Positions 1 through 64,000 of a DNA stretch of 64,000 nt are shown piece after piece. The position numbers were made by a program, and so were the translations under genes. The stretch comes from Mesostigma viride (taxonomy: Eukaryota > Streptophyta > Mesostigmatophyceae > Mesostigmatales > Mesostigmataceae). The notes under the pieces were generated by a model. The model made no database searches, was not told the origin of the DNA, and worked only from the letters and a program-made list of their open reading frames with translations. Each line of letters opens with the position of its first letter. Position 1 is the first letter of the stretch. The stretch spans positions 1,566,343-1,630,342 of the forward strand of contig RPFO01000584.1 in NCBI GenBank assembly GCA_009746045.1, written 5' to 3'.

Positions 1-691
1 GGCCACCATGGAACGAATGTGCCTTCGTCAAGCAAATGTGCTGCCATGAAGCGAATGTTTGCGCACAGTCAAACCTAGTTTGCTATCATCAAACAAGTGT
101 GCCTTTATGTTCTTGCTGCAGCTGTGCTTCAGCCAAGGGCACGTGCTCCCACAAAACCGTGTAGTTTCGGTCATCTGATCTGTGCCACTGTCAGGGTGTA
201 CGGTTCGTGCAAAGTTCTAGGGAAGCGTGACCTGGCACACTAGGCCTTCCCTGGCACTCGGCTTGTCGAAGCTTTGACCAGCGCGCGGTCGGCTGTGTAT
301 GCCGTCTGGCCTGTTTGCCTTGTCCTAGTGTAAGCTCTAGTTTTTTGTCTGTATGGACATGCCCCGTCGCGTGTTGGGCTTTGTGCCACACATCCGCGCT
401 GGCCCATGGCTGGTATAGTATGTGATGCTGCGACGGTGTGTGCACAGACAGTGCTCCGCCCAGCCAGAAGCTTTGTCTCCGATGGCACATTCGTGAGATC
501 TCTCCATCCTTAGCTGAGCTCACCAGCAGCCTTGTCTCACGCTGCCATCCATCCTTCCTGGTACGAGCAGTTGCTGATAATGCATGCTGAGCATGCATGC
601 TAAGAATGCTAGCTATGAAGCCGTGGGAAGCTTAGCCACCCAGGAGCATTACTGCGATTTGCTTGTGCGCGCGACTGGATGGCGTGTGCAG
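1..691. other. Intron or upstream non-coding sequence of PANK2-like gene
   Basis: No convincing exon is seen here. The next exon (692) begins in the last part of the pantothenate kinase domain, so the rest of that domain must lie left of the window and this stretch is probably intron. It holds loose repeats of a 'caa(g)tgtgcc' type near the start and a short palindrome of GCATGC units around 580-600. Confidence 0.5.
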
Positions 692-3600
692 GTCCAAAGG
701 CAGCATGAACGCACATTTTTTGCGGCACGAGGGTTACCTGGGCGCGCTGGGCGCCTTCCTCAAATACGACAATTCTTATGTGACAGGTACAAAGACTGTT
801 TCTCTGACCCGTTTTTGTGACAGGTATGGCAGTTCTTGTGTGACAGGCAAGGTGCCGCATGGCACCCTGCCCTTGACTGAAAGCATGAGGAGATGCATAG
901 TGTAGATGCGTGCTCCTGTACTACTAGTACTGGTGGTGCCCATGGTTTCTGTCCGTGCATGATGCTAGTGGTGCCCATGTAGCTGTCCGTGCATGCCGCT
1001 AGTGGTGGTGGTGCCCATGGTTTCTGTCAGTACATGGCAGAATTTATGTGCTTGAAGGGCGACTTCACGTTCTGGCGTGCTTGTTTACTTCCAATTAGGT
1101 CATTATACCAGCAATGACATAGTTATTTTCGCATGTCAACTTGAGAATAGTGGAATGGTTTGACGTGTCGGCTGTTGTTCCTTGACCCTTCCGCCGGCCA
1201 TGTAATCCTTGCCGGCTGCTCATCTAATCATCTTGCCCATTGCCACACATTCCCTGCTCCGTCCCCCCTCCCCTTCCTTGAACGCCCAGGCCTCCAGCGC
1301 AACTGGTCCTTCCAATGGGTCGAACGCTTCCCCGCCGCATCGGTCTTCTGCGCCGAGAACGTTTCCGGCGCCGCCGCGGAGTCCAATACGGACGCGGGTG
1401 CCAGCAGCAATGGGACGCCCCGCTCGTCCGTGCCTGCCGGGGAGCTGGTGCATGACGCCAACCGGCCGGCCGAGGCGGTGGGTAGTCGCACTGGCAGTTG
1501 TTGTGGGTTGTATGCGCTTGCAGGCAGGTCTTGCTGTGATTTGTGTGGGCAGCAGCAAATTCCTTGGTCAGTGAAATTTTAGTACCATGGTGGTTGGTAG
1601 TGGTGCCAGACGGCCAGCTGGGTTTTCTGTTTTGGTGGGCAGAGATTAGATCATTGGGACAAGGGAGACATTGACGGTACAGGGAATGAACGTGGCAAAG
1701 TTTCTTACTGGGATGGAACGGTTACCAAATGAAGTGGTTTGGATGTAGCTTTGTTGCTTGGGGTGGGTGGGGTAAGGAACAACGGAGGTATTTCCATGAA
1801 GTGCACCTCCTATTAGAAGGGCCGTTGCCTGGGCGGGCGCATCCTCTGGAACAACAACCAAAGATCCATGCTCAAGTTCTTAGTGAGTGGACCAGGAGTG
1901 CTGGCTGCCCACAGATGACGGGAATACATGACAGGCCTTCGTAAATGAATGGGATGCCCATGAATAAATTCCTACAGCATACATGCTTCCATTGACACTG
2001 GGTTTCAGAGTATGCATGGTTGTTGCTTTCAATTTTGATTCGTTCAATTCACCCAGTGCCAAGAAAATGGGCCTCCCTTCGGTAAAGGTATTGGGTTTTG
2101 AATGCCTTGGTACCAGTACCAAGTACAATAAGCATGCCCAACCCCTACCCACCTCTTTGCCATCCAGGTGCCTTTTATCGGTATCGCGCCGGCAATCTGC
2201 ATAAAGCCTACACAATACCTACACAATGCGGGTGCATCACCGGTGCCCTACTCTCGGCTGCCTTGCCTAGCCCCATTTGTTTATGTGATTTGTGTTACGC
2301 TGTGGTTGTCGCTTGACCTTGCTCCTGCCTCCAGAGCAAATCGTGGGTGGAGAAATTCGTGGAGGTCGGCTCGTCACATCTGGGGACTGGCCGCAATGGC
2401 GAGGCCACCCCCTTCATCAAGCCGCGCTCCAGCCTCGAGCTTAAGGGGTCAGCGGCCGCAGGTATGCTGCCACATGGCACGTGCAGTCATGCATGCACCA
2501 CGGTTATTACTAAAGGGCATGATCACATGAGCCCATGTTCATGAACCCAACCACGACCTTCCTGCAATTATGCCGCACTGCCTTCCTGCCATCGTGTGCT
2601 GCCATGTGGTGCTGTGTCCGCACGCAGGCTGGTCCTTGCACTTGAACCTTGCACTGAATGTAGCAGTGACACCACAGAGTTTTCCATCGTATGACATCCT
2701 GTAAGATCTTCCAAGTAAGGATGGCTGTCCTGATGGCTACTAGATTTATCCATCGGTTTGAGCCATCCCTGGTGCCTGTCAGAGCTGCCACCTGTCGCAG
2801 CTTTGCATCTTTCCGAGGAAATTCGCTGTTGCTTGCTAGTAAATATTTCTTATTTCGAAACCTTCCTACGGTGCTCTTTGTGCCTGTTGTGTCTATTGTG
2901 CCCATTGTGCCTGTTGTGCCTATTGTGCCCATTGTGCCCATTGTGCCTGTTGTGCCCATTGTGCCCATTGTGCCCATTGTGCCCATTGTGCCCATTGTGC
3001 CCATTGTGCCCATTGTGCCCATTGTGCCCATTGTGCCTGTTGTGCCCATTGTGCCCATTGTGCCTGTTGTGCCTATTGTGCCTATTGTGCCTTTGTGACC
3101 ATTGTTCCTACTGTGCATATTGCCTCTACAATGCCTGCTGCGCTTCATCGGCAGCCACCTCACGGCTGGCCGGACCGGACCCCGACTTGGTGGCCGCCGA
3201 AGCGGAGGCCAAGTCGATGGAGGGGATGGGAAGTGTGGGCCTGCGCGTGGGCGTGCTGCACCTTTGCCCGACAATTGCGCGATTCCCGCTGCTGGCAGAC
3301 ATGGATGGGTGAGCACACCGTGGCCGCCATGCATGTGTCATTTGCAGATGAGACGACCATCTGTGTTCCTGTCACCTGCATGTCTTTAGTCGGGATGGGC
3401 GGTGCTTCGTGTGCACTAGTGTTGGGGTCGTGTTGTTGGGGTTGTGTTGCTGGGGTTGTGTTGCTGGGGTTGTGTTGCTGCGGTCGTGTTGTTGGGGTCG
3501 TGTTGTTGGGGTCGTGTTGTTGGGGTTGTGTTGCTGGGGTCGTATTGTTGGGGTTGTGTTGCTGGGGTTGTGTTGCTGGGGTTGTGTTGCTGGGGTTGTA

Positions 3601-6600
3601 TTGTTGGGGTTGTATTGTTGGGGTAGTGTTGTTGGGGTCGTGTTGCCGGGGTCGTGTTGTTGGGGTTGTGTTGCTGGGGTTGTGTTGTTGTGGTTGTGTT
3701 GCTGGGGTCGTGTTGCTGGGGTCGTGTTGCTGGGGTTGTGTTGTTGGGGTCTTGTTGTTGGGGTTGTGTTGCTGGGGTTGTGTTGTTGGGGTTGTGTTGT
3801 TGGGGATGTGTGGCTGGGGTTGTGTTGTTGGGGTTGCCTCTCTGGGGTTGTGTTGCTGGGGTTGTGTTGTTGGGGTTGTGTTGTTGGGGTTGTGTTGTTG
3901 GGGTTGTGTTGCTGGGGTCGTATTGTTGGGGTTGTGTTGTTGGGGTTGTGTTGTTGTGGTTGTGTTGCTGGGGTTGTGTTGCTGGGGTTGTGTTGCTGGG
4001 GTTGTGTTGTTGGGGTCGTGTTGCCGGGGTGGTGTTGTTGGGGTTGTGTTGCTGGGGTTGCGTTGTTGGGGTTGTGTTGCTGCGGTCGTGTTGTTGGGGT
4101 CGTGTTGTTGGGGTCGTGTTGTTGGGGTCGTGTTGCTGGGGTTGTGTTGCTGGGGTTGTATTGTTGGGGTTGTGTTGCTGGGGTTGCGTTGCTGGGGTTG
4201 CGTTGTTGGGGTTGTGTTGCTGGGGTTGTGTTGTTGGGGTTGTGTTGCTGGGGTTGTGTTTTGGGGGTTGTGTTTTGGGGGTTGTGTTGCTGGGGTTGTG
4301 TCGTTGGGGATGTGTGGCTGGGGTTGTGCTGTTGGGGATGTGTTGCTGGGGTTGTGTTGTGGGGGTTGTGTTGCTGGGGTTGTGTTGTTGGGGTCGTGTT
4401 GTTGGGGATATGTTGGGAGGGGAAGCCTGGCAGTTGGGGGGCATAACTTTTTGTCAATCTAGGCATCACTATTTTTCTTCTCTGCATAGGGCTCCCTTTC
4501 TATATCACGCTCTCACTGATTAGGGAATCCGGGGGGAAAGCGATGGCTCATGAGCAGGCGGCTTCAAAAATGGTTGCGCCATTCGCATGAATGGCTCGTG
4601 GTTGTGCTCTCGCTACAGTTTGCCTGCTAACTTTTTGGTACCGATTGAGCCAGAGAGGTCCGCACGCATTGGTCTTAACAGAGTAACTTAACAGAGTAAC
4701 TATAATTCGTTTGTTGCAGCCGCTGTAGCTGAGGATGGACAGATCTGCTATCGATGTATGGTACATGCACCTTAACATATAGTACATGCACAAGTGAGCA
4801 CCTTCACGAAATCCTCATGTTGATCTTGGTGGTATCGTAGTGGCTAGCCCGGCCATCGTAAAGCACAAAGTCTCAAAGCCGCTAGCATTATCTGCGCATT
4901 CTGTCCTGCACCCGTTTCCATGCCCATTGCCTCGTGGTCCTTACCTCGATTGCATTACCTATAACGCATCGTCCCCATGTACGCGGCCACTCCATCATAC
5001 GGCACCCCCCCATGCTGCCACTCCCCCATGCGGCACACCCCCACGTTCTACACGCCCCCCCATGTCCAGCTACGAGCCGAACACGGTGGACATCATGCAG
5101 GACACGGCAGAGCTGGAGTACTGGATCACCGTGCTGACTCAGCAGCTGCCCAACCTGGTGGAGAAGGTATGCTGTCAACTGTGCGCGTGCAACAGCTGCC
5201 CAACCGGGTGGGGAACTCATAGGGGAGGGAGCGGGGGGGGGGGGGGCGGGGGCAGGGCAGTGAGCCGCAGGCAAATAGCGCAGGTTGCTGTTTGTGGCAG
5301 GTCACTACCTAGCCACGGTCACCTGTTTCCAAGGCATTATTTCGTTGCCTTGCGATTCTTTGCCGGAACAAACAATCACCGAGTCCGCACGCACAGCAGC
5401 AACCATGTGTGCAAGGGGCAGCGGATTGCAACCACCGTTGCTCATGAACCTGCATTATGCGCTGCTGTTGTTTGGCGGTTTGGCCCCCTTGCTCCCGCAA
5501 TGCCACGGCGACAGGCCATCGAAAGCGAGGGCGGCACCGAAGACGCCATTCAGCGGGGCCGGGCATTTGAGTTCTCATTCCGGGCGCACCTGGCCAGGTG
5601 AGAGGAGCATTTTTGGCATGCTGAATCCACTAGTGCCGACTGGCTAATCCTGCGCCGCGTGTGACATCTGGAGTGCTCACTGGCTAATCATGCGCCACCG
5701 CCCTAACTCAAAACATGCCATGGATGTGAAAGAATCCAGGCAACATGCACTTGTATGATATTGAGCACCTATATTGCACAACTTCGGTTCAGCACACCTT
5801 GACCCCAACTGGACCCCCGGATTCCATGGCTACCGATTGTCATCACGTGCAACGAAGGGGTATGCTGCCCTTTTGTTTTTCTTCATGTGGCTTGGCCCCT
5901 TGCTATGTGTGTCTAGCTGGCGCTGATGGCGCTTCCCCCCCCCCCCCCCCCCCCCCCCTTATCATATCGCAGATATCCAAGGTCGGTCCCCGTGCGATGC
6001 AGGCACTCATGGCTTGTCCTCATAGGCTTGTATTTGCTGCCTTGTGCCTCTCATACCTGCTGCCTTGTGCCTGTTATTCTTGCTGCCTTGTGCCTGTTAT
6101 TCCTGCTGCCTCGTGCTTCTTATTTCTGCTGCCTTGTGCCTCTTATGCTCGTTGCCTTCTGCCTCGTATTCCTGCTGCCTTGTGCCTCATGCCTCTGCTG
6201 CCTTGTGCCTCATGCCTCTGCTGCCTTGTGCCTCATGCCTCTTCTGCCTGCCGTGATCGTGCCTCTGCCGCCTTGTATCCGGCGCGCAGGTTGCGGGGTG
6301 AGCCGGCGGCGTACGGCCGCCTGGGCCTCGCAGGCCTGCTGAGCATGCGGGAGGACTGCTTGCGCGAGTTCCACTTCGTGGACGCGTACAAGCCCGAGAA
6401 GGAGAAGTGAGTGTGCTGATAGTGAGTTTGCTCGCTGTCTGGATGGCACAAGAACTGCACATGTCTCGCTTTTTTTTGTGGACGCGCGCAAGTCGAGAAG
6501 GAGAAGTGAGTGCGCTGGTATATATTGGCTGCTGTATGGATGCGTGGTGACAGGAGAACTGAGACGGGAGCTTTTTGGATGTCAAATGGCGGGGATGGGT

Positions 6601-9600
6601 TTGTGGCAGGAATATTTTTTCTCTAAACTCCTGTTTTGCTCGATGAGGCGGGGCATATAGGGTGGGCATTGCACCCGCAAACACTGGCATGACAGGCCGT
6701 CAGTCATGGTGGACGACTCATTGGTGGACGATGAATTGGTAGATGATTCGTTCATGGTGGACAACCGGGTGCCCTCAAAGGCGAGTGGGAATAGTGATGG
6801 GTGTTGGCATGAGACATGAGTGGGGTCTCCAATTTGTGGGGGCCTGTTGTTGGCAGGAAAAGTGAGGCCCCCCCAATCATCCCGGTTGTGCACACCACAT
6901 CCACCACACCGTGTTATCAACCCGTTCAAGAGACCTCAGCCTGCTTAATACCCCCCTTTAGCACGGATGGTACCACCCCAGCTGTCATCTCAGCTGTGTG
7001 CGTGTCAGTGCCGATGGCGCGCATGTCAACGGCGCCCTTTGTCCTTAGGCCATTCCTCCCCCACCCCCCACCCCCCACCCCACCCCCACGCCTTCCTCCC
7101 AAAACACGGGTACATGGGACGCCCCACCCTGCAGGGAGTCTGCTGCGGCGCTCCAGGTGTTCCCCGACCTGCTGGTGGAACTGGACGCGATGGAGCCGGT
7201 AGGTGGCACGACAGGCCCCCCCATCGTGATAGCGACGCGATGGAGCCGGTAGGTGGCACGACAGGCCCCCCCATGGCGATAGCGACGCGATGGAGCCGGT
7301 AGGTGGCACGACAGGCCCCCCCATGGCGATAGCGACGCGATGGAGCCGGTAGGTGGCACGACAGGCCCCCCCATGGCGATAGCGACGCGATGGAGCCGGT
7401 AGGTGGCACGACAGGCCCCCCCATGGCGATAGCGACGCGATGGAGCCGGTAGGTGGCACGACAGGCCCCCCCATGGCGATAGCGACGCGATGGAGCCGGT
7501 AGGTGGCACGACAGGCCCCCCCATGGCGATAGCGACGCGATGGAGCCGGTAGGTGGCACGACAGGCCCCCCCATGGCGATAGCGACGCGATGGAGCCGGT
7601 AGGTGGCACGACAGGCCCCCCCATCGCGATTGCTACTGCCTGTTAGGGTACAGGTGCGTGGCATGCCATGCATGCTGGATAGCACATGGCTCTTTAGACA
7701 GGCATTGGGAGCTCCAACGCTTATAGCGAGAGTTTAGTGGGATGTGGGTCGTTTGGATGCGGGTGATGTAGATGTGGGGATTTGGGATGCGGGTGATGTA
7801 GATGTGGGGATTGGGGATGCGCGGCATTTTATCGCAGATTGTCATCAGAGAATGTTTCATGGACCAGGAGTTGGATGACTCCGAAGCACAGCCTGGATTT
7901 TCCCCAGCAAGCGAGCAGAAAGTGCTAACGTTTTGCCCATCGGTTATGGAGCACCGTCAACTGCCCATGCGGGCTGCAGTTCACCTTGTTGTGCGCACTC
8001 AGCGGTTAGTGTCCCTTGTGCCCAATCTGCGATTTATGTTGGGCTGCACGGCCTGCCGTTCCCATGGTCATGCCAATCAATGGTGCACCACGCGCCTGGC
8101 TGGTGGCTTCTGCGCGCTGTTTGCTCCTGTGGGTGCCCACACCCACCCTACCGGCATGCAACATTGGGTGCCCACACCCACCCTACCGGCTTGCAACGTG
8201 ATGCTTGCAGGAGGCGCGCCTCCTGGCACTGATTGAGGGTGTGCTGGCCGGCAACATCTTTGACTGGGGTAAGCCAGGATGCTGCCACTTTCCTGCACAT
8301 CACGGGTGAATTTTTGTTGGTGGGAGTGCAAGTATGGGTTGATCCATCAACTTCATTTTGTGAACTTTGAAGATTCATATGAAACGCTTTTAACCTTTGT
8401 TTCCTTGTCAATGCTGTCGGCATGGCACTGCTTGTGACGATCGACGTGTATAGTCTGAGGACAATGTATAGTCTGTTTGACATGGACCGATCGCTGGAAC
8501 CAAAGGTATGTTGTTTTGGCTGCAGCAAAAGTCTGTTGGACATACGTTTTCTGTCAGCGTGATGGTACTAATAATTAGTTAACGAGCACGTGAGTGCGTC
8601 ACGCGGGTGGTTGTAATAGTACATTTACGACGGTACTAATAATGAGTTAACGAGCACGTGAGTGCGTGACGTGGGTGGTACTAACAGTATACATTTAAGC
8701 GAGCAAGTACCATGAACTAGCTTAGTTTTTTACGCATGAGTTGCTGCAGTCGCTGCATGGCACTTTTGGAAATGCTGCATTGCCTAGTTCCGGGGAGCAG
8801 CAACACACTAGTATGTGAGTAGCCTTCAGGCAAGTTGGCCACACAAGGCAGCAACAGGGTTGGTCACAACCTCGGCAAGCTTGTTCCCCACTTTATGTGT
8901 GTTGCCGCCTGGCGCAGGTGCGCGTGCGTGCGTCCAGCTGTACAAGACGGGCACCATTTTGGAGATGTACCGTGAGACGCGGAGAAACGTCAAGCGGCCC
9001 TGGCTGGTGCGTGCACGGTTCCCTACGATGGAGAGTTAACTGCGTATGACAAGCTGGCTGTGGTTGATATGGGGTTGTCAAAGGCCAACATTATGGTTGG
9101 ATGATGTGCCATCTTTGTTGGGTGTGGCTGTCCACACCTAGTCCCCCCCCCCCCCCGTGATTAGTGCAATGACATAGCTGGAGCGGTGGGTTGGCCCGGG
9201 GTCATATTGGGTAAAAGTTCCAATTTCAAAGGCAGGCCTGTGAAACTTCCAAAGTAGGCATCTAAATTCTGGATCGTGTCTATGTATGTAAACGCTGGTC
9301 TAGCGTGTGTGCATGCATTTCTCCATCCAACCATTCCCTGTGTATCAAAAGTATATTCCCTGTGTGTCAAAAGTATATTCCCTGTGTATCAAAAGTATAT
9401 TCCCTGTATATCAAAAGTATATTCCCTGTGTATGCACATCTACACAAGATCCTCGTCACGCCTTGTCACGCCTCGTCACGCCGGCTGTGCCGCGTCTACA
9501 TTGCATGCCGCATGGCTGGCCTTGCTTGCAAATGCGTCAGGCTTTAGGTGCCTCCCGCGAGCTTTGCTATCTTATCTGGTGCTCTTGGTCAAGGAAGTGT

Positions 9601-12600
9601 TAATATGGCTATCTCACAAGTTCCTGGGTATTCCCCACCATGTTATCTGATGCTCTTGGTCAAGGAAGTGTTGATATGGCTATCTCACAAGCTCCTGGGT
9701 ATTCCCCACCATGTCGTAAACGCTGTGATCACCCTCTATGGGAAGGTCGCTGCGTGCCTAACCCTCGTCGTGCCTTTGCATCGTGTGTTGTGTGGTCATC
9801 ACTTTGCCATCGCATTCTGCTGCCCTGTCATGGCACATTACTTCTGCTGCCCGCAGGTGGACGACTTCGATGCGTTCCAAGAGACCTGGTTCTCGCGGCT
9901 GTCCGGCGAAGGTAAGTCTTGTCGGAGAAGGTGCGCCAAGCGCTGCTGGCACCGCGATGTCTTTTCTCGTGCGTATGCAAGCTACCTGGTTTTGACAATA
10001 TACTATGCTAACTATGTTCTATGTCAAGGATCTCTTCTTTACATAAAGCAATGACACGAACGCCCTTATCCCACAGAGACGCGCGGCTGGTACCTGACAG
10101 CATAGGCCGTACATTGCTCCTTTGGCCTTTGTCATGTCCTTTGTCCTTTTGCCTTTGTGCCACCCCCTATACCCCATGTGTTGGCGCCCCATGCTCCCTT
10201 TGCCTCTTCTGCCTCTTCTGCCCGCATGCGTGTCCATGGCCACACAAACCTTCCTCTACCCCAGACACGCAAGATGTCACTGAATATGAGCATTTTGCCT
10301 GTGGTGAACCCCCCCCCACGCACTCTCGAAAACCTTTTGCCTGCGGTGCCCCCCCCCCCCACACCCTCTCACCGCCTCTAGACGCGCGCGGCATGTACCG
10401 GCGCGCGCTCCTGTTTGTGGACAACGCGGGCGCGGATGTGGTGCTGGGCATGCTGCCGCTGGCGCGGGAGATGCTGTACGCGGGGATCGAGGTGAGGGTG
10501 TTTATGGATGTATGCAGAGGACAGACCTACTTGAGGATTACAGATGCGGTATGTGGGCATTGGGGTGAGGACGAAGCACATGATGTGGGCATTGAGGTGA
10601 AGGGCATGAATGTGGATTGATCTTTAGAGATGCTCTGCGCGGGGATAGAGCATTTGGGGCATTTTATGGATGTGTGCAGAGGGCATTGAGGCTTATAGAT
10701 GCGGTATGTGGGGATGACTTGTGAGGGGCATGATTTGTGAATGGGTCGCAAGGGTAAGCATGTTGTGTGCGGGGGTTGAGGTGAGGGCCAGAGGGAGTAG
10801 TCAGCATTGTAGATGGCGGTATGCAGCATCATAGATGCGGGGATGGAGGTGAGGAGTGAGGACGGATGCATGGGTGGAACAGGGCATATAGATTCATGGA
10901 TGTGGTATGCGGGGGCGGAGTCGAGGGTGATGACCTGGTATTGATCTTCATACACGAATTGATCTTTGCACACGGGGATTGAGGTGAGGTGCTTTGTATT
11001 TGATTTTACATGGTGAGCTTGACAAAGGAGTCCAGATCTTCATAGATCTTAAGGGGGACCCATCGAGGTGAGTGGCATGGGTGATGTTTGGGTAGCAAAG
11101 GGTGGAGGTTGTTGTACGAGTGGATTTGAGGTGAGGGTGGTGAGCAGGTATAGATCATTTAATAGATCTTTGCGCTTGTTCGATGCGGCTTCATAGTGAG
11201 GAGCATGACTTTGTGGGCTTTTCAATCCTGACCCACCTCCTCCATCCAGCAGATATATGCCTCCTCTCGCTTGTATGCACCACATATTTTGTTTTAGCTT
11301 CACACTACTATGTCGTAGCTTCACGCGGCAAAGAGAAGACGAAAGATTCCTTGAACCCTGTGTGACCCAAACATAGTTTCCCTTGTCCTAAGTAACAGGA
11401 TACTAGGAATCCCATGCCGTCTATCTTTGGCTTGTGTGTGGCTGCGTGATCTTCGCCAGGTCATCATTGTCGCCAACTGGAAACCTGCCATCAACGACAT
11501 CACAGTGGAGGAGATGCGCTATGTGATCGCGGAAGCCGCCAAGGTGGGGGAGGAAGGCAGCTGTCAGCTTTACTGCACCGCATGTGGTTGAATCCCAAGC
11601 AAAATTCACACGGTATACGGGGTCAATCGGGCATATTTATTTGGGGGTTGCTGCTGCCAGCTTAATGATGGCGTTGCAGGTGGCTGGATTCTACAGTCTG
11701 CATCTTTTCTTGCCGCCACGCATTCCAGCCGTGCTAGTATATTCGTTTATTATATGCTTGTAGCATCACAGGCTGTGCATGGCGGTCGCCCCTGCTATGC
11801 GTTGTATGAAACTTCCTGCTTTTTTGGCATGTTTATATAGATGGCCCTCCTTCCCTATGCTCTGCCTGGTTGATCCTGTGGTGGCGTCGTCACAAGAGAA
11901 CACTGGGCCGTATAGAAGCCATGTGCCGTTCACCTTCTTTAAAGGGAATTATTATCATTAAGCAATTCTCTGCCATTTACCCTCCCAGTCATAGTAAAAT
12001 CCTCCCTGTCATAGTGGAATCATGACAAGAGCTTGTTTTCCCGTGTCGCTCGAACACAAACCCTTGTCTCGACGTCTCCTGACGGCACATCCCTATGGCC
12101 GTGTCGCGTCGCCACCGTCCTCACGTCGCCACAGCACTGCCACGTGTTGCGCACAGCGGCCGGCCTGGGTGAGATCGTGGGCAAGCCGCCTGGGTGCACG
12201 TGCGGCGACAACGGCGAGTACGAGACACCCTCAGCCAGCGACAGCGAGGGGTCTGTCAACGGGCAGGGGGGGGCCCACGGACACCGGGGAGGGGATGCTG
12301 GCGGCCACCCACACTCGCGGGCCAAGCAGCGGTGCTTGCGCTGCGGCCTCTACAGCGCGAGCGCGCCAGACCTGGCTGGTAGGTCACTTCACCGTGCTAG
12401 TGGGGTCTGGCTGGCGCATAGGCTGCTTGCCCGTGCTAGTGGGGTCTGCCTGGCAGGTAGGTCACTTGCCCGTTGGGGTCTGCCTGACGTGCTGGACGTT
12501 GTGTAGAAAAAAGCGCGAACTGCGCACACAACGAAACCAGTAAGTATGAAACACGTGGGGCTTGACGTGCCATGTTTCCCTATTGTATCGTTCTGGGATA

Positions 12601-14551
12601 GAAGCACGCCTGCGTGCTGGCGTGAATGTGCCCTGCACCTTTGCAGTGACTGGAATGGGCAAGGGCATCCACGCAGTCTGGCTGCAGTGATTTGCCCCGG
12701 GAAACGATGATCGTCGGCTTCTTGACCGGCTTCTGTCACCACCGCAGTGGATGGCGCAATGGATGGCATGAACCAGCACACAGCTTGCTAGCCCACTCGG
12801 AGAATCCTATTTACCATGCCAGCCATCTCTCAGCCTCGCATCCTTGCATTCCCCCTGTTCAAGCTCTCATTGACGTTGCCCATGTCATCATAGGTACCAT
12901 TCCTTGCATGGTGGGGATGTTTCCCTCTCCCACTCTGCCATGCAACCACTCCGTTCTCCCCTCTGGCGCACAACTACCCACCGTTTCCTGCCACGAACAA
13001 ACCATCTCGCTCCTTATTCTGGCAACCCATTCCGCTCCGTATTCTGGCAGCGCTGGCCCACGTGGAGGAGGCCCGCCAGGGTGCACCCTCCAGGGCATCC
13101 TCGTCCAGCGTGGGCAGCGTGACGGGAGGCAGCAGCCGGCTCAGCCACCGCCTGGGCCTGGTGACGCGGGAGATGGCGGGCGACGTTCCGCGGCTCATGG
13201 TAGTGGGCAACGGCCAGCCAGGGCCCTGCCTGGACCTGGGGCGCGTCAGCGCTGAGCTGGCGCTTGCGGCCGAGAACGCCGACCTGGTGAGTGGATGTTT
13301 TCTTTGTTTCGACCTCTGCGTTGAAGGGCAGAGACCGCCAACCTGGGTGGTGGTTTTCTTGCATTCACACCTTTCTGGGTAAAGAATGGTTGGTTTTAAT
13401 AAAGAATGCCGGTCTGGTGGGTGGGTGTTTTGTTTGTGGCCTTTTCTTGGTGTCGCCTGTTTACCTGGCGGTTGGCTGACTCGTTCATGTGGGTAGAGAA
13501 GGCGTGCCGACCTGGTGGGGATGGTAGCGTGGTGGGCGTAGAGGGCCCGACCTGGTGCGAGGTGTCGCTTGGTCTTTAATTGTTGGTCTTTATTTATTTG
13601 TTGGTCTTTATCTATTCGTGTAGATCTGACATTAGTTAACCGCCGCTAGTATAGCGGGATGGTGACCCGTCGATGGCGGTTATTCCCATGGGGCTATGGT
13701 GGGGACTTGCGCCTACATATGGTGCATAAAGTGTATTGCCTCCTATATAATGATGATGTGCTACCCTGCCTGGCTGTCGCTGTTCTCATCTACCCTCATC
13801 CTCCTGCCCGCGCGCGTGCACGTTGATGCAGGTGGTGCTGGAAGGCATGGGCCGGTCACTGCACACCAATTACCACGCGAAATTCCTGTGCGACTCGCTG
13901 AAGGTGGGCAACTGCCACAACCCTGGCAGGGTTGTGCTCGCATGTCATGCGTCTTGTGGCTGGGTAAATGCGTCCCAACGTGGTGCGTGGAGTCATGGAT
14001 CGATAAACGTGGGATGTGTGGTGAAAGGAATACCTGTTTGTCTCACTTGCATGCTTCAAGCTTGGCAGGCATCCGCATGATGCTATCGGCTGTACGCCCG
14101 CGCTGCCCAGTCTGGTTTGCCCATGGTGACCACTATGTTTCCCCTGTGCTGCCCTCTTTGTTTTGCTTCAGCGGCCCACCTTGTCCCAACCGCGTTGCCC
14201 AGCTTTCTTTGCGCTCATTTTGTTGCACACGAACTGCTAGCCATGATCAAGGCCCGCAGGGTGATGTTACCTTGTTCCATCCATACTGCCCTTATGTGTT
14301 TCGCACCCACTTTCTGCCGCTCCCACATTATGCTGCTTGCTGGCGTGCTGCTGGCTATGATCAAAAACCGCAAGCTGATCGTGACTGTTGTTCCACCAAT
14401 CCTGCCTGCTCTTGTTCCCCACCTCCCAATGGTGGCGCGCCTGCCCTGTGGCTGCTTGCAGCTGGCGATGATCAAAAACCGCAAGCTGGCCGAGCGCTTC
14501 AACGGGGCGCTCTACGACTGCGTGTGCCGGTTTGAGCGCGGCTCGCTCTGA
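692..14551 (+). CDS. PANK2: Pantothenate kinase / DUF89 phosphatase (PANK2-type), 5' partial, 17 exons
   Basis: Two-domain plant-type protein: a pantothenate kinase (first step of CoA synthesis) fused to a DUF89/ARMT1-like metal-dependent phosphatase thought to remove damaged phosphopantetheine-type metabolites. Exons: 692-786, 1290-1477, 2335-2461, 3155-3308, 5070-5166, 5515-5597, 6290-6406, 7135-7198, 8211-8268, 8918-9006, 9857-9911, 10382-10491, 11460-11543, 12135-12378, 13051-13286, 13832-13903, 14462-14551. All junctions are GT-AG and phases join without a stop, giving about 653 residues. The first exon carries the end of the kinase domain (RHEGYLGALGAF). The linker has VERF and WVEKFV. 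DUF89 motifs follow: YEPNTVD, EGGTEDA, FVDNAGAD (about 389-394, probable metal ligands), NWKPAIND (418-425), EGMGR plus TNY (604-614), MIKNRKLAE. Exon 14 adds a Gly/His-rich insert with two Cys pairs. Exon edges were chosen by phase and family alignment from memory. Confidence 0.93.
773..852 (+). repeat. Repeated exon-1 donor region
   Basis: The end of the first exon (TTCTTATGTGACAG, then GTAC) is followed by two degenerate copies: TTTTTGTGACAG followed by GTATGG (donor at 824) and TTCTTGTGTGACAG followed by GCAAGG (at 847). Use of the third, a GC donor, would add 60 nt with the frame still open. Confidence 0.6.
2876..3100 (+). repeat. 9-bp minisatellite, unit CCCATTGTG
   Basis: About 25 near-perfect units (CCCATTGTG, variants CCTGTTGTG and CCTATTGTG) fill the intron before exon 4 of the PANK2-like gene. 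The open frames across it (Val-Pro-Ile-Val and Leu-Cys-Pro repeats) are by-products. Confidence 0.9.
3418..4421 (+). repeat. 15-bp GT-rich minisatellite, about 1 kb
   Basis: About 67 units of GTTGTGTTGCTGGGG with C/T and T/C variants fill most of the intron between exons 4 and 5. The plus strand is G/T-only over long stretches with GGGG every 15 bp, so quadruplex formation is possible. All frames stay open because the unit is a multiple of three and lacks stops; none looks like a real protein. Confidence 0.92.
6040..6245 (+). repeat. Pyrimidine-rich tandem repeat before exon 7
   Basis: About ten degenerate units of CTGCCTTGTGCCTCTTATTC and the variant with CATGCCTC run up to the 3' splice site of exon 7 (6289) in the PANK2-like gene. 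The repeat extends the pyrimidine-rich region upstream of the acceptor. Confidence 0.8.
6475..6516 (+). repeat. Echo of exon-7 3' end and donor
   Basis: The sequence GTGGACGCGCGCAAG..GAGAAGGAGAAGTGAGTG repeats the end of exon 7 and its donor (6379-6413), about 100 bp downstream in the intron. Both the coding part and the GTGAGTG donor are kept. Confidence 0.75.
7185..7630 (+). repeat. 50-bp tandem array copying exon-8 end and donor, 9 units
   Basis: The unit runs from the end of exon 8 (GACGCGATGGAGCCG) across the donor (GTAGGTGGCACGAC) to CCCCCCCATGGCGATAGC, and repeats every 50 bp with the donor near 7199, 7249, 7299 and so on to 7599. Units are almost identical; the first and last differ slightly (ATCGTGAT, ATCGCGAT). 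Each unit carries a complete-looking 5' splice site. As 50 is not a multiple of three, most later donors would shift the frame. The reverse-strand open frames here are by-products. Confidence 0.95.
7735..7822 (+). repeat. GATGTGGGG-type tandem repeat
   Basis: Three degenerate units of about 36 bp with core GGGTGATGTAGATGTGGGGAT in the intron between exons 8 and 9. Confidence 0.75.
8571..8690 (-). repeat. 62-bp direct duplication with CACGTGAGTGCGTCACG motif
   Basis: Two copies of a unit containing GTACTAATAAT, GTTAACGAGCACGTG, AGTGCGT(C/G)ACG and GGGTGGT. On the minus strand the motif resembles the 3'-terminal hairpin of the reverse-transcriptase retroelement at 22395-22440 (CACGTGACGCAGTCACGTG followed by a TTAA-rich end), so these may be retroelement 3' ends within an intron of the PANK2-like gene. 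Confidence 0.55.
9345..9432 (+). repeat. 22-bp tandem repeat, five units
   Basis: Units of GTATATTCCCTGTGTGTCAA AA type, period 22 bp, in the intron between exons 10 and 11 of the PANK2-like gene. Confidence 0.85.
9573..9714 (+). repeat. 71-bp direct duplication
   Basis: Two adjacent copies differing at a few positions, each starting TATCTGGTGCTCTTGG and ending CCCCACCATGT, in the same intron as the 22-bp array. Confidence 0.88.
10492..11135 (+). repeat. Series of exon-12 end/donor echoes
   Basis: After exon 12 ends in CGGGGATCGAG followed by GTGAGG, the intron carries diverged copies near 10627-10657, 10755-10788, 10827-10857, 10899-10930, 10964-10992, 11060-11075 and 11115-11135. Examples are CGGGGGTTGAG+GTGAGG, CGGGGATGGAG+GTGAGG and CGGGGATTGAG+GTGAGG. 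Words such as GATGCGGTATGTGGG recur between them, so the whole segment looks like a decayed tandem duplication seeded at the exon edge. Confidence 0.7.
12369..12490 (+). repeat. Exon-14 end/donor repeat, 3.5 units
   Basis: Units of 34-39 bp, each beginning with a copy of the last exon-14 bases (GACCTGGCTG), then GTAGGTCACTT-like sequence and CCGTGCTAGTGGG. The first unit straddles the real exon/intron border at 12378/12379. Confidence 0.8.
13272..13560 (+). repeat. Exon-15 end/donor echoes
   Basis: The exon end GAGAACGCCGACCTG and donor GTGAGTGG recur as diverged copies near 13329 (GAGACCGCCAACCTGGGTGG), 13404 (AAGAATGCCGGTCTGGTGGG), 13497 (AGAAGGCGTGCCGACCTGGT) and 13540 (GAGGGCCCGACCTGGTGCGA). 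A following TTTTCTTTGTTT-like stretch is also shared by the first copies. Confidence 0.7.
14229..14392 (+). repeat. Two upstream echoes of exon-17 start
   Basis: Two degenerate copies of the last exon's beginning lie upstream at about 116-bp spacing: CTGCTAGCCATGATCAAG at 14230 and CTGCTGGCTATGATCAAAAA at 14347, against CTGGCGATGATCAAAAACCG at the true exon (14462). They still read as (L)LAMIKARR and LLAMIKNRKL. Confidence 0.78.
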
Positions 14552-14584
14552 GGGGTCATCGTAAGGGGGCAGGGGAAGGGGCGA

Positions 14585-14715
14585 GTTGAAGGGGGCGACA
14601 AAAGAGGGCAATCAAAGAGGGCAATCAAAGAGGGCAATCAAAGAGGGCAATGAAAGAAGGCAATGAAAGAGGGCAGTGGAATAAGGCAATTAAAGTGGGC
14701 AATGGAGCGGGGCAA
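14585..14715 (+). repeat. 13-bp repeat in PANK2-like 3' UTR
   Basis: About ten units of AGAGGGCAATCAA, decaying to AGGCAATGAA and GGGCAATGG, start 34 bp after the stop codon. Confidence 0.85.
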
Positions 14716-16080
14716 TACAAGGGGGCAGCGGAATGGATTAATGGAATGGTTACGGCAGATAGCACTTCAGTCAATGGGCTTCCCCGAACGCTTCCAGGGC
14801 CCTGTCACATATGAGCATCCCTTGAGGCACGGCGTTGCTGCCAGCTGGCAGCTGCACTGGTCATGCCGCACATCATCATGTGTCGTGATGCATCATTGTG
14901 CGTCATGGCACATGTCATGACCATGTACGAACAGGACCTTGGCACATAACCTGGCCCCAACGTCTCCTTACGAGCTACGCATGGGAGGATCTCCCCTTGT
15001 ATCAGTACATGTTAGGGCATGTAGAGCACCCACCAGGAAGACTATCATAGGCTGTGCATTGACGCTGCTGGACGCCTGTTGTTTTTTTACTTGGGTATAG
15101 GCTGCATGCTTACTTGGGATCCAGCTACGCAGGGATCCATTTTTGTTGCAAAATGCCTCAGGACGTGTCACTTATTGCCATGGGCATGCGTGCGGGCAAC
15201 GGCCATTCACTGAAAATATATTGCGGCCTGCATCTGAATCGGCCTGCGACTTGCTGGTGCGTTCAGCGAGTGCATAAGCACAATAGGTACCCATTGGTTG
15301 TTGTGACATGCACATGCATAGCCAACAGGGGATGATGGGTAGCGTTCTGCATGCCTTAGATCTGTAATTCTACATTCATAAGCTGATTTCGACCGTATAT
15401 CTTATTCCATAGCCGGCAGTTCCCAGCAGTCGTGGCAGCTGCTTGTAAATACAATTGTGTTGTGCGTGCCTGCTTCATCTGGAAGCAAGATGGGTCTGGC
15501 AGGCAAGATTAGAAGTTATTTAAATTAATAGCTATGTTCACAAGCCATTTATCTATAAATGAATTCCAGGAATGCTACGCACCCAGGTCACAAAGTTTAT
15601 ATGCCAGAATCTCCGAATTACTGGAACCACTCTCCGTAAAAGAGTTTCTGTCGCAGCCTGGTCGCAGTTGGTTTATAGTTTGAGATGCATACGGATCAGG
15701 AGACCTCTACTACTATAGCTGTGGAATCTATGCCAAAGGTCCTAGTTTGAACCCTGTCGGAGCTATGCTGAGTATATGTGCTTGTTTCGCATACTGGCAC
15801 TAGGCAGAATTTGGTTTACTATGTGTCATCTGCTGCCAGCTGTCTCGACAAAATTCCAGGATCGAATCCTTGCTACATGGGGCACGGTCGTGTGCCAGGA
15901 CTGGTCAACAAAGGAACGTTATAATATAGTACACATGTCTGTATAACACCGCGGGCTATTTTTTTTTTTTAACGTGCATAACAAGAAGTCTTGAGGGAGG
16001 GCGCCCGACCCTTTCTAATGCTGCAGTAAGTGAGTCCCTGTACGTAAACTAAACAAAAACAAGTTCATGACATATTTGTC
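14716..16080. other. Intergenic, two tRNA-like relics
   Basis: No gene is seen. The segment at 15707-15765 (CTATAG, AGGTCCTAGTTTGAACCCTG, TCGGAGC) resembles an A-box/B-box tRNA relic like that at 62227-62283. A second B-box-like word (GGATCGAATCC) lies at 15859-15869. Both are too diverged to be working tRNA genes. Confidence 0.35.
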
Positions 16081-16165
16081 CATTCCATCCCATGTTCCCC
16101 TCCCACTGAGGACTTATGCTCACGTGACGCAGTCACGCACGTGTCTATTAATTAATTAATTAATT
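16081..16165 (+). mobile_element. 3' end of reverse-transcriptase LINE, truncated
   Basis: It matches the minus-strand 3' UTR at 22395-22475: CATGTTCCCCTCCCACTGAG, then CACGTGACGCAGTCACG and a (TTAA)n tail (TATTAATTAATTAATTAATT). Only the last part of the element is present. Confidence 0.7.
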
Positions 16166-16381
16166 GTCCGGTACGTCCAATTAACTGTTACCGGAGCAAA
16201 GTTACGCCAACTCAGTTGTCATGCAATGAGACAAACGGTCAGCACAGCAAGTGTCAAGGCCGATCAGACCAATGCGGAAGCTCAAGCCTGAGTCCAGCTA
16301 ATGTGCCCATGTATGTTATGAGGCCGACCGCGAAAACTATATACTAGCTACTTACAGTATCAATATGATTGACGACTGCTT

Positions 16382-17735
16382 ATTAATTAAATTAATTAAA
16401 CTCGTGCTCCCGTTGGGGAGTCACGGAGCACCGAAGTGCTTTTAATCCCTGTGTGTGCACTACAGGAGAAAGGGCAGAGACCCCCAGTCTCCTTCATGCC
16501 AAAGGCATGCCACAGCTGCAATCGGGCGCGGCTAGCTAAAAGGACAGGCTAACGATCCGGCAAACTGTGGGTGCAATAAGACCCATGTGAGCATGTCATA
16601 GCAAGGAGCGTGGGCAAGTAATCTGAACATAGCCAGGGCGTAGCATGGCTGTACTAGAACTAGGCTAAGGCTATGGCTGGTTGTGTACCGTGCGTTGGCG
16701 GCACGTGACTAGGTTTGTTGGCACAGCTAGGCAAACATTCTAGGCATGGCTGCCTTAGCGACAGTGACTCCAATGGTTACAAGCTAGGGCTATTGCTATT
16801 CTAGCCCGCTGGGGGCGTCCACATCTTGTGGTTGATCATCAGGTCCCCGCCCCTCCAGTACACCTTGGGCTTCTGGGGGTCCTGCTTATGGCGGAGGTAT
16901 TCCGGCCACAGGTCGCGTCGCTGCTGTTGCTGAGCGGGGGTTAGGTCGTCATCCAGCGTCCAGGTGAGGTCGTGCAACCGCTTGCGACGAGAGAGGAACC
17001 GCTGCTTATCCTCAGGGGAGATGAAGGTGAGCAGGACTGGTGGGGTGGCCGCCTTGTCCCGTGAGTGGGGAAGGCGGTGGCACCCACGCAGTTCTACCTC
17101 ACCTACCAGGCCCATGAGGGTAAGAAGCTGTTTCTTGATCTCGTCAGCAAGGGAGGTTGACGTCTCACCTGGCTTCTGGGGGAAGCGACGTAGCACCACT
17201 CGGCACTCGCGGCGAGCGCGATCGGTGACCTCCCGTTGCTGGGCCTGGCGGTGGTCCTCCAGCTCCTGGAGCTTCGTGGCGATGGCGTCGGTGGTGGAGG
17301 CGGTCGCTGTCCGCAGCAGGTCCGCGTAGGAGAGCGGGAGGTCACCAGCATCCTGCCGGGGTGGCTGGGAGGCAATGGTGGCCGTCTGCTCCGCTAGCTT
17401 TGGGACCTGTGTGGCCAGGGCCTCGGTGTGGGCGGTGATGGCCTCAAGCTTCTTCATGAGCACGCCGCACTTGCCTTCCACCTGGTTAAGGCGAGAGACA
17501 AGTGCAGCATGCGTTTCCGAAGCCTGCGCCGCGGTGTGTAGCGCCGTGAACTGTGGTTGTAGCTTGTGGACGACCTTGGTTTCCACGTTGGAGACCCGGG
17601 CCTCGACCGTGTTGAGCGTGGTGTTCAGCGAGGTCATCTTCTCGGCCAGCGGCCAGGTCACGTGCTCCTCCAGCACTGCGCGGATGTCATCCTTGCAGAG
17701 GGAGGAAGCCGATGGGGCTGCCGGCTTATAGTGTA
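16382..17735 (-). mobile_element. ORF1-only LINE, family 1, 5'-truncated
   Basis: Read on the minus strand: partial ORF1 (17676-16801), then about 400 bp of 3' UTR, a hairpin pair (AGCAC-TTCG-GTGCT and CTCCC-CAAC-GGGAG) and a TTAA-type tail at 16382-16402. No reverse transcriptase lies between ORF1 and the tail. The same arrangement occurs at 21665-22372 and, in plus orientation, at 19160-21480. Confidence 0.8.
16801..17676 (-). CDS. LINE ORF1-like protein, uninterrupted 291-residue frame
   Basis: Retroelement nucleic-acid-binding (ORF1p-type) protein. About residues 1-130 are heptad-rich (LNTTLNTVEARVSNVETK and onward), suggesting a coiled coil. A central RRM-like part follows (RECRVVLRRFPQKP, LTLMGLVGEVELRGCHRLP, PPVLLTF) and then a C-terminal part (TLDDDLTPAQQQQRRDLWPE, VYWRGGDLMI) of the kind found after the RRM in L1-like ORF1 proteins. 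Compared with the copy at 19338 it lacks the first 100 or more residues, so the start codon is probably just an internal methionine. Expression is unknown. Confidence 0.7.
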   Translation of the reverse strand: MLEEHVTWPLAEKMTSLNTTLNTVEARVSNVETKVVHKLQPQFTALHTAAQASETHAALVSRLNQVEGKCGVLMKKLEAITAHTEALATQVPKLAEQTATIASQPPRQDAGDLPLSYADLLRTATASTTDAIATKLQELEDHRQAQQREVTDRARRECRVVLRRFPQKPGETSTSLADEIKKQLLTLMGLVGEVELRGCHRLPHSRDKAATPPVLLTFISPEDKQRFLSRRKRLHDLTWTLDDDLTPAQQQQRRDLWPEYLRHKQDPQKPKVYWRGGDLMINHKMWTPPAG

Positions 17736-17750
17736 GTATCGATTAACACG

Positions 17751-18232
17751 CGTTGCGTAGGCACAGGCGCCTGGGCCTAGCCGGGCACCTGGCCCGCACA
17801 GATCGATCAGGTAGATACATCAGATAGACTAGCTGGCACCAAGCCCGCCCAGCCTGGGCGATATGTCCTCACCTTCCGTGCCCCAGGCCGCGCGCGGCAG
17901 GGCCGCCACCCGTGGACTTTTCGTGATAGACTCGGCATGGACATATGCTACACTGGACGTGACGGGCTCACACCCGGGCAGCCTCCTGGTTTGTCTGTAC
18001 TATGGAGGCAGATGGTACGCAAGGTTAGATGGCAGGTAGTGATGAAGGAGACCACGTAGCCCCAAGTCTGTGGGGGCTCCGCGTGTGACTGTGTATGGCA
18101 TTCATAGCGATTCGGGCCGTGGTGCCTGGGCACAACCCTGTAACTCAGACCTAGCTAGATAGCTTACACCATCCATTCCATGGACATGACTTCCAGAACA
18201 TGGACTTGACATGTCTAATAATTAATTAATGC
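17751..18232 (+). pseudogene. Reverse-transcriptase C-terminal tail, LINE remnant
   Basis: The sequence is the plus-strand counterpart of the end of the RT frame at 22645-23166 (GLFVIDSAWTYATLDVTGS, LLVCLYYGGRWYA) followed by the same 3' UTR and an AATTAATTAAT end at 18220. The earlier part is broken by stops and frame changes. Confidence 0.7.
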
Positions 18233-18259
18233 TGGCCCACCTGGAAGTCCTTGAGTAAT

Positions 18260-18720
18260 AAATATTGCGTTGTCTCAGTCATGTGCCACATTCTGGGAAA
18301 CCGGCTGCAGTGGCTGCCGGCTTAGCCGCCTGGGCTACGATGGCGTCCAGGTTCTTGCCCGTCACGTCCGTGAACGTGGACCCTTGGGGGGGAAGGCGGC
18401 CATCGCCTCAGGACTTCAATATTCCAGCAAGGTTGCTTGTGTCGCAGCAGATGCAGCAGCCATGGACTTCAGCTCACCTTGCACTGAGGTGAGTGACCGC
18501 TGCATAGCATGTACATGTAGCAGCACAGCGGGGTTGGCTGCGGTGTGGCAGGTCGGCAGGGGTGTCGGCCTCGGCCGGCCGCGGCGTCGGTTGCGGCAGC
18601 AATGGGCGCTGCAGCGGTCGGCAAAGTTCGGGGCGCCGGCAGCAGGTAAGGAGGAGTGTTGTCAGAGTAGTCTTCTGTCGTGACCTCGCCGGTTTCGGGG
18701 TGCCGAATCTGGTCGTAGCT
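18260..18720 (-). pseudogene. Possible degraded LINE ORF1 relic
   Basis: On the minus strand short open pieces read LTSVQGELKSMAAASAATQ and, in another frame, TFTDVTGKNLDAIVAQAAK. They have the alanine-rich coiled-coil flavour of the ORF1 at 42106 (QAVKDIAAKPAS). A TTAA-rich stretch lies nearby at 18768-18785. The assignment is weak. Confidence 0.25.
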
Positions 18721-18934
18721 GCCGCGTCGTAGCGGTGTTTGAGGACTTGCTTACTTAATTAGGGATATTCATCAATTAATTAATAAATTATAGAGCGGGC
18801 ACTGTTTAGGGATCGCCAATTTGAGACGTACAGATGACTGCCCCCAGTGAATCTTGCATGCATGACGCGTGAGCAGCTATGTCAGTGCGGCAGGCGTGAT
18901 GTGCCGCCGACAACGAGGCCACGGTATCCATGAC

Positions 18935-19055
18935 ATATTAAATTAAATTTTAACATAACTCCGTTGCCCAGGAGTACATGTAGCACATATCCCTGAGAAG
19001 GGGCATATGGCTCTTAATACACTCTTGGCTAGTAACTTAATTCCTGCATAGGGTA
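18935..19055 (-). mobile_element. LINE family 2, 3'-end fragment
   Basis: The minus strand reads GCCATATGCCCCTTCTCAGG, GATATGTGCTACATG, ACTCC-(8 nt)-GGAGT and an A/T-rich tail, matching the family-2 3' ends at 34380-34430 and 43890-43940. Confidence 0.65.
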
Positions 19056-19337
19056 GGCTGTAAACATGGCATGGTGTAAACATCAGACATGGATACATAT
19101 GCAATACTCGAGTTAGTCTGAAGCCGTAGCTACATGCTCCTAACTAGTTAATGCACGAAAATGGCTGACGGCGGTATGGCTGGCGGCGGAGCTCAGATCT
19201 TTTGCGTCCGTACGTGAGCCCCAAATTCGGTCAGATCACTTGCATTCGATGCGGATTTTAAAGATGCACCCGCCAGTATAATCGGTTACGGCTAAAACGC
19301 AGGATCAACAAAGTTACGCACGTGACAAGCAGCTATA

Positions 19338-21167
19338 TGACGACTCCAAAAGCCAAGCGCGAGGTTTGGAAAAGGGGCTTTCCGGCTCCCAGCCCAACCC
19401 ACTCGCCATCATCCTTGCCCAGCCGTCTGGGCAGCCCAAACCATCGCCAGCAAACCCATCGCCCAGCCGGCCTCGCCCGAGCTCAAGAAACCCTGCCACC
19501 CGGACACAAATGGCGAAAGTATACCTACCAGATTACGACCGCTTTTCTTTCAGCAACTGGCTGCAACTGACCAGCGAAGAATGCACCGAAATAGTGCATT
19601 TCTTAGCATAGGAACGCAAGCTCCTTGGGCCCTTATTAGGGCCCATCCCCGCCGACAGCCTGGAGGCGTTCCTCGCCAGGCCAGATCTCAACCACCGCCT
19701 CGCTATCATGTGCAGCTTCTTCCAGCTACCTATGAACAAAATCGTCGCCAAGCTCCGCGCACCCCAGCCCAGCCTGCGCGGCCGACTAAGCCACATCGGC
19801 TCCCTCATCCCTCTGCAAGGACATCTGACATGATCCGAGCAGTGCTGGAGAAGCACGCTGACCTGGCCATTGGCCGAGAAGCTGACCTCGCTGAACACGA
19901 CGCTCAACACGGTGGAGGCCGGCGCCCGGGTCTCCAATGTGGAAACCAAGGTGGTCCACAATTAGCTCCAACCCCAGTTCACGCCGCTGCACACCGCGGC
20001 GCAGGCATCTGAGACGCACGCTGCACTTGTCTCTCGCCTAAACCAGGTGGGGGGCAAGTGCAGCGTGCTCATGAAGACGCTTGAAGCCATGATTCACCGC
20101 CCACACCGAGGCCCTGGCCTCACAGGTCCCAAAGATAGCGCGGAGCAGACGGCCTCCATGCATCGCGCGATATAAGTGTCATTGCGCATGCATATCATCT
20201 TGTGTTATTATCCTTTTCAGGTGTGCACTGATTGTGCATACAACTTTGTTATGGTGTGCTTTTAAGAGACTTAATAATCAAACAGGACAATGCTTGTACT
20301 TGTAAGCAGCAACGGTAATGCCAATGTCATGAGATGATGTGTCACATATATAGGCATGTGGTGCATTGCAAGAACACAAAGAAAACATGCCTGATTGGTC
20401 AGATTGTTGAGGAACCCCCTGAACCATTCAAAAAACAGCATTTTCAAGAGTCACCGTACGATTTGCGTTTAATACCCCGTACGAGCGTATTATACCCAAT
20501 ACCCATGGGCCCCGTACGATTGCGTATCAATTGCGTATGCCTGTACACTGATCCCAGCCACCCCGGCAGCCGGATGCTGGCGACCACCTGCCCCTCTCCT
20601 TTATAGATGCGGACCTGCTGCGGACAGTGACCGCGCGCGCCTCAACAATACCGACGCCATCGCTACGAAACTCCTGGAGCTTGAAGACCTTCGCCAGACA
20701 CAACAACGGGAGGCCACCGACCGCGCCCGCCGCGACTGCCGGGTGGTGCTGCGTCGCTTCCCCCAGAAGCCAGGTGAGACGTCTACCACGTGTACTTGCC
20801 GACGAGCTTAAGGATCAGCTCCTTACCCTCATGGGCCTGGTAGGTGAGGTAGAACTGCGTGGGTGCCACCGCCTTCCCCACTCACAGGACAAGGCGGCTC
20901 CCCCACCAGTCCTGCTCACCTTCCCCTCCCGTGAGGACAAGCAGAAGAAGAAGCGGTTCCTTTCTCGTCGCAAGAAGTTGCACGACCTCACCTGCATGGA
21001 CGCTGGACGACGACCTGACCCCCGCCCAGCAGCAGCAGCGACGCAACCTGTGGCTGGAGTACCTCCGCCACAAGCAGGACCCCCAGAGAAGCCAAAGGTG
21101 TACCGCTGGAGGGGCGGGGACCTGATTGATCAACCACAAGAGGTGGACGCCCCTTGCGGGCTAGAAT
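19338..21167 (+). pseudogene. LINE ORF1, frameshifted and interrupted
   Basis: The N-terminal part (MTTPKAKREVWK, then after a frameshift MAKVYLPDYDRFSF and onward) is missing from the other family-1 copies. The coiled coil (LTSLNTTLNTVEA) and the C-terminal RRM-like half (LTLMGLVGEVELRGCHRLPH) follow. There are several frame changes and stops (for example near 19610 and 19830), plus the insert at 20158-20549 between the coiled coil and the RRM. Confidence 0.72.
20158..20549. mobile_element. About 390-bp insert within ORF1 pseudogene
   Basis: Comparison with the uninterrupted copy (17676-16801) places this sequence between 'cagacggcctccat' and 'cccagccaccccgg'. The ends look weakly like inverted repeats (AGTGTCATTGCGCATGCATATC against reverse-complemented AGTGTACAGGCATACG), so it may be a small non-autonomous DNA transposon. 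No coding capacity is seen. Confidence 0.45.
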
Positions 21168-21480
21168 AGCTTGTAAGCCCTACCTTGTATCCATTGGTAG
21201 TCACTGCAGCCATGGCAGCCATGCCTAGAATGGTTGCCTAGCTATGCCATACCTAGCCACGTGCACCGCCAACACACGGTACACCACCATGCAGCCATAG
21301 CCTTATAGCTTAGTCCTTGTACAGCCATGCTGGCGTCCTGGCTATGCGCTCAGATTACTTGCCCTCGCTCCTTTTATGATATATGCTCACATGGTTCTTA
21401 TTGCACCCACAGATCTTGCCGGATCGTTTTCCGGGTCCGATTGCCGCTGTGGCATTAATTAAAATCATTAATTAAAATCA

Positions 21481-21655
21481 TAGCTCCGTGGGGAGCATAT
21501 ATGTAACACATAGCCCTGAGAAAGGGGCATCTATGCATGGGTTTGTAATACAATCAGGGCGACAACCTGCAGGTGTAGGATGTATACAACTATCACCTGC
21601 TCTGGGTGCACAGGGTGCACCTGCACCGCCATGATGGTTCATGCCTCCTAAACAA
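21481..21655 (-). mobile_element. LINE family 2, 3'-end fragment
   Basis: The minus strand carries ATGGCGGTGCAGGTGCACC, ACCTGCAGGTTG, the TGTGTTACATATATGCTCC-CCAC-GGAGC hairpin and a tail of ATTTTAATTAAT type, homologous to 34255-34433. Confidence 0.8.
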
Positions 21656-21664
21656 GCCAACAAG

Positions 21665-22372
21665 TTGTGGCATTAATTAATTAATTAATTAAACTCGTGC
21701 TCCCGTTGGGGAGTCACGGAGCACCGAAGTGCTTTTAATCCCTGTGTGTGCACTACAGGAGAAAGGGCAGAGACCCCCAGTCTCCTTCATGCCAAAGGCA
21801 TGCCACAGCTGCAATCGGGCGCGGCTAGCTAAAAGGACAGGCTAACGATCCGGCAAACTGTGGGTGCAATAAGACCCATGTGAGCATATCATAGCAAGGA
21901 GCGTGGGCAAGTAATCTGAACATAGCCAGGGCGTAGCATGGCTGTACTAGGACTAGGCTAAGGCTATGGCTGGTTGTGTACCGTGCGTTGGCGGCACGTG
22001 ACTAGGTGTGTTGGCACAGCTAGGCAACATTCTAGGCATGGCTGCCTTAGCGGCAGTGACGCCAATGGTTACAAGCTAGGGCTATTGCTATTCTAGCCCG
22101 CTGGGGGCGTCCACATCTTGTGGTTGATCATCAGGTCCCCGCCCCTCCAGTACACCTTGGGCTTCGGGGGGTCCTGCTTATGGCGGAGGTATTCCGGCCA
22201 CAGGTCGCGTCGCTGCTGTTGCTGAGCGGGGGTGAGGTCGTCATCCAGCGTCCAGGTGAGGTCGTGCAACCGCTTGCGACGAGAGAGGAACCGCTGCTTA
22301 TCCTCAGGGGAGGAGAAGGTGAGTAGGACTGGTGGGGGAGCCGCCTTGTCCCGTGAGTGGGGAAGGCGCTGT
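21665..22372 (-). mobile_element. ORF1-only LINE, family 1, 5'-truncated copy
   Basis: This is almost identical to 16382-17090: the last 90 or so ORF1 codons (22372-22093, ending TPPAG), the whole 3' UTR, the double hairpin and a (TTAA)n tail at 21665-21682. High identity to the other copy suggests recent activity. Confidence 0.85.
22093..22372 (-). pseudogene. LINE ORF1 C-terminal fragment
   Basis: The frame reads RLPHSRDKAAPPPVLLTF, TWTLDDDLTPAQQQQ and VYWRGGDLMINHKMWTPP up to its stop, matching the end of the 291-residue ORF1. The upstream part is missing because of 5' truncation. Confidence 0.8.
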
Positions 22373-22394
22373 GGCATGCCTCTGCATGGCATGA

Positions 22395-23597
22395 AGGAGA
22401 ATTAATTAATTAATTAATAGACACGTGACTGCGTCACGTGAGCATAAGTCCTCAGTGGGAGGGGAACATGGGATGGGATGGATGGTATAAGCTATCTAGG
22501 TCCTAGTTACAGGGGTGTGGGCACCGCGGCCCGAATCGCTATGAATGCCATACTTGGTCACACGCGGAGCCCCCACAGGCTTGGGGGTGGTCTCCTTCAT
22601 CACTACTTGCCATCTATCCTTGCGCACCACCATCTGCCTCCATATTACAGACAAACCAGGAGGCTGCCCGGGGGTGAGCCCGTCACGTCTAGTGTAGCAC
22701 ATGTCCATGCCGAGTCTATCACGAAAAGTCCACTGGTGGCGGCCCTGCCGCGCGCGCGGCCGGGGGCACGCCAGGTGAGGACATATCGCCCAGGCTGGGC
22801 GGGCTTGGTGCCAGCTAGTCTATCTGATGTATCTACCTGATCTGTGCGGGCCAGGTGCCCGGCTAGGCCCAGGCGCCTGTGCCTAATAATGTGGGAAACA
22901 TAGGGCAAATCAGCGTACAAATCCTCATTACTAATGTGCAAACCAAAGGGGATGTTAAGGGCCTTACGCAGCATCTTGGTGACGGCGCCGTCGAGTCGTT
23001 GCTCCAGCTCCTGCATCAGTGTCCACGTCTCGGCGCCGTAGGTCAGGATCGTCAGAATGACGACCTTGAAGAGGTCACGCTTGACGATCCGGGGTAGGGC
23101 GGGGTTGCTCCACCAGCGGCGGTGGTCATGGAGGTGCGCCCACGCCATGCCGATCCGTGTCGTCATGTCGTCCTCGCAGTCGGGAAGCCAACTGCCGAGC
23201 AGCTTGAAGCGGCCTGTTCAAAGGAGGGTAGTTGACCTCGGCATCGTCTAAGAGGCGGAGTGTGGGTGGGGGCCCTGCCATGCCGAGGGCCAGGGCCTCC
23301 GTTTTGGGGCTGATTTCTAGACCAACCGCCCGAGCCTCGAGCGCCAGGCAGTCCAGCCAAAGTTGGGCAGACTCCGGCTTCTCGATGAGCGTGATGTCGT
23401 CGGCATAAATGAGGTCAGCTAGTAAATTCTGCTTGTTAGTCGGCCCCCCTTCCCCAAGCTCGTTCGTGATCGCTAGGCCAGGGGCACGGCCTGCAATGCT
23501 AGCAAAGCGAGCACGTGCCTGGCGCATAACATAATCCACTACAATAATAAACAGGTACGGCGACAGGACGCAACCCTGCCAGACGCCGGTCTGCATG
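22395..23597 (-). mobile_element. LINE with reverse transcriptase, 5'-truncated
   Basis: The minus strand holds the RT C-terminal half (23596-22645), a 3' UTR of about 230 bp, the perfect hairpin CACGTGAC-GCA-GTCACGTG and an (ATTA)n tail at 22400-22419. The 5' end abuts another copy of the same 3' UTR (23598-23715), so this region is a nest of insertions. Confidence 0.82.
22645..23596 (-). pseudogene. Non-LTR reverse transcriptase, C-terminal half, frameshifted
   Basis: The RT core is visible: GVWQGCVLSPYLFIIVVDYV, then YADDI (catalytic Asp pair), LEARAVGLEISPKTE, and after a frameshift at about 23205 the thumb/connection part ILTYGAETW and VSHIIRHRRLGLAGHLAR. Endonuclease and the first RT motifs are absent, so it is a dead 5'-truncated copy. 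The motif pattern is that of non-LTR (LINE) RTs. Confidence 0.88.
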
Positions 23598-23832
23598 GAA
23601 TGGATGGTATAAGCTATCTAGGTCCTAGTTACAGGGGTGTGGGCACCGCGGCCCGAATCGCTATATGAATGCCATACTTGGTCACACGCGGAGCCCCCAC
23701 AGGCTTGGGGGTGTTCAATTGAAGGAGAAAGGGGGTCTCTGCCCTTTCTTCCTGTAGTGCACACACAGGGATTAAAAGCACTTCGGTGCTCCGTGACTCC
23801 CCAACGGGAGCACAAGTTTAATTAATTAATTA
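23598..23832. mobile_element. Two LINE 3'-end fragments, opposite orientation
   Basis: 23598-23715 repeats the RT-element 3' UTR (as at 22473-22600, minus orientation). 23720-23832 is a family-1 3' end in plus orientation with GGATTAAAAGCAC-TTCG-GTGCT, CTCCC-CAAC-GGGAG and a (TTAA)n tail. Confidence 0.75.
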
Positions 23833-23921
23833 AGTCTGAAGCCCTGCTGTAAAGTCAATGCCATTTGGAAATGTGTACCTGATGACATGATGTGAATTAA
23901 AATCAAAGTAGAACATATCTC

Positions 23922-24001
23922 CAGATCGCGTTTTTCCGCGTTTTCCGCGGCCCGGCACTGAACGCAAATGGTTTTCACCTTTGCCGAGTGCCTGATCAGA
24001 A
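23922..24001 (-). repeat. GAAA-hairpin repeat, diverged copy
   Basis: The reverse complement of the 97-bp repeat at 62141-62237: CTGATCAGGCACTC, GGCAAAGGTGAAAACC and CCGCGGAAAACGCGG. It directly adjoins the 3' end of the family-2 LINE fragment at 24002-24175. Confidence 0.75.
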
Positions 24002-24175
24002 TATCTCCGTTGGGAGTATATATGCATGTAACACATATCCCTGAGAAGGGGCATATGGTTTTTTATACATTCTGAGCTACAACCTGCAGGTGGAGGAATG
24101 TAAACAGCCACCTGCTCTGGATGCACAAGGTGCACCTGCACCACCATGTATTCCAGCAACAAAATAAACGTTCGG
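24002..24175 (-). mobile_element. LINE family 2, 3'-end fragment
   Basis: On the minus strand GGTGCAGGTGCACC, ACCTGCAGGTTGTAG, CCCCTTCTCAGGGATATGTG and the terminal ACTCC-CAAC-GGAG hairpin match 34260-34410. Confidence 0.8.
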
Positions 24176-24605
24176 GCATGGGGTGGAAGATGATTTTGGG
24201 TACGCTAGAGCCAGGGCATGGCGTCTCAGCAAAGAGTGACTCTTTGCATAGGCAAAACATGGCCAAGTACTTAAACGCTAACATGATGTGAATGTCGTGA
24301 ACTAAATATTTATTTTATATTTTTTAAAAACATTATCTGCGAACAAAGAATTGAGAAACACAGGCTGAGCCAACAGCAGCAAGACGGAATCTAGTATTTG
24401 TGTTCTTTTGGAGGGACGCCATACACTCCCAAGATCAACGTCAGACTGGAGACACATAATACATTACGGTCCAGCACAGCTGGGCCGCCCGTTGAAATAT
24501 GCGGCGAGGATTAACATGTAGAGTAGACACACAATACTGCAGGGATATATGCAAATTCGTGGCCCCATATGCCGTTGTCATTATTGTTACTAATTGTACT
24601 ATTTG
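24176..24605. other. Downstream flank of ZIP gene
   Basis: A/T-rich sequence after the ZIP stop codon (minus strand). No further exon or repeat is recognised, and I do not see a TGTAA-type polyadenylation signal on the minus strand. Confidence 0.4.
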
Positions 24606-24983
24606 TCAATGGTCTGCGTGCGCGTCAGGGCCACAGTGCTTGTCATGAAGCGCGGTCAACCCTACAGCCACCGCACCCAGAATTATGAGGGAGAAACGCT
24701 TGGCCACGTGGCCAACGGCCATCCATTTTGTGTGGACCTCGCTGATCCGCATGAGCTCAGGGAAGATGTCAACAAGCGCCACAAAGATAAGGATTCCCTG
24801 CAGGGTTGGAATGACAGTGGCGTTCACATGTATCACATCCACAGAAAGAGTGTCAAACTACACAAGAACAAGAATAGCTCAGATTGCCAAAGAGCAGTTA
24901 TGTCCAAAAAAGGTCTAAGTGCATCTCCCCCCTTGCCCCCCAGCCCTTGCCTCGGAAACCCAACCACTCCCTTTCCCAACCCT

Positions 24984-25020
<37 letters not shown>

Positions 25021-28000
25021 CTTCCAATACCACTATTGCACATATGCATGCCTAGAAAAGAAGCTTTTGTTGAAATGTACGGTCTCAAACAGAAGCTTAG
25101 TACACTGACCCTGCAGATACCTAACATACGGGCAAGCAATCCACGCTAACAATCTGCAGTCAATTCTGTACGAAGTATAGATGTCATTGTAGAGCTGACC
25201 CGGCAAAGCCTGTTCCACAAACCATTAAGTATATGTATCGTGGGCTATTCAACTGGGAAACTAGGGCATTCGGCCAAGCTATTATCCTATTTCACACGTC
25301 CGGCCTCCTGGCCGTGTCGGCTTCCTCCTCGGCCATTTTGCCCTAGTTAAGTCTGGGGGGGTACTATGGCTCGGCTGGGTGCCAGGGCAGGGACACCTGG
25401 GGTGCCAGCAGGGCGAACCGAGCCATGCAACCCTCATGGCTGCATTGATAAGAATTAGAACTACCATCCATGCAGAGAGCGTAGCATGCATGAAAGCTTC
25501 TGGTGGCGGTAGCAGCTAGTGCTAATTGATAGTCCCGCCTTCCAAGAACATTTATTTCAGGATACAGGTAACCCAGGTATTTACCTGCAAGCTTCGCTTA
25601 CGCTCAAGCTCACATCTTCTGCGCTCCCTTGCAACTACCTAGATTTAAACGTTTCCCACAATACGTGAGGATGGCGCATCAAGAGCTATGACAAACTTTT
25701 TGAATCCCATTTTCACATGATTAATTCATCCGTGTTCCAGCTATTGACAGTGCCATATCAGATTCCGCCAAATATGGCGTAGTCGGTAGTACCCAGCCAA
25801 TTCCATGGAGCTATTCTCTAGTTTTTGTTCTCACAGAAAAGGTTTCATTTGCGACATTGTGTTCTTATTGCACACCATCGTTCAGAAAGGCTACAACCAA
25901 CCAACGTAAGAGTCATGTTACGCCAAGTCAAGATTTTTCGTACACAGCGATCACATATCTATGTCTCATTTACACACCCCAAATCACAAATTAGGCAAAT
26001 GATTTCCCGTTTAGCATACCATCAATTGTGTTTCCACTAAATGCCCCATAGATAGAGCACCCTTGTCCTACTAACCTCCATTTTGTTTTTTCTGCCCTAT
26101 TTTATAGTCACACCAAGGTTTAGTTGCTCTGCATGTTAGCCAGCCATAAATTTAAATGACCCAAGCAACACATTCCATCTCCATTCATTCCCATAATCCT
26201 AAACGACTCGATAAACGCGGATATGTATGACAAAGGCAGGCTCGAGCTACCAAGATCCGGCCGGATTTATTCCCGATTTCTGGCCTGCTCTGGTTATCTC
26301 ATTGATATCCTTGGTTCTTTGTCTTAATGCACGTTATCCCTCACACCAGGACCTGGTTCCCGATTCCAGCCGCCCCAAGGTTTGATTTTAATTGTTTCCT
26401 TTCTGTCTCATACACATTAATTAATTAACTAACTAAACTCGTGCTCCCGTTGGGGAGTCACGGAGCACCGGAGTGCTTTTAAGCCCTGTATGTGCACAAC
26501 AGGAAGAAAGGGCAGAGACCCCCTTTCTCCTTCATGCCAGAGGCATGCCACAGCAGCAATCGGACACGATAGACGTTCCGGCAAGTTCTGTGGGTGCAAT
26601 AAGATCCGTGTGAGCATATCATAACACGGAGCGTGGGCAAGTAAGCTAATCATGGCCAGAACGTAGCATGGCTGGCTGTATACAAGGTCTAAGCTAAGGC
26701 TATGGCTGGTTGTGTACCGTGCGTTAGCGGTGCACGTGACTAGGTATGGTGGCATGGCTAGGCAACCATTCTAGTAGTTGTCTCACTTCATTCTAGGCAT
26801 GGCTGCCATGGCGCGACAGTAAGTCATAAACATATGTGCTCTCCGCACCGTGCTCACTGCGGCATGTCGTCTCATGTAAGTTTTGCTTCACTTTTCTACT
26901 TACCATATACTATATCTCATTAATAATAATAATATTTCTGACATGTTTTTATTTCTAATACACTTGCCATTTCTTATTTATTTGTAGGTGTTCGTTCTCA
27001 TCTCCGTTCTCCTTATAATATCCCCTTCGCATATGTGTTTGTAATAACCTGGCCGAGCTAGCTTGAACATGAAGCATTGCACACTGTTGGGAGGGAGATC
27101 CAGTATGTACCATGGGCGCTCAAACTATATATGAACGAACTCCTTACCTGTATATAAGAACTCCTTACGCCCAACAGTGTGTCATCCTGCATTTTCAGAT
27201 TTGCTTCCCCGTTCCAGCCATGATCTCCATTCCACGCCATGGTTACACTACACACTTGCTTTCCTCATCTACTCTCTTCTACCCATTTACCCCTTGATTT
27301 CTCCGCCCTCCCCAGCTCTTCTCTCTATCATTCCATTCAGCTAGCCCAGGTAGCCTCGCGGCTGCCGTACTCTCGCGCCTCCCTTTACAGAAAAAGGGGA
27401 AAAAAAAATTAACGAGAAAAAAATAAAAAAGGTCCATGTCATGCAGGAAGTCAGCATGCCATGCGCCCGACAGCGGTCTCACTTATATAATAGCTAGAGC
27501 CTGACGTACCACACTGTACGAGGCAAGGACAGATTGGGCGGAAGACGAGATCTTGGCCGTCGCCAGGCCGACGATGGCGCCGAGGATGCAGCTCATGGCG
27601 GACGCCAGGTTCACGCCCAGAGCCGTCCACAGCGACAGCCCCGCGCGGCGCAACAGCACAAAGTCGCTGAGCTCTTGCGGTATCTCGTGGAGAACGATGG
27701 CGGCCGTCACGGCCCATCCGGCGGAGGTACCGCAGAGCTGCCCATCCGGCACGGCATGGCACGGCAAGATGGGGCCAATACGCAGAGGGATGTGACAAGG
27801 TTGACGAGTTGAGCGGTTGAGAATGTCACAAGCCCAGTCTTACAAGGTACATAAGAAACATATGCTACTTCGAGCTCTAATAATTCACTTATTGACCATC
27901 ATGAAATAGCCACCAAGCTCTCCTCCCCCTCCTCTCTTCCCCCTGCTCGCTGCCCCTCTCGCCACCCCCCCCTTCCCCCGAATGAAAACATGCATACATG

Positions 28001-29941
28001 CGTATACATGCACGTGGGCACGGGCATGACACGCAGAACAAAAACACAAATAGGCAGTTGCAAATTCCAGAGAACCATGTTGGTGCGCAAGAAAATTAAG
28101 TACAACTCAAGGATCAATGCTTGCCGTACATGTTCACGGCATCTATACGCGGTTGGGAGGTCTCTTGGGGTCATGGTTTGCAAGTGACCGGCTCGCTAAT
28201 ACTGCGAGTGACATGTTGACAACATGGGCGGCAGACAACCTTTGGCGAGTAAACAGCGGCAAACAACCTTTGGCAAGATTTTACATTGTTACGGCCAGAT
28301 GTCCAATAACAGAACCTAACTAAATAGGCTTGGACGTAACACAAGTAAGCAGCGGCAAACAACCTTTAGAGAGTAGTAGGAAGTAGTCGCCTAGCTGGGG
28401 AGTGGGGAGCATGGCAAGGGTTCATGAGAGGTAGTGAAACTAGTTAGAGGCGCCTATAGCGGGAACACGTGCGCCAGCCCACACCCGGGCTCACTCACCG
28501 AGAATGACACACCGATGACCAGCCCGTCCACCAGGTTGCACACCAGGTCACCCAGCAGGATGGCGAACGCGACGCTCTTCACCGAGACCATCCGCATCGT
28601 CATCCGGTGCTTAAGGCTGGGGCGATGCTCGTGTGTGTCGTCGTGAGAGTGGCACATAGTACCGACTGGTCCAGGCGCCTCCTGCCCCGCCTTGTCTTGC
28701 ACCTCGATGGCTGTCATCTTCTGGCCTGTCCCTGCTGGGAGGCTGTCCTCCCCGCCGTGGGTGACGCACTTTGCGCCCTCGTCCTCCTCCAGCAGCACGG
28801 GGTGGCCCATCGGCAGAGACGCCGGCTGCCTTGGGGCTGCCTTCTTCACGCCTTGCTTCTCGGGTGCCGTGAATACCGGGAGGTCAGCGCAAACAACGCC
28901 GCACTCGTGGGAATGGATTCCCATGCATGTCCGCACGCAACGCACGAGGGATTTTAGCAGGTACCCGGTCATGATGCCCCCCAGGACCGCGGTCCCCGTG
29001 CGCCAGGCAAACCGGCCATCCTTATCCCCTTCGGCGGCCTCGGGCAGCAAGTGCGTGAATATCAAGGAGATGATCGCGCCGACAGCCAGGGAGCTCATGT
29101 AGTCACTCGCATGGTGTAATGAATGCTGGGCAAAGTTGGTGACGCAGGTGAGCAAGATAACACCTACAAGGGAGATCAGGGAGATAAGAATGGAGGCCAG
29201 TATTGCAAGGCCCCACCGTTCAGAAACCGAGTTTTTCACGGAGTCTTCCTCCTCCTCCGGCTCTCCATGCCCTTCAGTTGGCTTGCAATGCCACGTGACA
29301 GGAATGCCCCCCGGAAACGTAAGGCTTACAGCACTATCGTCTAAGTGTTCACCTCCACGCCCGTCTCCATGGCCATCCCCATGACCGACTTCCTCTTCTG
29401 CATGCTCGTCACCATCACTCTTATCTGCAGGCTCCCGCTCGTACGCCTCATCCTCATGATGCTCGTCGCGGTGATGCTCGGCGGCGCACGCGTAGCTGCC
29501 TGTGCTGGTGGTTACAATCGCCTCGCCAGCAGACATCATGGCATCCCTGGTAGGCCTGCATTGAAGGAAATCCCAGGACACCCCCTCCATTTCCGTCGAG
29601 TCAAGCTTTTGATCGCCATCAATGTCACGCGACGATAGAAGTGAGGACGCATTCGGGCAAGCCGCACGCTCATCGGGACGTTTCAGGACGGCTACCATTA
29701 AGTGCTCGATCTCCCCCGCGTTCAGGAGGCCGTCCCCGTCCTTGTCATACGTGCTAACGATGTCACCGCTAGAAGCTGCGCATGAGGGTGTACTTACGCC
29801 GAGTAAGACTAGAGTCATGAACAGGCAACAGCCAGCTGCAAGCGATGGCCACGGCGCGGCTTGGCCGCAAAATATCTTTGGAGGTGACCGCAAGGCGGAC
29901 CGCGTCGCGTCGATGTTGCACATTCGCTTTGCTGCACGCAT
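24606..29941 (-). CDS. ZIP-family metal transporter with EF-hand loops, 3 exons
   Basis: Membrane importer of divalent metals (ZIP/SLC39 family). Exons on the minus strand: 29941-28499, 27737-27510, 24797-24606; phases are 0 and splice sites GT-AG, giving 620 residues. From the N-terminus: a hydrophobic signal-like segment (about 33-50), two EF-hand loops (DKDGDGLLNAGE at 66-77, DIDGDQKLDSTE at 106-117), and a His/Asp/Glu-rich stretch (about 155-205), all probably lumenal or extracellular. The ZIP domain follows, with ILISLISLVGVILL, a His-rich cytosolic loop (CHSHDDTHEHR), TM4 motif CNLVDGLVIG (usually HNxxDG) and TM5 motif HEIPQELSDF (usually HExPHE). The last exon gives FVALVDIFPEL and the final helix. 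Met 29941 is the first ATG in frame; Met at 29923 is an alternative. Intron 2 (2.7 kb) carries a LINE fragment. The metal carried cannot be read from the sequence. Confidence 0.9.
24988..25017. repeat. Poly-T tract in ZIP intron 2
   Basis: A run of about 29 T on the plus strand (poly-A on the transcribed strand), about 190 bp upstream of the last acceptor. The open frames through it are artefacts. Confidence 0.9.
26413..26825 (-). mobile_element. ORF1-only LINE family 1, 3' UTR copy inside ZIP intron 2
   Basis: It matches 16400-16800 and 21680-22090 on the minus strand, with AGCAC-TCCG-GTGCT, CTCCC-CAAC-GGGAG and an ATTAATTAATTAACTAACTAA tail. It is 5'-truncated before ORF1 and lies in the same orientation as the host gene. 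Confidence 0.85.
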
Positions 29942-32571
29942 TAGAATTCCTCGTGTTATCAATGTGCGAGTACTAGTGTTTATACCGATATATATGTTAT
30001 GGCGACATGCAGTACAGGCGATCGCGAAGTGCGCTGCAGCATGCAGATCACGTCCCGATGCAGACAGGAAAATTAGCGTTCTGCGGAAGCTTCAGGATGA
30101 CAGAAACGGTGCAGCAGATACTGCGAGCTCGTAAATTTCGGCGACTTGACTTTTTGCTGGAGTCAAGTTGAGCTTCGCCCAGGAATAATCTCAGCAAAAT
30201 TTGCGGAGACACAACGTCGATGCGTAGCTTAGTGTCGATCCGACGTGGGTGGGTAGGGCGAGGTGATCACCTGCGCCCGCCGGCCGCGTGCAATGCGGTG
30301 TTCCGCTGGCTGCTAGGACCTGAATCCCGTGCCATCGAGCAAATCTGTCAAAGCGCGGTCACGCTCGTCAGATGATGCACGGCGAAATTGAACGGCTAGA
30401 TTCTGCCGTCTTTGGGCAAAGCGACCTAAAACTGATGCTAACATAGGGGTTACCCGTTACACAAAGTCGACTGAACTAGGGTTGTACCGAATAGTGTTCC
30501 GAATACCGAATATCCCCCGAATACCGAACCGAACTGCTGCCCATGTGCGGCGTGGGACACAACAACAACAACAACAGCAACAACAACCGAACCGAACACC
30601 GAATTTGTTCAGTATACGGCGAACGCTCTGTCCGTCTGAACATAGGTATTCGGTATCGGTATCGGGAGGCAAGCTCTACTTCCGAACATGTTCGGTATCG
30701 AAATCGGGACACCCTACTATTCGACGAATATATTCGTAGTTCCGAATATCGAATAGCAGTACCCCTACTAGCGGGCGGCGCAGCCTCCAGCCTCCACTCA
30801 CCAGCTGGCGCGGTCATGCCTCCGCCGACGCAGAGTTAGGCCAACGCCCCAAAGCTGCATGCACTGTGCAGGGAAGGCAATTGTGCTCGTCTTAAGTATC
30901 AAGCAGTTGCCAGTTGCTGTTGGTGTTGCATGGTGAGGGTTGCAGATGTTATAGGAACAGCTGGTACAATGTTGCTATGCCGGCATGATGAAGTTACTCT
31001 TGCATTTTGTGTCCATGTGCCTCCAATGAACCGTCTCGCCACAATCATGACGGATGCTAGTGAGCACCCTCCACCCCGCTACTGCGGACCCCACTCGCCC
31101 CACTCCCCTGCCTGCACCCCACCCACAAATGTACATTACAGACATCCACATGCCGCTATCCATCCCCCCATGACTACGGACCACTCTCGATCGCCCCCAC
31201 GCGGCTGAGGTCGGTCCCCCACAATGACTGAACACCGCCGGTAACACCCGGCCCGCCGCCCTCCTCAGTCCCCAAACCATACGCTGCCCTCCTCCCGGCC
31301 AAACCATTCGCTGACCCACCCGACCATGATCCACCTTGAGTCCCCCTAACCAACCTATGCGACTACCACCCCTCCGTCGGTATTATGACCTCCACCACCT
31401 TCACAACCAACATCGCAAACCCCCCACTAACTCACTTTTAAACCACCCTACCGCCCCACAACGAGGTTCCCCTACACCGACCACTGCACTCACCCCCTCC
31501 GGGGCAACCAGCCAATTGTCCGCTCAACCAGAACTAACACTGCTGCACCGGCCAGCCGCCCACCGACAAGCCCGCCTACGTACCATAGGCAAGCCACCAA
31601 CGCAACCCAAGCATCCCCACCCCTTACACGAACCTGTGACCCGGCCCACGCACGAGCGAACCACATTGACAACTGCGTCCCACAACTACTACATAATCAA
31701 CCCCTAACAATGTCCCCCATGACACCTGCCAAAAGGGGGGGGGGGGGGGGTTCCCCCCCCCCCCCCCCCCCTCCCCCAACTGAACCAGCCACACACACAA
31801 CAATACCTCGGGCCGGTATTGTCGGTAGTCTAGCGACGCACCGGCTGTGACCGTCCTGACTGACCACGACCACAAGCCACCAACCAGACCCACGCCCCCA
31901 CCGACCCACCCCCACACTGACACGTCCAGGTACATACATCCTGCACCAATTAGCACTCGAGGAGACTACTGCCGTTCCGCGTTGCGGTTCCCGGCCATGA
32001 GGCGGAGGTCGGGGGCCACGTCGATGTGCATCGACGGGAAGTATCCATGCTGTATCTGGTAATGTGCTCTCCCATCTATGGGCACCACTCCATCGAGGCT
32101 ACTTGGCATGCGATCGATTGCTAGGATACATCTTGTTGTGAACTCGCGCGCATAGGTTTCCGATGATGCAACCGTCCATGTCCCAGTGCCCCGATAGTAC
32201 CACCGATACTAAATATATCCAGCCCTCGGCCACTACAGATTCTCTGCTGCCCTTGGGCGGCGTGGGACACAACATCATCAACAACAACAAGCCATCAAGT
32301 AACGTGCGTTGCATGTAACTTTCACGTTAAAACTTTCGTCCGACTCGGCGGACTGGAGCCCATTTTTGGAAGAACATCTAGTTAGTATTCGGCAAGTTAG
32401 TTGTCTCCTTGATCTAGTTAGTATTCGGCAATGACCACCCCACCCACCCTGCCGCGCCGCGCCCCGCCACGCCGCCGGCCCACCCCCCCGTTAGGACGTA
32501 CCCGCCACGCCGCCGGCCCACCCCCCGTTAGGAGCGAATAACCACCCAAGCAGATGCCCCTGCCCTATTAA
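29942..32571. other. Intergenic, low-complexity, ZIP upstream region
   Basis: No gene is recognised. 30480-30775 holds scattered CCGAATACCGAA and GGTATCGG words. 30541-30600 and 32245-32300 share GGCGTGGGACACAACA followed by (AAC)n-like ends, possibly 3' ends of another retroelement. 31050-31700 is strongly C/A-rich on the plus strand. The ZIP promoter should lie just above 29941, but no motif decides it. Confidence 0.45.
31735..31775. repeat. G-run facing C-run
   Basis: A run of about 16 G, then TT, then about 19 C, a near-perfect inverted repeat made only of homopolymers. Assembly error is possible. Confidence 0.8.
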
Positions 32572-34028
32572 CCCGCGTTTTTTAAATTAGAACGCGATAT
32601 ATTGCGTTGTAAGCTTTTTTTAGAACGCGTATAGCACCTAAGGAATTATTTTTTCATTGTCATGTATATACTTTCCTGAAAGCCCATAAATCAAAGGATT
32701 TTTTGAGCTACTCATGCAGACCTACAAAATGCTTATTCATTAGAGAGATACACTGGTTTGAATACAGGGGGGTCTGACCATGACCGCGATTTCTTGACCC
32801 TACTGGTCACAAGTCATGTGCTTATTCACAAATGGTTCATGAAAAAAATCTGGCTTCTTGCACGAGCTATGGGCAACATATGCAGCTAGAACATATGCAG
32901 GCCTGATCAGAACATATGCAGGCTCTGTTAAACAAAACTCAGGCCCATTGGGCCACTGGAGCTATTTTTCATTAGCATCACAATTACAACGCAGTACAAC
33001 GCAGTGGGAAACATGAGAGCCCTTCACAACATTACGCAACGACACGAGCCCCATAAACGGTGCCATAGTGAGCTTGGAGGGTCAAAACGTTGAAAATAGG
33101 TGTTGTATAAGTTATACAGCATCAAACATGCATCAAACATCATGACTGGATGACCTAATATGACAGAATCAGGCAGCCATAGCCAAAGCATCATCCACTC
33201 TCACAACGTGTTGAGCACATGCCTCGTGGGAACGGAGGTGCTGGGTTTTCATTCCATAACGCGTGCAATACTGAAAGAAAGAGGCGCGTGTAATGCAAGG
33301 CTTGGATAGGTTGAGTGATCCATGAGCTTACATGCAGGCAAAGATGACGCTGGAATGCATGCTAGCAAATGGTGGCAAGATGCTAACAACACATGATTAT
33401 ACACCATGATTATGGGCACCTAGCTGATCTTCTTGCACAATCAATGCAGTATAAACCATCAACATCCAATCCTGACACGTAGATATATGCACGGCTTGAC
33501 GACGTATACACTGCAACCTGCTATGGCTGACATGCAAGCAACGTCGAGTAGGATGGCGGTCTTAGAGAGGCTGGGCAGAGGTCGGTAGAAATAAGTGGAA
33601 AACTGGCAGAAACTATGTAGAAACACGATATACTTACGCCTGCAAGCACTATTGAGCCGGTGGCAGAGGCCATTTCCAGGAAAATACAGCATACCGTAGC
33701 AATATAGCCACGGTCACGCCTTACGCTATTTGCAGGCACCATCATGCCCGGAGCTAGGTACCCAATAAAAGTCTGCACAAATCTCGGTTTAGCCGAGAGT
33801 CCGGGCGTTCGGAATGAATAAACATATGTGTTAAGAAGTCGAAACACCATGGAAATACCAAGCATGGTGCCGCAGCAGACCCGAGTCTTGACGTAATAAT
33901 ATGTATGCCGGTTTCCAGGGTTTGATCCGCATGAAAGTTGGGTGAGAAACTGGAAAAAACTACGTTTCCTTTGCCCCAGTACCTCTTGAAACAAACTCGT
34001 AGAAACCTAATTATCAACCTTTGAACGC

Positions 34029-34443
34029 ATCATCATGGTATCTAGCCGCGCCCAGCCTACAATGGGACCTCCCATGGATGATGCATTAAGAATTGAGCCA
34101 TGCGATGCCTATGCAGGGAGTTACTCTCTGCTGAGATACCATGTGTACACCAGCTATAGCCTAGCCACATACTCTCCACCCCATATGTCATGCAGGCCTT
34201 CTAGGCCCTCTCCTCAAGCCCCCCCTGGGTGCCTGTGCTTGTTAAGTAGGCATGAACCATCGATCATGGCGGTGCAGGTGCACCTTGTGCACCCAGAGCA
34301 GGTGACAGTTGTACATCCTCCACCTGCAGGTTGTAGCCCTGATTGTATTACAAACCCATAGATGCCCCTTTCTCAGGGCTATGTGTTACATATGCTCCCA
34401 ACGGAGCTATGATTTTAATTAATTAATTAATTAATCATCATGG
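34029..34443 (+). mobile_element. LINE family 2 3'-end insertion with 10-bp target duplication
   Basis: The insert 34039-34433 is a 5'-truncated family-2 3' UTR ending with GCTCC-CAAC-GGAGC, CTATGATT and (TTAA)n. It is bounded by ATCATCATGG at 34029-34038 and again at 34434-34443. The sister transposon carries the empty site (reverse complement of 39190-39205), with one ATCATCATGG. Confidence 0.92.
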
Positions 34444-34863
34444 TCATGCTACCCAACAGCCACTGAAATTCGCGCGAAAACTGGCGAGATCTACCTGCCG
34501 CCTCGCCGTCGTCTTCACCTTCGTCCCGCGAAAATGCCTGACACAACACCTTGAAATGGCCTTTTTTTTACATAAATTATGGCCCATGGCAAGTTTATTG
34601 TCAGATTGACCTAGGATTGGATCCCACCACTCCCCGGGATGTGTCTGGCTAGTGGTGGAGTAGTTGAGTCAAAATGTTAAGTTTACATGGTACTCCCTGC
34701 TTAAGTTAACTCCAGATCCAAGGCCAAAACTGGCCACCTAAACCACTTGCACTTGCATAGAAACAATAGTTGACATCAGATTATGCTGTAACTTTGCAGT
34801 GGTGATGAATAATAGTTGTTCTGACCTTGTACAAAGTTCTACGCCATTTGGAGCCCTAGTTGG

Positions 34864-34899
34864 TGACAAATGCTAGCAAACTTTTGCTAGCATTTGTCA
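34864..34899. repeat. Perfect 17-bp-stem palindrome
   Basis: TGACAAATGCTAGCAAA, two bases, then its exact reverse complement. Related words (TGACATTTGCCAGCAATTGTCA near 35037, GTGACCATTGCTAGCAG near 35212) occur within 350 bp. Confidence 0.9.
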
Positions 34900-35569
34900 T
34901 TAATGGCCATTTTAAATCAATATTTAACCCAAATAATGTCAGAATGCCACCAAAACTTATTGCCATCATGCCAGCACCTGACGAATGGTCTCAACAAGTC
35001 ATGAGCAAAAATTCAGATCATGCAGAGCCCAAAATGGTGACATTTGCCAGCAATTGTCACCATTTTTTGCTTTTTTACTCATAATTTTAACAACATTAAC
35101 CACCAAAACACTCTCCAAGCTGGGGCACATCATTTAAATCTTTGCAGGCAACTCAAGAATGACTAGTACAAACAGTGTGAAAAAACTTGGTGCATGTGAA
35201 TGCCTGAGTGGTGACCATTGCTAGCAGAATCCATCATGTAAGGTAGGCATTGCCAGTATGCCACAAAGCTGTGATGTGCAGTGCATGTCCATATGTATAC
35301 CCCATGACACCATGCCTCTAAACTACTTGGCACATTGCAAAATGGGAAGGAAAGGTGAACAATACATGCCACATCACTAACACAGCCATTTGAATGCTAC
35401 CAACACGCACCATGCATGATATACACTACGTGTAATACATGTCGAGAATATGCCGAGCGAGCATATCAAGGTGCAGTGACCCCAACGCTGGCACATGTCA
35501 CCTGGCATCCACGTATGCTCACATGATATGGCATTGGCATATCCCATGTCTCCATCTCTTGCACTTTGT

Positions 35570-36740
35570 GCGCACCAAGCCACCCATGCAGTCGCCCACC
35601 CATGCAGCCACCTGGCCACCCACCCACACAACTGCTCACACACTCGCGCGCCCGTGCACCCAGACAGCCACCTGTCCTCCCACCCAGTGACCCACCCACC
35701 AAGCCAGCCGCGCACGTGCTTACCCAACTTATATAACCATGCGTGCACCTAGGCACCCAACCACCTACCAACCCACTTGGACATCCACCCACCCACCAAG
35801 GCACCTGCGCAACCCACACACCAACTAGGTAATAAGGAGGCAATTTCCCCCATCCAATGAGCCAACCACCCAACCCAACCAACCACCCAACCACCCAACC
35901 ACCTAAACACCCAGCCAGCTGGCCCCATATGCACCCGTCCGGCCACCCACAGTTGACCCACCCACGCACCTACCCACTCAACCACTCACTGCCCCCACAC
36001 CCTTATACCCAGTGACCCACCCACTGACCCACCCACACATGCATTTTCTCAGCCAGCACCCCGACACCTACCTCACCCCAAACCTGCACAGCCCTTCACC
36101 CGCGATAGGTGAGTCGGTCCCAACCATAAACCCATCCACGCATCCATATCTGTGCGCCCACCCGTCCATCTACCCGTCCCTTCGCCCACCCACCCACATC
36201 TAGTCATCTACACATCCACCAGCCACCAACCACCAATGGCCCACCCACCAACCCACCCACACACACACATCCCTAACCAACCAACCACCAACCCACCACC
36301 CTCAAAACCGTGCAGTTGTTTCACTCATGCATCCAACAAAACACCCACTTCAAAGTCCCCAAAGCCTATCATCACCCAGCCACCTGGCCATCTGCCAATA
36401 ACCGACCGCCCTTGCACTCATCCACCATGACCAGCCAGCCACCCACCCACCCTCTCCAACTGCCTGTGCTCCCACCTACGCAGCCAGCCATTTACCAAGG
36501 CATCCACCTATAAGCCAGCCACCTGCCATTGAACCCACCCACGCCTAGGCATCCCTTGAAGCATCTATAGCCCAAGCCTCCCACCCAAGGCTCTCTGGGC
36601 AATCAAACAACCAAACAACCAATCACCCAGCTACACAACCACCTAACCACCTAACCACTCAACAACACAATCACCGAACCAACTAACTACCCAACACCCA
36701 CACCAGCCAGGCATGTGCCCGCCTCGCATGCCCTCACCAT
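35570..36740 (+). repeat. Degenerate CCACCCA-type repeat, about 1.2 kb
   Basis: The plus strand is nearly G-poor and built of CCACCCA, CAACCACC and CCAGCCA words without a strict period. Open frames here are compositional. Confidence 0.8.
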
Positions 36741-36749
36741 TGCAACACC

Positions 36750-38590
36750 CCATACACGCCCCGCTCACCTAGCCAGCCACACACCCAGCCAGTCTCCTGC
36801 TCAACTCACGCATGAAGGCAACATCAGCCATGCATGGCCTCACCTTGCACCACTTGCATTGCCTGGGTAATTTGCATGAGACAGCTTCCATCTCATTGTC
36901 AGCAACTGAAAAGGCTCTTTCTTCACAGTAATGAATAAGCAACAACGTTGGAAACGCTCTCCCACTCCTCTTTAAAACAGTCTTTAAATCAGAAAGACAA
37001 GGGCAAATCTCTGGACAAGGTGGCAATAACCACTGCACCATGCTCTTGAGAAAGTATTAACAATCCAGCTTTCTACCCTTTCAGAAGCTGCCTTGCGTTA
37101 GCAACGATTCTGGGCCCTCTGGCTCGCTCACCTCGCTTAATCTGCGCTTCTTTATGGCAGCCGGGATATGCGAAGCTTGAGCCGAGCGTGTCGTGGCGAG
37201 GTCGTCTGCCCGACTCATCACATCTCGCAACCGCACTGCCGACTAATAAAAACGATGCCCCCCTTTGCCTTTTGTATCTGGCGTCAAAAGAACAATGAAC
37301 TCGCTTGGAAAACACTGTCGCAAACAGCTTCCTACAGGCATTATAAGCAATTTTCGCAGCTTTTACCGCACTTACTGCACATCCGGAAGACCATTAGCGG
37401 CCTTAGCGCGGAACCTTGGGCACGCCATATCCTCTGGTGGCTTACTGCCGCAGGCTGGCAGTATAGGAAGGTCGGGCATAGCCTAAAGAGCTGATTATCT
37501 GACGACAAAGATATGCATTGCATGAAGCAAGAAACAGACGGATTTCGCACCCCCATATTTATTCACGTCAATGCCGGACAATTAAAAGCGAAACTCAAAA
37601 AACGAAAACACTAACGTTTTCGGGAATATTATAACGAACAAGCTGAGCTATCGTGCCGGGATTTTCGTTTATCCCGTATCCAGGACCTTGAGACACGTAC
37701 CACCGAGAAATCCGGTTTTCGCGAAAAACTGGTCCGCTGTGAAAAAAACTTTTTGTCCCGTTCAATGCCCGCGTCGCAATCACAGCGTATATAAGTCCAA
37801 AATTATTCCATGGATTAACCGTGATGTAAGCTTCGTTTTGACACCTCGAGCGGCTGCAATGACGCAAGTTTCAGAACGCTAGCTCATGCTCGACCGCCAT
37901 GGGTGTTTTCGTCGTTTTCGCCTCTCGCGTGGCGGGAAAAATCTAGATCTCGGACGAATTCCGGACAATAATTTATGTAAAAATTTGGCGGGGCTCGCGG
38001 TGTTGTGGATTTCAGTGGTATACATCAAAGAGACAACCAGCGCAGGCCAGAAATCGGGAGAATCCGGACCATGGTCGGTAGCTCGAGCCTGCCGTTATCT
38101 TTTCCGCGTTTTCGAGTCGTTCAGGATGATGAAGATGAATGGTGATGGAAATGTGTATCCTTGTGCATTGAAATTATGGCTGGCTTACGTGTGGAGCGAC
38201 TAGATGACCTAGACGGTGGGGCCGGAAACAGCATGCTTGATCAGGGCGTGTGTTTCTAGCCTAACTGGCCGGGAGTGTCTAGTGGTGAGCACCATTGCTG
38301 CGATCGCTCTCCCACCATTTACGAGGAAATACCCGCAAATGGAAAACCACTGAAAAGGTCTAGCTAGTCAGTCATCACGTTAGCCATGCCATGATTCCAA
38401 ACGTCCAAGAACTGCACACGGTGCAAAGGCAAAAAGCCGGAGGACAGCACTTTCAAATGTGCGGCGGGAACCAAAAGCCCGCGGATGCCAGAAAACATCG
38501 TGTTGCGGCAGCGACGCGACGATGTGGACAACGAATCCAGTGCCAAGCTCGGAACGGCCGCAAAGGAGATCTGGCATCACAGGGTTCAGA
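36750..38590. other. Transposon interior, unassigned
   Basis: Only short frames occur. One on the minus strand (37041-36769) has a Cys-containing stretch (CKLPRQCKWCKVRPC) but no recognisable catalytic motifs. No gene is called. Confidence 0.35.
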
Positions 38591-38799
38591 TGATGTGCGG
38601 TACATATTTGTTTGCAGCTGTCACGTACAAAAAAAATACCAAAAATACCAGGATTTTTTCTTGAATTCTATGAGATGTTTCTGACCTATGTTGAAAGTTT
38701 CAGACCAAAAATCGCAGGGTTGCCACGTGTCAGATTACAACGCGATACATCGCGTTCGAACCCTACAACGCGATGTATCGCGTTGTAAAAAAACACGGG

Positions 38800-38882
38800 T
38801 TAAACATTAAGTGTATCTCATTGATATAATTGATACAACAAGGCGGGGGGGGCTCCGCCCCCCCCAACCCCCCTGGTTTTAA
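38800..38882. other. Spacer between two transposon right ends
   Basis: 83 bp with TTAA at each edge and a GGGGGGGGCTCCGCCCCCCC hairpin in the middle. With the flanking right ends (38600-38799 and 38883-39088) it forms a large inverted repeat of about 190-bp arms. Confidence 0.75.
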
Positions 38883-40618
38883 CCCGTGTTTTTTTACAAC
38901 GCGATACATCGCGTTGTAGGGTTAGAACGCGATGTATCGCGTTGTAATCTGACACGTGGCAAACCTATTAAACATGCGATTTTTGGTCTGAAACTTTCAA
39001 GATAGGTCAGAAACATCTCATAGAATTCAAGAAAAAATCCTGGTATTTTTGGTATTTTTTTTGTGACAGCTGCAAACAAATATGTACCACTGAAATCAGG
39101 CATTTTCGCGGGACGAAGGTGAAGACGACGGCGATGGCGGCAGGTAGATCTCGCCAGTTTTCGCGCGAATTTCAGTGGCTGTTGGGTGGCACGACCATGA
39201 TGATGCGTTCAAAGGTTGATAATTAGGTTTCTACGAGTTTGTTGAGGTACTGGGGCAAAGGAAACGTAGTTTTTTCCAGTTTCTCACCCAACTTTCATGC
39301 GGAAACCCTGGAAACCGGCATACATATTATTACGTCAAGACTCGGGTCTGCTGCGGCACCATGCTTGGTATTTCCATGGTGTTTCGACTTCTTAACACAT
39401 GTTTATTCATTCCGAACGTCCGGACTCTCGGCTAAACCGAGAATTGTGCAGACTTTTATTGGGTAGCGCCGGGCATGATGGTGCCTGCAAATAGCGTAAG
39501 GCGTGACCGTGGCTATTGCTACGGTATGCTGTATTTTCCTGGAAATGGCCTCTGCCACCGGCTCAATAGTGCTTGCAGGCGTAAGTATATCGTGTTTCTA
39601 CCTAGTTTCTGCCAGTTTTCCACTTATTTCTACCGACCTCTGCCCAGCCTCTCTAAGACCGCCATCCTACTCGACGTTGCTTGCATGTCAGCCATAGCAG
39701 GTTGCAGTTGTGCAGTATTTAGGTGCTGTATACGTCGTCAAGCCGTGCATATATCGTGACGATTGGATGTTGATGGTTTATACTGCGTTGATTGTGCAAG
39801 AAGACCAGCTAGGTGCCCATAATCATGGTGTATAATCATGTGTTGTTAGCATCTTGCCACCATTTGCTAGCATGCATTCCAGCGTCATCTTTGCCTGCAT
39901 GTAAGCTCATGGATCACTCAACCTATCCAAGCCTTGCATTACACGTGCCTCTTTCTTTCAGTATTGCACACGTTATGGAATGAAAACCCAGCACCTCCGT
40001 TCCCACGAGGCATGTGCTCAACACGTTGTGAGAGTGGATGATGCTTTGGCTATGGCTGCCTGATTCAGTCATATTAGTCATCCAGTCATGATGTTTGATG
40101 CATGTTTGATGCTGTATAACTTATACAACACCTATTTTCAACGTTTTGACCCTCCAAGCTCACTATGGCCCCGTTTATGGGGCTCATATCGTTGCGTCAT
40201 GTTGTGAAGGGCTCTCATTTTTCCCACTGCGTTGTACTGCGTTGTAATTGTGATGCTAATGAAAAATAGCTCCAGTGGCCCAATGGGCCTGAGTTTTGTT
40301 TCACAGAGCCTGCATATGTTGCCCATAGCTCGTGCAAGAAGCCAGATTTTTTTCATGAACCATCTGTGAATAAGCACATGACTTGTGACCTAGGGTCAAG
40401 AAATCGCGGTCATGGTCAGACCCCCCTGTATTCAAACCAGTGTATCTCTCTAATGAATTAGCATTTTGTAGGTCTGAGTAGCTCAAAAAATCCTTTGATT
40501 TATGGGCTTTCAGGAAAGTATATACATGACCATGAAAAAAAATTTTCCTTGGGTGCTATACGCGTTCTAAAAAAAGCTTACAACGCGATATATCGCGTTC
40601 TAATTAAAAAAACACGGG
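38883..40618 (-). mobile_element. TTAA-flanked DNA transposon, internally deleted sister copy, 1.7 kb
   Basis: It is flanked by TTAA (38879-38882 and 40619-40622). Read on the minus strand it starts CCCGTGTTTTTTTAATTAG and matches the larger element's left 1.5 kb at high identity. It then jumps (near 39090) to the larger element's right 0.2 kb. It lacks everything corresponding to 34537-38590 and so is non-autonomous. It stands tail-to-tail with the larger element across a spacer of 83 bp. Confidence 0.8.
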
Positions 40619-41040
40619 TTAAGCGGGTGTCCCCGGGTTGGACCCGGCAGGGAGGCTATAGAGCACAGTGGTGAAGCTAGCTGAGACCGGCGTACTGTGC
40701 ATATGCATGGCGGCGAGGGACGCGGACAGATAGGAAACCATGGCTATGACCCAAAACCGACTCAGGCTTGCGTCTACCGGCCAGCTAAACAATTCACGCA
40801 ACGCTAAACCACTGGCTCTGAGGAATAAATTGCACAATTAAATATTGCAAACCAACCGAGTTTTCCACGCATCCTCGAATTAACGCTTCCGCATCAGAGC
40901 ACGTTTTTTGCATCGGCGCAACCGAACGCAAGACAGCCTCACTCGAGCCGCGCGGAGTCAAGCTAGTGTCCCGACCGACTCCAGAGCTCATCGTGCAATT
41001 CACGAAACTCGAACTTCCAACACCCGGTTTTGAGTTCCAA

Positions 41041-41105
41041 CACTTGTTTCTATGTTTTGAACTTGCTACATGATCTCCCAACGGAGGCATGTTATAATAA
41101 ATAAT
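41041..41105 (+). mobile_element. LINE 3'-end fragment
   Basis: TTGCTACATGATCTCC-CAAC-GGAGGCATG followed by an A/T-rich tail resembles the family-2 end (GTTACATATGCTCC-CAAC-GGAGCTATG). Confidence 0.55.
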
Positions 41106-41246
41106 TCAATTTTTTTAATGCACCTAGTGCATTTAATCATCTGGCGGAGCCAATTTTCGGAAGAACCGTTAGGTTCGCCAGAATTGGCGAAGCTTATAAG
41201 GCCGTACACGTGAGAAAACATAGGAATAGGGGATGAAAATCCGACA

Positions 41247-41942
41247 ATCCATCCATCCATCCATCCATCCATCCATCCATCCATCCATCCATCCATCCAT
41301 CCATCCATCCATCCATCCATCCATCCATCCATCCATCCATCCATCCATCCATCCATCCATCCATCCATCCATCCATCCATCCATCCATCCATCCATCCAT
41401 CCATCCATCCATCCATCCATCCATCCATCCATCCATCCATCCATCCATCCATCCATCCATCCATCCATCCATCCATCCATCCATCCATCCATCCATCCAT
41501 CCATCCATCCATCCATCCATCCATCCATCCATCCATCCATCCATCCATCCATCCATCCATCCATCCATCCATCCATCCATCCATCCATCCATCCATCCAT
41601 CCATCCATCCATCCATCCATCCATCCATCCATCCATCCATCCATCCATCCATCCATCCATCCATCCATCCATCCATCCATCCATCCATCCATCCATCCAT
41701 CCATCCATCCATCCATCCATCCATCCATCCATCCATCCATCCATCCATCCATCCATCCATCCATCCATCCATCCATCCATCCATCCATCCATCCATCCAT
41801 CCATCCATCCATCCATCCATCCATCCATCCATCCATCCATCCATCCATCCATCCATCCATCCATCCATCCATCCATCCATCCATCCATCCATCCATCCAT
41901 CCATCCATCCATCCATCCATCCATCCATCCATCCATCCATCA
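41247..41942. repeat. (ATCC)n microsatellite, about 174 units
   Basis: Pure tetranucleotide repeat, no interruption seen. It ends directly before the 5' region of the LINE at 41970. Confidence 0.97.
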
Positions 41943-41969
41943 TTTCCCACCAAAAGAGCCACGAGCCAC

Positions 41970-43960
41970 GAGGTAGCCATGGCTGACGGCGGAGCTCATA
42001 ACTTTCACGTTTGAGCACCGAATTTAGCCGTGAATATCACAATCGACGCGTCTTTCTACGACGCACATGCTGATATAATTTTCCGACGCTATTACGCAAT
42101 ATACGATGAGCAAACGCCCATCGACGCAACGCAGCCTGACGGCTGCGCTCGGCAATGAAAATACGTCTGCAGCTCCGGCTGCAGCTTCGCCATCAGGGCC
42201 GGAAGGCGGTGGTGACCCTAGTCGCGCACTGGTTGTCGCCCAGCACCCTCCCGGGCTTCCTGCCTCGCCCTCAGCCTCGCCCGAGCCAAAACGCAGCCGC
42301 CCAACCGAACCAAGCTGGTCTGAGCGCGACTTTGACGTTGACGGGTTATTTTCCACCTTCGACGGTGCCAGACCCGGCTTTTTCGACATGCCACCCATCA
42401 AGATACTGGAGCTCGTGTTTTATGGGTCATACGCCTCCATTTTCGACCTGTGCCAGCGCCTTCACAGCCATTACCGCCTCCGCCCTGGACCTGACGGCCG
42501 GTTTACTCACCGACCTGAGAACCTGGCCCGCTGGTCTCGCCCCCGTCTTCAGCTCGCCGCCCTCTTTTCCATCCTTGACCGCTCTGTCACGGACCTCTGG
42601 ACCCCCTCCCCCTTGACCGAATCCACCTTCCTCCTCCACCTCCAAGAAACCATCTCACAGCACGTGACGCCCCTAGCTGCAGATGTGGCAGCTGTGGGTC
42701 GCACGCTGGCTGCTGAGCTCCCCACCATCCCCACCGCCACCGCCACCCTCCTCGCCTCCACCCCCCCCCCTCCGCCTCCACCGACTCCATCACCGCCCAG
42801 CTCCGCGACATTGACCAACGTCTTAAGGATAATGCCATCGCTATCGAGGTCCTGCAGAACACCGCGGGCCTCACCGCCCAGGCGGTGAAGGACATTGCCG
42901 CCAAGCCAGCCTCTGCTGGCCTGGCCGGCGATGCTCCTCCCATCACGACCTGGGCGGACATGCTTACGCAGCACACCACCTCCACCACCTCCGCCGTCGC
43001 AGCCCAGCTCCAGCGGCAGACGCTTGACCTCCGCGAGGAGGCCGAGCTTGCCAAGCGCAGCCTTAACGTCATTGTCAAGAACCTCGACATGGAGGAAGGT
43101 GAGAATTCCGAGAAGCTTGCACGTGCGTTTGAGAGAGAAATTCTTAGTCGCATGGGCCTTACTGGTGAGATCGACCTGGTCGCCCACCGCCTTCCCCGCG
43201 CGCGGGGTAAGGCAGGGCCGCCCCCGCTCCTTCTCACCTTTAAGACCCCGGCGGACAAGATTTCTTTTCTCCGACGCCGCAAGCGGCTCGAGAAGACTCT
43301 CTTCACCCTTGACGACGACTTGACCCTGGCGCAGCAACAACCGCGACGGGAGCTATGGCCCATCTACCTCCAGCTCCGGCAGACCAAGGCGGGGCAGCCG
43401 GTGTACTGGAAGGGGGCGGCCATCTACGTCGGCCACAAGCCCTGGCAGGCGACCCCCGCGGCCCCAACGACTCCAGACGCCCCAGCTTAGGGGAATACAG
43501 CAGTAGTAGTGTAGAATAGATAGACCGTGGCCATGTACATGTACGCCTCCTAGAGGCACTACCCTAGCTAAGCCACACGCTTTATTTAATCATGTACATT
43601 TGCGGAGTGTCTGATCAGAATGTACATGTGTGCCTATGATGTGCCACACTCCAGATGATGCCTAGCTTTATTTAGCTATGTTGTGCCCATGCAGGGAGTA
43701 ACTCTCTGCTGAGACGCCATGCCCTAGCCTTTTTGTATAGCTATGCTGATCTTCCCCCCCATGACAGGCTCCCCCTTCGCTGGGCATAGCTTGAAGATCA
43801 TGGGGATGCAAGTGCCCTGGTGCACCTAGAGCAAGGGTCCTTTACATCCCCACCCTTGCAGGAAGTAGCTTAGGATGTATGATAGGCCATATGCCCCCTC
43901 TCAAGGGCTATGTGCTACATATACTCCCAACGGAGTTATGTTACAATTCAATTCAATTCA
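41970..43960 (+). mobile_element. ORF1-only LINE, family 2
   Basis: It starts near GGTAGCCATGGCTGACGGCG (shared with the family-1 start at 19160), carries ORF1 (42106-43490), then about 440 bp of 3' UTR homologous to 34039-34433, the ACTCC-CAAC-GGAGT hairpin (43923-43936) and a tail of three ATTCA units merging into (ATCC)n. No reverse transcriptase is present. Confidence 0.8.
42106..43490 (+). pseudogene. LINE family-2 ORF1, single frame change at a C10 run
   Basis: The first frame (from 42106) has a Ser/Pro/Ala-rich N-terminus, then a part with ILELVFYGSYASIFDLCQRL and a low-complexity Pro stretch at a ten-C run (42761-42770). There the frame shifts by -1, and the second frame continues with a coiled coil (AVKDIAAKPAS), an RRM-like core (RSLNVIVKNLDMEEGEN, LTGEIDLVAHRLPRARGK, PPLLLTF) and a C-terminal part (TLDDDLTLAQQQPRRELWP, VYWKGAAIYVG) ending at 43490. 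Apart from this one shift the frame is open, so decay, a sequencing slip or slippage are all possible. Confidence 0.78.
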
Positions 43961-44908
43961 ATCCATCCATCCATCCATCCATCCATCCATCCATCCATCC
44001 ATCCATCCATCCATCCATCCATCCATCCATCCATCCATCCATCCATCCATCCATCCATCCATCCATCCATCCATCCATCCATCCATCCATCCATCCATCC
44101 ATCCATCCATCCATCCATCCATCCATCCATCCATCCATCCATCCATCCATCCATCCATCCATCCATCCATCCATCCATCCATCCATCCATCCATCCATCC
44201 ATCCATCCATCCATCCATCCATCCATCCATCCATCCATCCATCCATCCATCCATCCATCCATCCATCCATCCATCCATCCATCCATCCATCCATCCATCC
44301 ATCCATCCATCCATCCATCCATCCATCCATCCATCCATCCATCCATCCATCCATCCATCCATCCATCCATCCATCCATCCATCCATCCATCCATCCATCC
44401 ATCCATCCATCCATCCATCCATCCATCCATCCATCCATCCATCCATCCATCCATCCATCCATCCATCCATCCATCCATCCATCCATCCATCCATCCATCC
44501 ATCCATCCATCCATCCATCCATCCATCCATCCATCCATCCATCCATCCATCCATCCATCCATCCATCCATCCATCCATCCATCCATCCATCCATCCATCC
44601 ATCCATCCATCCATCCATCCATCCATCCATCCATCCATCCATCCATCCATCCATCCATCCATCCATCCATCCATCCATCCATCCATCCATCCATCCATCC
44701 ATCCATCCATCCATCCATCCATCCATCCATCCATCCATCCATCCATCCATCCATCCATCCATCCATCCATCCATCCATCCATCCATCCATCCATCCATCC
44801 ATCCATCCATCCATCCATCCATCCATCCATCCATCCATCCATCCATCCATCCATCCATCCATCCATCCATCCATCCATCCATCCATCCATCCATCCATCC
44901 ATCCATCC
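43961..44908. repeat. (ATCC)n microsatellite, about 237 units
   Basis: Pure array continuing from the tail of the family-2 LINE. Right after it comes CGAATTTG..., with TTCTTCCGAAAATTGGCTCC at about 44947-44966, the reverse complement of sequence upstream of the first array (41147-41170). Confidence 0.97.
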
Positions 44909-46382
44909 ACCGAATTTGTCCCGAATTTGCAAGCAGAAGGGTGAGGTTCTTCCGAAAATTGGCTCCGCCGTAGAGTTTCAACGGGCAAGTTGCAAACACG
45001 CACGTTACTTGATATATTGCAGCTGGGTGGGGTCATGGGCCGGGGATAGATCGCAAGTGTGTATGCTTGACGCAGGGTCACGTGCAGTAGTCACTTTTTC
45101 CACAGGGAGTTATTAAATTGCATCCGTTAAATATACCCATAGATTCCCAGGTCCTTCATGTAGAAGGCCATGCTACGCGTAGGAATTATCAATCTTGCCG
45201 AAACAGTGAAGGAAAGTGACCAGCATACCCATAAAATACCCCATCTTCCAAAACGGTCATGTAAGCCCCTCAGCCACCACTTTATGGCCAGTCACTTCAT
45301 CATTGAATTGCATCTCTCGCTAAGCAGCAACTGCTTTTAGATGGCTCCTTTATCCATGGGTAACCATCTCCGGTCGCACTCGCCATGGTAAGCCAATGGA
45401 CTAATCCCATGGCATGCCTTGCAACACGATGTCATGGTGATCGCATTGCATGAACTTGCCCAAAGAAATTGTACTGCACAAGCATGGCAGTGTGTATCGA
45501 TCGGCAACGAGTGCTGACCGTGGGGTTGTGCAACCGGTCAGGGTTTGCGGCAGGTAAGACCCTCAACACTGGTTATTCATGAATTCCCCTTATGGATGCA
45601 ATAGCTCACTTGGATGGCTCAGGGGCCTTGGCACCAGTCGTGGGCCTGGTAAGCGAGGCGGGGTGGGTGGGTGGGGTAGCACAACAGCCAAATATACCAA
45701 ACGACGTTAAAAAGATGCTCAGAAGTAATTTGATCAGGCACTCAGAAGTAATGGCCAAACAAAAGCAATAAAGACTTCCTCACTGAATAAGAAGAAGCCA
45801 GATGAGGTATTCAGCCCTTAATGCCTTATGGACCATGCAAACATGCTGCATTCAGCCTGTCATACATAATGTGTCCATGATACCACGCATGAAAACATGC
45901 GGCAATGCAGCCAGCAATTAATAACAAGAAGAAGCACGCCGATGAATCGCTGGCTAGTCATGGAAGGCTAGGAGAGGCCAGCCTTGTCAGGCATGTGGTG
46001 CAACAGACAAAGATGGATCCAGCCCACCAGACGGAAACATACCTACAAAAATATCAGCAGGTGGTACGGAAGTGGCATAGGCCCATCTTGCCCTCAATCT
46101 GTTGCACTGCTTTCACCACCTGCGGATCAAGCGACAATCCAACATCTACCACCTGGACGAGACATGCACACTTCACTCCACGTCTACATTACTCTGAAAA
46201 AGAACTTCCAAATGCAAATTCAGATCGGGTGATGGGTAGAGCACTACGGTTGCTATCAGGTCGGGCGATATATTGCCAGGCCACGCGATAGCTTTGCTGC
46301 TAGGCACCACGGTAGCCACCTGGATAACTATTCTATAAGGGCTGCCTAGCTACGCATCGCTGTGTGTGTCGCTATGGGCCAC
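44909..46382. other. Intergenic, PHT3 downstream region
   Basis: No exon, RNA gene or repeat family is recognised beyond the 24-bp inverted match to the left flank of the first (ATCC)n array. Confidence 0.5.
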
Positions 46383-49300
46383 TTACAGGCCCACGTAGAC
46401 CTTGAAGGCGTCGTAGATGCCCCACTGCAGGCCGGTGAGCGTGCCAATCATTACGATACGCAGCGGCAGGCCGCGCGTGAACAGCTGCACCATGCCCATC
46501 TCCTTGATGATCTGGTAAGGTGGGGGTTGGGGGTTGGGGGGTGGGGGTTGGGGGTGGGAGTGGGGGGGAGGTCAGGGCATGCAACCAGCAGCACGGTCAT
46601 CAGAATCATGCAAAACCATCAGCCATTAGAATCAGTCACTGTAGACTTTTGGTTCATGTAGCGACCGAAGTTGTGACAATCAGAAGAGGCCTACCGCACC
46701 AAAAATTGGCTGTTGCCGTGGGCTATGGCATTCCTACAACTAGGAAGGGTGAAGCGAGTGGTACAGAGCGAGGCATGTGCCAAGACAGGCATGCAAGTCT
46801 TTTCAGAGAAGGCTCTGCATCGACAGAGATACACTCGAATCGCCTGCTTGTAGCGATCTAATGGACATGGGAACCTTGATTTCAATGCCACAGACACGCT
46901 GCCTGCAGCCAGAATTTTTAGTACACTGCAAAGCTCAGTGGCCGCATTACAGGCAGACGTCTGCATCATTAGCATGCCAACAAACTACCATGGCCACCCC
47001 ATTAAACACACACACACACACACACAAAAAAAAGTCTGCCCAGTTTACCCTCGCCCAACACACAAAACACAACAACGCACGTGCCATCTGCAACAGCAAG
47101 GCAAACGCCGCACCTCTCCCATGGTGGACCCAGCCTTGGCGTTCAGCTTGGAGACCAGGTTGTCGGCCGGGTGTGACACGACGGCGCAGAAGACACCCGC
47201 AATGTAGCCGGCCGCAAAGCTGACACCCAGCTGTGTGGGCTTGGTGCACTGCGCGCGCGGGATGGGCACCACATACTGGTACAGCGCCTCGACCGTCTTC
47301 TCAAAGCACGCAAACTTCATCATCGTGTATGGGATCTGGCGGCCCCACAGCGGGCGCAGGCCCTTGTACAGGCTGGAGAGAGGGGGGGGAGGGGGGCAGA
47401 GGAGGAAGGGAAACGGACACATGCATGCCAGGGGAAGGATGAATCAACGGATCTACACGTAGACAGCACCACGTAAGCAGAAGTCCTCCATGAGATGGAA
47501 ATGGAACGGTGCCTATCTGGCTTCTCGTGGCAGGGTTCCGCAAAGATGGCCGGCGTGGCGCAAGCTAACACGTGGCATGAGAATGGGCAGAATCAGTAGC
47601 CGGGTGCAAGAAGCGAGGGGAAGCAAGGAGGTACACGTGCGACGGAATGAGAGACAGCCGCTTGTGTAATTGTCAATTTTACCAGTACATGTGATGTATT
47701 TATTAGATACAGTGAAAGACTGTGAAACATACATACATCTAAAACTGTGTAGCAAAATTAGGCTTACAGACATCACAGCACTGTCAGCACATACCCAGAA
47801 TAGCCCTCCGCAGCAAGCACCTTGGGCAGGCCATCCGCCAGGCCCTTGGCAAAGCCGGGCTTGGTCTGCACCTGCACCTTGACGGCCTCCATGGGGGCCA
47901 GCGCGATGTCCGCGATGACCTCAGCTGATGCAGAGCCTGCTCAGAGGGGCAATCACATGTCCGCAGCAGGGTAAGTTTAGGAGTTGCGAGATGGCCAGAA
48001 GGCAGAGAGCTTAGCTATGAATAAATACACAAGCTATTAATAGCTCAGATTCCAATTACTTGTCGTGGCTGCATTGCGAAGATGTAGAGGTGGCCAGGCG
48101 GTAGAGACACCATGGCCAGAAGCATCAGATGGCGGCATGCCCAGTGTAGATAGCATGGGCCTCACCACCGTGGTCAAAATCACTTTGTGACAGGTGGCTT
48201 TGCGACCCCAAAACAAGGTGGATGCTTAGCAAAACTACTTCCACTCCAAAGGCTTTTCCCAGGCAAAACTATTTCCACTTTATAATTGCCATGGGTGTTC
48301 TCATACCATAATCCGATGAAACTGATACAAGGTATAGTAGGAAAGCAGCATAGCATTTCAACATGAAGTTTGCGAGCCGAAATAAAGCCCATTCATAGCA
48401 GTTTGCGAAGTCGCTTCGCAAAGTATTTGTGAAGGGATTTTGACCACTACGGTAATCGCAAACTACTGTCCCCCCCCCCCCCCAAGAAAATTTGCGATGT
48501 TGCTTTCCCCGGAAAGTTTGTCGTCAATAGAGTGGGCCGCGCCAAGTGGGAACCCCAAACTTGAAAACAACCCACACTATCTACACTGGGCAGGTCGCCT
48601 GGGATCTCACTGGGGGCCACCAAGGTACCAGACCGCAAGAGGGCAGGTGACGAACGAGGCAAGTTATGCTGCACAGCCAGCGACTCTACTCGCCTACGTG
48701 AGCTTCCCTACCCAGAGCTGCCAGCAAGACTGCCAGTCCACCGGACACAGGCCATATGCGGTATTCATGTTTGGAACGACCGTATATGGATCGCCCATAT
48801 CCACGAAGCGCGGCAGGATAGAGGGTTTACAGAAGATCACCAATACTGATGAAATAACCAGCAGTGGCTTGATATGCAAGAATCCTGACCACAGTGCTGC
48901 CATGTAATGAACAGCCTGGCTAAAGCTTAGCAAACTACCGCTGTACCACGTTAACTGATGCCGCAAGGAAAAAAAGTCATATTTCCATGTACATGGGTGA
49001 AAAAAAGGTCATCTTTCCGAACAATAATTCGCAGAAATAGTCCGTAAAGCCATGCCTGACGTTGTGAGAAAGTGTAAAAGTCTGAGGACGGATCGATTTC
49101 ACGTAAAATGGGCAAATCAGCCAGACATTTTCACAATAAATGCTTCACAAAATGTTTACACCTGCACAGAACAATGTGCACACCTCTAAAATATAACAAG
49201 AATCAAAAGCTCCGCGTCCAGATTGCAAGTCACATGCGTTACAACACACCTCGCGCAGCCATTCCATGCCAACAGTCTGGTAGACATACCTGCCAGGTAA

Positions 49301-50231
49301 ATGAGGGTCTTGTACTTCTCCGCAGCCTCTGGGCCAGCCAAGTCAGCGTAGTACTTCTTGAAGAACTCATAAAATCCGAATTTGCATGCACCTTGCATGG
49401 AATAGCCTATCAAAGTTGGCACCCAGCCCTTCACAAGTCCCTTCAAGCCTTGCTCCTTGGCCACGATAGAAAAGCCAGACGCGATGCTGCGGTACTTGCC
49501 AGGGTCCGTCTGCAAACGACGTAAAACCACGCCGCGCAACGTCAATTACCGAGATAGTTGCTCAATGTACTGGCCGGAAAAAAAAAAGGACTTTCCGTGC
49601 AAAATGTGCAAGGAACAAAACCATCGGCTGTACGCAAGTTTCCATGATCACCGGCTACACGCTATGGCAAAGCCCGTAAGCCAAACGCTGCGACCAGAAT
49701 CCAAGGAATAACAGACCTCCTTTCAATTATGCTTATCGATACCAGAAGCAGGTCTCGAAAGCATCTAAGACTCAAAAGCGGCATGATTACCTGCATGTTG
49801 CACTTCACCACATCCAATGGGGTAACCATTGTATGGGTAAGACCACAGCTCAGAATTCCTCCAAAGGTGCAAGCAGCATAGAACTCTGGCGAGTACATTT
49901 TAATGCCCTCCTTAGGGGCCGGGATGTTGATCCCTTGCAAAAAGCGCTGCCGCACGCCATCCTCGGAAGGCGAAGCGGCAGCGAAAGCCGTCGTGGCGGT
50001 TGGCGCCTGCACGGTCTTCTCCAGAGAAGCCTGGGCGTTCTTGGAGAAATAGAGGCCCGAAGGAATAAGAGAGCTGAAACCTTCGGAGGTCGCCATTTGT
50101 GCAGGAGCCAAGCGGAATGGCGGAGGCGCAGGGCGCGTGCAAACGCCGCAAGCACGAAATGGATCTCCGGCAGGCACGCGCACGTTGAGCTGCAACGGAG
50201 CGGGAGCGGGTGCCAAGCTGTCAACCGGCAT
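46383..50231 (-). CDS. PHT3: Mitochondrial phosphate carrier (PHT3/MPT3), 5 exons
   Basis: Inner-membrane carrier importing phosphate with protons for ATP synthesis. Exons on the minus strand: 50231-49791, 49509-49290, 47936-47795, 47372-47114, 46511-46383; phases join exactly, 396 residues. A long N-terminal extension (about 100 residues) fits a presequence; a second in-frame Met lies at 50096. The body begins at [20 protein letters not shown] and has three carrier repeats with signatures [11 protein letters not shown] (about 137-147), [12 protein letters not shown] (about 233-244) and [12 protein letters not shown] (334-345), as in plant phosphate carriers. Other family words are [32 protein letters not shown] and [17 protein letters not shown]. 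Intron 4 holds a (CA)n run at about 47008-47027, and intron 2 a C-run at 48471-48483. The stop TAA sits inside TGTAA. The gene is divergent from the membrane-protein gene at 51241. Confidence 0.96.
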
Positions 50232-51240
50232 TCGTGGGCGCAGGAGCCTCTCAGGACGCTGAACGCGCGGCGCCCACTCTCAGGCACTGACCCTCGTTTG
50301 ACAGACGTCGGTCTGGGCACTGATCGAGTGCCTGGAAATGCCTCAACTGAGTCAACTCGTACTAGGGTACTACACACTACACTCACATCCATTTATAAAA
50401 GATATTCTTGTGATATTCTTATGCCAGATTATGGGTACATGGAGTAGAAGCTTCGGAATGCTCAAGGTCGAAGTGAAAATTTTGAGTTTTAGCACGGTGT
50501 ACGGCGCGATTCGCGCTGTGTCAGGGCGCGGAACTGTCAGACTTGCTTACGTCACGAATCACGTGCGCCCGTTGGCCGGGCGAAGGAAGACTTGAGACTT
50601 GAGAGTGCTCGCTGTAAAATTTACGTCCTGCTTTTCCCCGATTTTACGTGGCGCCTCGGGCGCCTTGCCCAAACCAAAAACAGCCAAAAACCCAAGAAAA
50701 ACCGCCTGGTTTTCTCTCAACGTCACGATGTCACCATTCAGTGAGAGCCAATTAGTGCCCGCCACTCGTCGATATGCAAAGACATGAGATGAAAGTCGTG
50801 GAAAACCAAAACTGTAGATAACCTCAGGCCACGCAGCCGCACAGGAGAATTTGCTATACTTTCTTCCCAGCGTACATATTCCGGAGGCCGTCTAGGAAAC
50901 GCCTGCTTGCGCCGATAAATGAGCGGAGCAAATTAGCTTTACTCGGCGCAATCAGTTGCGGGCGTCATGGAGACTGGATTCATGATTGATTGGCGGAGTA
51001 TTGAAACTCTTGCCATTCCGTGCCGGCGATCTTGCATGTGCTCTTAGTTTGAGACTCGGGGCGAAACAGTGTTGAGTTAAGTCTCTACAATATTTCTCGT
51101 TGCGAAGGGCACCCGAGATACTTCATTAACTAAGTGGAGCCGGATTGTGGCCACAGGTGGCCCTGCATGTTAGGGCTCTCTCTGGCAGCCTGACATTTCG
51201 GGGCGGAATAGCCCATTCATGAGGTGAACGATTGTCACTC
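50232..51240. promoter_or_regulatory. Divergent intergenic region between PHT3 and membrane-protein gene
   Basis: About 1 kb separates the two start codons, so both promoters and 5' UTRs must lie here unless the right-hand gene has an unseen upstream exon. No clear TATA box or repeat decides the start sites. Confidence 0.5.
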
Positions 51241-54200
51241 ATGGAGGTCCCGCAGCTGGTTGAAGTTTCCCCGCCCGGAGGTGGTAGGAAGGATCCCACA
51301 AGCGGTTTCAGCCCATACACGGGTGGTTTCAATCCCTCGGATAAAGCATATTGGGGCTCCCTTGTCTATACTGGGAGCTGGGGCTACATACTTGCCTTGG
51401 TATTCCTCTTTTTCTCCTTGATTACCATGTGCTTCCTGTTCTGTACGTTCAAAAGGACGCATTGCCGGTGCCTACCTGCATTTAGGCCGCGCACGTTCTC
51501 GAAATGCTCGAAGCGGGCCGTCCTGTTTTCGTCGATAATTTTCAACGTGTTAATCATGTAAGTCTTCAGTGAAGTTTCACGCTGCTGGTTCAAGTCCTCA
51601 TGGTAGGGATGTTTGATAGGATCGTTTTCCTTCCCCTCCAGTCCCCCTCTCTAGCCACAGATATTGCATAACTTACCCTCTTATCCCGCTAGTTTCCTCC
51701 TTCAACCGTCACTGTACCTGCATCATGATACTACTTACGAAGGTATACTGGCTACTTTCAAATAAGAGCACATGAAAACTCGGTTTGGGGAATGCAGCTC
51801 ACGATTATCGGTCTTTTTGCCCATCTCCCCCTGATCAGATACTTTCTGGCCCCAGCCCTGTCCTGTGAGGATTAGACCACTGGTGCCCGCCAGGATTAGC
51901 GGTGCTGGTGGTCATTATTCTGTTTCGGTGATGTTCGGTTGTAGATAACAAAGGCCATGCTATCGACAACTGTGTGATGGCATCTACAGGTGACTAAAAA
52001 GCCATTAGGTGCACGCCTTGTAAGTTGGGTTCGCCCCCCAACGTGCGTCACGCCGAATCGCGCGCACGCGTGCACTCACGTCAAGTTCGCTCAGGTTGGC
52101 CTTACATCGTGCTGTTCATGCTTCTGTGCCATGCTTCTGTGCCATGCTTCTGTGCCATGCTTCGTGCGTCCATTATGCGGCCTTGCCCTCACGTCAGATC
52201 ATGACACGCCACCTGTCCTTTTCCTCACCCCACCATCGCACTCCACCTGCCCTTTCCCTCTTTTCCCTTGTCCCAGCGTGGGCGCTGCCATCAGCATTGT
52301 CGGCCGCAACATCATGGCGGACGAGCTGGATGGTGTGGCGTCCGAGTTTGGCGTCGCGGCGCGCCAGCTGATCAACGACACACAAATGGTGGGTTGCCGT
52401 TATCGCCTTCTGGATTGTTATTATTGCATTCATTGCCTTTTGTGGGGTGGACCTGTGCGTGGGGGTGGGGCCAGTGCCCTGCATGTTCGTGGTTACAGGC
52501 ATGGGCATTCACGGTGGTCACCTAAAGGGGAGAGTTGTGCCCATTAACAGGCAGGCGAGAGAGAATGGCCCTTGTTTTTGGGCCGTGTGATGATGTCATC
52601 AGGCCAAGCTGCGCTGATGATGATATGCACAACTCATACAATATTTTCATCAGGGACGGTGTCGTATATCTGCAGCATGTGCAATGGTGTCCAAGTTAGT
52701 TTAAGTGACCCGTTGGGCCACTAGTGGTCTACTTGTTTCACGCCTGTTTGTCACCCCTGTATGGGTACTTTTCACCGATGACGCGTCCTCTTTCCACTAT
52801 CTCTCTTAGCAGCGCTGCCCCCTGCAAATACTGTGGCAATGTTTTGGATCCGGCATGTATGTATATGCAGGGTACACAGGGCCAGGGGCACAGCCTGGTC
52901 TCCTTAGTCTGCTTCTGCCCCACGCGTCCGATATAATATAATGCATCCCTTCCTCATAATGCATGAGCCCGATCGTGGCCTACTGGACTACCCTGGGGCA
53001 TTCACCCAGACGTCCTTTGTCCTTTCACGGTCTCATTTTTTTGCTTCCTTTCCCTCGCCTTGGTCTGCTTTCATGCTCATGCGAGTTCTCTATGGTGCCT
53101 GCCCTGTTGGTTGTGGGCCTACCTGCCTTCCCTGGGGGATATCGGTCCCACCCCATCAATCCCCATGGATGGCCCCACCCTATCGCACACCCGTGCACGG
53201 CCCCACCCTATGGCACACCCGTGCACGGCCCCACCCCACCACTCCCCGCGCACACATTGGGGCGCGTCCCTTGTTGCATGCATCCGTGTGCCTTGTGGGG
53301 GAACACATATCGGCGTGGAGCACGTTCCTTGTTGGGCAAACTCCCCTGCCACACATGTGCGGCAACGTGCAGGTGGCCATGGGCGTGGGTCGCGCAGCCG
53401 ACCTGGTCCCTGGGCAGGAGTTCCCCGCGCTCCACGGCCAGCTGGCGGTCGACGAGGCCCACCTGCGGAGCGAGGCCGAGGACACGCTGAGTCAGCTGCA
53501 GAGCCAGCACCGCACGTCCAACCGGCTATTTAGCGCCATGTGCGTGAGCGCTGCATGTCCGGTCCTTGTGCCATTCTGGGTGTATAATACTACACTGTTC
53601 TGGGTGTAGTATTAGTTAATCGTTTGTGTGTGTGTGTGTGTTTGTGTGCCCAGGAACTTTCAATGCCATGTGCGCGCCGCGCTCAGTTGTGGCTTGGGTG
53701 GATGTGCTTCCCAGCCAGGGGTTGCTTCCGTGCTGCAGCTGGTGTGGATTAATCAGTTGATTGATGAACACGTCGACTGCGTCCGCCGGTGTGGATACAT
53801 CGGGGGCGGTGCCAGTAGCCACGCGTGGTCACGAAAGTATCGATGGAGAAAACAATACCAGTAACAAACCAACAATACCAAAGCATCCCGGATTGGAGAG
53901 GTGCAGGGTGGAGTGAGCAGTTTGAGGATGGGATTTGTGCAACTTGACTAGCTCAGGCCGTGTGAAGGGGAAGGCCCGGGGCTTGATTCCCATGCCATGC
54001 CATGGCAGCATGGCAGGACGCAGGGCCACGTTCTTCCTACCAGGTGGTTTCAATTCGCCTTGGTTTTTCAACCCCACTTGCGTGTGGTTTGACACGGCGC
54101 CCGCCACATGCGGCCTTGGTGCATGGATGTGTGCCCTCGCAGGAAGATCCTTGTCCTCCTCTTCACGGTCATCACGCTGGCGCGCGTTGGCGCCGTCATC

Positions 54201-57200
54201 GGTGAGCCCATGAGCGCTTGGATATCGGAATACTAGCATCCGTTACGTGTATTTGTTAGTTGGTGTGGATTGTGTATTCGACGCGAGACAAGTACAGGTG
54301 TGTGGCGACCGCGGCTTCCCAGCTAGCTAAGCCTGCTGTGCCGTACCTGTGCCAGTAATGCACGGCCCGCACGAGAAGCGGCCCCTTTTGGGCCGCGATT
54401 GTTGGCAGCCGCCAAAGGGCCATGGTCGACCCTCGTAATCGCCAGTAAAGTGTCACGTCACAGACCGCTGTGGCTGTTAAGCAGCCTTGTGGAGCGGTGT
54501 GGGCTTTGCAGTAGGCGCGTAACTGTGCGCGCAGATGCGTGTTGCTAGCTGCCAAAATTTGTGCATCCGTGGATTGTCCCATATCGAAGCACAGCCTTCG
54601 ACTTTATTATTTTCTTACAAATGATACGAACAGCTGGCAACATGGCGTAAACGCTTACAGAGGCTTGCAGGCATTTCACACCGGCAATGAGGCTATCTAC
54701 TATTTGTCGTTGTCGCATGGTGGCTTGCCACGCATTGTCAAAGCTAGACTTCCCTGGAGTTATCTATCAGCTATGCGCTGACCCGTGTTTCTGGTAATAC
54801 ACGCTACTCATCATGAAGGGTTGGATGGATATTCACAAAAGGATTCCGAAAGGCCTGTGCTCATTTAATTGACAAAACCACGGCTACCGTGTTGGCACGT
54901 ACTGCTCTGCACGGTTTTCATCTCCCCCCCCCCCCCTGGCAGGGATCATGCCCTTCCGGAAGAACCTGAGGAAGCGCTCGCGAGTGCTCATGCTGTGCGT
55001 GAATCACACTTTGTGCCTTTTCCAAATAAAAACAAATAAAAATAAACGATAACCGCCTGAGAAAGGTGTCATCATCGGATATGGCTTTGCTTAGATTGTC
55101 GAATGATGGGCCATGCATGGCTGTCGTTTCGTCCGTGGTTTTCTTCCTCACACCATCTGGTCATGTCTGCCACATCTTGCCAACATTGGTCAACTTTTGT
55201 CAGTGCCTTGCACGCCTTGTCACGACCGATTGTCAATTGAGATCACGCTCGATCACGTGATCACGGCTTGCACTAAAGACGCAGATCAATGCTATGCCAA
55301 GAATGAGCTATGCCATCATTTACTTCAATATTCACATTTAAGTCTATTTCTTGTTTTTTTAAAAAAATAAAAAAGAACAACAGTGTCTTGTAGAGATCTT
55401 TTGGGGATGGATAAGGAAACGTTTCCCCTCTACCAAGGCAGCATACTGAGCCTGGGCTCTTGGCGTAAACTATATAGATAACGCATTAGATTGAAACGGA
55501 TTAGAGCGCGACTCTGCGCCGGAAAATTCTGCATTGTTAGCCGGTCATGCGTGCAAGATAGTGGGACGAGTTCCTGGTGCTTATCCGTCCTGCCCGCCAC
55601 GACACCCTAGCAAATGTAGGCCTGCAGCGGAAGCGCCCGGCTGTAAGGTCGCAAGGAGTGCCTGGCTTTGTCATGACAAGCAGCATCCTGTGCTTCTCTG
55701 CCCTGCACCTGACGTGTGCACACGCATGCAGGGCATGGATACTGAACATCCTCATGATGTTTGTCACCTGGCTGCTGGCAGGCGTCACCTACTCCACCCA
55801 CACGTGAGTGGCAGAAAACAGCGGGCCGGGGAGGAGGACAAGGGGAGGGGTGGAAGGCCGGAGGATGCCTGGAGTCTTGGAGTCTTGGAAATATTGGTTG
55901 TGGGGGGGGACGGGCGGGGGTGGGGGGGGAGTTGGGGGAGGCAAGGGGTTAAGGGGCCCCCTTAGATCAAGGGCCCCCTTAGGAGGTTAAGGGGCATAGG
56001 GAAAGGAGGGGGCTGGAGGGGGGGGGAGGCTGGGGATGATGAAGCGGTTACACCTGGCCGGAGTTGACTTGTGCGCAATGTCATGGAGTTTACTGATATA
56101 TTTATGAGAGGGAAGGTATTCAAGACGCAAATTCAAACGCTGTTGGGGCCCGTCATGCTTTTCAGCATCGTGTTATTTCTTGCAAATGCCCCACGTTCCC
56201 CCCCCCCCTTGTTTACCCATCACTACCAAAATATATACATCACACTTAAAACCGTACAATGGCTGATTGATGGCGTGTGCCCCGGCACCACACATGATTA
56301 GCCCCTCATTCCCCGCGTGCACGTTGCTTCTGTGTTGTCGGATGCCAGCATCGCATAACCGTGAGTCATGACCGTCATGTGCTCCCAGAACAGCAGAATC
56401 CAACCGACTGTTTAGGGTTGTGAGTGCCCAACCACAGAACCTTGAACAGGGCCTGGCTGGCCTGCAAAGCACATACATACTGGCTCGCACATGTATTTAT
56501 GTGCATAGTAGTATATACTTGTACATAGTAACATTTATGTGCATAGTAGTACATGTGCATAGTAGTATATACTTGTACATAGTAGTATATGTGCATAGTA
56601 GTTTATATTTGTGCATAGTAGTATATGTGCATAGTAGTTTATATTTGTGCATAGTAGTATATGTGCATAGTAGTATATGTGCATAGTAGTATATGTGCAT
56701 AGTAGCATATATGCATTGTAGTATATGTGCATAGTAGTATATGTGTAGTCCCGCGCATGTCCCGCATTGTTCTTGTAATCCGTTGGTCTGGTTCTGGGAC
56801 AAGCAACATGGCCCCCATATTGCCACGCACTGGCAGCCTATTCATCGTCGACTGCGAGACTTCCTCAGTACACTGTACTGACTTGCTGGCATGGTTGCTG
56901 GAATATGCCAAGTGGTGGCATGGCTTTGGGACATGGCTCTTTTTTCGTTGCACATCTGCGCAGCCTGTTCGTTGATGGCCTGTTCATCGTTGTGGGCTCC
57001 TGCACTCACTCACGTTTTTAGTCGGTAACACTCTGTTGTGTTCTTTGGACAGCATGCATGGATCGCATGGATGCGCACCCGTGCAGCCTGTTCGTTGACG
57101 GCTGCAGGTCCTAGTCACTTTCCTGTACTGACCTCGCACAACCCTTGTCCTTGCATGGTTCTCTGGATCGAACATGGCATGGTGGACTGGTGGCATGGTT

Positions 57201-60200
57201 TCTGGAATATGGCGGCATGGGGGCATGGGGGCATGGGGGCATGGGGGCATGGGGGCATGGGGGCATGGGGGCATGGGGGCATGGGGGCATGGGGGCATGG
57301 GGCATGGGGGCATGGGGGCATGGGGGCATGGGGGCATGGGGCATGGGGGCATGGGGGCATGGGGGCATGGGGGCATGGGGGCATGGGGGCATGGGGGCAT
57401 GGGGGCATGGGGGCATGGGGGCATGGGGGCATGGGGGCATGGGGGCATGGGGGCATGGGGGCATGGGGGCATGGGGGCATGGGGGCATGGGGGCATGGGG
57501 GCATGGGGGCATGGGGCATGGGGGCATGGGGGCATGGGGGCATGGGGCATGGGGGCATGGGGGCATGGGGGCATGGGGGCATGGGGGCATGGGGGCATGG
57601 GGGCATGGGGGCATGGGGGCATGGGGGCATGGGGGCATGGGGGCATGGGGGCATGGGGGCATGGGGGCATGGGGGCATGGGGCATGGGGGCATGGGGGCA
57701 TGGGGGCATGGGGGCATGGGGGCATGGGGGCACGGGGGCACGGGGGCATGGGGGCCTGGGGGCCTGGGGGCCTGGGGGCCTGGGGGCCTGGGGGCCTGGG
57801 GGCCTGGGGGCCTGGGGCCGGGGGCCGGGGGCCGGGGGCCGGGGGCCGGGGACTGGGGGGGGACCGGGGGACCGGGGGGACCGGGGGACCGGGGGGCCGG
57901 GGGCCGGGGGCCGGGGGCCGGTGGGCCGGTGGGCCGGTGGGCCGGTGGGCCGGTGGGCCGGTGGGCCGGTGGGCCGGTGGGCCGGTGGGCCGGTGGGCCG
58001 GTGGGCCGGTGGGCCGGTGGGCCGGTGGGCCGGTGGGCCGGTGGGCTGGTGGGCTGGTGGGCTGGTGGGCTTGTGGACTGGTGGGCTGGTGGACTGGTGG
58101 CACTGATTTCTGGGCTCTGGTTCGGTGCACATGCACGCACGCAGCCTGTTCATCGATGGCTGCCAGGCGATGCAGGTGTACCTGGAGCGCGGGCGCGCGT
58201 CGAGCCGCTCCCTCGACAGCGTCATCCCTTGCGTGAACACCACGCGCGCGGAGGAGGTGATCTTCGACGCACGGCGGTCGGGGTCCAACATCGTGACGCA
58301 CCTGAACGAAAAGCTGGCACGAGGGGAGCACGTGTGCGTGGACCCTGCATTGTTGGGATTGGTCCCCATGGAAGGGGGCACCGGGGCATACCTGTTGGGT
58401 GGGGGTGGCGGTGGCCAAGGGGGTGATACTCAGGGGGGGGCGGCGACGGTGTGGCCGCCAGGCGTCCTGGGCGTGTGTGACCCGTTTGCGGGCCCCATGA
58501 GAACGGAGGTGGGCGAGGGCGAGTGGATCACCTGGTGCCTGTTCCCGGCTCCCTGGATGTTTGATATCCGCAACCTGTCCCAGGTGAGGATGGATCAATC
58601 ATTTATCACGTAGACTGCGTCACGTGGGTACCAATACAGGAACCTTCAAGCCTTCTACCTGCCACAGGTGAGGATGGCTGGGTCAAACATCCATGTCCAT
58701 TGCCATGCAGGGGCGTGTTGTGCTGACAGCTCGCGGGAGTGGCTGCCGTGGCCTCTCGGGCGGTTCATTACTTGAGCATGCTGCATGCATGTGGCCAAAC
58801 GTGTTTGCAATGGAGGGGCCTCAGCAGCTGATGATGATGATATTGGGAGATGCATACATACCTTGGGAGATGTGTTTACGCAGGGCATGGTTGAAACAAA
58901 TTCATCCCGCATTTTTTTAGCGATTCATTTTGCATCACCACGGTATGGTAGAGGCCTTCGAGTTGAAGGTTGAGGGACGAGCGTGATGGGTGGGGCCGCC
59001 GCCGCTAGCTGTGGTCGGAAGCTGAGTGGGCAATTATGGATCATGACCGGTGGACGGCATCGAGCGTCCTTCCCGGCATGACAGGTCTATCAGGGAGGGG
59101 GGGAAAGAATAAGCCAGTCGGCCGTGTACCAACTAGGAAGGGGCGTCCCCCGACCGTGGCCCGTGGGTTGTTGGTAACGCGGCCCACGCGGTTACACACG
59201 TACCATTTTTTTGATTGCGTAAGAAATAGTACCCTGATGGAGACCCGTGCAGGTGGCATATGATATGGCAATAGGCGCCTAGTAGTCGGGACAAATGAAG
59301 GGGGCACACCTGGTATAGGATATGTTGTACCCTGAATAGGTTAACTAACCTTTTCTTAAACTACCATAAAAAAATCTACTACTACCATTAAACTACTATA
59401 AAGCTTCTGGGTATGCGCCTAAAAACCCTTAGGCTCCGGGGGGGGCTTTTTTTCCTTCCAAACCGGCGCCTGATGCGTTCCAAGCCTATCTGTGGGCTCT
59501 GGACCATGGGCCAGCCTTACTGCATCCGCTATGCTTTCGCTATGTCGAAGCTTAGTATTGCACCCACAGTTGGGCCTGTACCATGATGCAGAGAGAGCTC
59601 TCTGTGGCCTGCCCACGTGAGGCAACGAGAGAGAGAGAAGCTAGGGCGCCCTCCCTCCTCGCTGTGTGTGTAGGGGTCTAAGGTTCCAGCTTTATTGGTA
59701 CCCACGTGACGCAGTCACGTGCTTTTAATTGTAATTTTCTTTATACTAGATAAATCTGTGAACAAATATATAATAGCTGCGGTCTCTTTACATTACCTTG
59801 TGGCTCATGCACGCTATGGCCCCATGTATGCCATGCGTATGCCATGCTGGTGCGATATGCTCCATGTCTATGTACATTGCCCGATGGCAGGTCGTTGACC
59901 GAGCGTGGTGCGGCGTCTACCAAAACGACAGCGCCGTGCACCCGCCAGGGCCGCCCCACGCGGGCGACTGCCCGCCCAGTGTCCGTTCTCTCTGCGCCGA
60001 CATCTATGTTGACCTGTCCACACTGATCCGTGCGGCCGCCAGCATCATGTTTACCGTGCTTCCAGCGGCGGTGGGTGCCAACGCACACTAGAAAAGGGGC
60101 TGCTTTTAGAAGTGAAATAGGGGCTGCTTTTGGAGGTGAAATAGGGGCCGCTTTTGGAAGCGAAATAGGGGCCGCTTTTGGAGGTGAAATAGGGGCCGCT

Positions 60201-61327
60201 TTTGGAGGTGAAATAGGGGCCGCTTTTGGAGGTGAAATAGGGGCTGCTTTGGGAGGTGAAATAGGGGCTGCTTTTTTTGGAATTATTAAGTGAAATAGGG
60301 GCTGCTTTGAGAAGTGGAATAGGGGCCGCTTTTGGAAGTGACTGATAGGGGCTGCTGTAGGAAGTGGTTGCGTAGCTTGGCATCGACATGAAGAAACTAT
60401 GCTTCGCATCCGTGGCTCACAGCAAGAACTTGGGATGCCAGGGTGGAAAGGTGGTGCTGACCTGCCGCGGCGGCATGCATGGAATGGCATGCTGCCCCCT
60501 GTCGGTCTGTCTGTTGTGCTGCCGGCGCAACTATGTCAGTTGCTGGCACTAGTAGCATCGAGGATGCGCATCTCCAGGCCAGTCAGCTTCATCTGTCTGG
60601 CTGCCGCATACCTCATATCGTAACAATTTTTAATTCCATGGCCTGTGGCCGTTCTGCAGGGTGGTTTGTGATTTCTCGGGCAAGGCTAGCCATAGTAGTG
60701 CATGCATGCCATTTCTTGCATATGGGCATGCACATTACATCAGCCCGATGGGACCGAAAAGGTGGATTGAACGTTGTCCTCGCCATATGCTTTGCAATTG
60801 CTTTCACTATAAACAAAAACGCTTGGATCCTGGCCTTGCATGGATGGGCAATTGCAGATAACAGTCTCTGTGCTTGTGATGTGACTTCCTTAATGTAATG
60901 GTCAACGCCATGCACGCAGTCGCGGCTGCTCCAGTGCAAGTACGCGGCGGACGCGTATGCTCGAATCGTCCACAACCGCTGCGACCGCCTGCACGACGGC
61001 GCGCGCCTCGTGTGGCAGGCGTACATCATCGTGGGTGTGGGCCTTGTGGCGTCCACTGTGGCGTGGGCCATCGAGGTGGTGCAGTGCCGTGCGGAACATC
61101 ATTGTGGGCTGATGCAGGCGCAAGCAGAAGTGCAGGGGACCGCGATCACGCGAGGCTTGAAAGCAGCATCGCCATACACCGGAAGCGTGGCCGGTACCTC
61201 ATCGGAAGTGGGAAGCGTGGGCGAGGCAACGGAATTTGTCGAGCATCACGCATGTGACAGTCATGATGATGTGCAGGGGAAACGAGAAGGCCCGGCAGTT
61301 CAAATGATGGACATGAATAAACAGTAG
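51241..61327 (+). CDS. Five-pass membrane protein, plant At2g12400-like family, 9 exons
   Basis: Exons: 51241-51557, 52277-52388, 53373-53539, 54143-54201, 54943-54994, 55732-55803, 58145-58583, 59891-60070, 60920-61327. All are GT-AG (two donors read GTGCGTG) and phases join without stops, giving 601 residues. The start has RKDP..GFSPYTGGFNPSDKAYW, the hallmark of a plant family of uncharacterised membrane proteins resembling Tweety-type topology. Five hydrophobic segments are seen: about 43-69, 94-116, 200-222, 233-253 and one in the last exon (YIIVGVGLVASTVAWAIEVV). A long loop between segments 4 and 5 has several Cys (IPCVNTTRA, WITWCLFPAPW, WCGVYQND, CADIYVD, LQCKYAADAY, HNRCDRL), as expected of an extracellular domain. 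The cytosolic tail is polar. No signal peptide is visible, so an upstream exon is possible. Function in plants is not established. Confidence 0.87.
52105..52166 (+). repeat. 15-bp repeat, CTGTGCCATGCTTCT
   Basis: About four units in the first intron of the membrane-protein gene. Confidence 0.75.
53150..53245 (+). repeat. CACCCTAT/CACACCCGTGCACGGC tandem repeat
   Basis: About three units of 25-28 bp (GGCCCCACCCTATCGCACAC type) upstream of exon 3 of the membrane-protein gene. Confidence 0.75.
53610..53680 (+). repeat. (GT)n run and weak echo of exon-3 end
   Basis: A (TG)n stretch at 53623-53648 is followed by AATGCCATGTGCGCGCC, resembling the end and donor of exon 3 (AGCGCCATGTGCGTGAGC at 53532). 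Confidence 0.45.
56490..56750 (+). repeat. A/T-rich minisatellite, GTGCATAGTAGTATAT
   Basis: About 15 units of 15-27 bp in the intron between exons 6 and 7 of the membrane-protein gene. Confidence 0.88.
56821..57110 (+). repeat. Three echoes of exon-7 acceptor and exon start
   Basis: The true exon 7 starts CGCAG then CCTGTTCATCGATGGCTGCC (58145). Degenerate copies precede it: GGCAGCCTATTCATCGTCGA at 56832, GCAGCCTGTTCGTTGATGGC at 56961, GCAGCCTGTTCGTTGACGGC at 57083. Two still read LFVDG. Each is followed by GGAATATG(C/G)... GGCATGG-type sequence, so the unit spans exon edge plus intron. Confidence 0.82.
57205..58098 (+). repeat. Polarised G-rich minisatellite just upstream of exon 7
   Basis: The unit changes stepwise along the array: GGGGGCAT (57213-57740, about 65 units with occasional GGGGCAT), GGGGGCCT (to about 57815), GGGGGCC (to about 57915), GTGGGCCG (to about 58040), then GTGGGCTG (to about 58098). 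It ends only some 45 bp before the acceptor at 58144. The open frames on both strands are compositional. Confidence 0.95.
58600..58677. repeat. RT-LINE 3'-hairpin fragment and exon-7 donor echo
   Basis: 58602-58640, minus strand, reads TATTGGTACCCACGTGACGC plus AGTCTACGTG, like 59690-59721. 58654-58677 (CTACCTGCCACAGGTGAGGA) repeats the exon-7 end and donor (CAACCTGTCCCAGGTGAGGA at 58571). Confidence 0.55.
59400..59740 (+). mobile_element. LINE 3'-end copy with CACGTGACGCAGTCACGTG hairpin
   Basis: It ends TATTGGTACCCACGTGACGC..GTCACGTG then CTTTTAATTGTAATTTT, the terminal hairpin and TTAA-like tail of the RT element. A GAGAGAGAG run is at 59628-59637. It lies in the intron between exons 7 and 8 of the membrane-protein gene; the 5' boundary is unclear. 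Confidence 0.5.
60092..60360 (+). repeat. 24-bp minisatellite, GAAATAGGGGCCGCTTTTGG
   Basis: About eleven units (GAAATAGGGGCCGCTTTTGG plus AGGT and variants) begin about 20 bp after the donor of exon 8 in the membrane-protein gene. Units are mostly near-identical in the first half and diverge after 60270. Confidence 0.92.
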
Positions 61328-61890
61328 CAGCTGTGCATGGCCGGATCATGTGAGGATGTCCCTTGTGCTTCACGAGTCGTTTAGGATTTTGGCATGGTGG
61401 TGAGAACTTACTGGCAGCTGTCACTGGTGTGCTGGAACACCAGAGAAATGAAGGTAGTGCGCAGAGAATACAATTTTTGAGCGTGCGTGCATACCCTGGC
61501 ATTCTAGTTATTGCATGCAAATTTGCAATCAGAAAACCGTGCACGGACTGCTGATCGGCTGACCCTTCAAATGTAGTGTATCCATTAGTAGTAGGGATGG
61601 AAACATCACCGATCCGAGCAGTTGTACCAGTTGTGCTCAAGCCTCCCAACAACAGCACATGCAAAATGGAATGCAAGCTGATCGAGCAAGTACACTTTGT
61701 TTTCTTCCATGACGAGTGTACAATATGCCTGTCTCCATATCAACTAGATAGTTAACATGCGATCCATATATGTCCATCCAATCTATCTACCCATGGGCGA
61801 GTCCCATCCTCGACGCAGTGAGAGAGGCTAGAGAGCTACCATGAACTACTAGTGAGATCGAGGGCACTTCGAGCCACTCGATCCTTCTTC
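61328..61890. other. Downstream region of membrane-protein gene
   Basis: No gene or repeat recognised; presumably 3' UTR then intergenic. Confidence 0.45.
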
Positions 61891-62120
61891 ATGTCCCACG
61901 TAGCTCCCACAAAAACCAGCATCTTCATTAAAACAATAAGTGGAAGCATACATGTGACACTAATTGACATGCCCGGAGGCACGCCGTTCAAGGCCCTTCA
62001 TGAAGTACGTTGCCCTAGAGGCAACCAAGACAAGGGTGGGTGGGTGGGGAGCAAAGAAAGAGGCCGACAAAACCAGCCAGAGCGGCTTTTAGTCGCAAAA
62101 CCTCCCTTATCCCTAGCTAA
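61891..62120 (+). CDS. Small putative two-exon ORF, ubiquitin-like start, copy 1
   Basis: Exon 1, 61891-62004 (38 codons), reads MSHVAPTKTSIFIKTISGS then IHVTLIDMPGGTPFKALHE. The IFIKTISG..IHVTL part resembles the first two strands of ubiquitin (IFVKTLTG..ITLEV). A putative 47-nt intron (62005-62051, GTACGT...GGGGAG) would join to 62052-62120, ending in TAA with the tail QRKRPTKPARAAFSRK. Read straight through, the frame also stays open to a nearby stop. The second copy is identical over the exon but has a very different intron. It may be part of a repeated element; the protein is too short for a full ubiquitin fold. Confidence 0.4.
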
Positions 62121-62140
62121 CTGACGTCATTAAACCCTTA

Positions 62141-62237
62141 TTCTGATCAGACACTCCGCAAAGGTGAAAACCTTTGCGTTCAGTGCCGGGCCGCGGAAAA
62201 CGCGGAAAACGCGATCTGCAAATGAATCCGACCGGAA
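62141..62237 (+). repeat. 97-bp repeat with GAAA-capped hairpin, copy A
   Basis: Identical to 62534-62630 and diverged at 23922-24001. It contains the perfect stem-loop GCAAAGGTGAAAACCTTTGC (62158-62177) and CCGCG-GAAAA-CGCGG, which suggests a structured RNA or transposon end. Confidence 0.85.
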
Positions 62238-62283
62238 TCGAACTGGGGACCTCTCGCACCAATTTTGCTGACTATAGGACGGA
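62227..62283 (-). ncRNA. tRNA-like relic (A-box/B-box), lacks anticodon arm
   Basis: The minus strand reads TCCGTCC at the 5' side and GGTCGGA at the 3' side (six of seven acceptor pairs), an A-box-like TAGTCAGCAAAATTGG and a B-box-like AGTTCGATTCC. There is no room for an anticodon arm (57 nt). It is best seen as a tRNA-derived SINE relic. Similar words occur at 15707-15765. Confidence 0.4.
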
Positions 62284-62533
62284 CGTCTCCGGTTACCATG
62301 GCATCGCCAACTTACACCTACAGTCATCCGCAAAAGTTCTCCTGTCCGGGGAGTGATGCAAGCCTTTCGGATTTGGTACTAGATAAATCACTCGAGATCT
62401 GTGTGTAGGAGTACTACACACGTGTCTGCACGCGAGACTTGTTCAGTCTCGCACCGTGAGACGGGCTGAACACGGCTGAATCCTTCTTTAGAAGGGGGCG
62501 TAGCCGGTACTATCGAAATCAGCCAAGCGTATA

Positions 62534-62630
62534 TTCTGATCAGACACTCCGCAAAGGTGAAAACCTTTGCGTTCAGTGCCGGGCCGCGGAAAACGCGGAA
62601 AACGCGATCTGCAAATGAATCCGACCGGAA
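62534..62630 (+). repeat. 97-bp repeat with GAAA-capped hairpin, copy B
   Basis: Same 97 bp as copy A, without the following tRNA-like part. Its identity and the sharp right edge (GACCGGAA) point to recent duplication or insertion. Confidence 0.85.
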
Positions 62631-62966
62631 CCCTTATGTTCAGTGGATGCTAGTAAGACGCTAACCGTACAGACCGGGGGTAGAATATCCCGAATCTGCA
62701 CGGCTAGTATTAAATAATGCGTAGGTTGTTCTTTTCAGGGGCACTGCACCTCACGCCCCGTTCCGCCCGGGTATAATCAACCCAAGCGCGGAACGCACAT
62801 TTTATTTAATTCATTTTTCAACCATGCACTATATTGCATCTACTAATCACAAAAGCTCTAGCCAAACAGCTACGAGTAAACACTACGACCTATAAGCCGC
62901 TCATCCAGCGGCCTCTTGTTCCCGCATTCACGTATAGAAGAAACTCCGTTCAAAGAACCCCGATTC
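62631..62966. other. Non-coding, short hairpins
   Basis: No gene seen. It includes the inverted pair CGTTCCGC...GCGGAACG around 62758-62793 and a GGGGTAGAATATCCC stem-loop at 62679. Confidence 0.35.
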
Positions 62967-64000
62967 ATGTCCCACGTAGCTCCCACAAAAACCAGCATCT
63001 TCATTAAAACAATAAGTGGAAGCATACATGTGACACTAATTGACATGCCCGGAGGCACGCCGTTCAAGGCCCTTCATGAAGTACGTTGCCCAATCACCCC
63101 CGCCCTGGCTTTCCCTTGAAGCCGCACTCCACCCTGCTCGTTGTCACAAGTGACCGCCCTGCCGCAAAACGGGAGCCCCCCCACATCGGGAGGCGTGTGC
63201 CCGGCGGCTGTGGATGCATGGCCAGGCCCAAAAAGGCCCAGCGCATTTGCACTGCGATTGCGCACGGCCAGCCTATCATGACCCCTCTCGGGGCCCCGAG
63301 TCGGTACCGCTATGGCCGTCTCCCCATAGACCCGGGGTGCTTCGAGAAAAAACGTGGACTTAGCCCAGGCCCCGCCAGCCCGGATGCCCGAGGCCACAGC
63401 CCCAGGCACCTGGCTGAACGAGAGTCCGTTCAGCCAAGACCGCATTCCCCCCCGAGGTTTCTATGCGTGGGGAAAAAATTTCTAGCTTAGGCGCTTTTCC
63501 CATCGCCGTCCCCAGCCCCAACCACCCCCCCCTCGGCGGAAGGCAATTGCAAAGTTTGCTGGCCAGCAGCAATTTCCGAAGAAAAAGCCGCAGGCCGCGG
63601 ACCGAGACACGGGTCGCCAGTGCCAGCCATCCGGCTCCAACCCGGGGTGCAAGCATCCCCAGGTACGGAGCACCAGCTCGCGCACTGGGCCGACCAAGCG
63701 ACAGTTGAGCACCTGTCACGGCATCCGGCCCACCAAAGACCCCAAGCTGGGGAAAAGGTGCGGACCGGAGGTAATCATTTTCTTTTCTTTTAGTTAACCG
63801 GGCGAGGAACTACGCCTGGCCGGTTAACAACTGGAAGTCTCACCACTGGCCAAGTGGCCAGTGCAACCAGTGCTTTTGGGATTTTGCTCCGCAGCACCCA
63901 TAGCTGCGGCTGCCGCCGCAACGACAACGAGCAAAGAAAGAGGCCGACAAAACCAGCCAGAGCGGCTTTTAGTCGCAAAACCTCCCTTATCCCTAGCTAA
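62967..64000 (+). CDS. Small putative two-exon ORF, ubiquitin-like start, copy 2
   Basis: Exon 1 (62967-63080) is identical to copy 1, including the GAA+GTACGT donor. The putative intron is 851 nt (63081-63931, ending ACAACGAG) instead of 47 nt, and exon 2 (63932-64000) is again identical and ends in TAA at the window edge. The GC-rich 'intron' has an open frame (63086-63490) of no recognised family. The upstream flank differs from copy 1, so the duplicated unit starts about the ATG. Confidence 0.4.

What the first reader, a model, noticed from the sequence alone, without database searches (positions are those of the whole stretch)
692..61327. Exon-edge echoes: introns of two genes carry degenerate copies of the neighbouring exon end plus splice site
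Seen in both long-intron plus-strand genes. In the PANK2-like gene there are copies of donor edges after exons 1, 7, 8, 12, 14 and 15 and acceptor copies before exon 17. In the membrane-protein gene there are acceptor copies before exon 7 and a donor copy after it. The copies keep short coding words and the GT or AG. I did not find them in the ZIP and PHT3 genes. The pattern suggests a way in which introns grow by tandem duplication that includes the splice site, creating decoy sites. I know of no established name for this.
Basis: seen in the sequence. Interest (0 to 1): 0.9.

Follow-up and report, generated by a model that had tools for sequence, protein, structure and literature searches.

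The report
Tandem duplications spanning algal splice sites
In two genes of what is almost certainly the green alga Mesostigma viride, short stretches of DNA that straddle the edge between coding and non-coding sequence have been copied into the neighbouring intron and are slowly decaying, most likely through ordinary local tandem duplication that is tolerated because the original splice site goes on being used.

Summary
I rebuilt all four genes and tested 60 exon edges against their own introns. Ten have a copy better than in any of 200 windows of other introns (0.3 expected): PANK2 donors 1, 5, 7, 8, 12, 14, 15, the acceptor before PANK2 exon 17, and both edges of membrane-gene exon 7. ZIP and PHT3: 0 of 12 at that level. 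Copies are direct and local. Against all intron interior, edges are not special (PANK2: 9 of 32 edges, 92 of 259 tiles), because these introns are rich in repeats. Against complexity-matched interior, donors stand out (7 of 20 against about 7%), acceptors do not. The donor excess has p<0.05 in 24 of 36 settings, 12 after allowing for an exon arm held still by selection. Best reading: generic short tandem duplications that happen to span splice junctions; the exon-proximal site stays in use and the intronic copy decays. AGGT intron creation was tested and not met. Repeats spanning exon-intron borders are in print. A donor-specific mode of intron growth rests on 30 introns; the genome-wide test could not be run.

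The parts
692..14551 (+). PANK2/ARMT1-like gene, exons '1'-17 (5' exons lie outside the window)
   Evidence: open spliced frame; PF01937 E=3.4e-40, and the end of Fumble PF03630 just below its cut-off; P0001 identical through exon 12
812..847 (+). two copies of the exon 1 donor edge in intron 1 (true donor after 786): lag 37 with GT, lag 60 with GC
6483..6517 (+). copy of the exon 7 donor edge (true donor after 6406), lag 99, GT kept; homology runs through a unit of about 100 nt
7184..7630 (+). 50-nt minisatellite whose first unit begins in exon 8 and contains its donor (after 7198); 8 intact extra donors
   Evidence: TRF (8.9 copies, 99% matches)
10542..11139 (+). ten degenerate copies of the exon 12 donor edge (true donor after 10491), lags 73-639, eight with GT
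12371..12473 (+). 39-nt array spanning the exon 14 donor (after 12378); copy at 12449-12467 keeps GT and is in frame and open
13327..13565 (+). four degenerate copies of the exon 15 donor edge (true donor after 13286), three with GT
14236..14374 (+). two copies of the exon 17 acceptor edge (true exon starts 14462) at 14236-14258 and 14339-14374, AG lost in both; unit about 112 nt
51241..61327 (+). membrane-protein gene, 9 exons (weak Tweety-like match, below Pfam's cut-off)
   Evidence: public model P0121 matches exons 2-9
56824..57108 (+). three copies of the exon 7 acceptor edge (exon starts 58145), AG kept, now 1.06-1.31 kb upstream across an 8-nt repeat array
58657..58677 (+). copy of the exon 7 donor edge (true donor after 58583), lag 84, GT kept
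24606..29941 (-). ZIP-family gene, 3 exons: no edge copy at the minimum p (its donor 1 has p 0.045)
46383..50096 (-). PHT3-type mitochondrial carrier gene, 5 exons: no edge copy at the minimum p

Best explanation
Short local tandem duplications (units roughly 35-130 nt, two of them TRF-detectable arrays) are frequent in the introns of these two Mesostigma viride genes. When a unit happens to straddle a splice junction, the intron gains a copy of the exon end plus the splice site. Shown: the copies are direct, local, of very different ages (0 to about 26% mismatch), and lie in genes whose introns are rich in tandem repeats. Shown only as agreement with two predicted public gene models, for introns 1, 5, 7 and 8 of PANK2 and 6 and 7 of the membrane gene: the exon-proximal site is the one annotated as used, so the protein is unchanged (in five of these six a copy still carries GT or AG; in intron 5 it does not). 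Inferred: the exon arm is held constant by selection while the intronic copy drifts, which makes such copies visible for longer than duplications inside introns. Inferred: donor copies outnumber acceptor copies because a duplicated acceptor, with its branch region, would be used at the wrong (first) AG and be removed by selection. No function is needed for the copies.
For: 10 of 60 edges at minimum p against other introns and against shuffles. Own intron direct 10, inverted 1, opposite-side intron 0 of 52, best of 29 other introns 2 of 60. TRF arrays cover 25% and 19% of intron bases in the positive genes, 2% and 3% in the negative genes; for periods of 13 nt or more 23%, 8%, 1%, 2%. Complexity-matched interior duplication follows the same split (76 of 1235 against 9 of 576 tests; Fisher p = 4e-6, overstated because tiles overlap). 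Interior tiles regardless of complexity are duplicated as often as edges. Homology beyond the edge with z>2 in 4 of 12 unit comparisons (exon 7, exon 8, first-to-second copy before exon 17, membrane exon 7 acceptor copies; z 3.8, 5.7, 3.7, 2.2). Copies match the exon side at 75% (190/252) and the intron side at 62% (104/168), as expected if only one arm drifts on the exon side and both on the intron side (the copies were found by local alignment, which may bias this). Exon-body 32-mers 32 nt or more from the junction have no copy in PANK2 introns (0 of 232).
Against: So something more than uniform duplication may act at donors. Homology does not extend beyond the edge in 4 of the 12 unit comparisons (exon 5; exon 14 at lag 78; second copy to exon 17; membrane exon 7 donor) and is weak in 3 (z 1.3-1.7); one was too short to test.
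Confidence: 0.75

Rival explanations
1. Donor junctions are preferred sites of tandem duplication, or donor-spanning copies are preferentially retained, so that introns grow from their 5' ends.
For: Donors 7/20 against 7% interior; 8 of 30 donors against 2 of 30 acceptors (Fisher p=0.08; PANK2 alone 7/16 against 1/16, p=0.037); donor excess p<0.05 in 24 of 36 settings, acceptors in 0 of 36.
Against: Driven by one gene. The first 150 nt of introns are not richer in duplications than the middle (27/144 against 177/611; outside TRF arrays 8/110 against 22/421).
Confidence: 0.2
2. Intron creation by tandem duplication of an AGGT-bearing exon segment (Rogers model): the introns themselves are the duplications.
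For: Several copies carry AG|GT.
Against: Donor and acceptor contexts of the same intron are not alike: 5.47 of 24 positions against 6.37 (sd 0.36) for mismatched introns. Donor copies start 37-130 nt from the donor, not at the acceptor.
Confidence: 0.03
3. Copies are selected decoy, tandem or recursive splice sites with a regulatory role.
For: GT kept in 16 of 21 copies against 0.57 expected from exon-side identity (p=0.057). The first intronic GT that scores at least as high as the true donor is a copy in introns 1, 7, 8, 12, 14 and membrane 7. The 39-nt exon 14 array is in frame and open.
Against: The retention excess is not significant and local alignment favours copies with the motif. GT is lost in 5 of 21 and AG in both copies before exon 17. 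Introns here hold on average 2.65 sites per kb as good as their own donor anyway. No RNA data.
Confidence: 0.07
4. Chance, low complexity or assembly artefact.
For: Introns are repeat-rich; the exon 8 array is 99% identical and could be miscounted in the assembly.
Against: 10 of 60 at minimum p with about 0.3 expected; divergent copies of different ages are not an assembly error. PMC6947507 reports PacBio and optical mapping for M. viride NIES-296 (passages); whether this window comes from that assembly is not known.
Confidence: 0.02

Closest known systems
Internal tandem repeats at exon-intron boundaries of human genes in segmental duplications (PMC2812944, passages read)
   Same: Tandem repeat units that lie at an exon-intron border and affect splice sites.
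   Different: There, copy-number variation changes exons and makes alternative or new introns; here the coding sequence appears unchanged, the copies are intronic and mostly decayed, and many junctions of one gene are hit.
Intron gain by tandem duplication crossing an intron-exon boundary in a potato RdRp gene (PMC4974935, part 1 of 5 read)
   Same: A duplicated segment crosses the boundary, so splice signals are inherited from the parent junction.
   Different: In potato a new intron arose; here existing introns are longer and no new intron was seen.
Novel Drosophila introns by tandem duplication of proto-splice sites (PMC2891723, passages read) and human introns from tandem arrays (Zhuo et al. 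2007, seen only as a citation)
   Same: Tandem duplication as a source of splice sites.
   Different: Those explain intron origin; donor and acceptor of the introns here are not homologous.
Repeat-rich, long introns in M. viride (PMC6947507, passages read)
   Same: Same species; mean intron 1141.9 bp, repetitive elements 30.1% of intron space.
   Different: The passages that I read do not discuss repeats that span splice junctions.

Membership tests
Tandem repeats spanning an exon-intron boundary | repeat unit includes exon end and splice site | tested here: met
   10 of 60 edges; exon 8 unit starts in the exon and contains the donor
Tandem repeats spanning an exon-intron boundary | copies adjacent, direct, with the whole unit repeated | tested here: inconclusive
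   ten edges match their own intron in direct orientation; homology beyond the edge z>2 in 4 of 12 unit comparisons, weak in 3, absent in 4, one too short
Tandem repeats spanning an exon-intron boundary | copy number varies between alleles or paralogues | not testable with these tools
   one genome only
Intron gain by AGGT tandem duplication (Rogers) | 5' and 3' ends of the intron homologous in register | tested here: not met
   5.47 of 24 against null 6.37, P(null>=obs)=0.992
Whole-exon tandem duplication relics | exon body, not only its edge, copied into the intron | tested here: not met
   0 of 232 PANK2 exon-body tests at 32 nt or more from the junction; 2 of 244 in the membrane gene, both from one G-rich stretch; none in ZIP or PHT3
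Regulated tandem or recursive donors | copies used in transcripts | not testable with these tools
   no RNA-seq; public predicted models P0001 and P0121 use the exon-proximal sites

The most novel reading that the evidence does not exclude
In Mesostigma viride, 5' splice junctions are recurrent sites where tandem duplications arise or are retained, so introns lengthen from the donor end and leave a graded series of dead donors. Acceptor-spanning duplications are purged because the first AG after the branch point would be used. The donor-to-acceptor ratio of such relics would then be a readable trace of how a lineage chooses among identical splice sites.
Probability: 0.2. Interest if true: 0.65.

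Novelty: new member of a known kind. Interest (0 to 1): 0.36.

Why it matters
If the donor excess holds genome-wide, relic copies give a natural, replicated experiment on competition between identical splice sites (eight intact extra donors behind exon 8) and a datable record of how long introns grow in an early-branching streptophyte. Even as ordinary duplication it has a practical side: the public PANK2 model reads into intron 12, through exon-12-like copies, and lacks the last five exons, so such introns may mislead gene prediction.

Tried and rejected
Rejected: AGGT intron creation; whole-exon duplication; chance. The first simple control (all interior tiles) suggested no enrichment at all; complexity matching reversed that for donors, and I report both. 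Complexity matching at 22 drops 10 of 48 PANK2 and membrane edges (4 donors, 6 acceptors), one of them positive. The sweep spans p<0.001 to p=1 for donors; with a 28-nt exon part only 1 of 9 settings keeps p<0.05. GT retention (p=0.057) is not claimed as a result. Led nowhere: the last protein search showed no M. viride fragment carrying exons 13-17 among the 120 hits listed of 339; motif scans for PANK and ZIP; Pfam on plus-strand frames of 1-10 kb with stops masked found only the Fumble end. Papers: nine answered searches showed, among the rows they listed, no title or abstract start on exon-edge copies as a mode of intron growth; lists were capped (for instance 15 of 129, 20 of 175), so this says nothing wider.
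Full report
Source and gene models. The window encodes a plant-type pantothenate kinase 2 with C-terminal ARMT1-like domain, a membrane protein, a ZIP transporter and a PHT3-type mitochondrial carrier. Hand-built models give open frames with GT-AG introns throughout. Pfam matches above cut-off are ARMT1-like, Zip and Mito_carr; the Fumble end of PANK2 and the Tweety match of the membrane protein fall below their cut-offs. The best PANK2 hit is a public Mesostigma viride model, jgi/Mesvir1 Mv18570-RA.2 (P0001), identical to mine through exon 12; the membrane protein has one hit, Mv18573-RA.1 (P0121). So the organism is M. viride or something extremely close. P0001 independently fixes PANK2 introns 1-11, P0121 fixes membrane introns 2-8. 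PANK2 introns 12, 13, 15 and 16 rest on alignment to Selaginella PANK2; intron 14 rests on reading frame alone. Both public models are predictions; I have no RNA data.

Noticed in passing
10492-10620: The public M. viride PANK2 model (P0001) reads through the exon 12 donor into intron 12 and ends there, translating exon-12-like copies (AGIEV...VGIEV); exons 13-17 are missing from it and no M. viride fragment with them appears among the 120 hits listed of 339.
   Followed up: yes
12378-12456: Exon 14: the 39-nt array is in frame and open, so donors at 12378 and 12456 would differ by 26 residues; the downstream one scores at least as high on a donor matrix made from the other 29 introns.
   Followed up: partly
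32563-40627: Large element with long terminal inverted repeats: 11 of the 13 inverted pairs listed join 32563-34502 to 39136-40627 (90-100% complementary); the other two form a nested palindrome at 38627-39064.
   Followed up: partly
41247-41941 and 43961-44909: Two perfect (ATCC)n arrays of 174 and 237 units flank a 2-kb stretch; the two minus-strand ORFs of it that I scanned have no Pfam match.
   Followed up: partly
23129-23596: Minus-strand reverse transcriptase remnant (RVT_1, E=4.6e-08) between the PANK2 and ZIP genes.
   Followed up: no
51241-61327: The membrane protein looks like an orphan: the only hit at E<=0.001 among 7998 candidates scored is M. viride itself.
   Followed up: no
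3420-4415: More than half of PANK2 intron 4 is a 14-nt array of 71 copies, in a stretch with strong AT skew.
   Followed up: no
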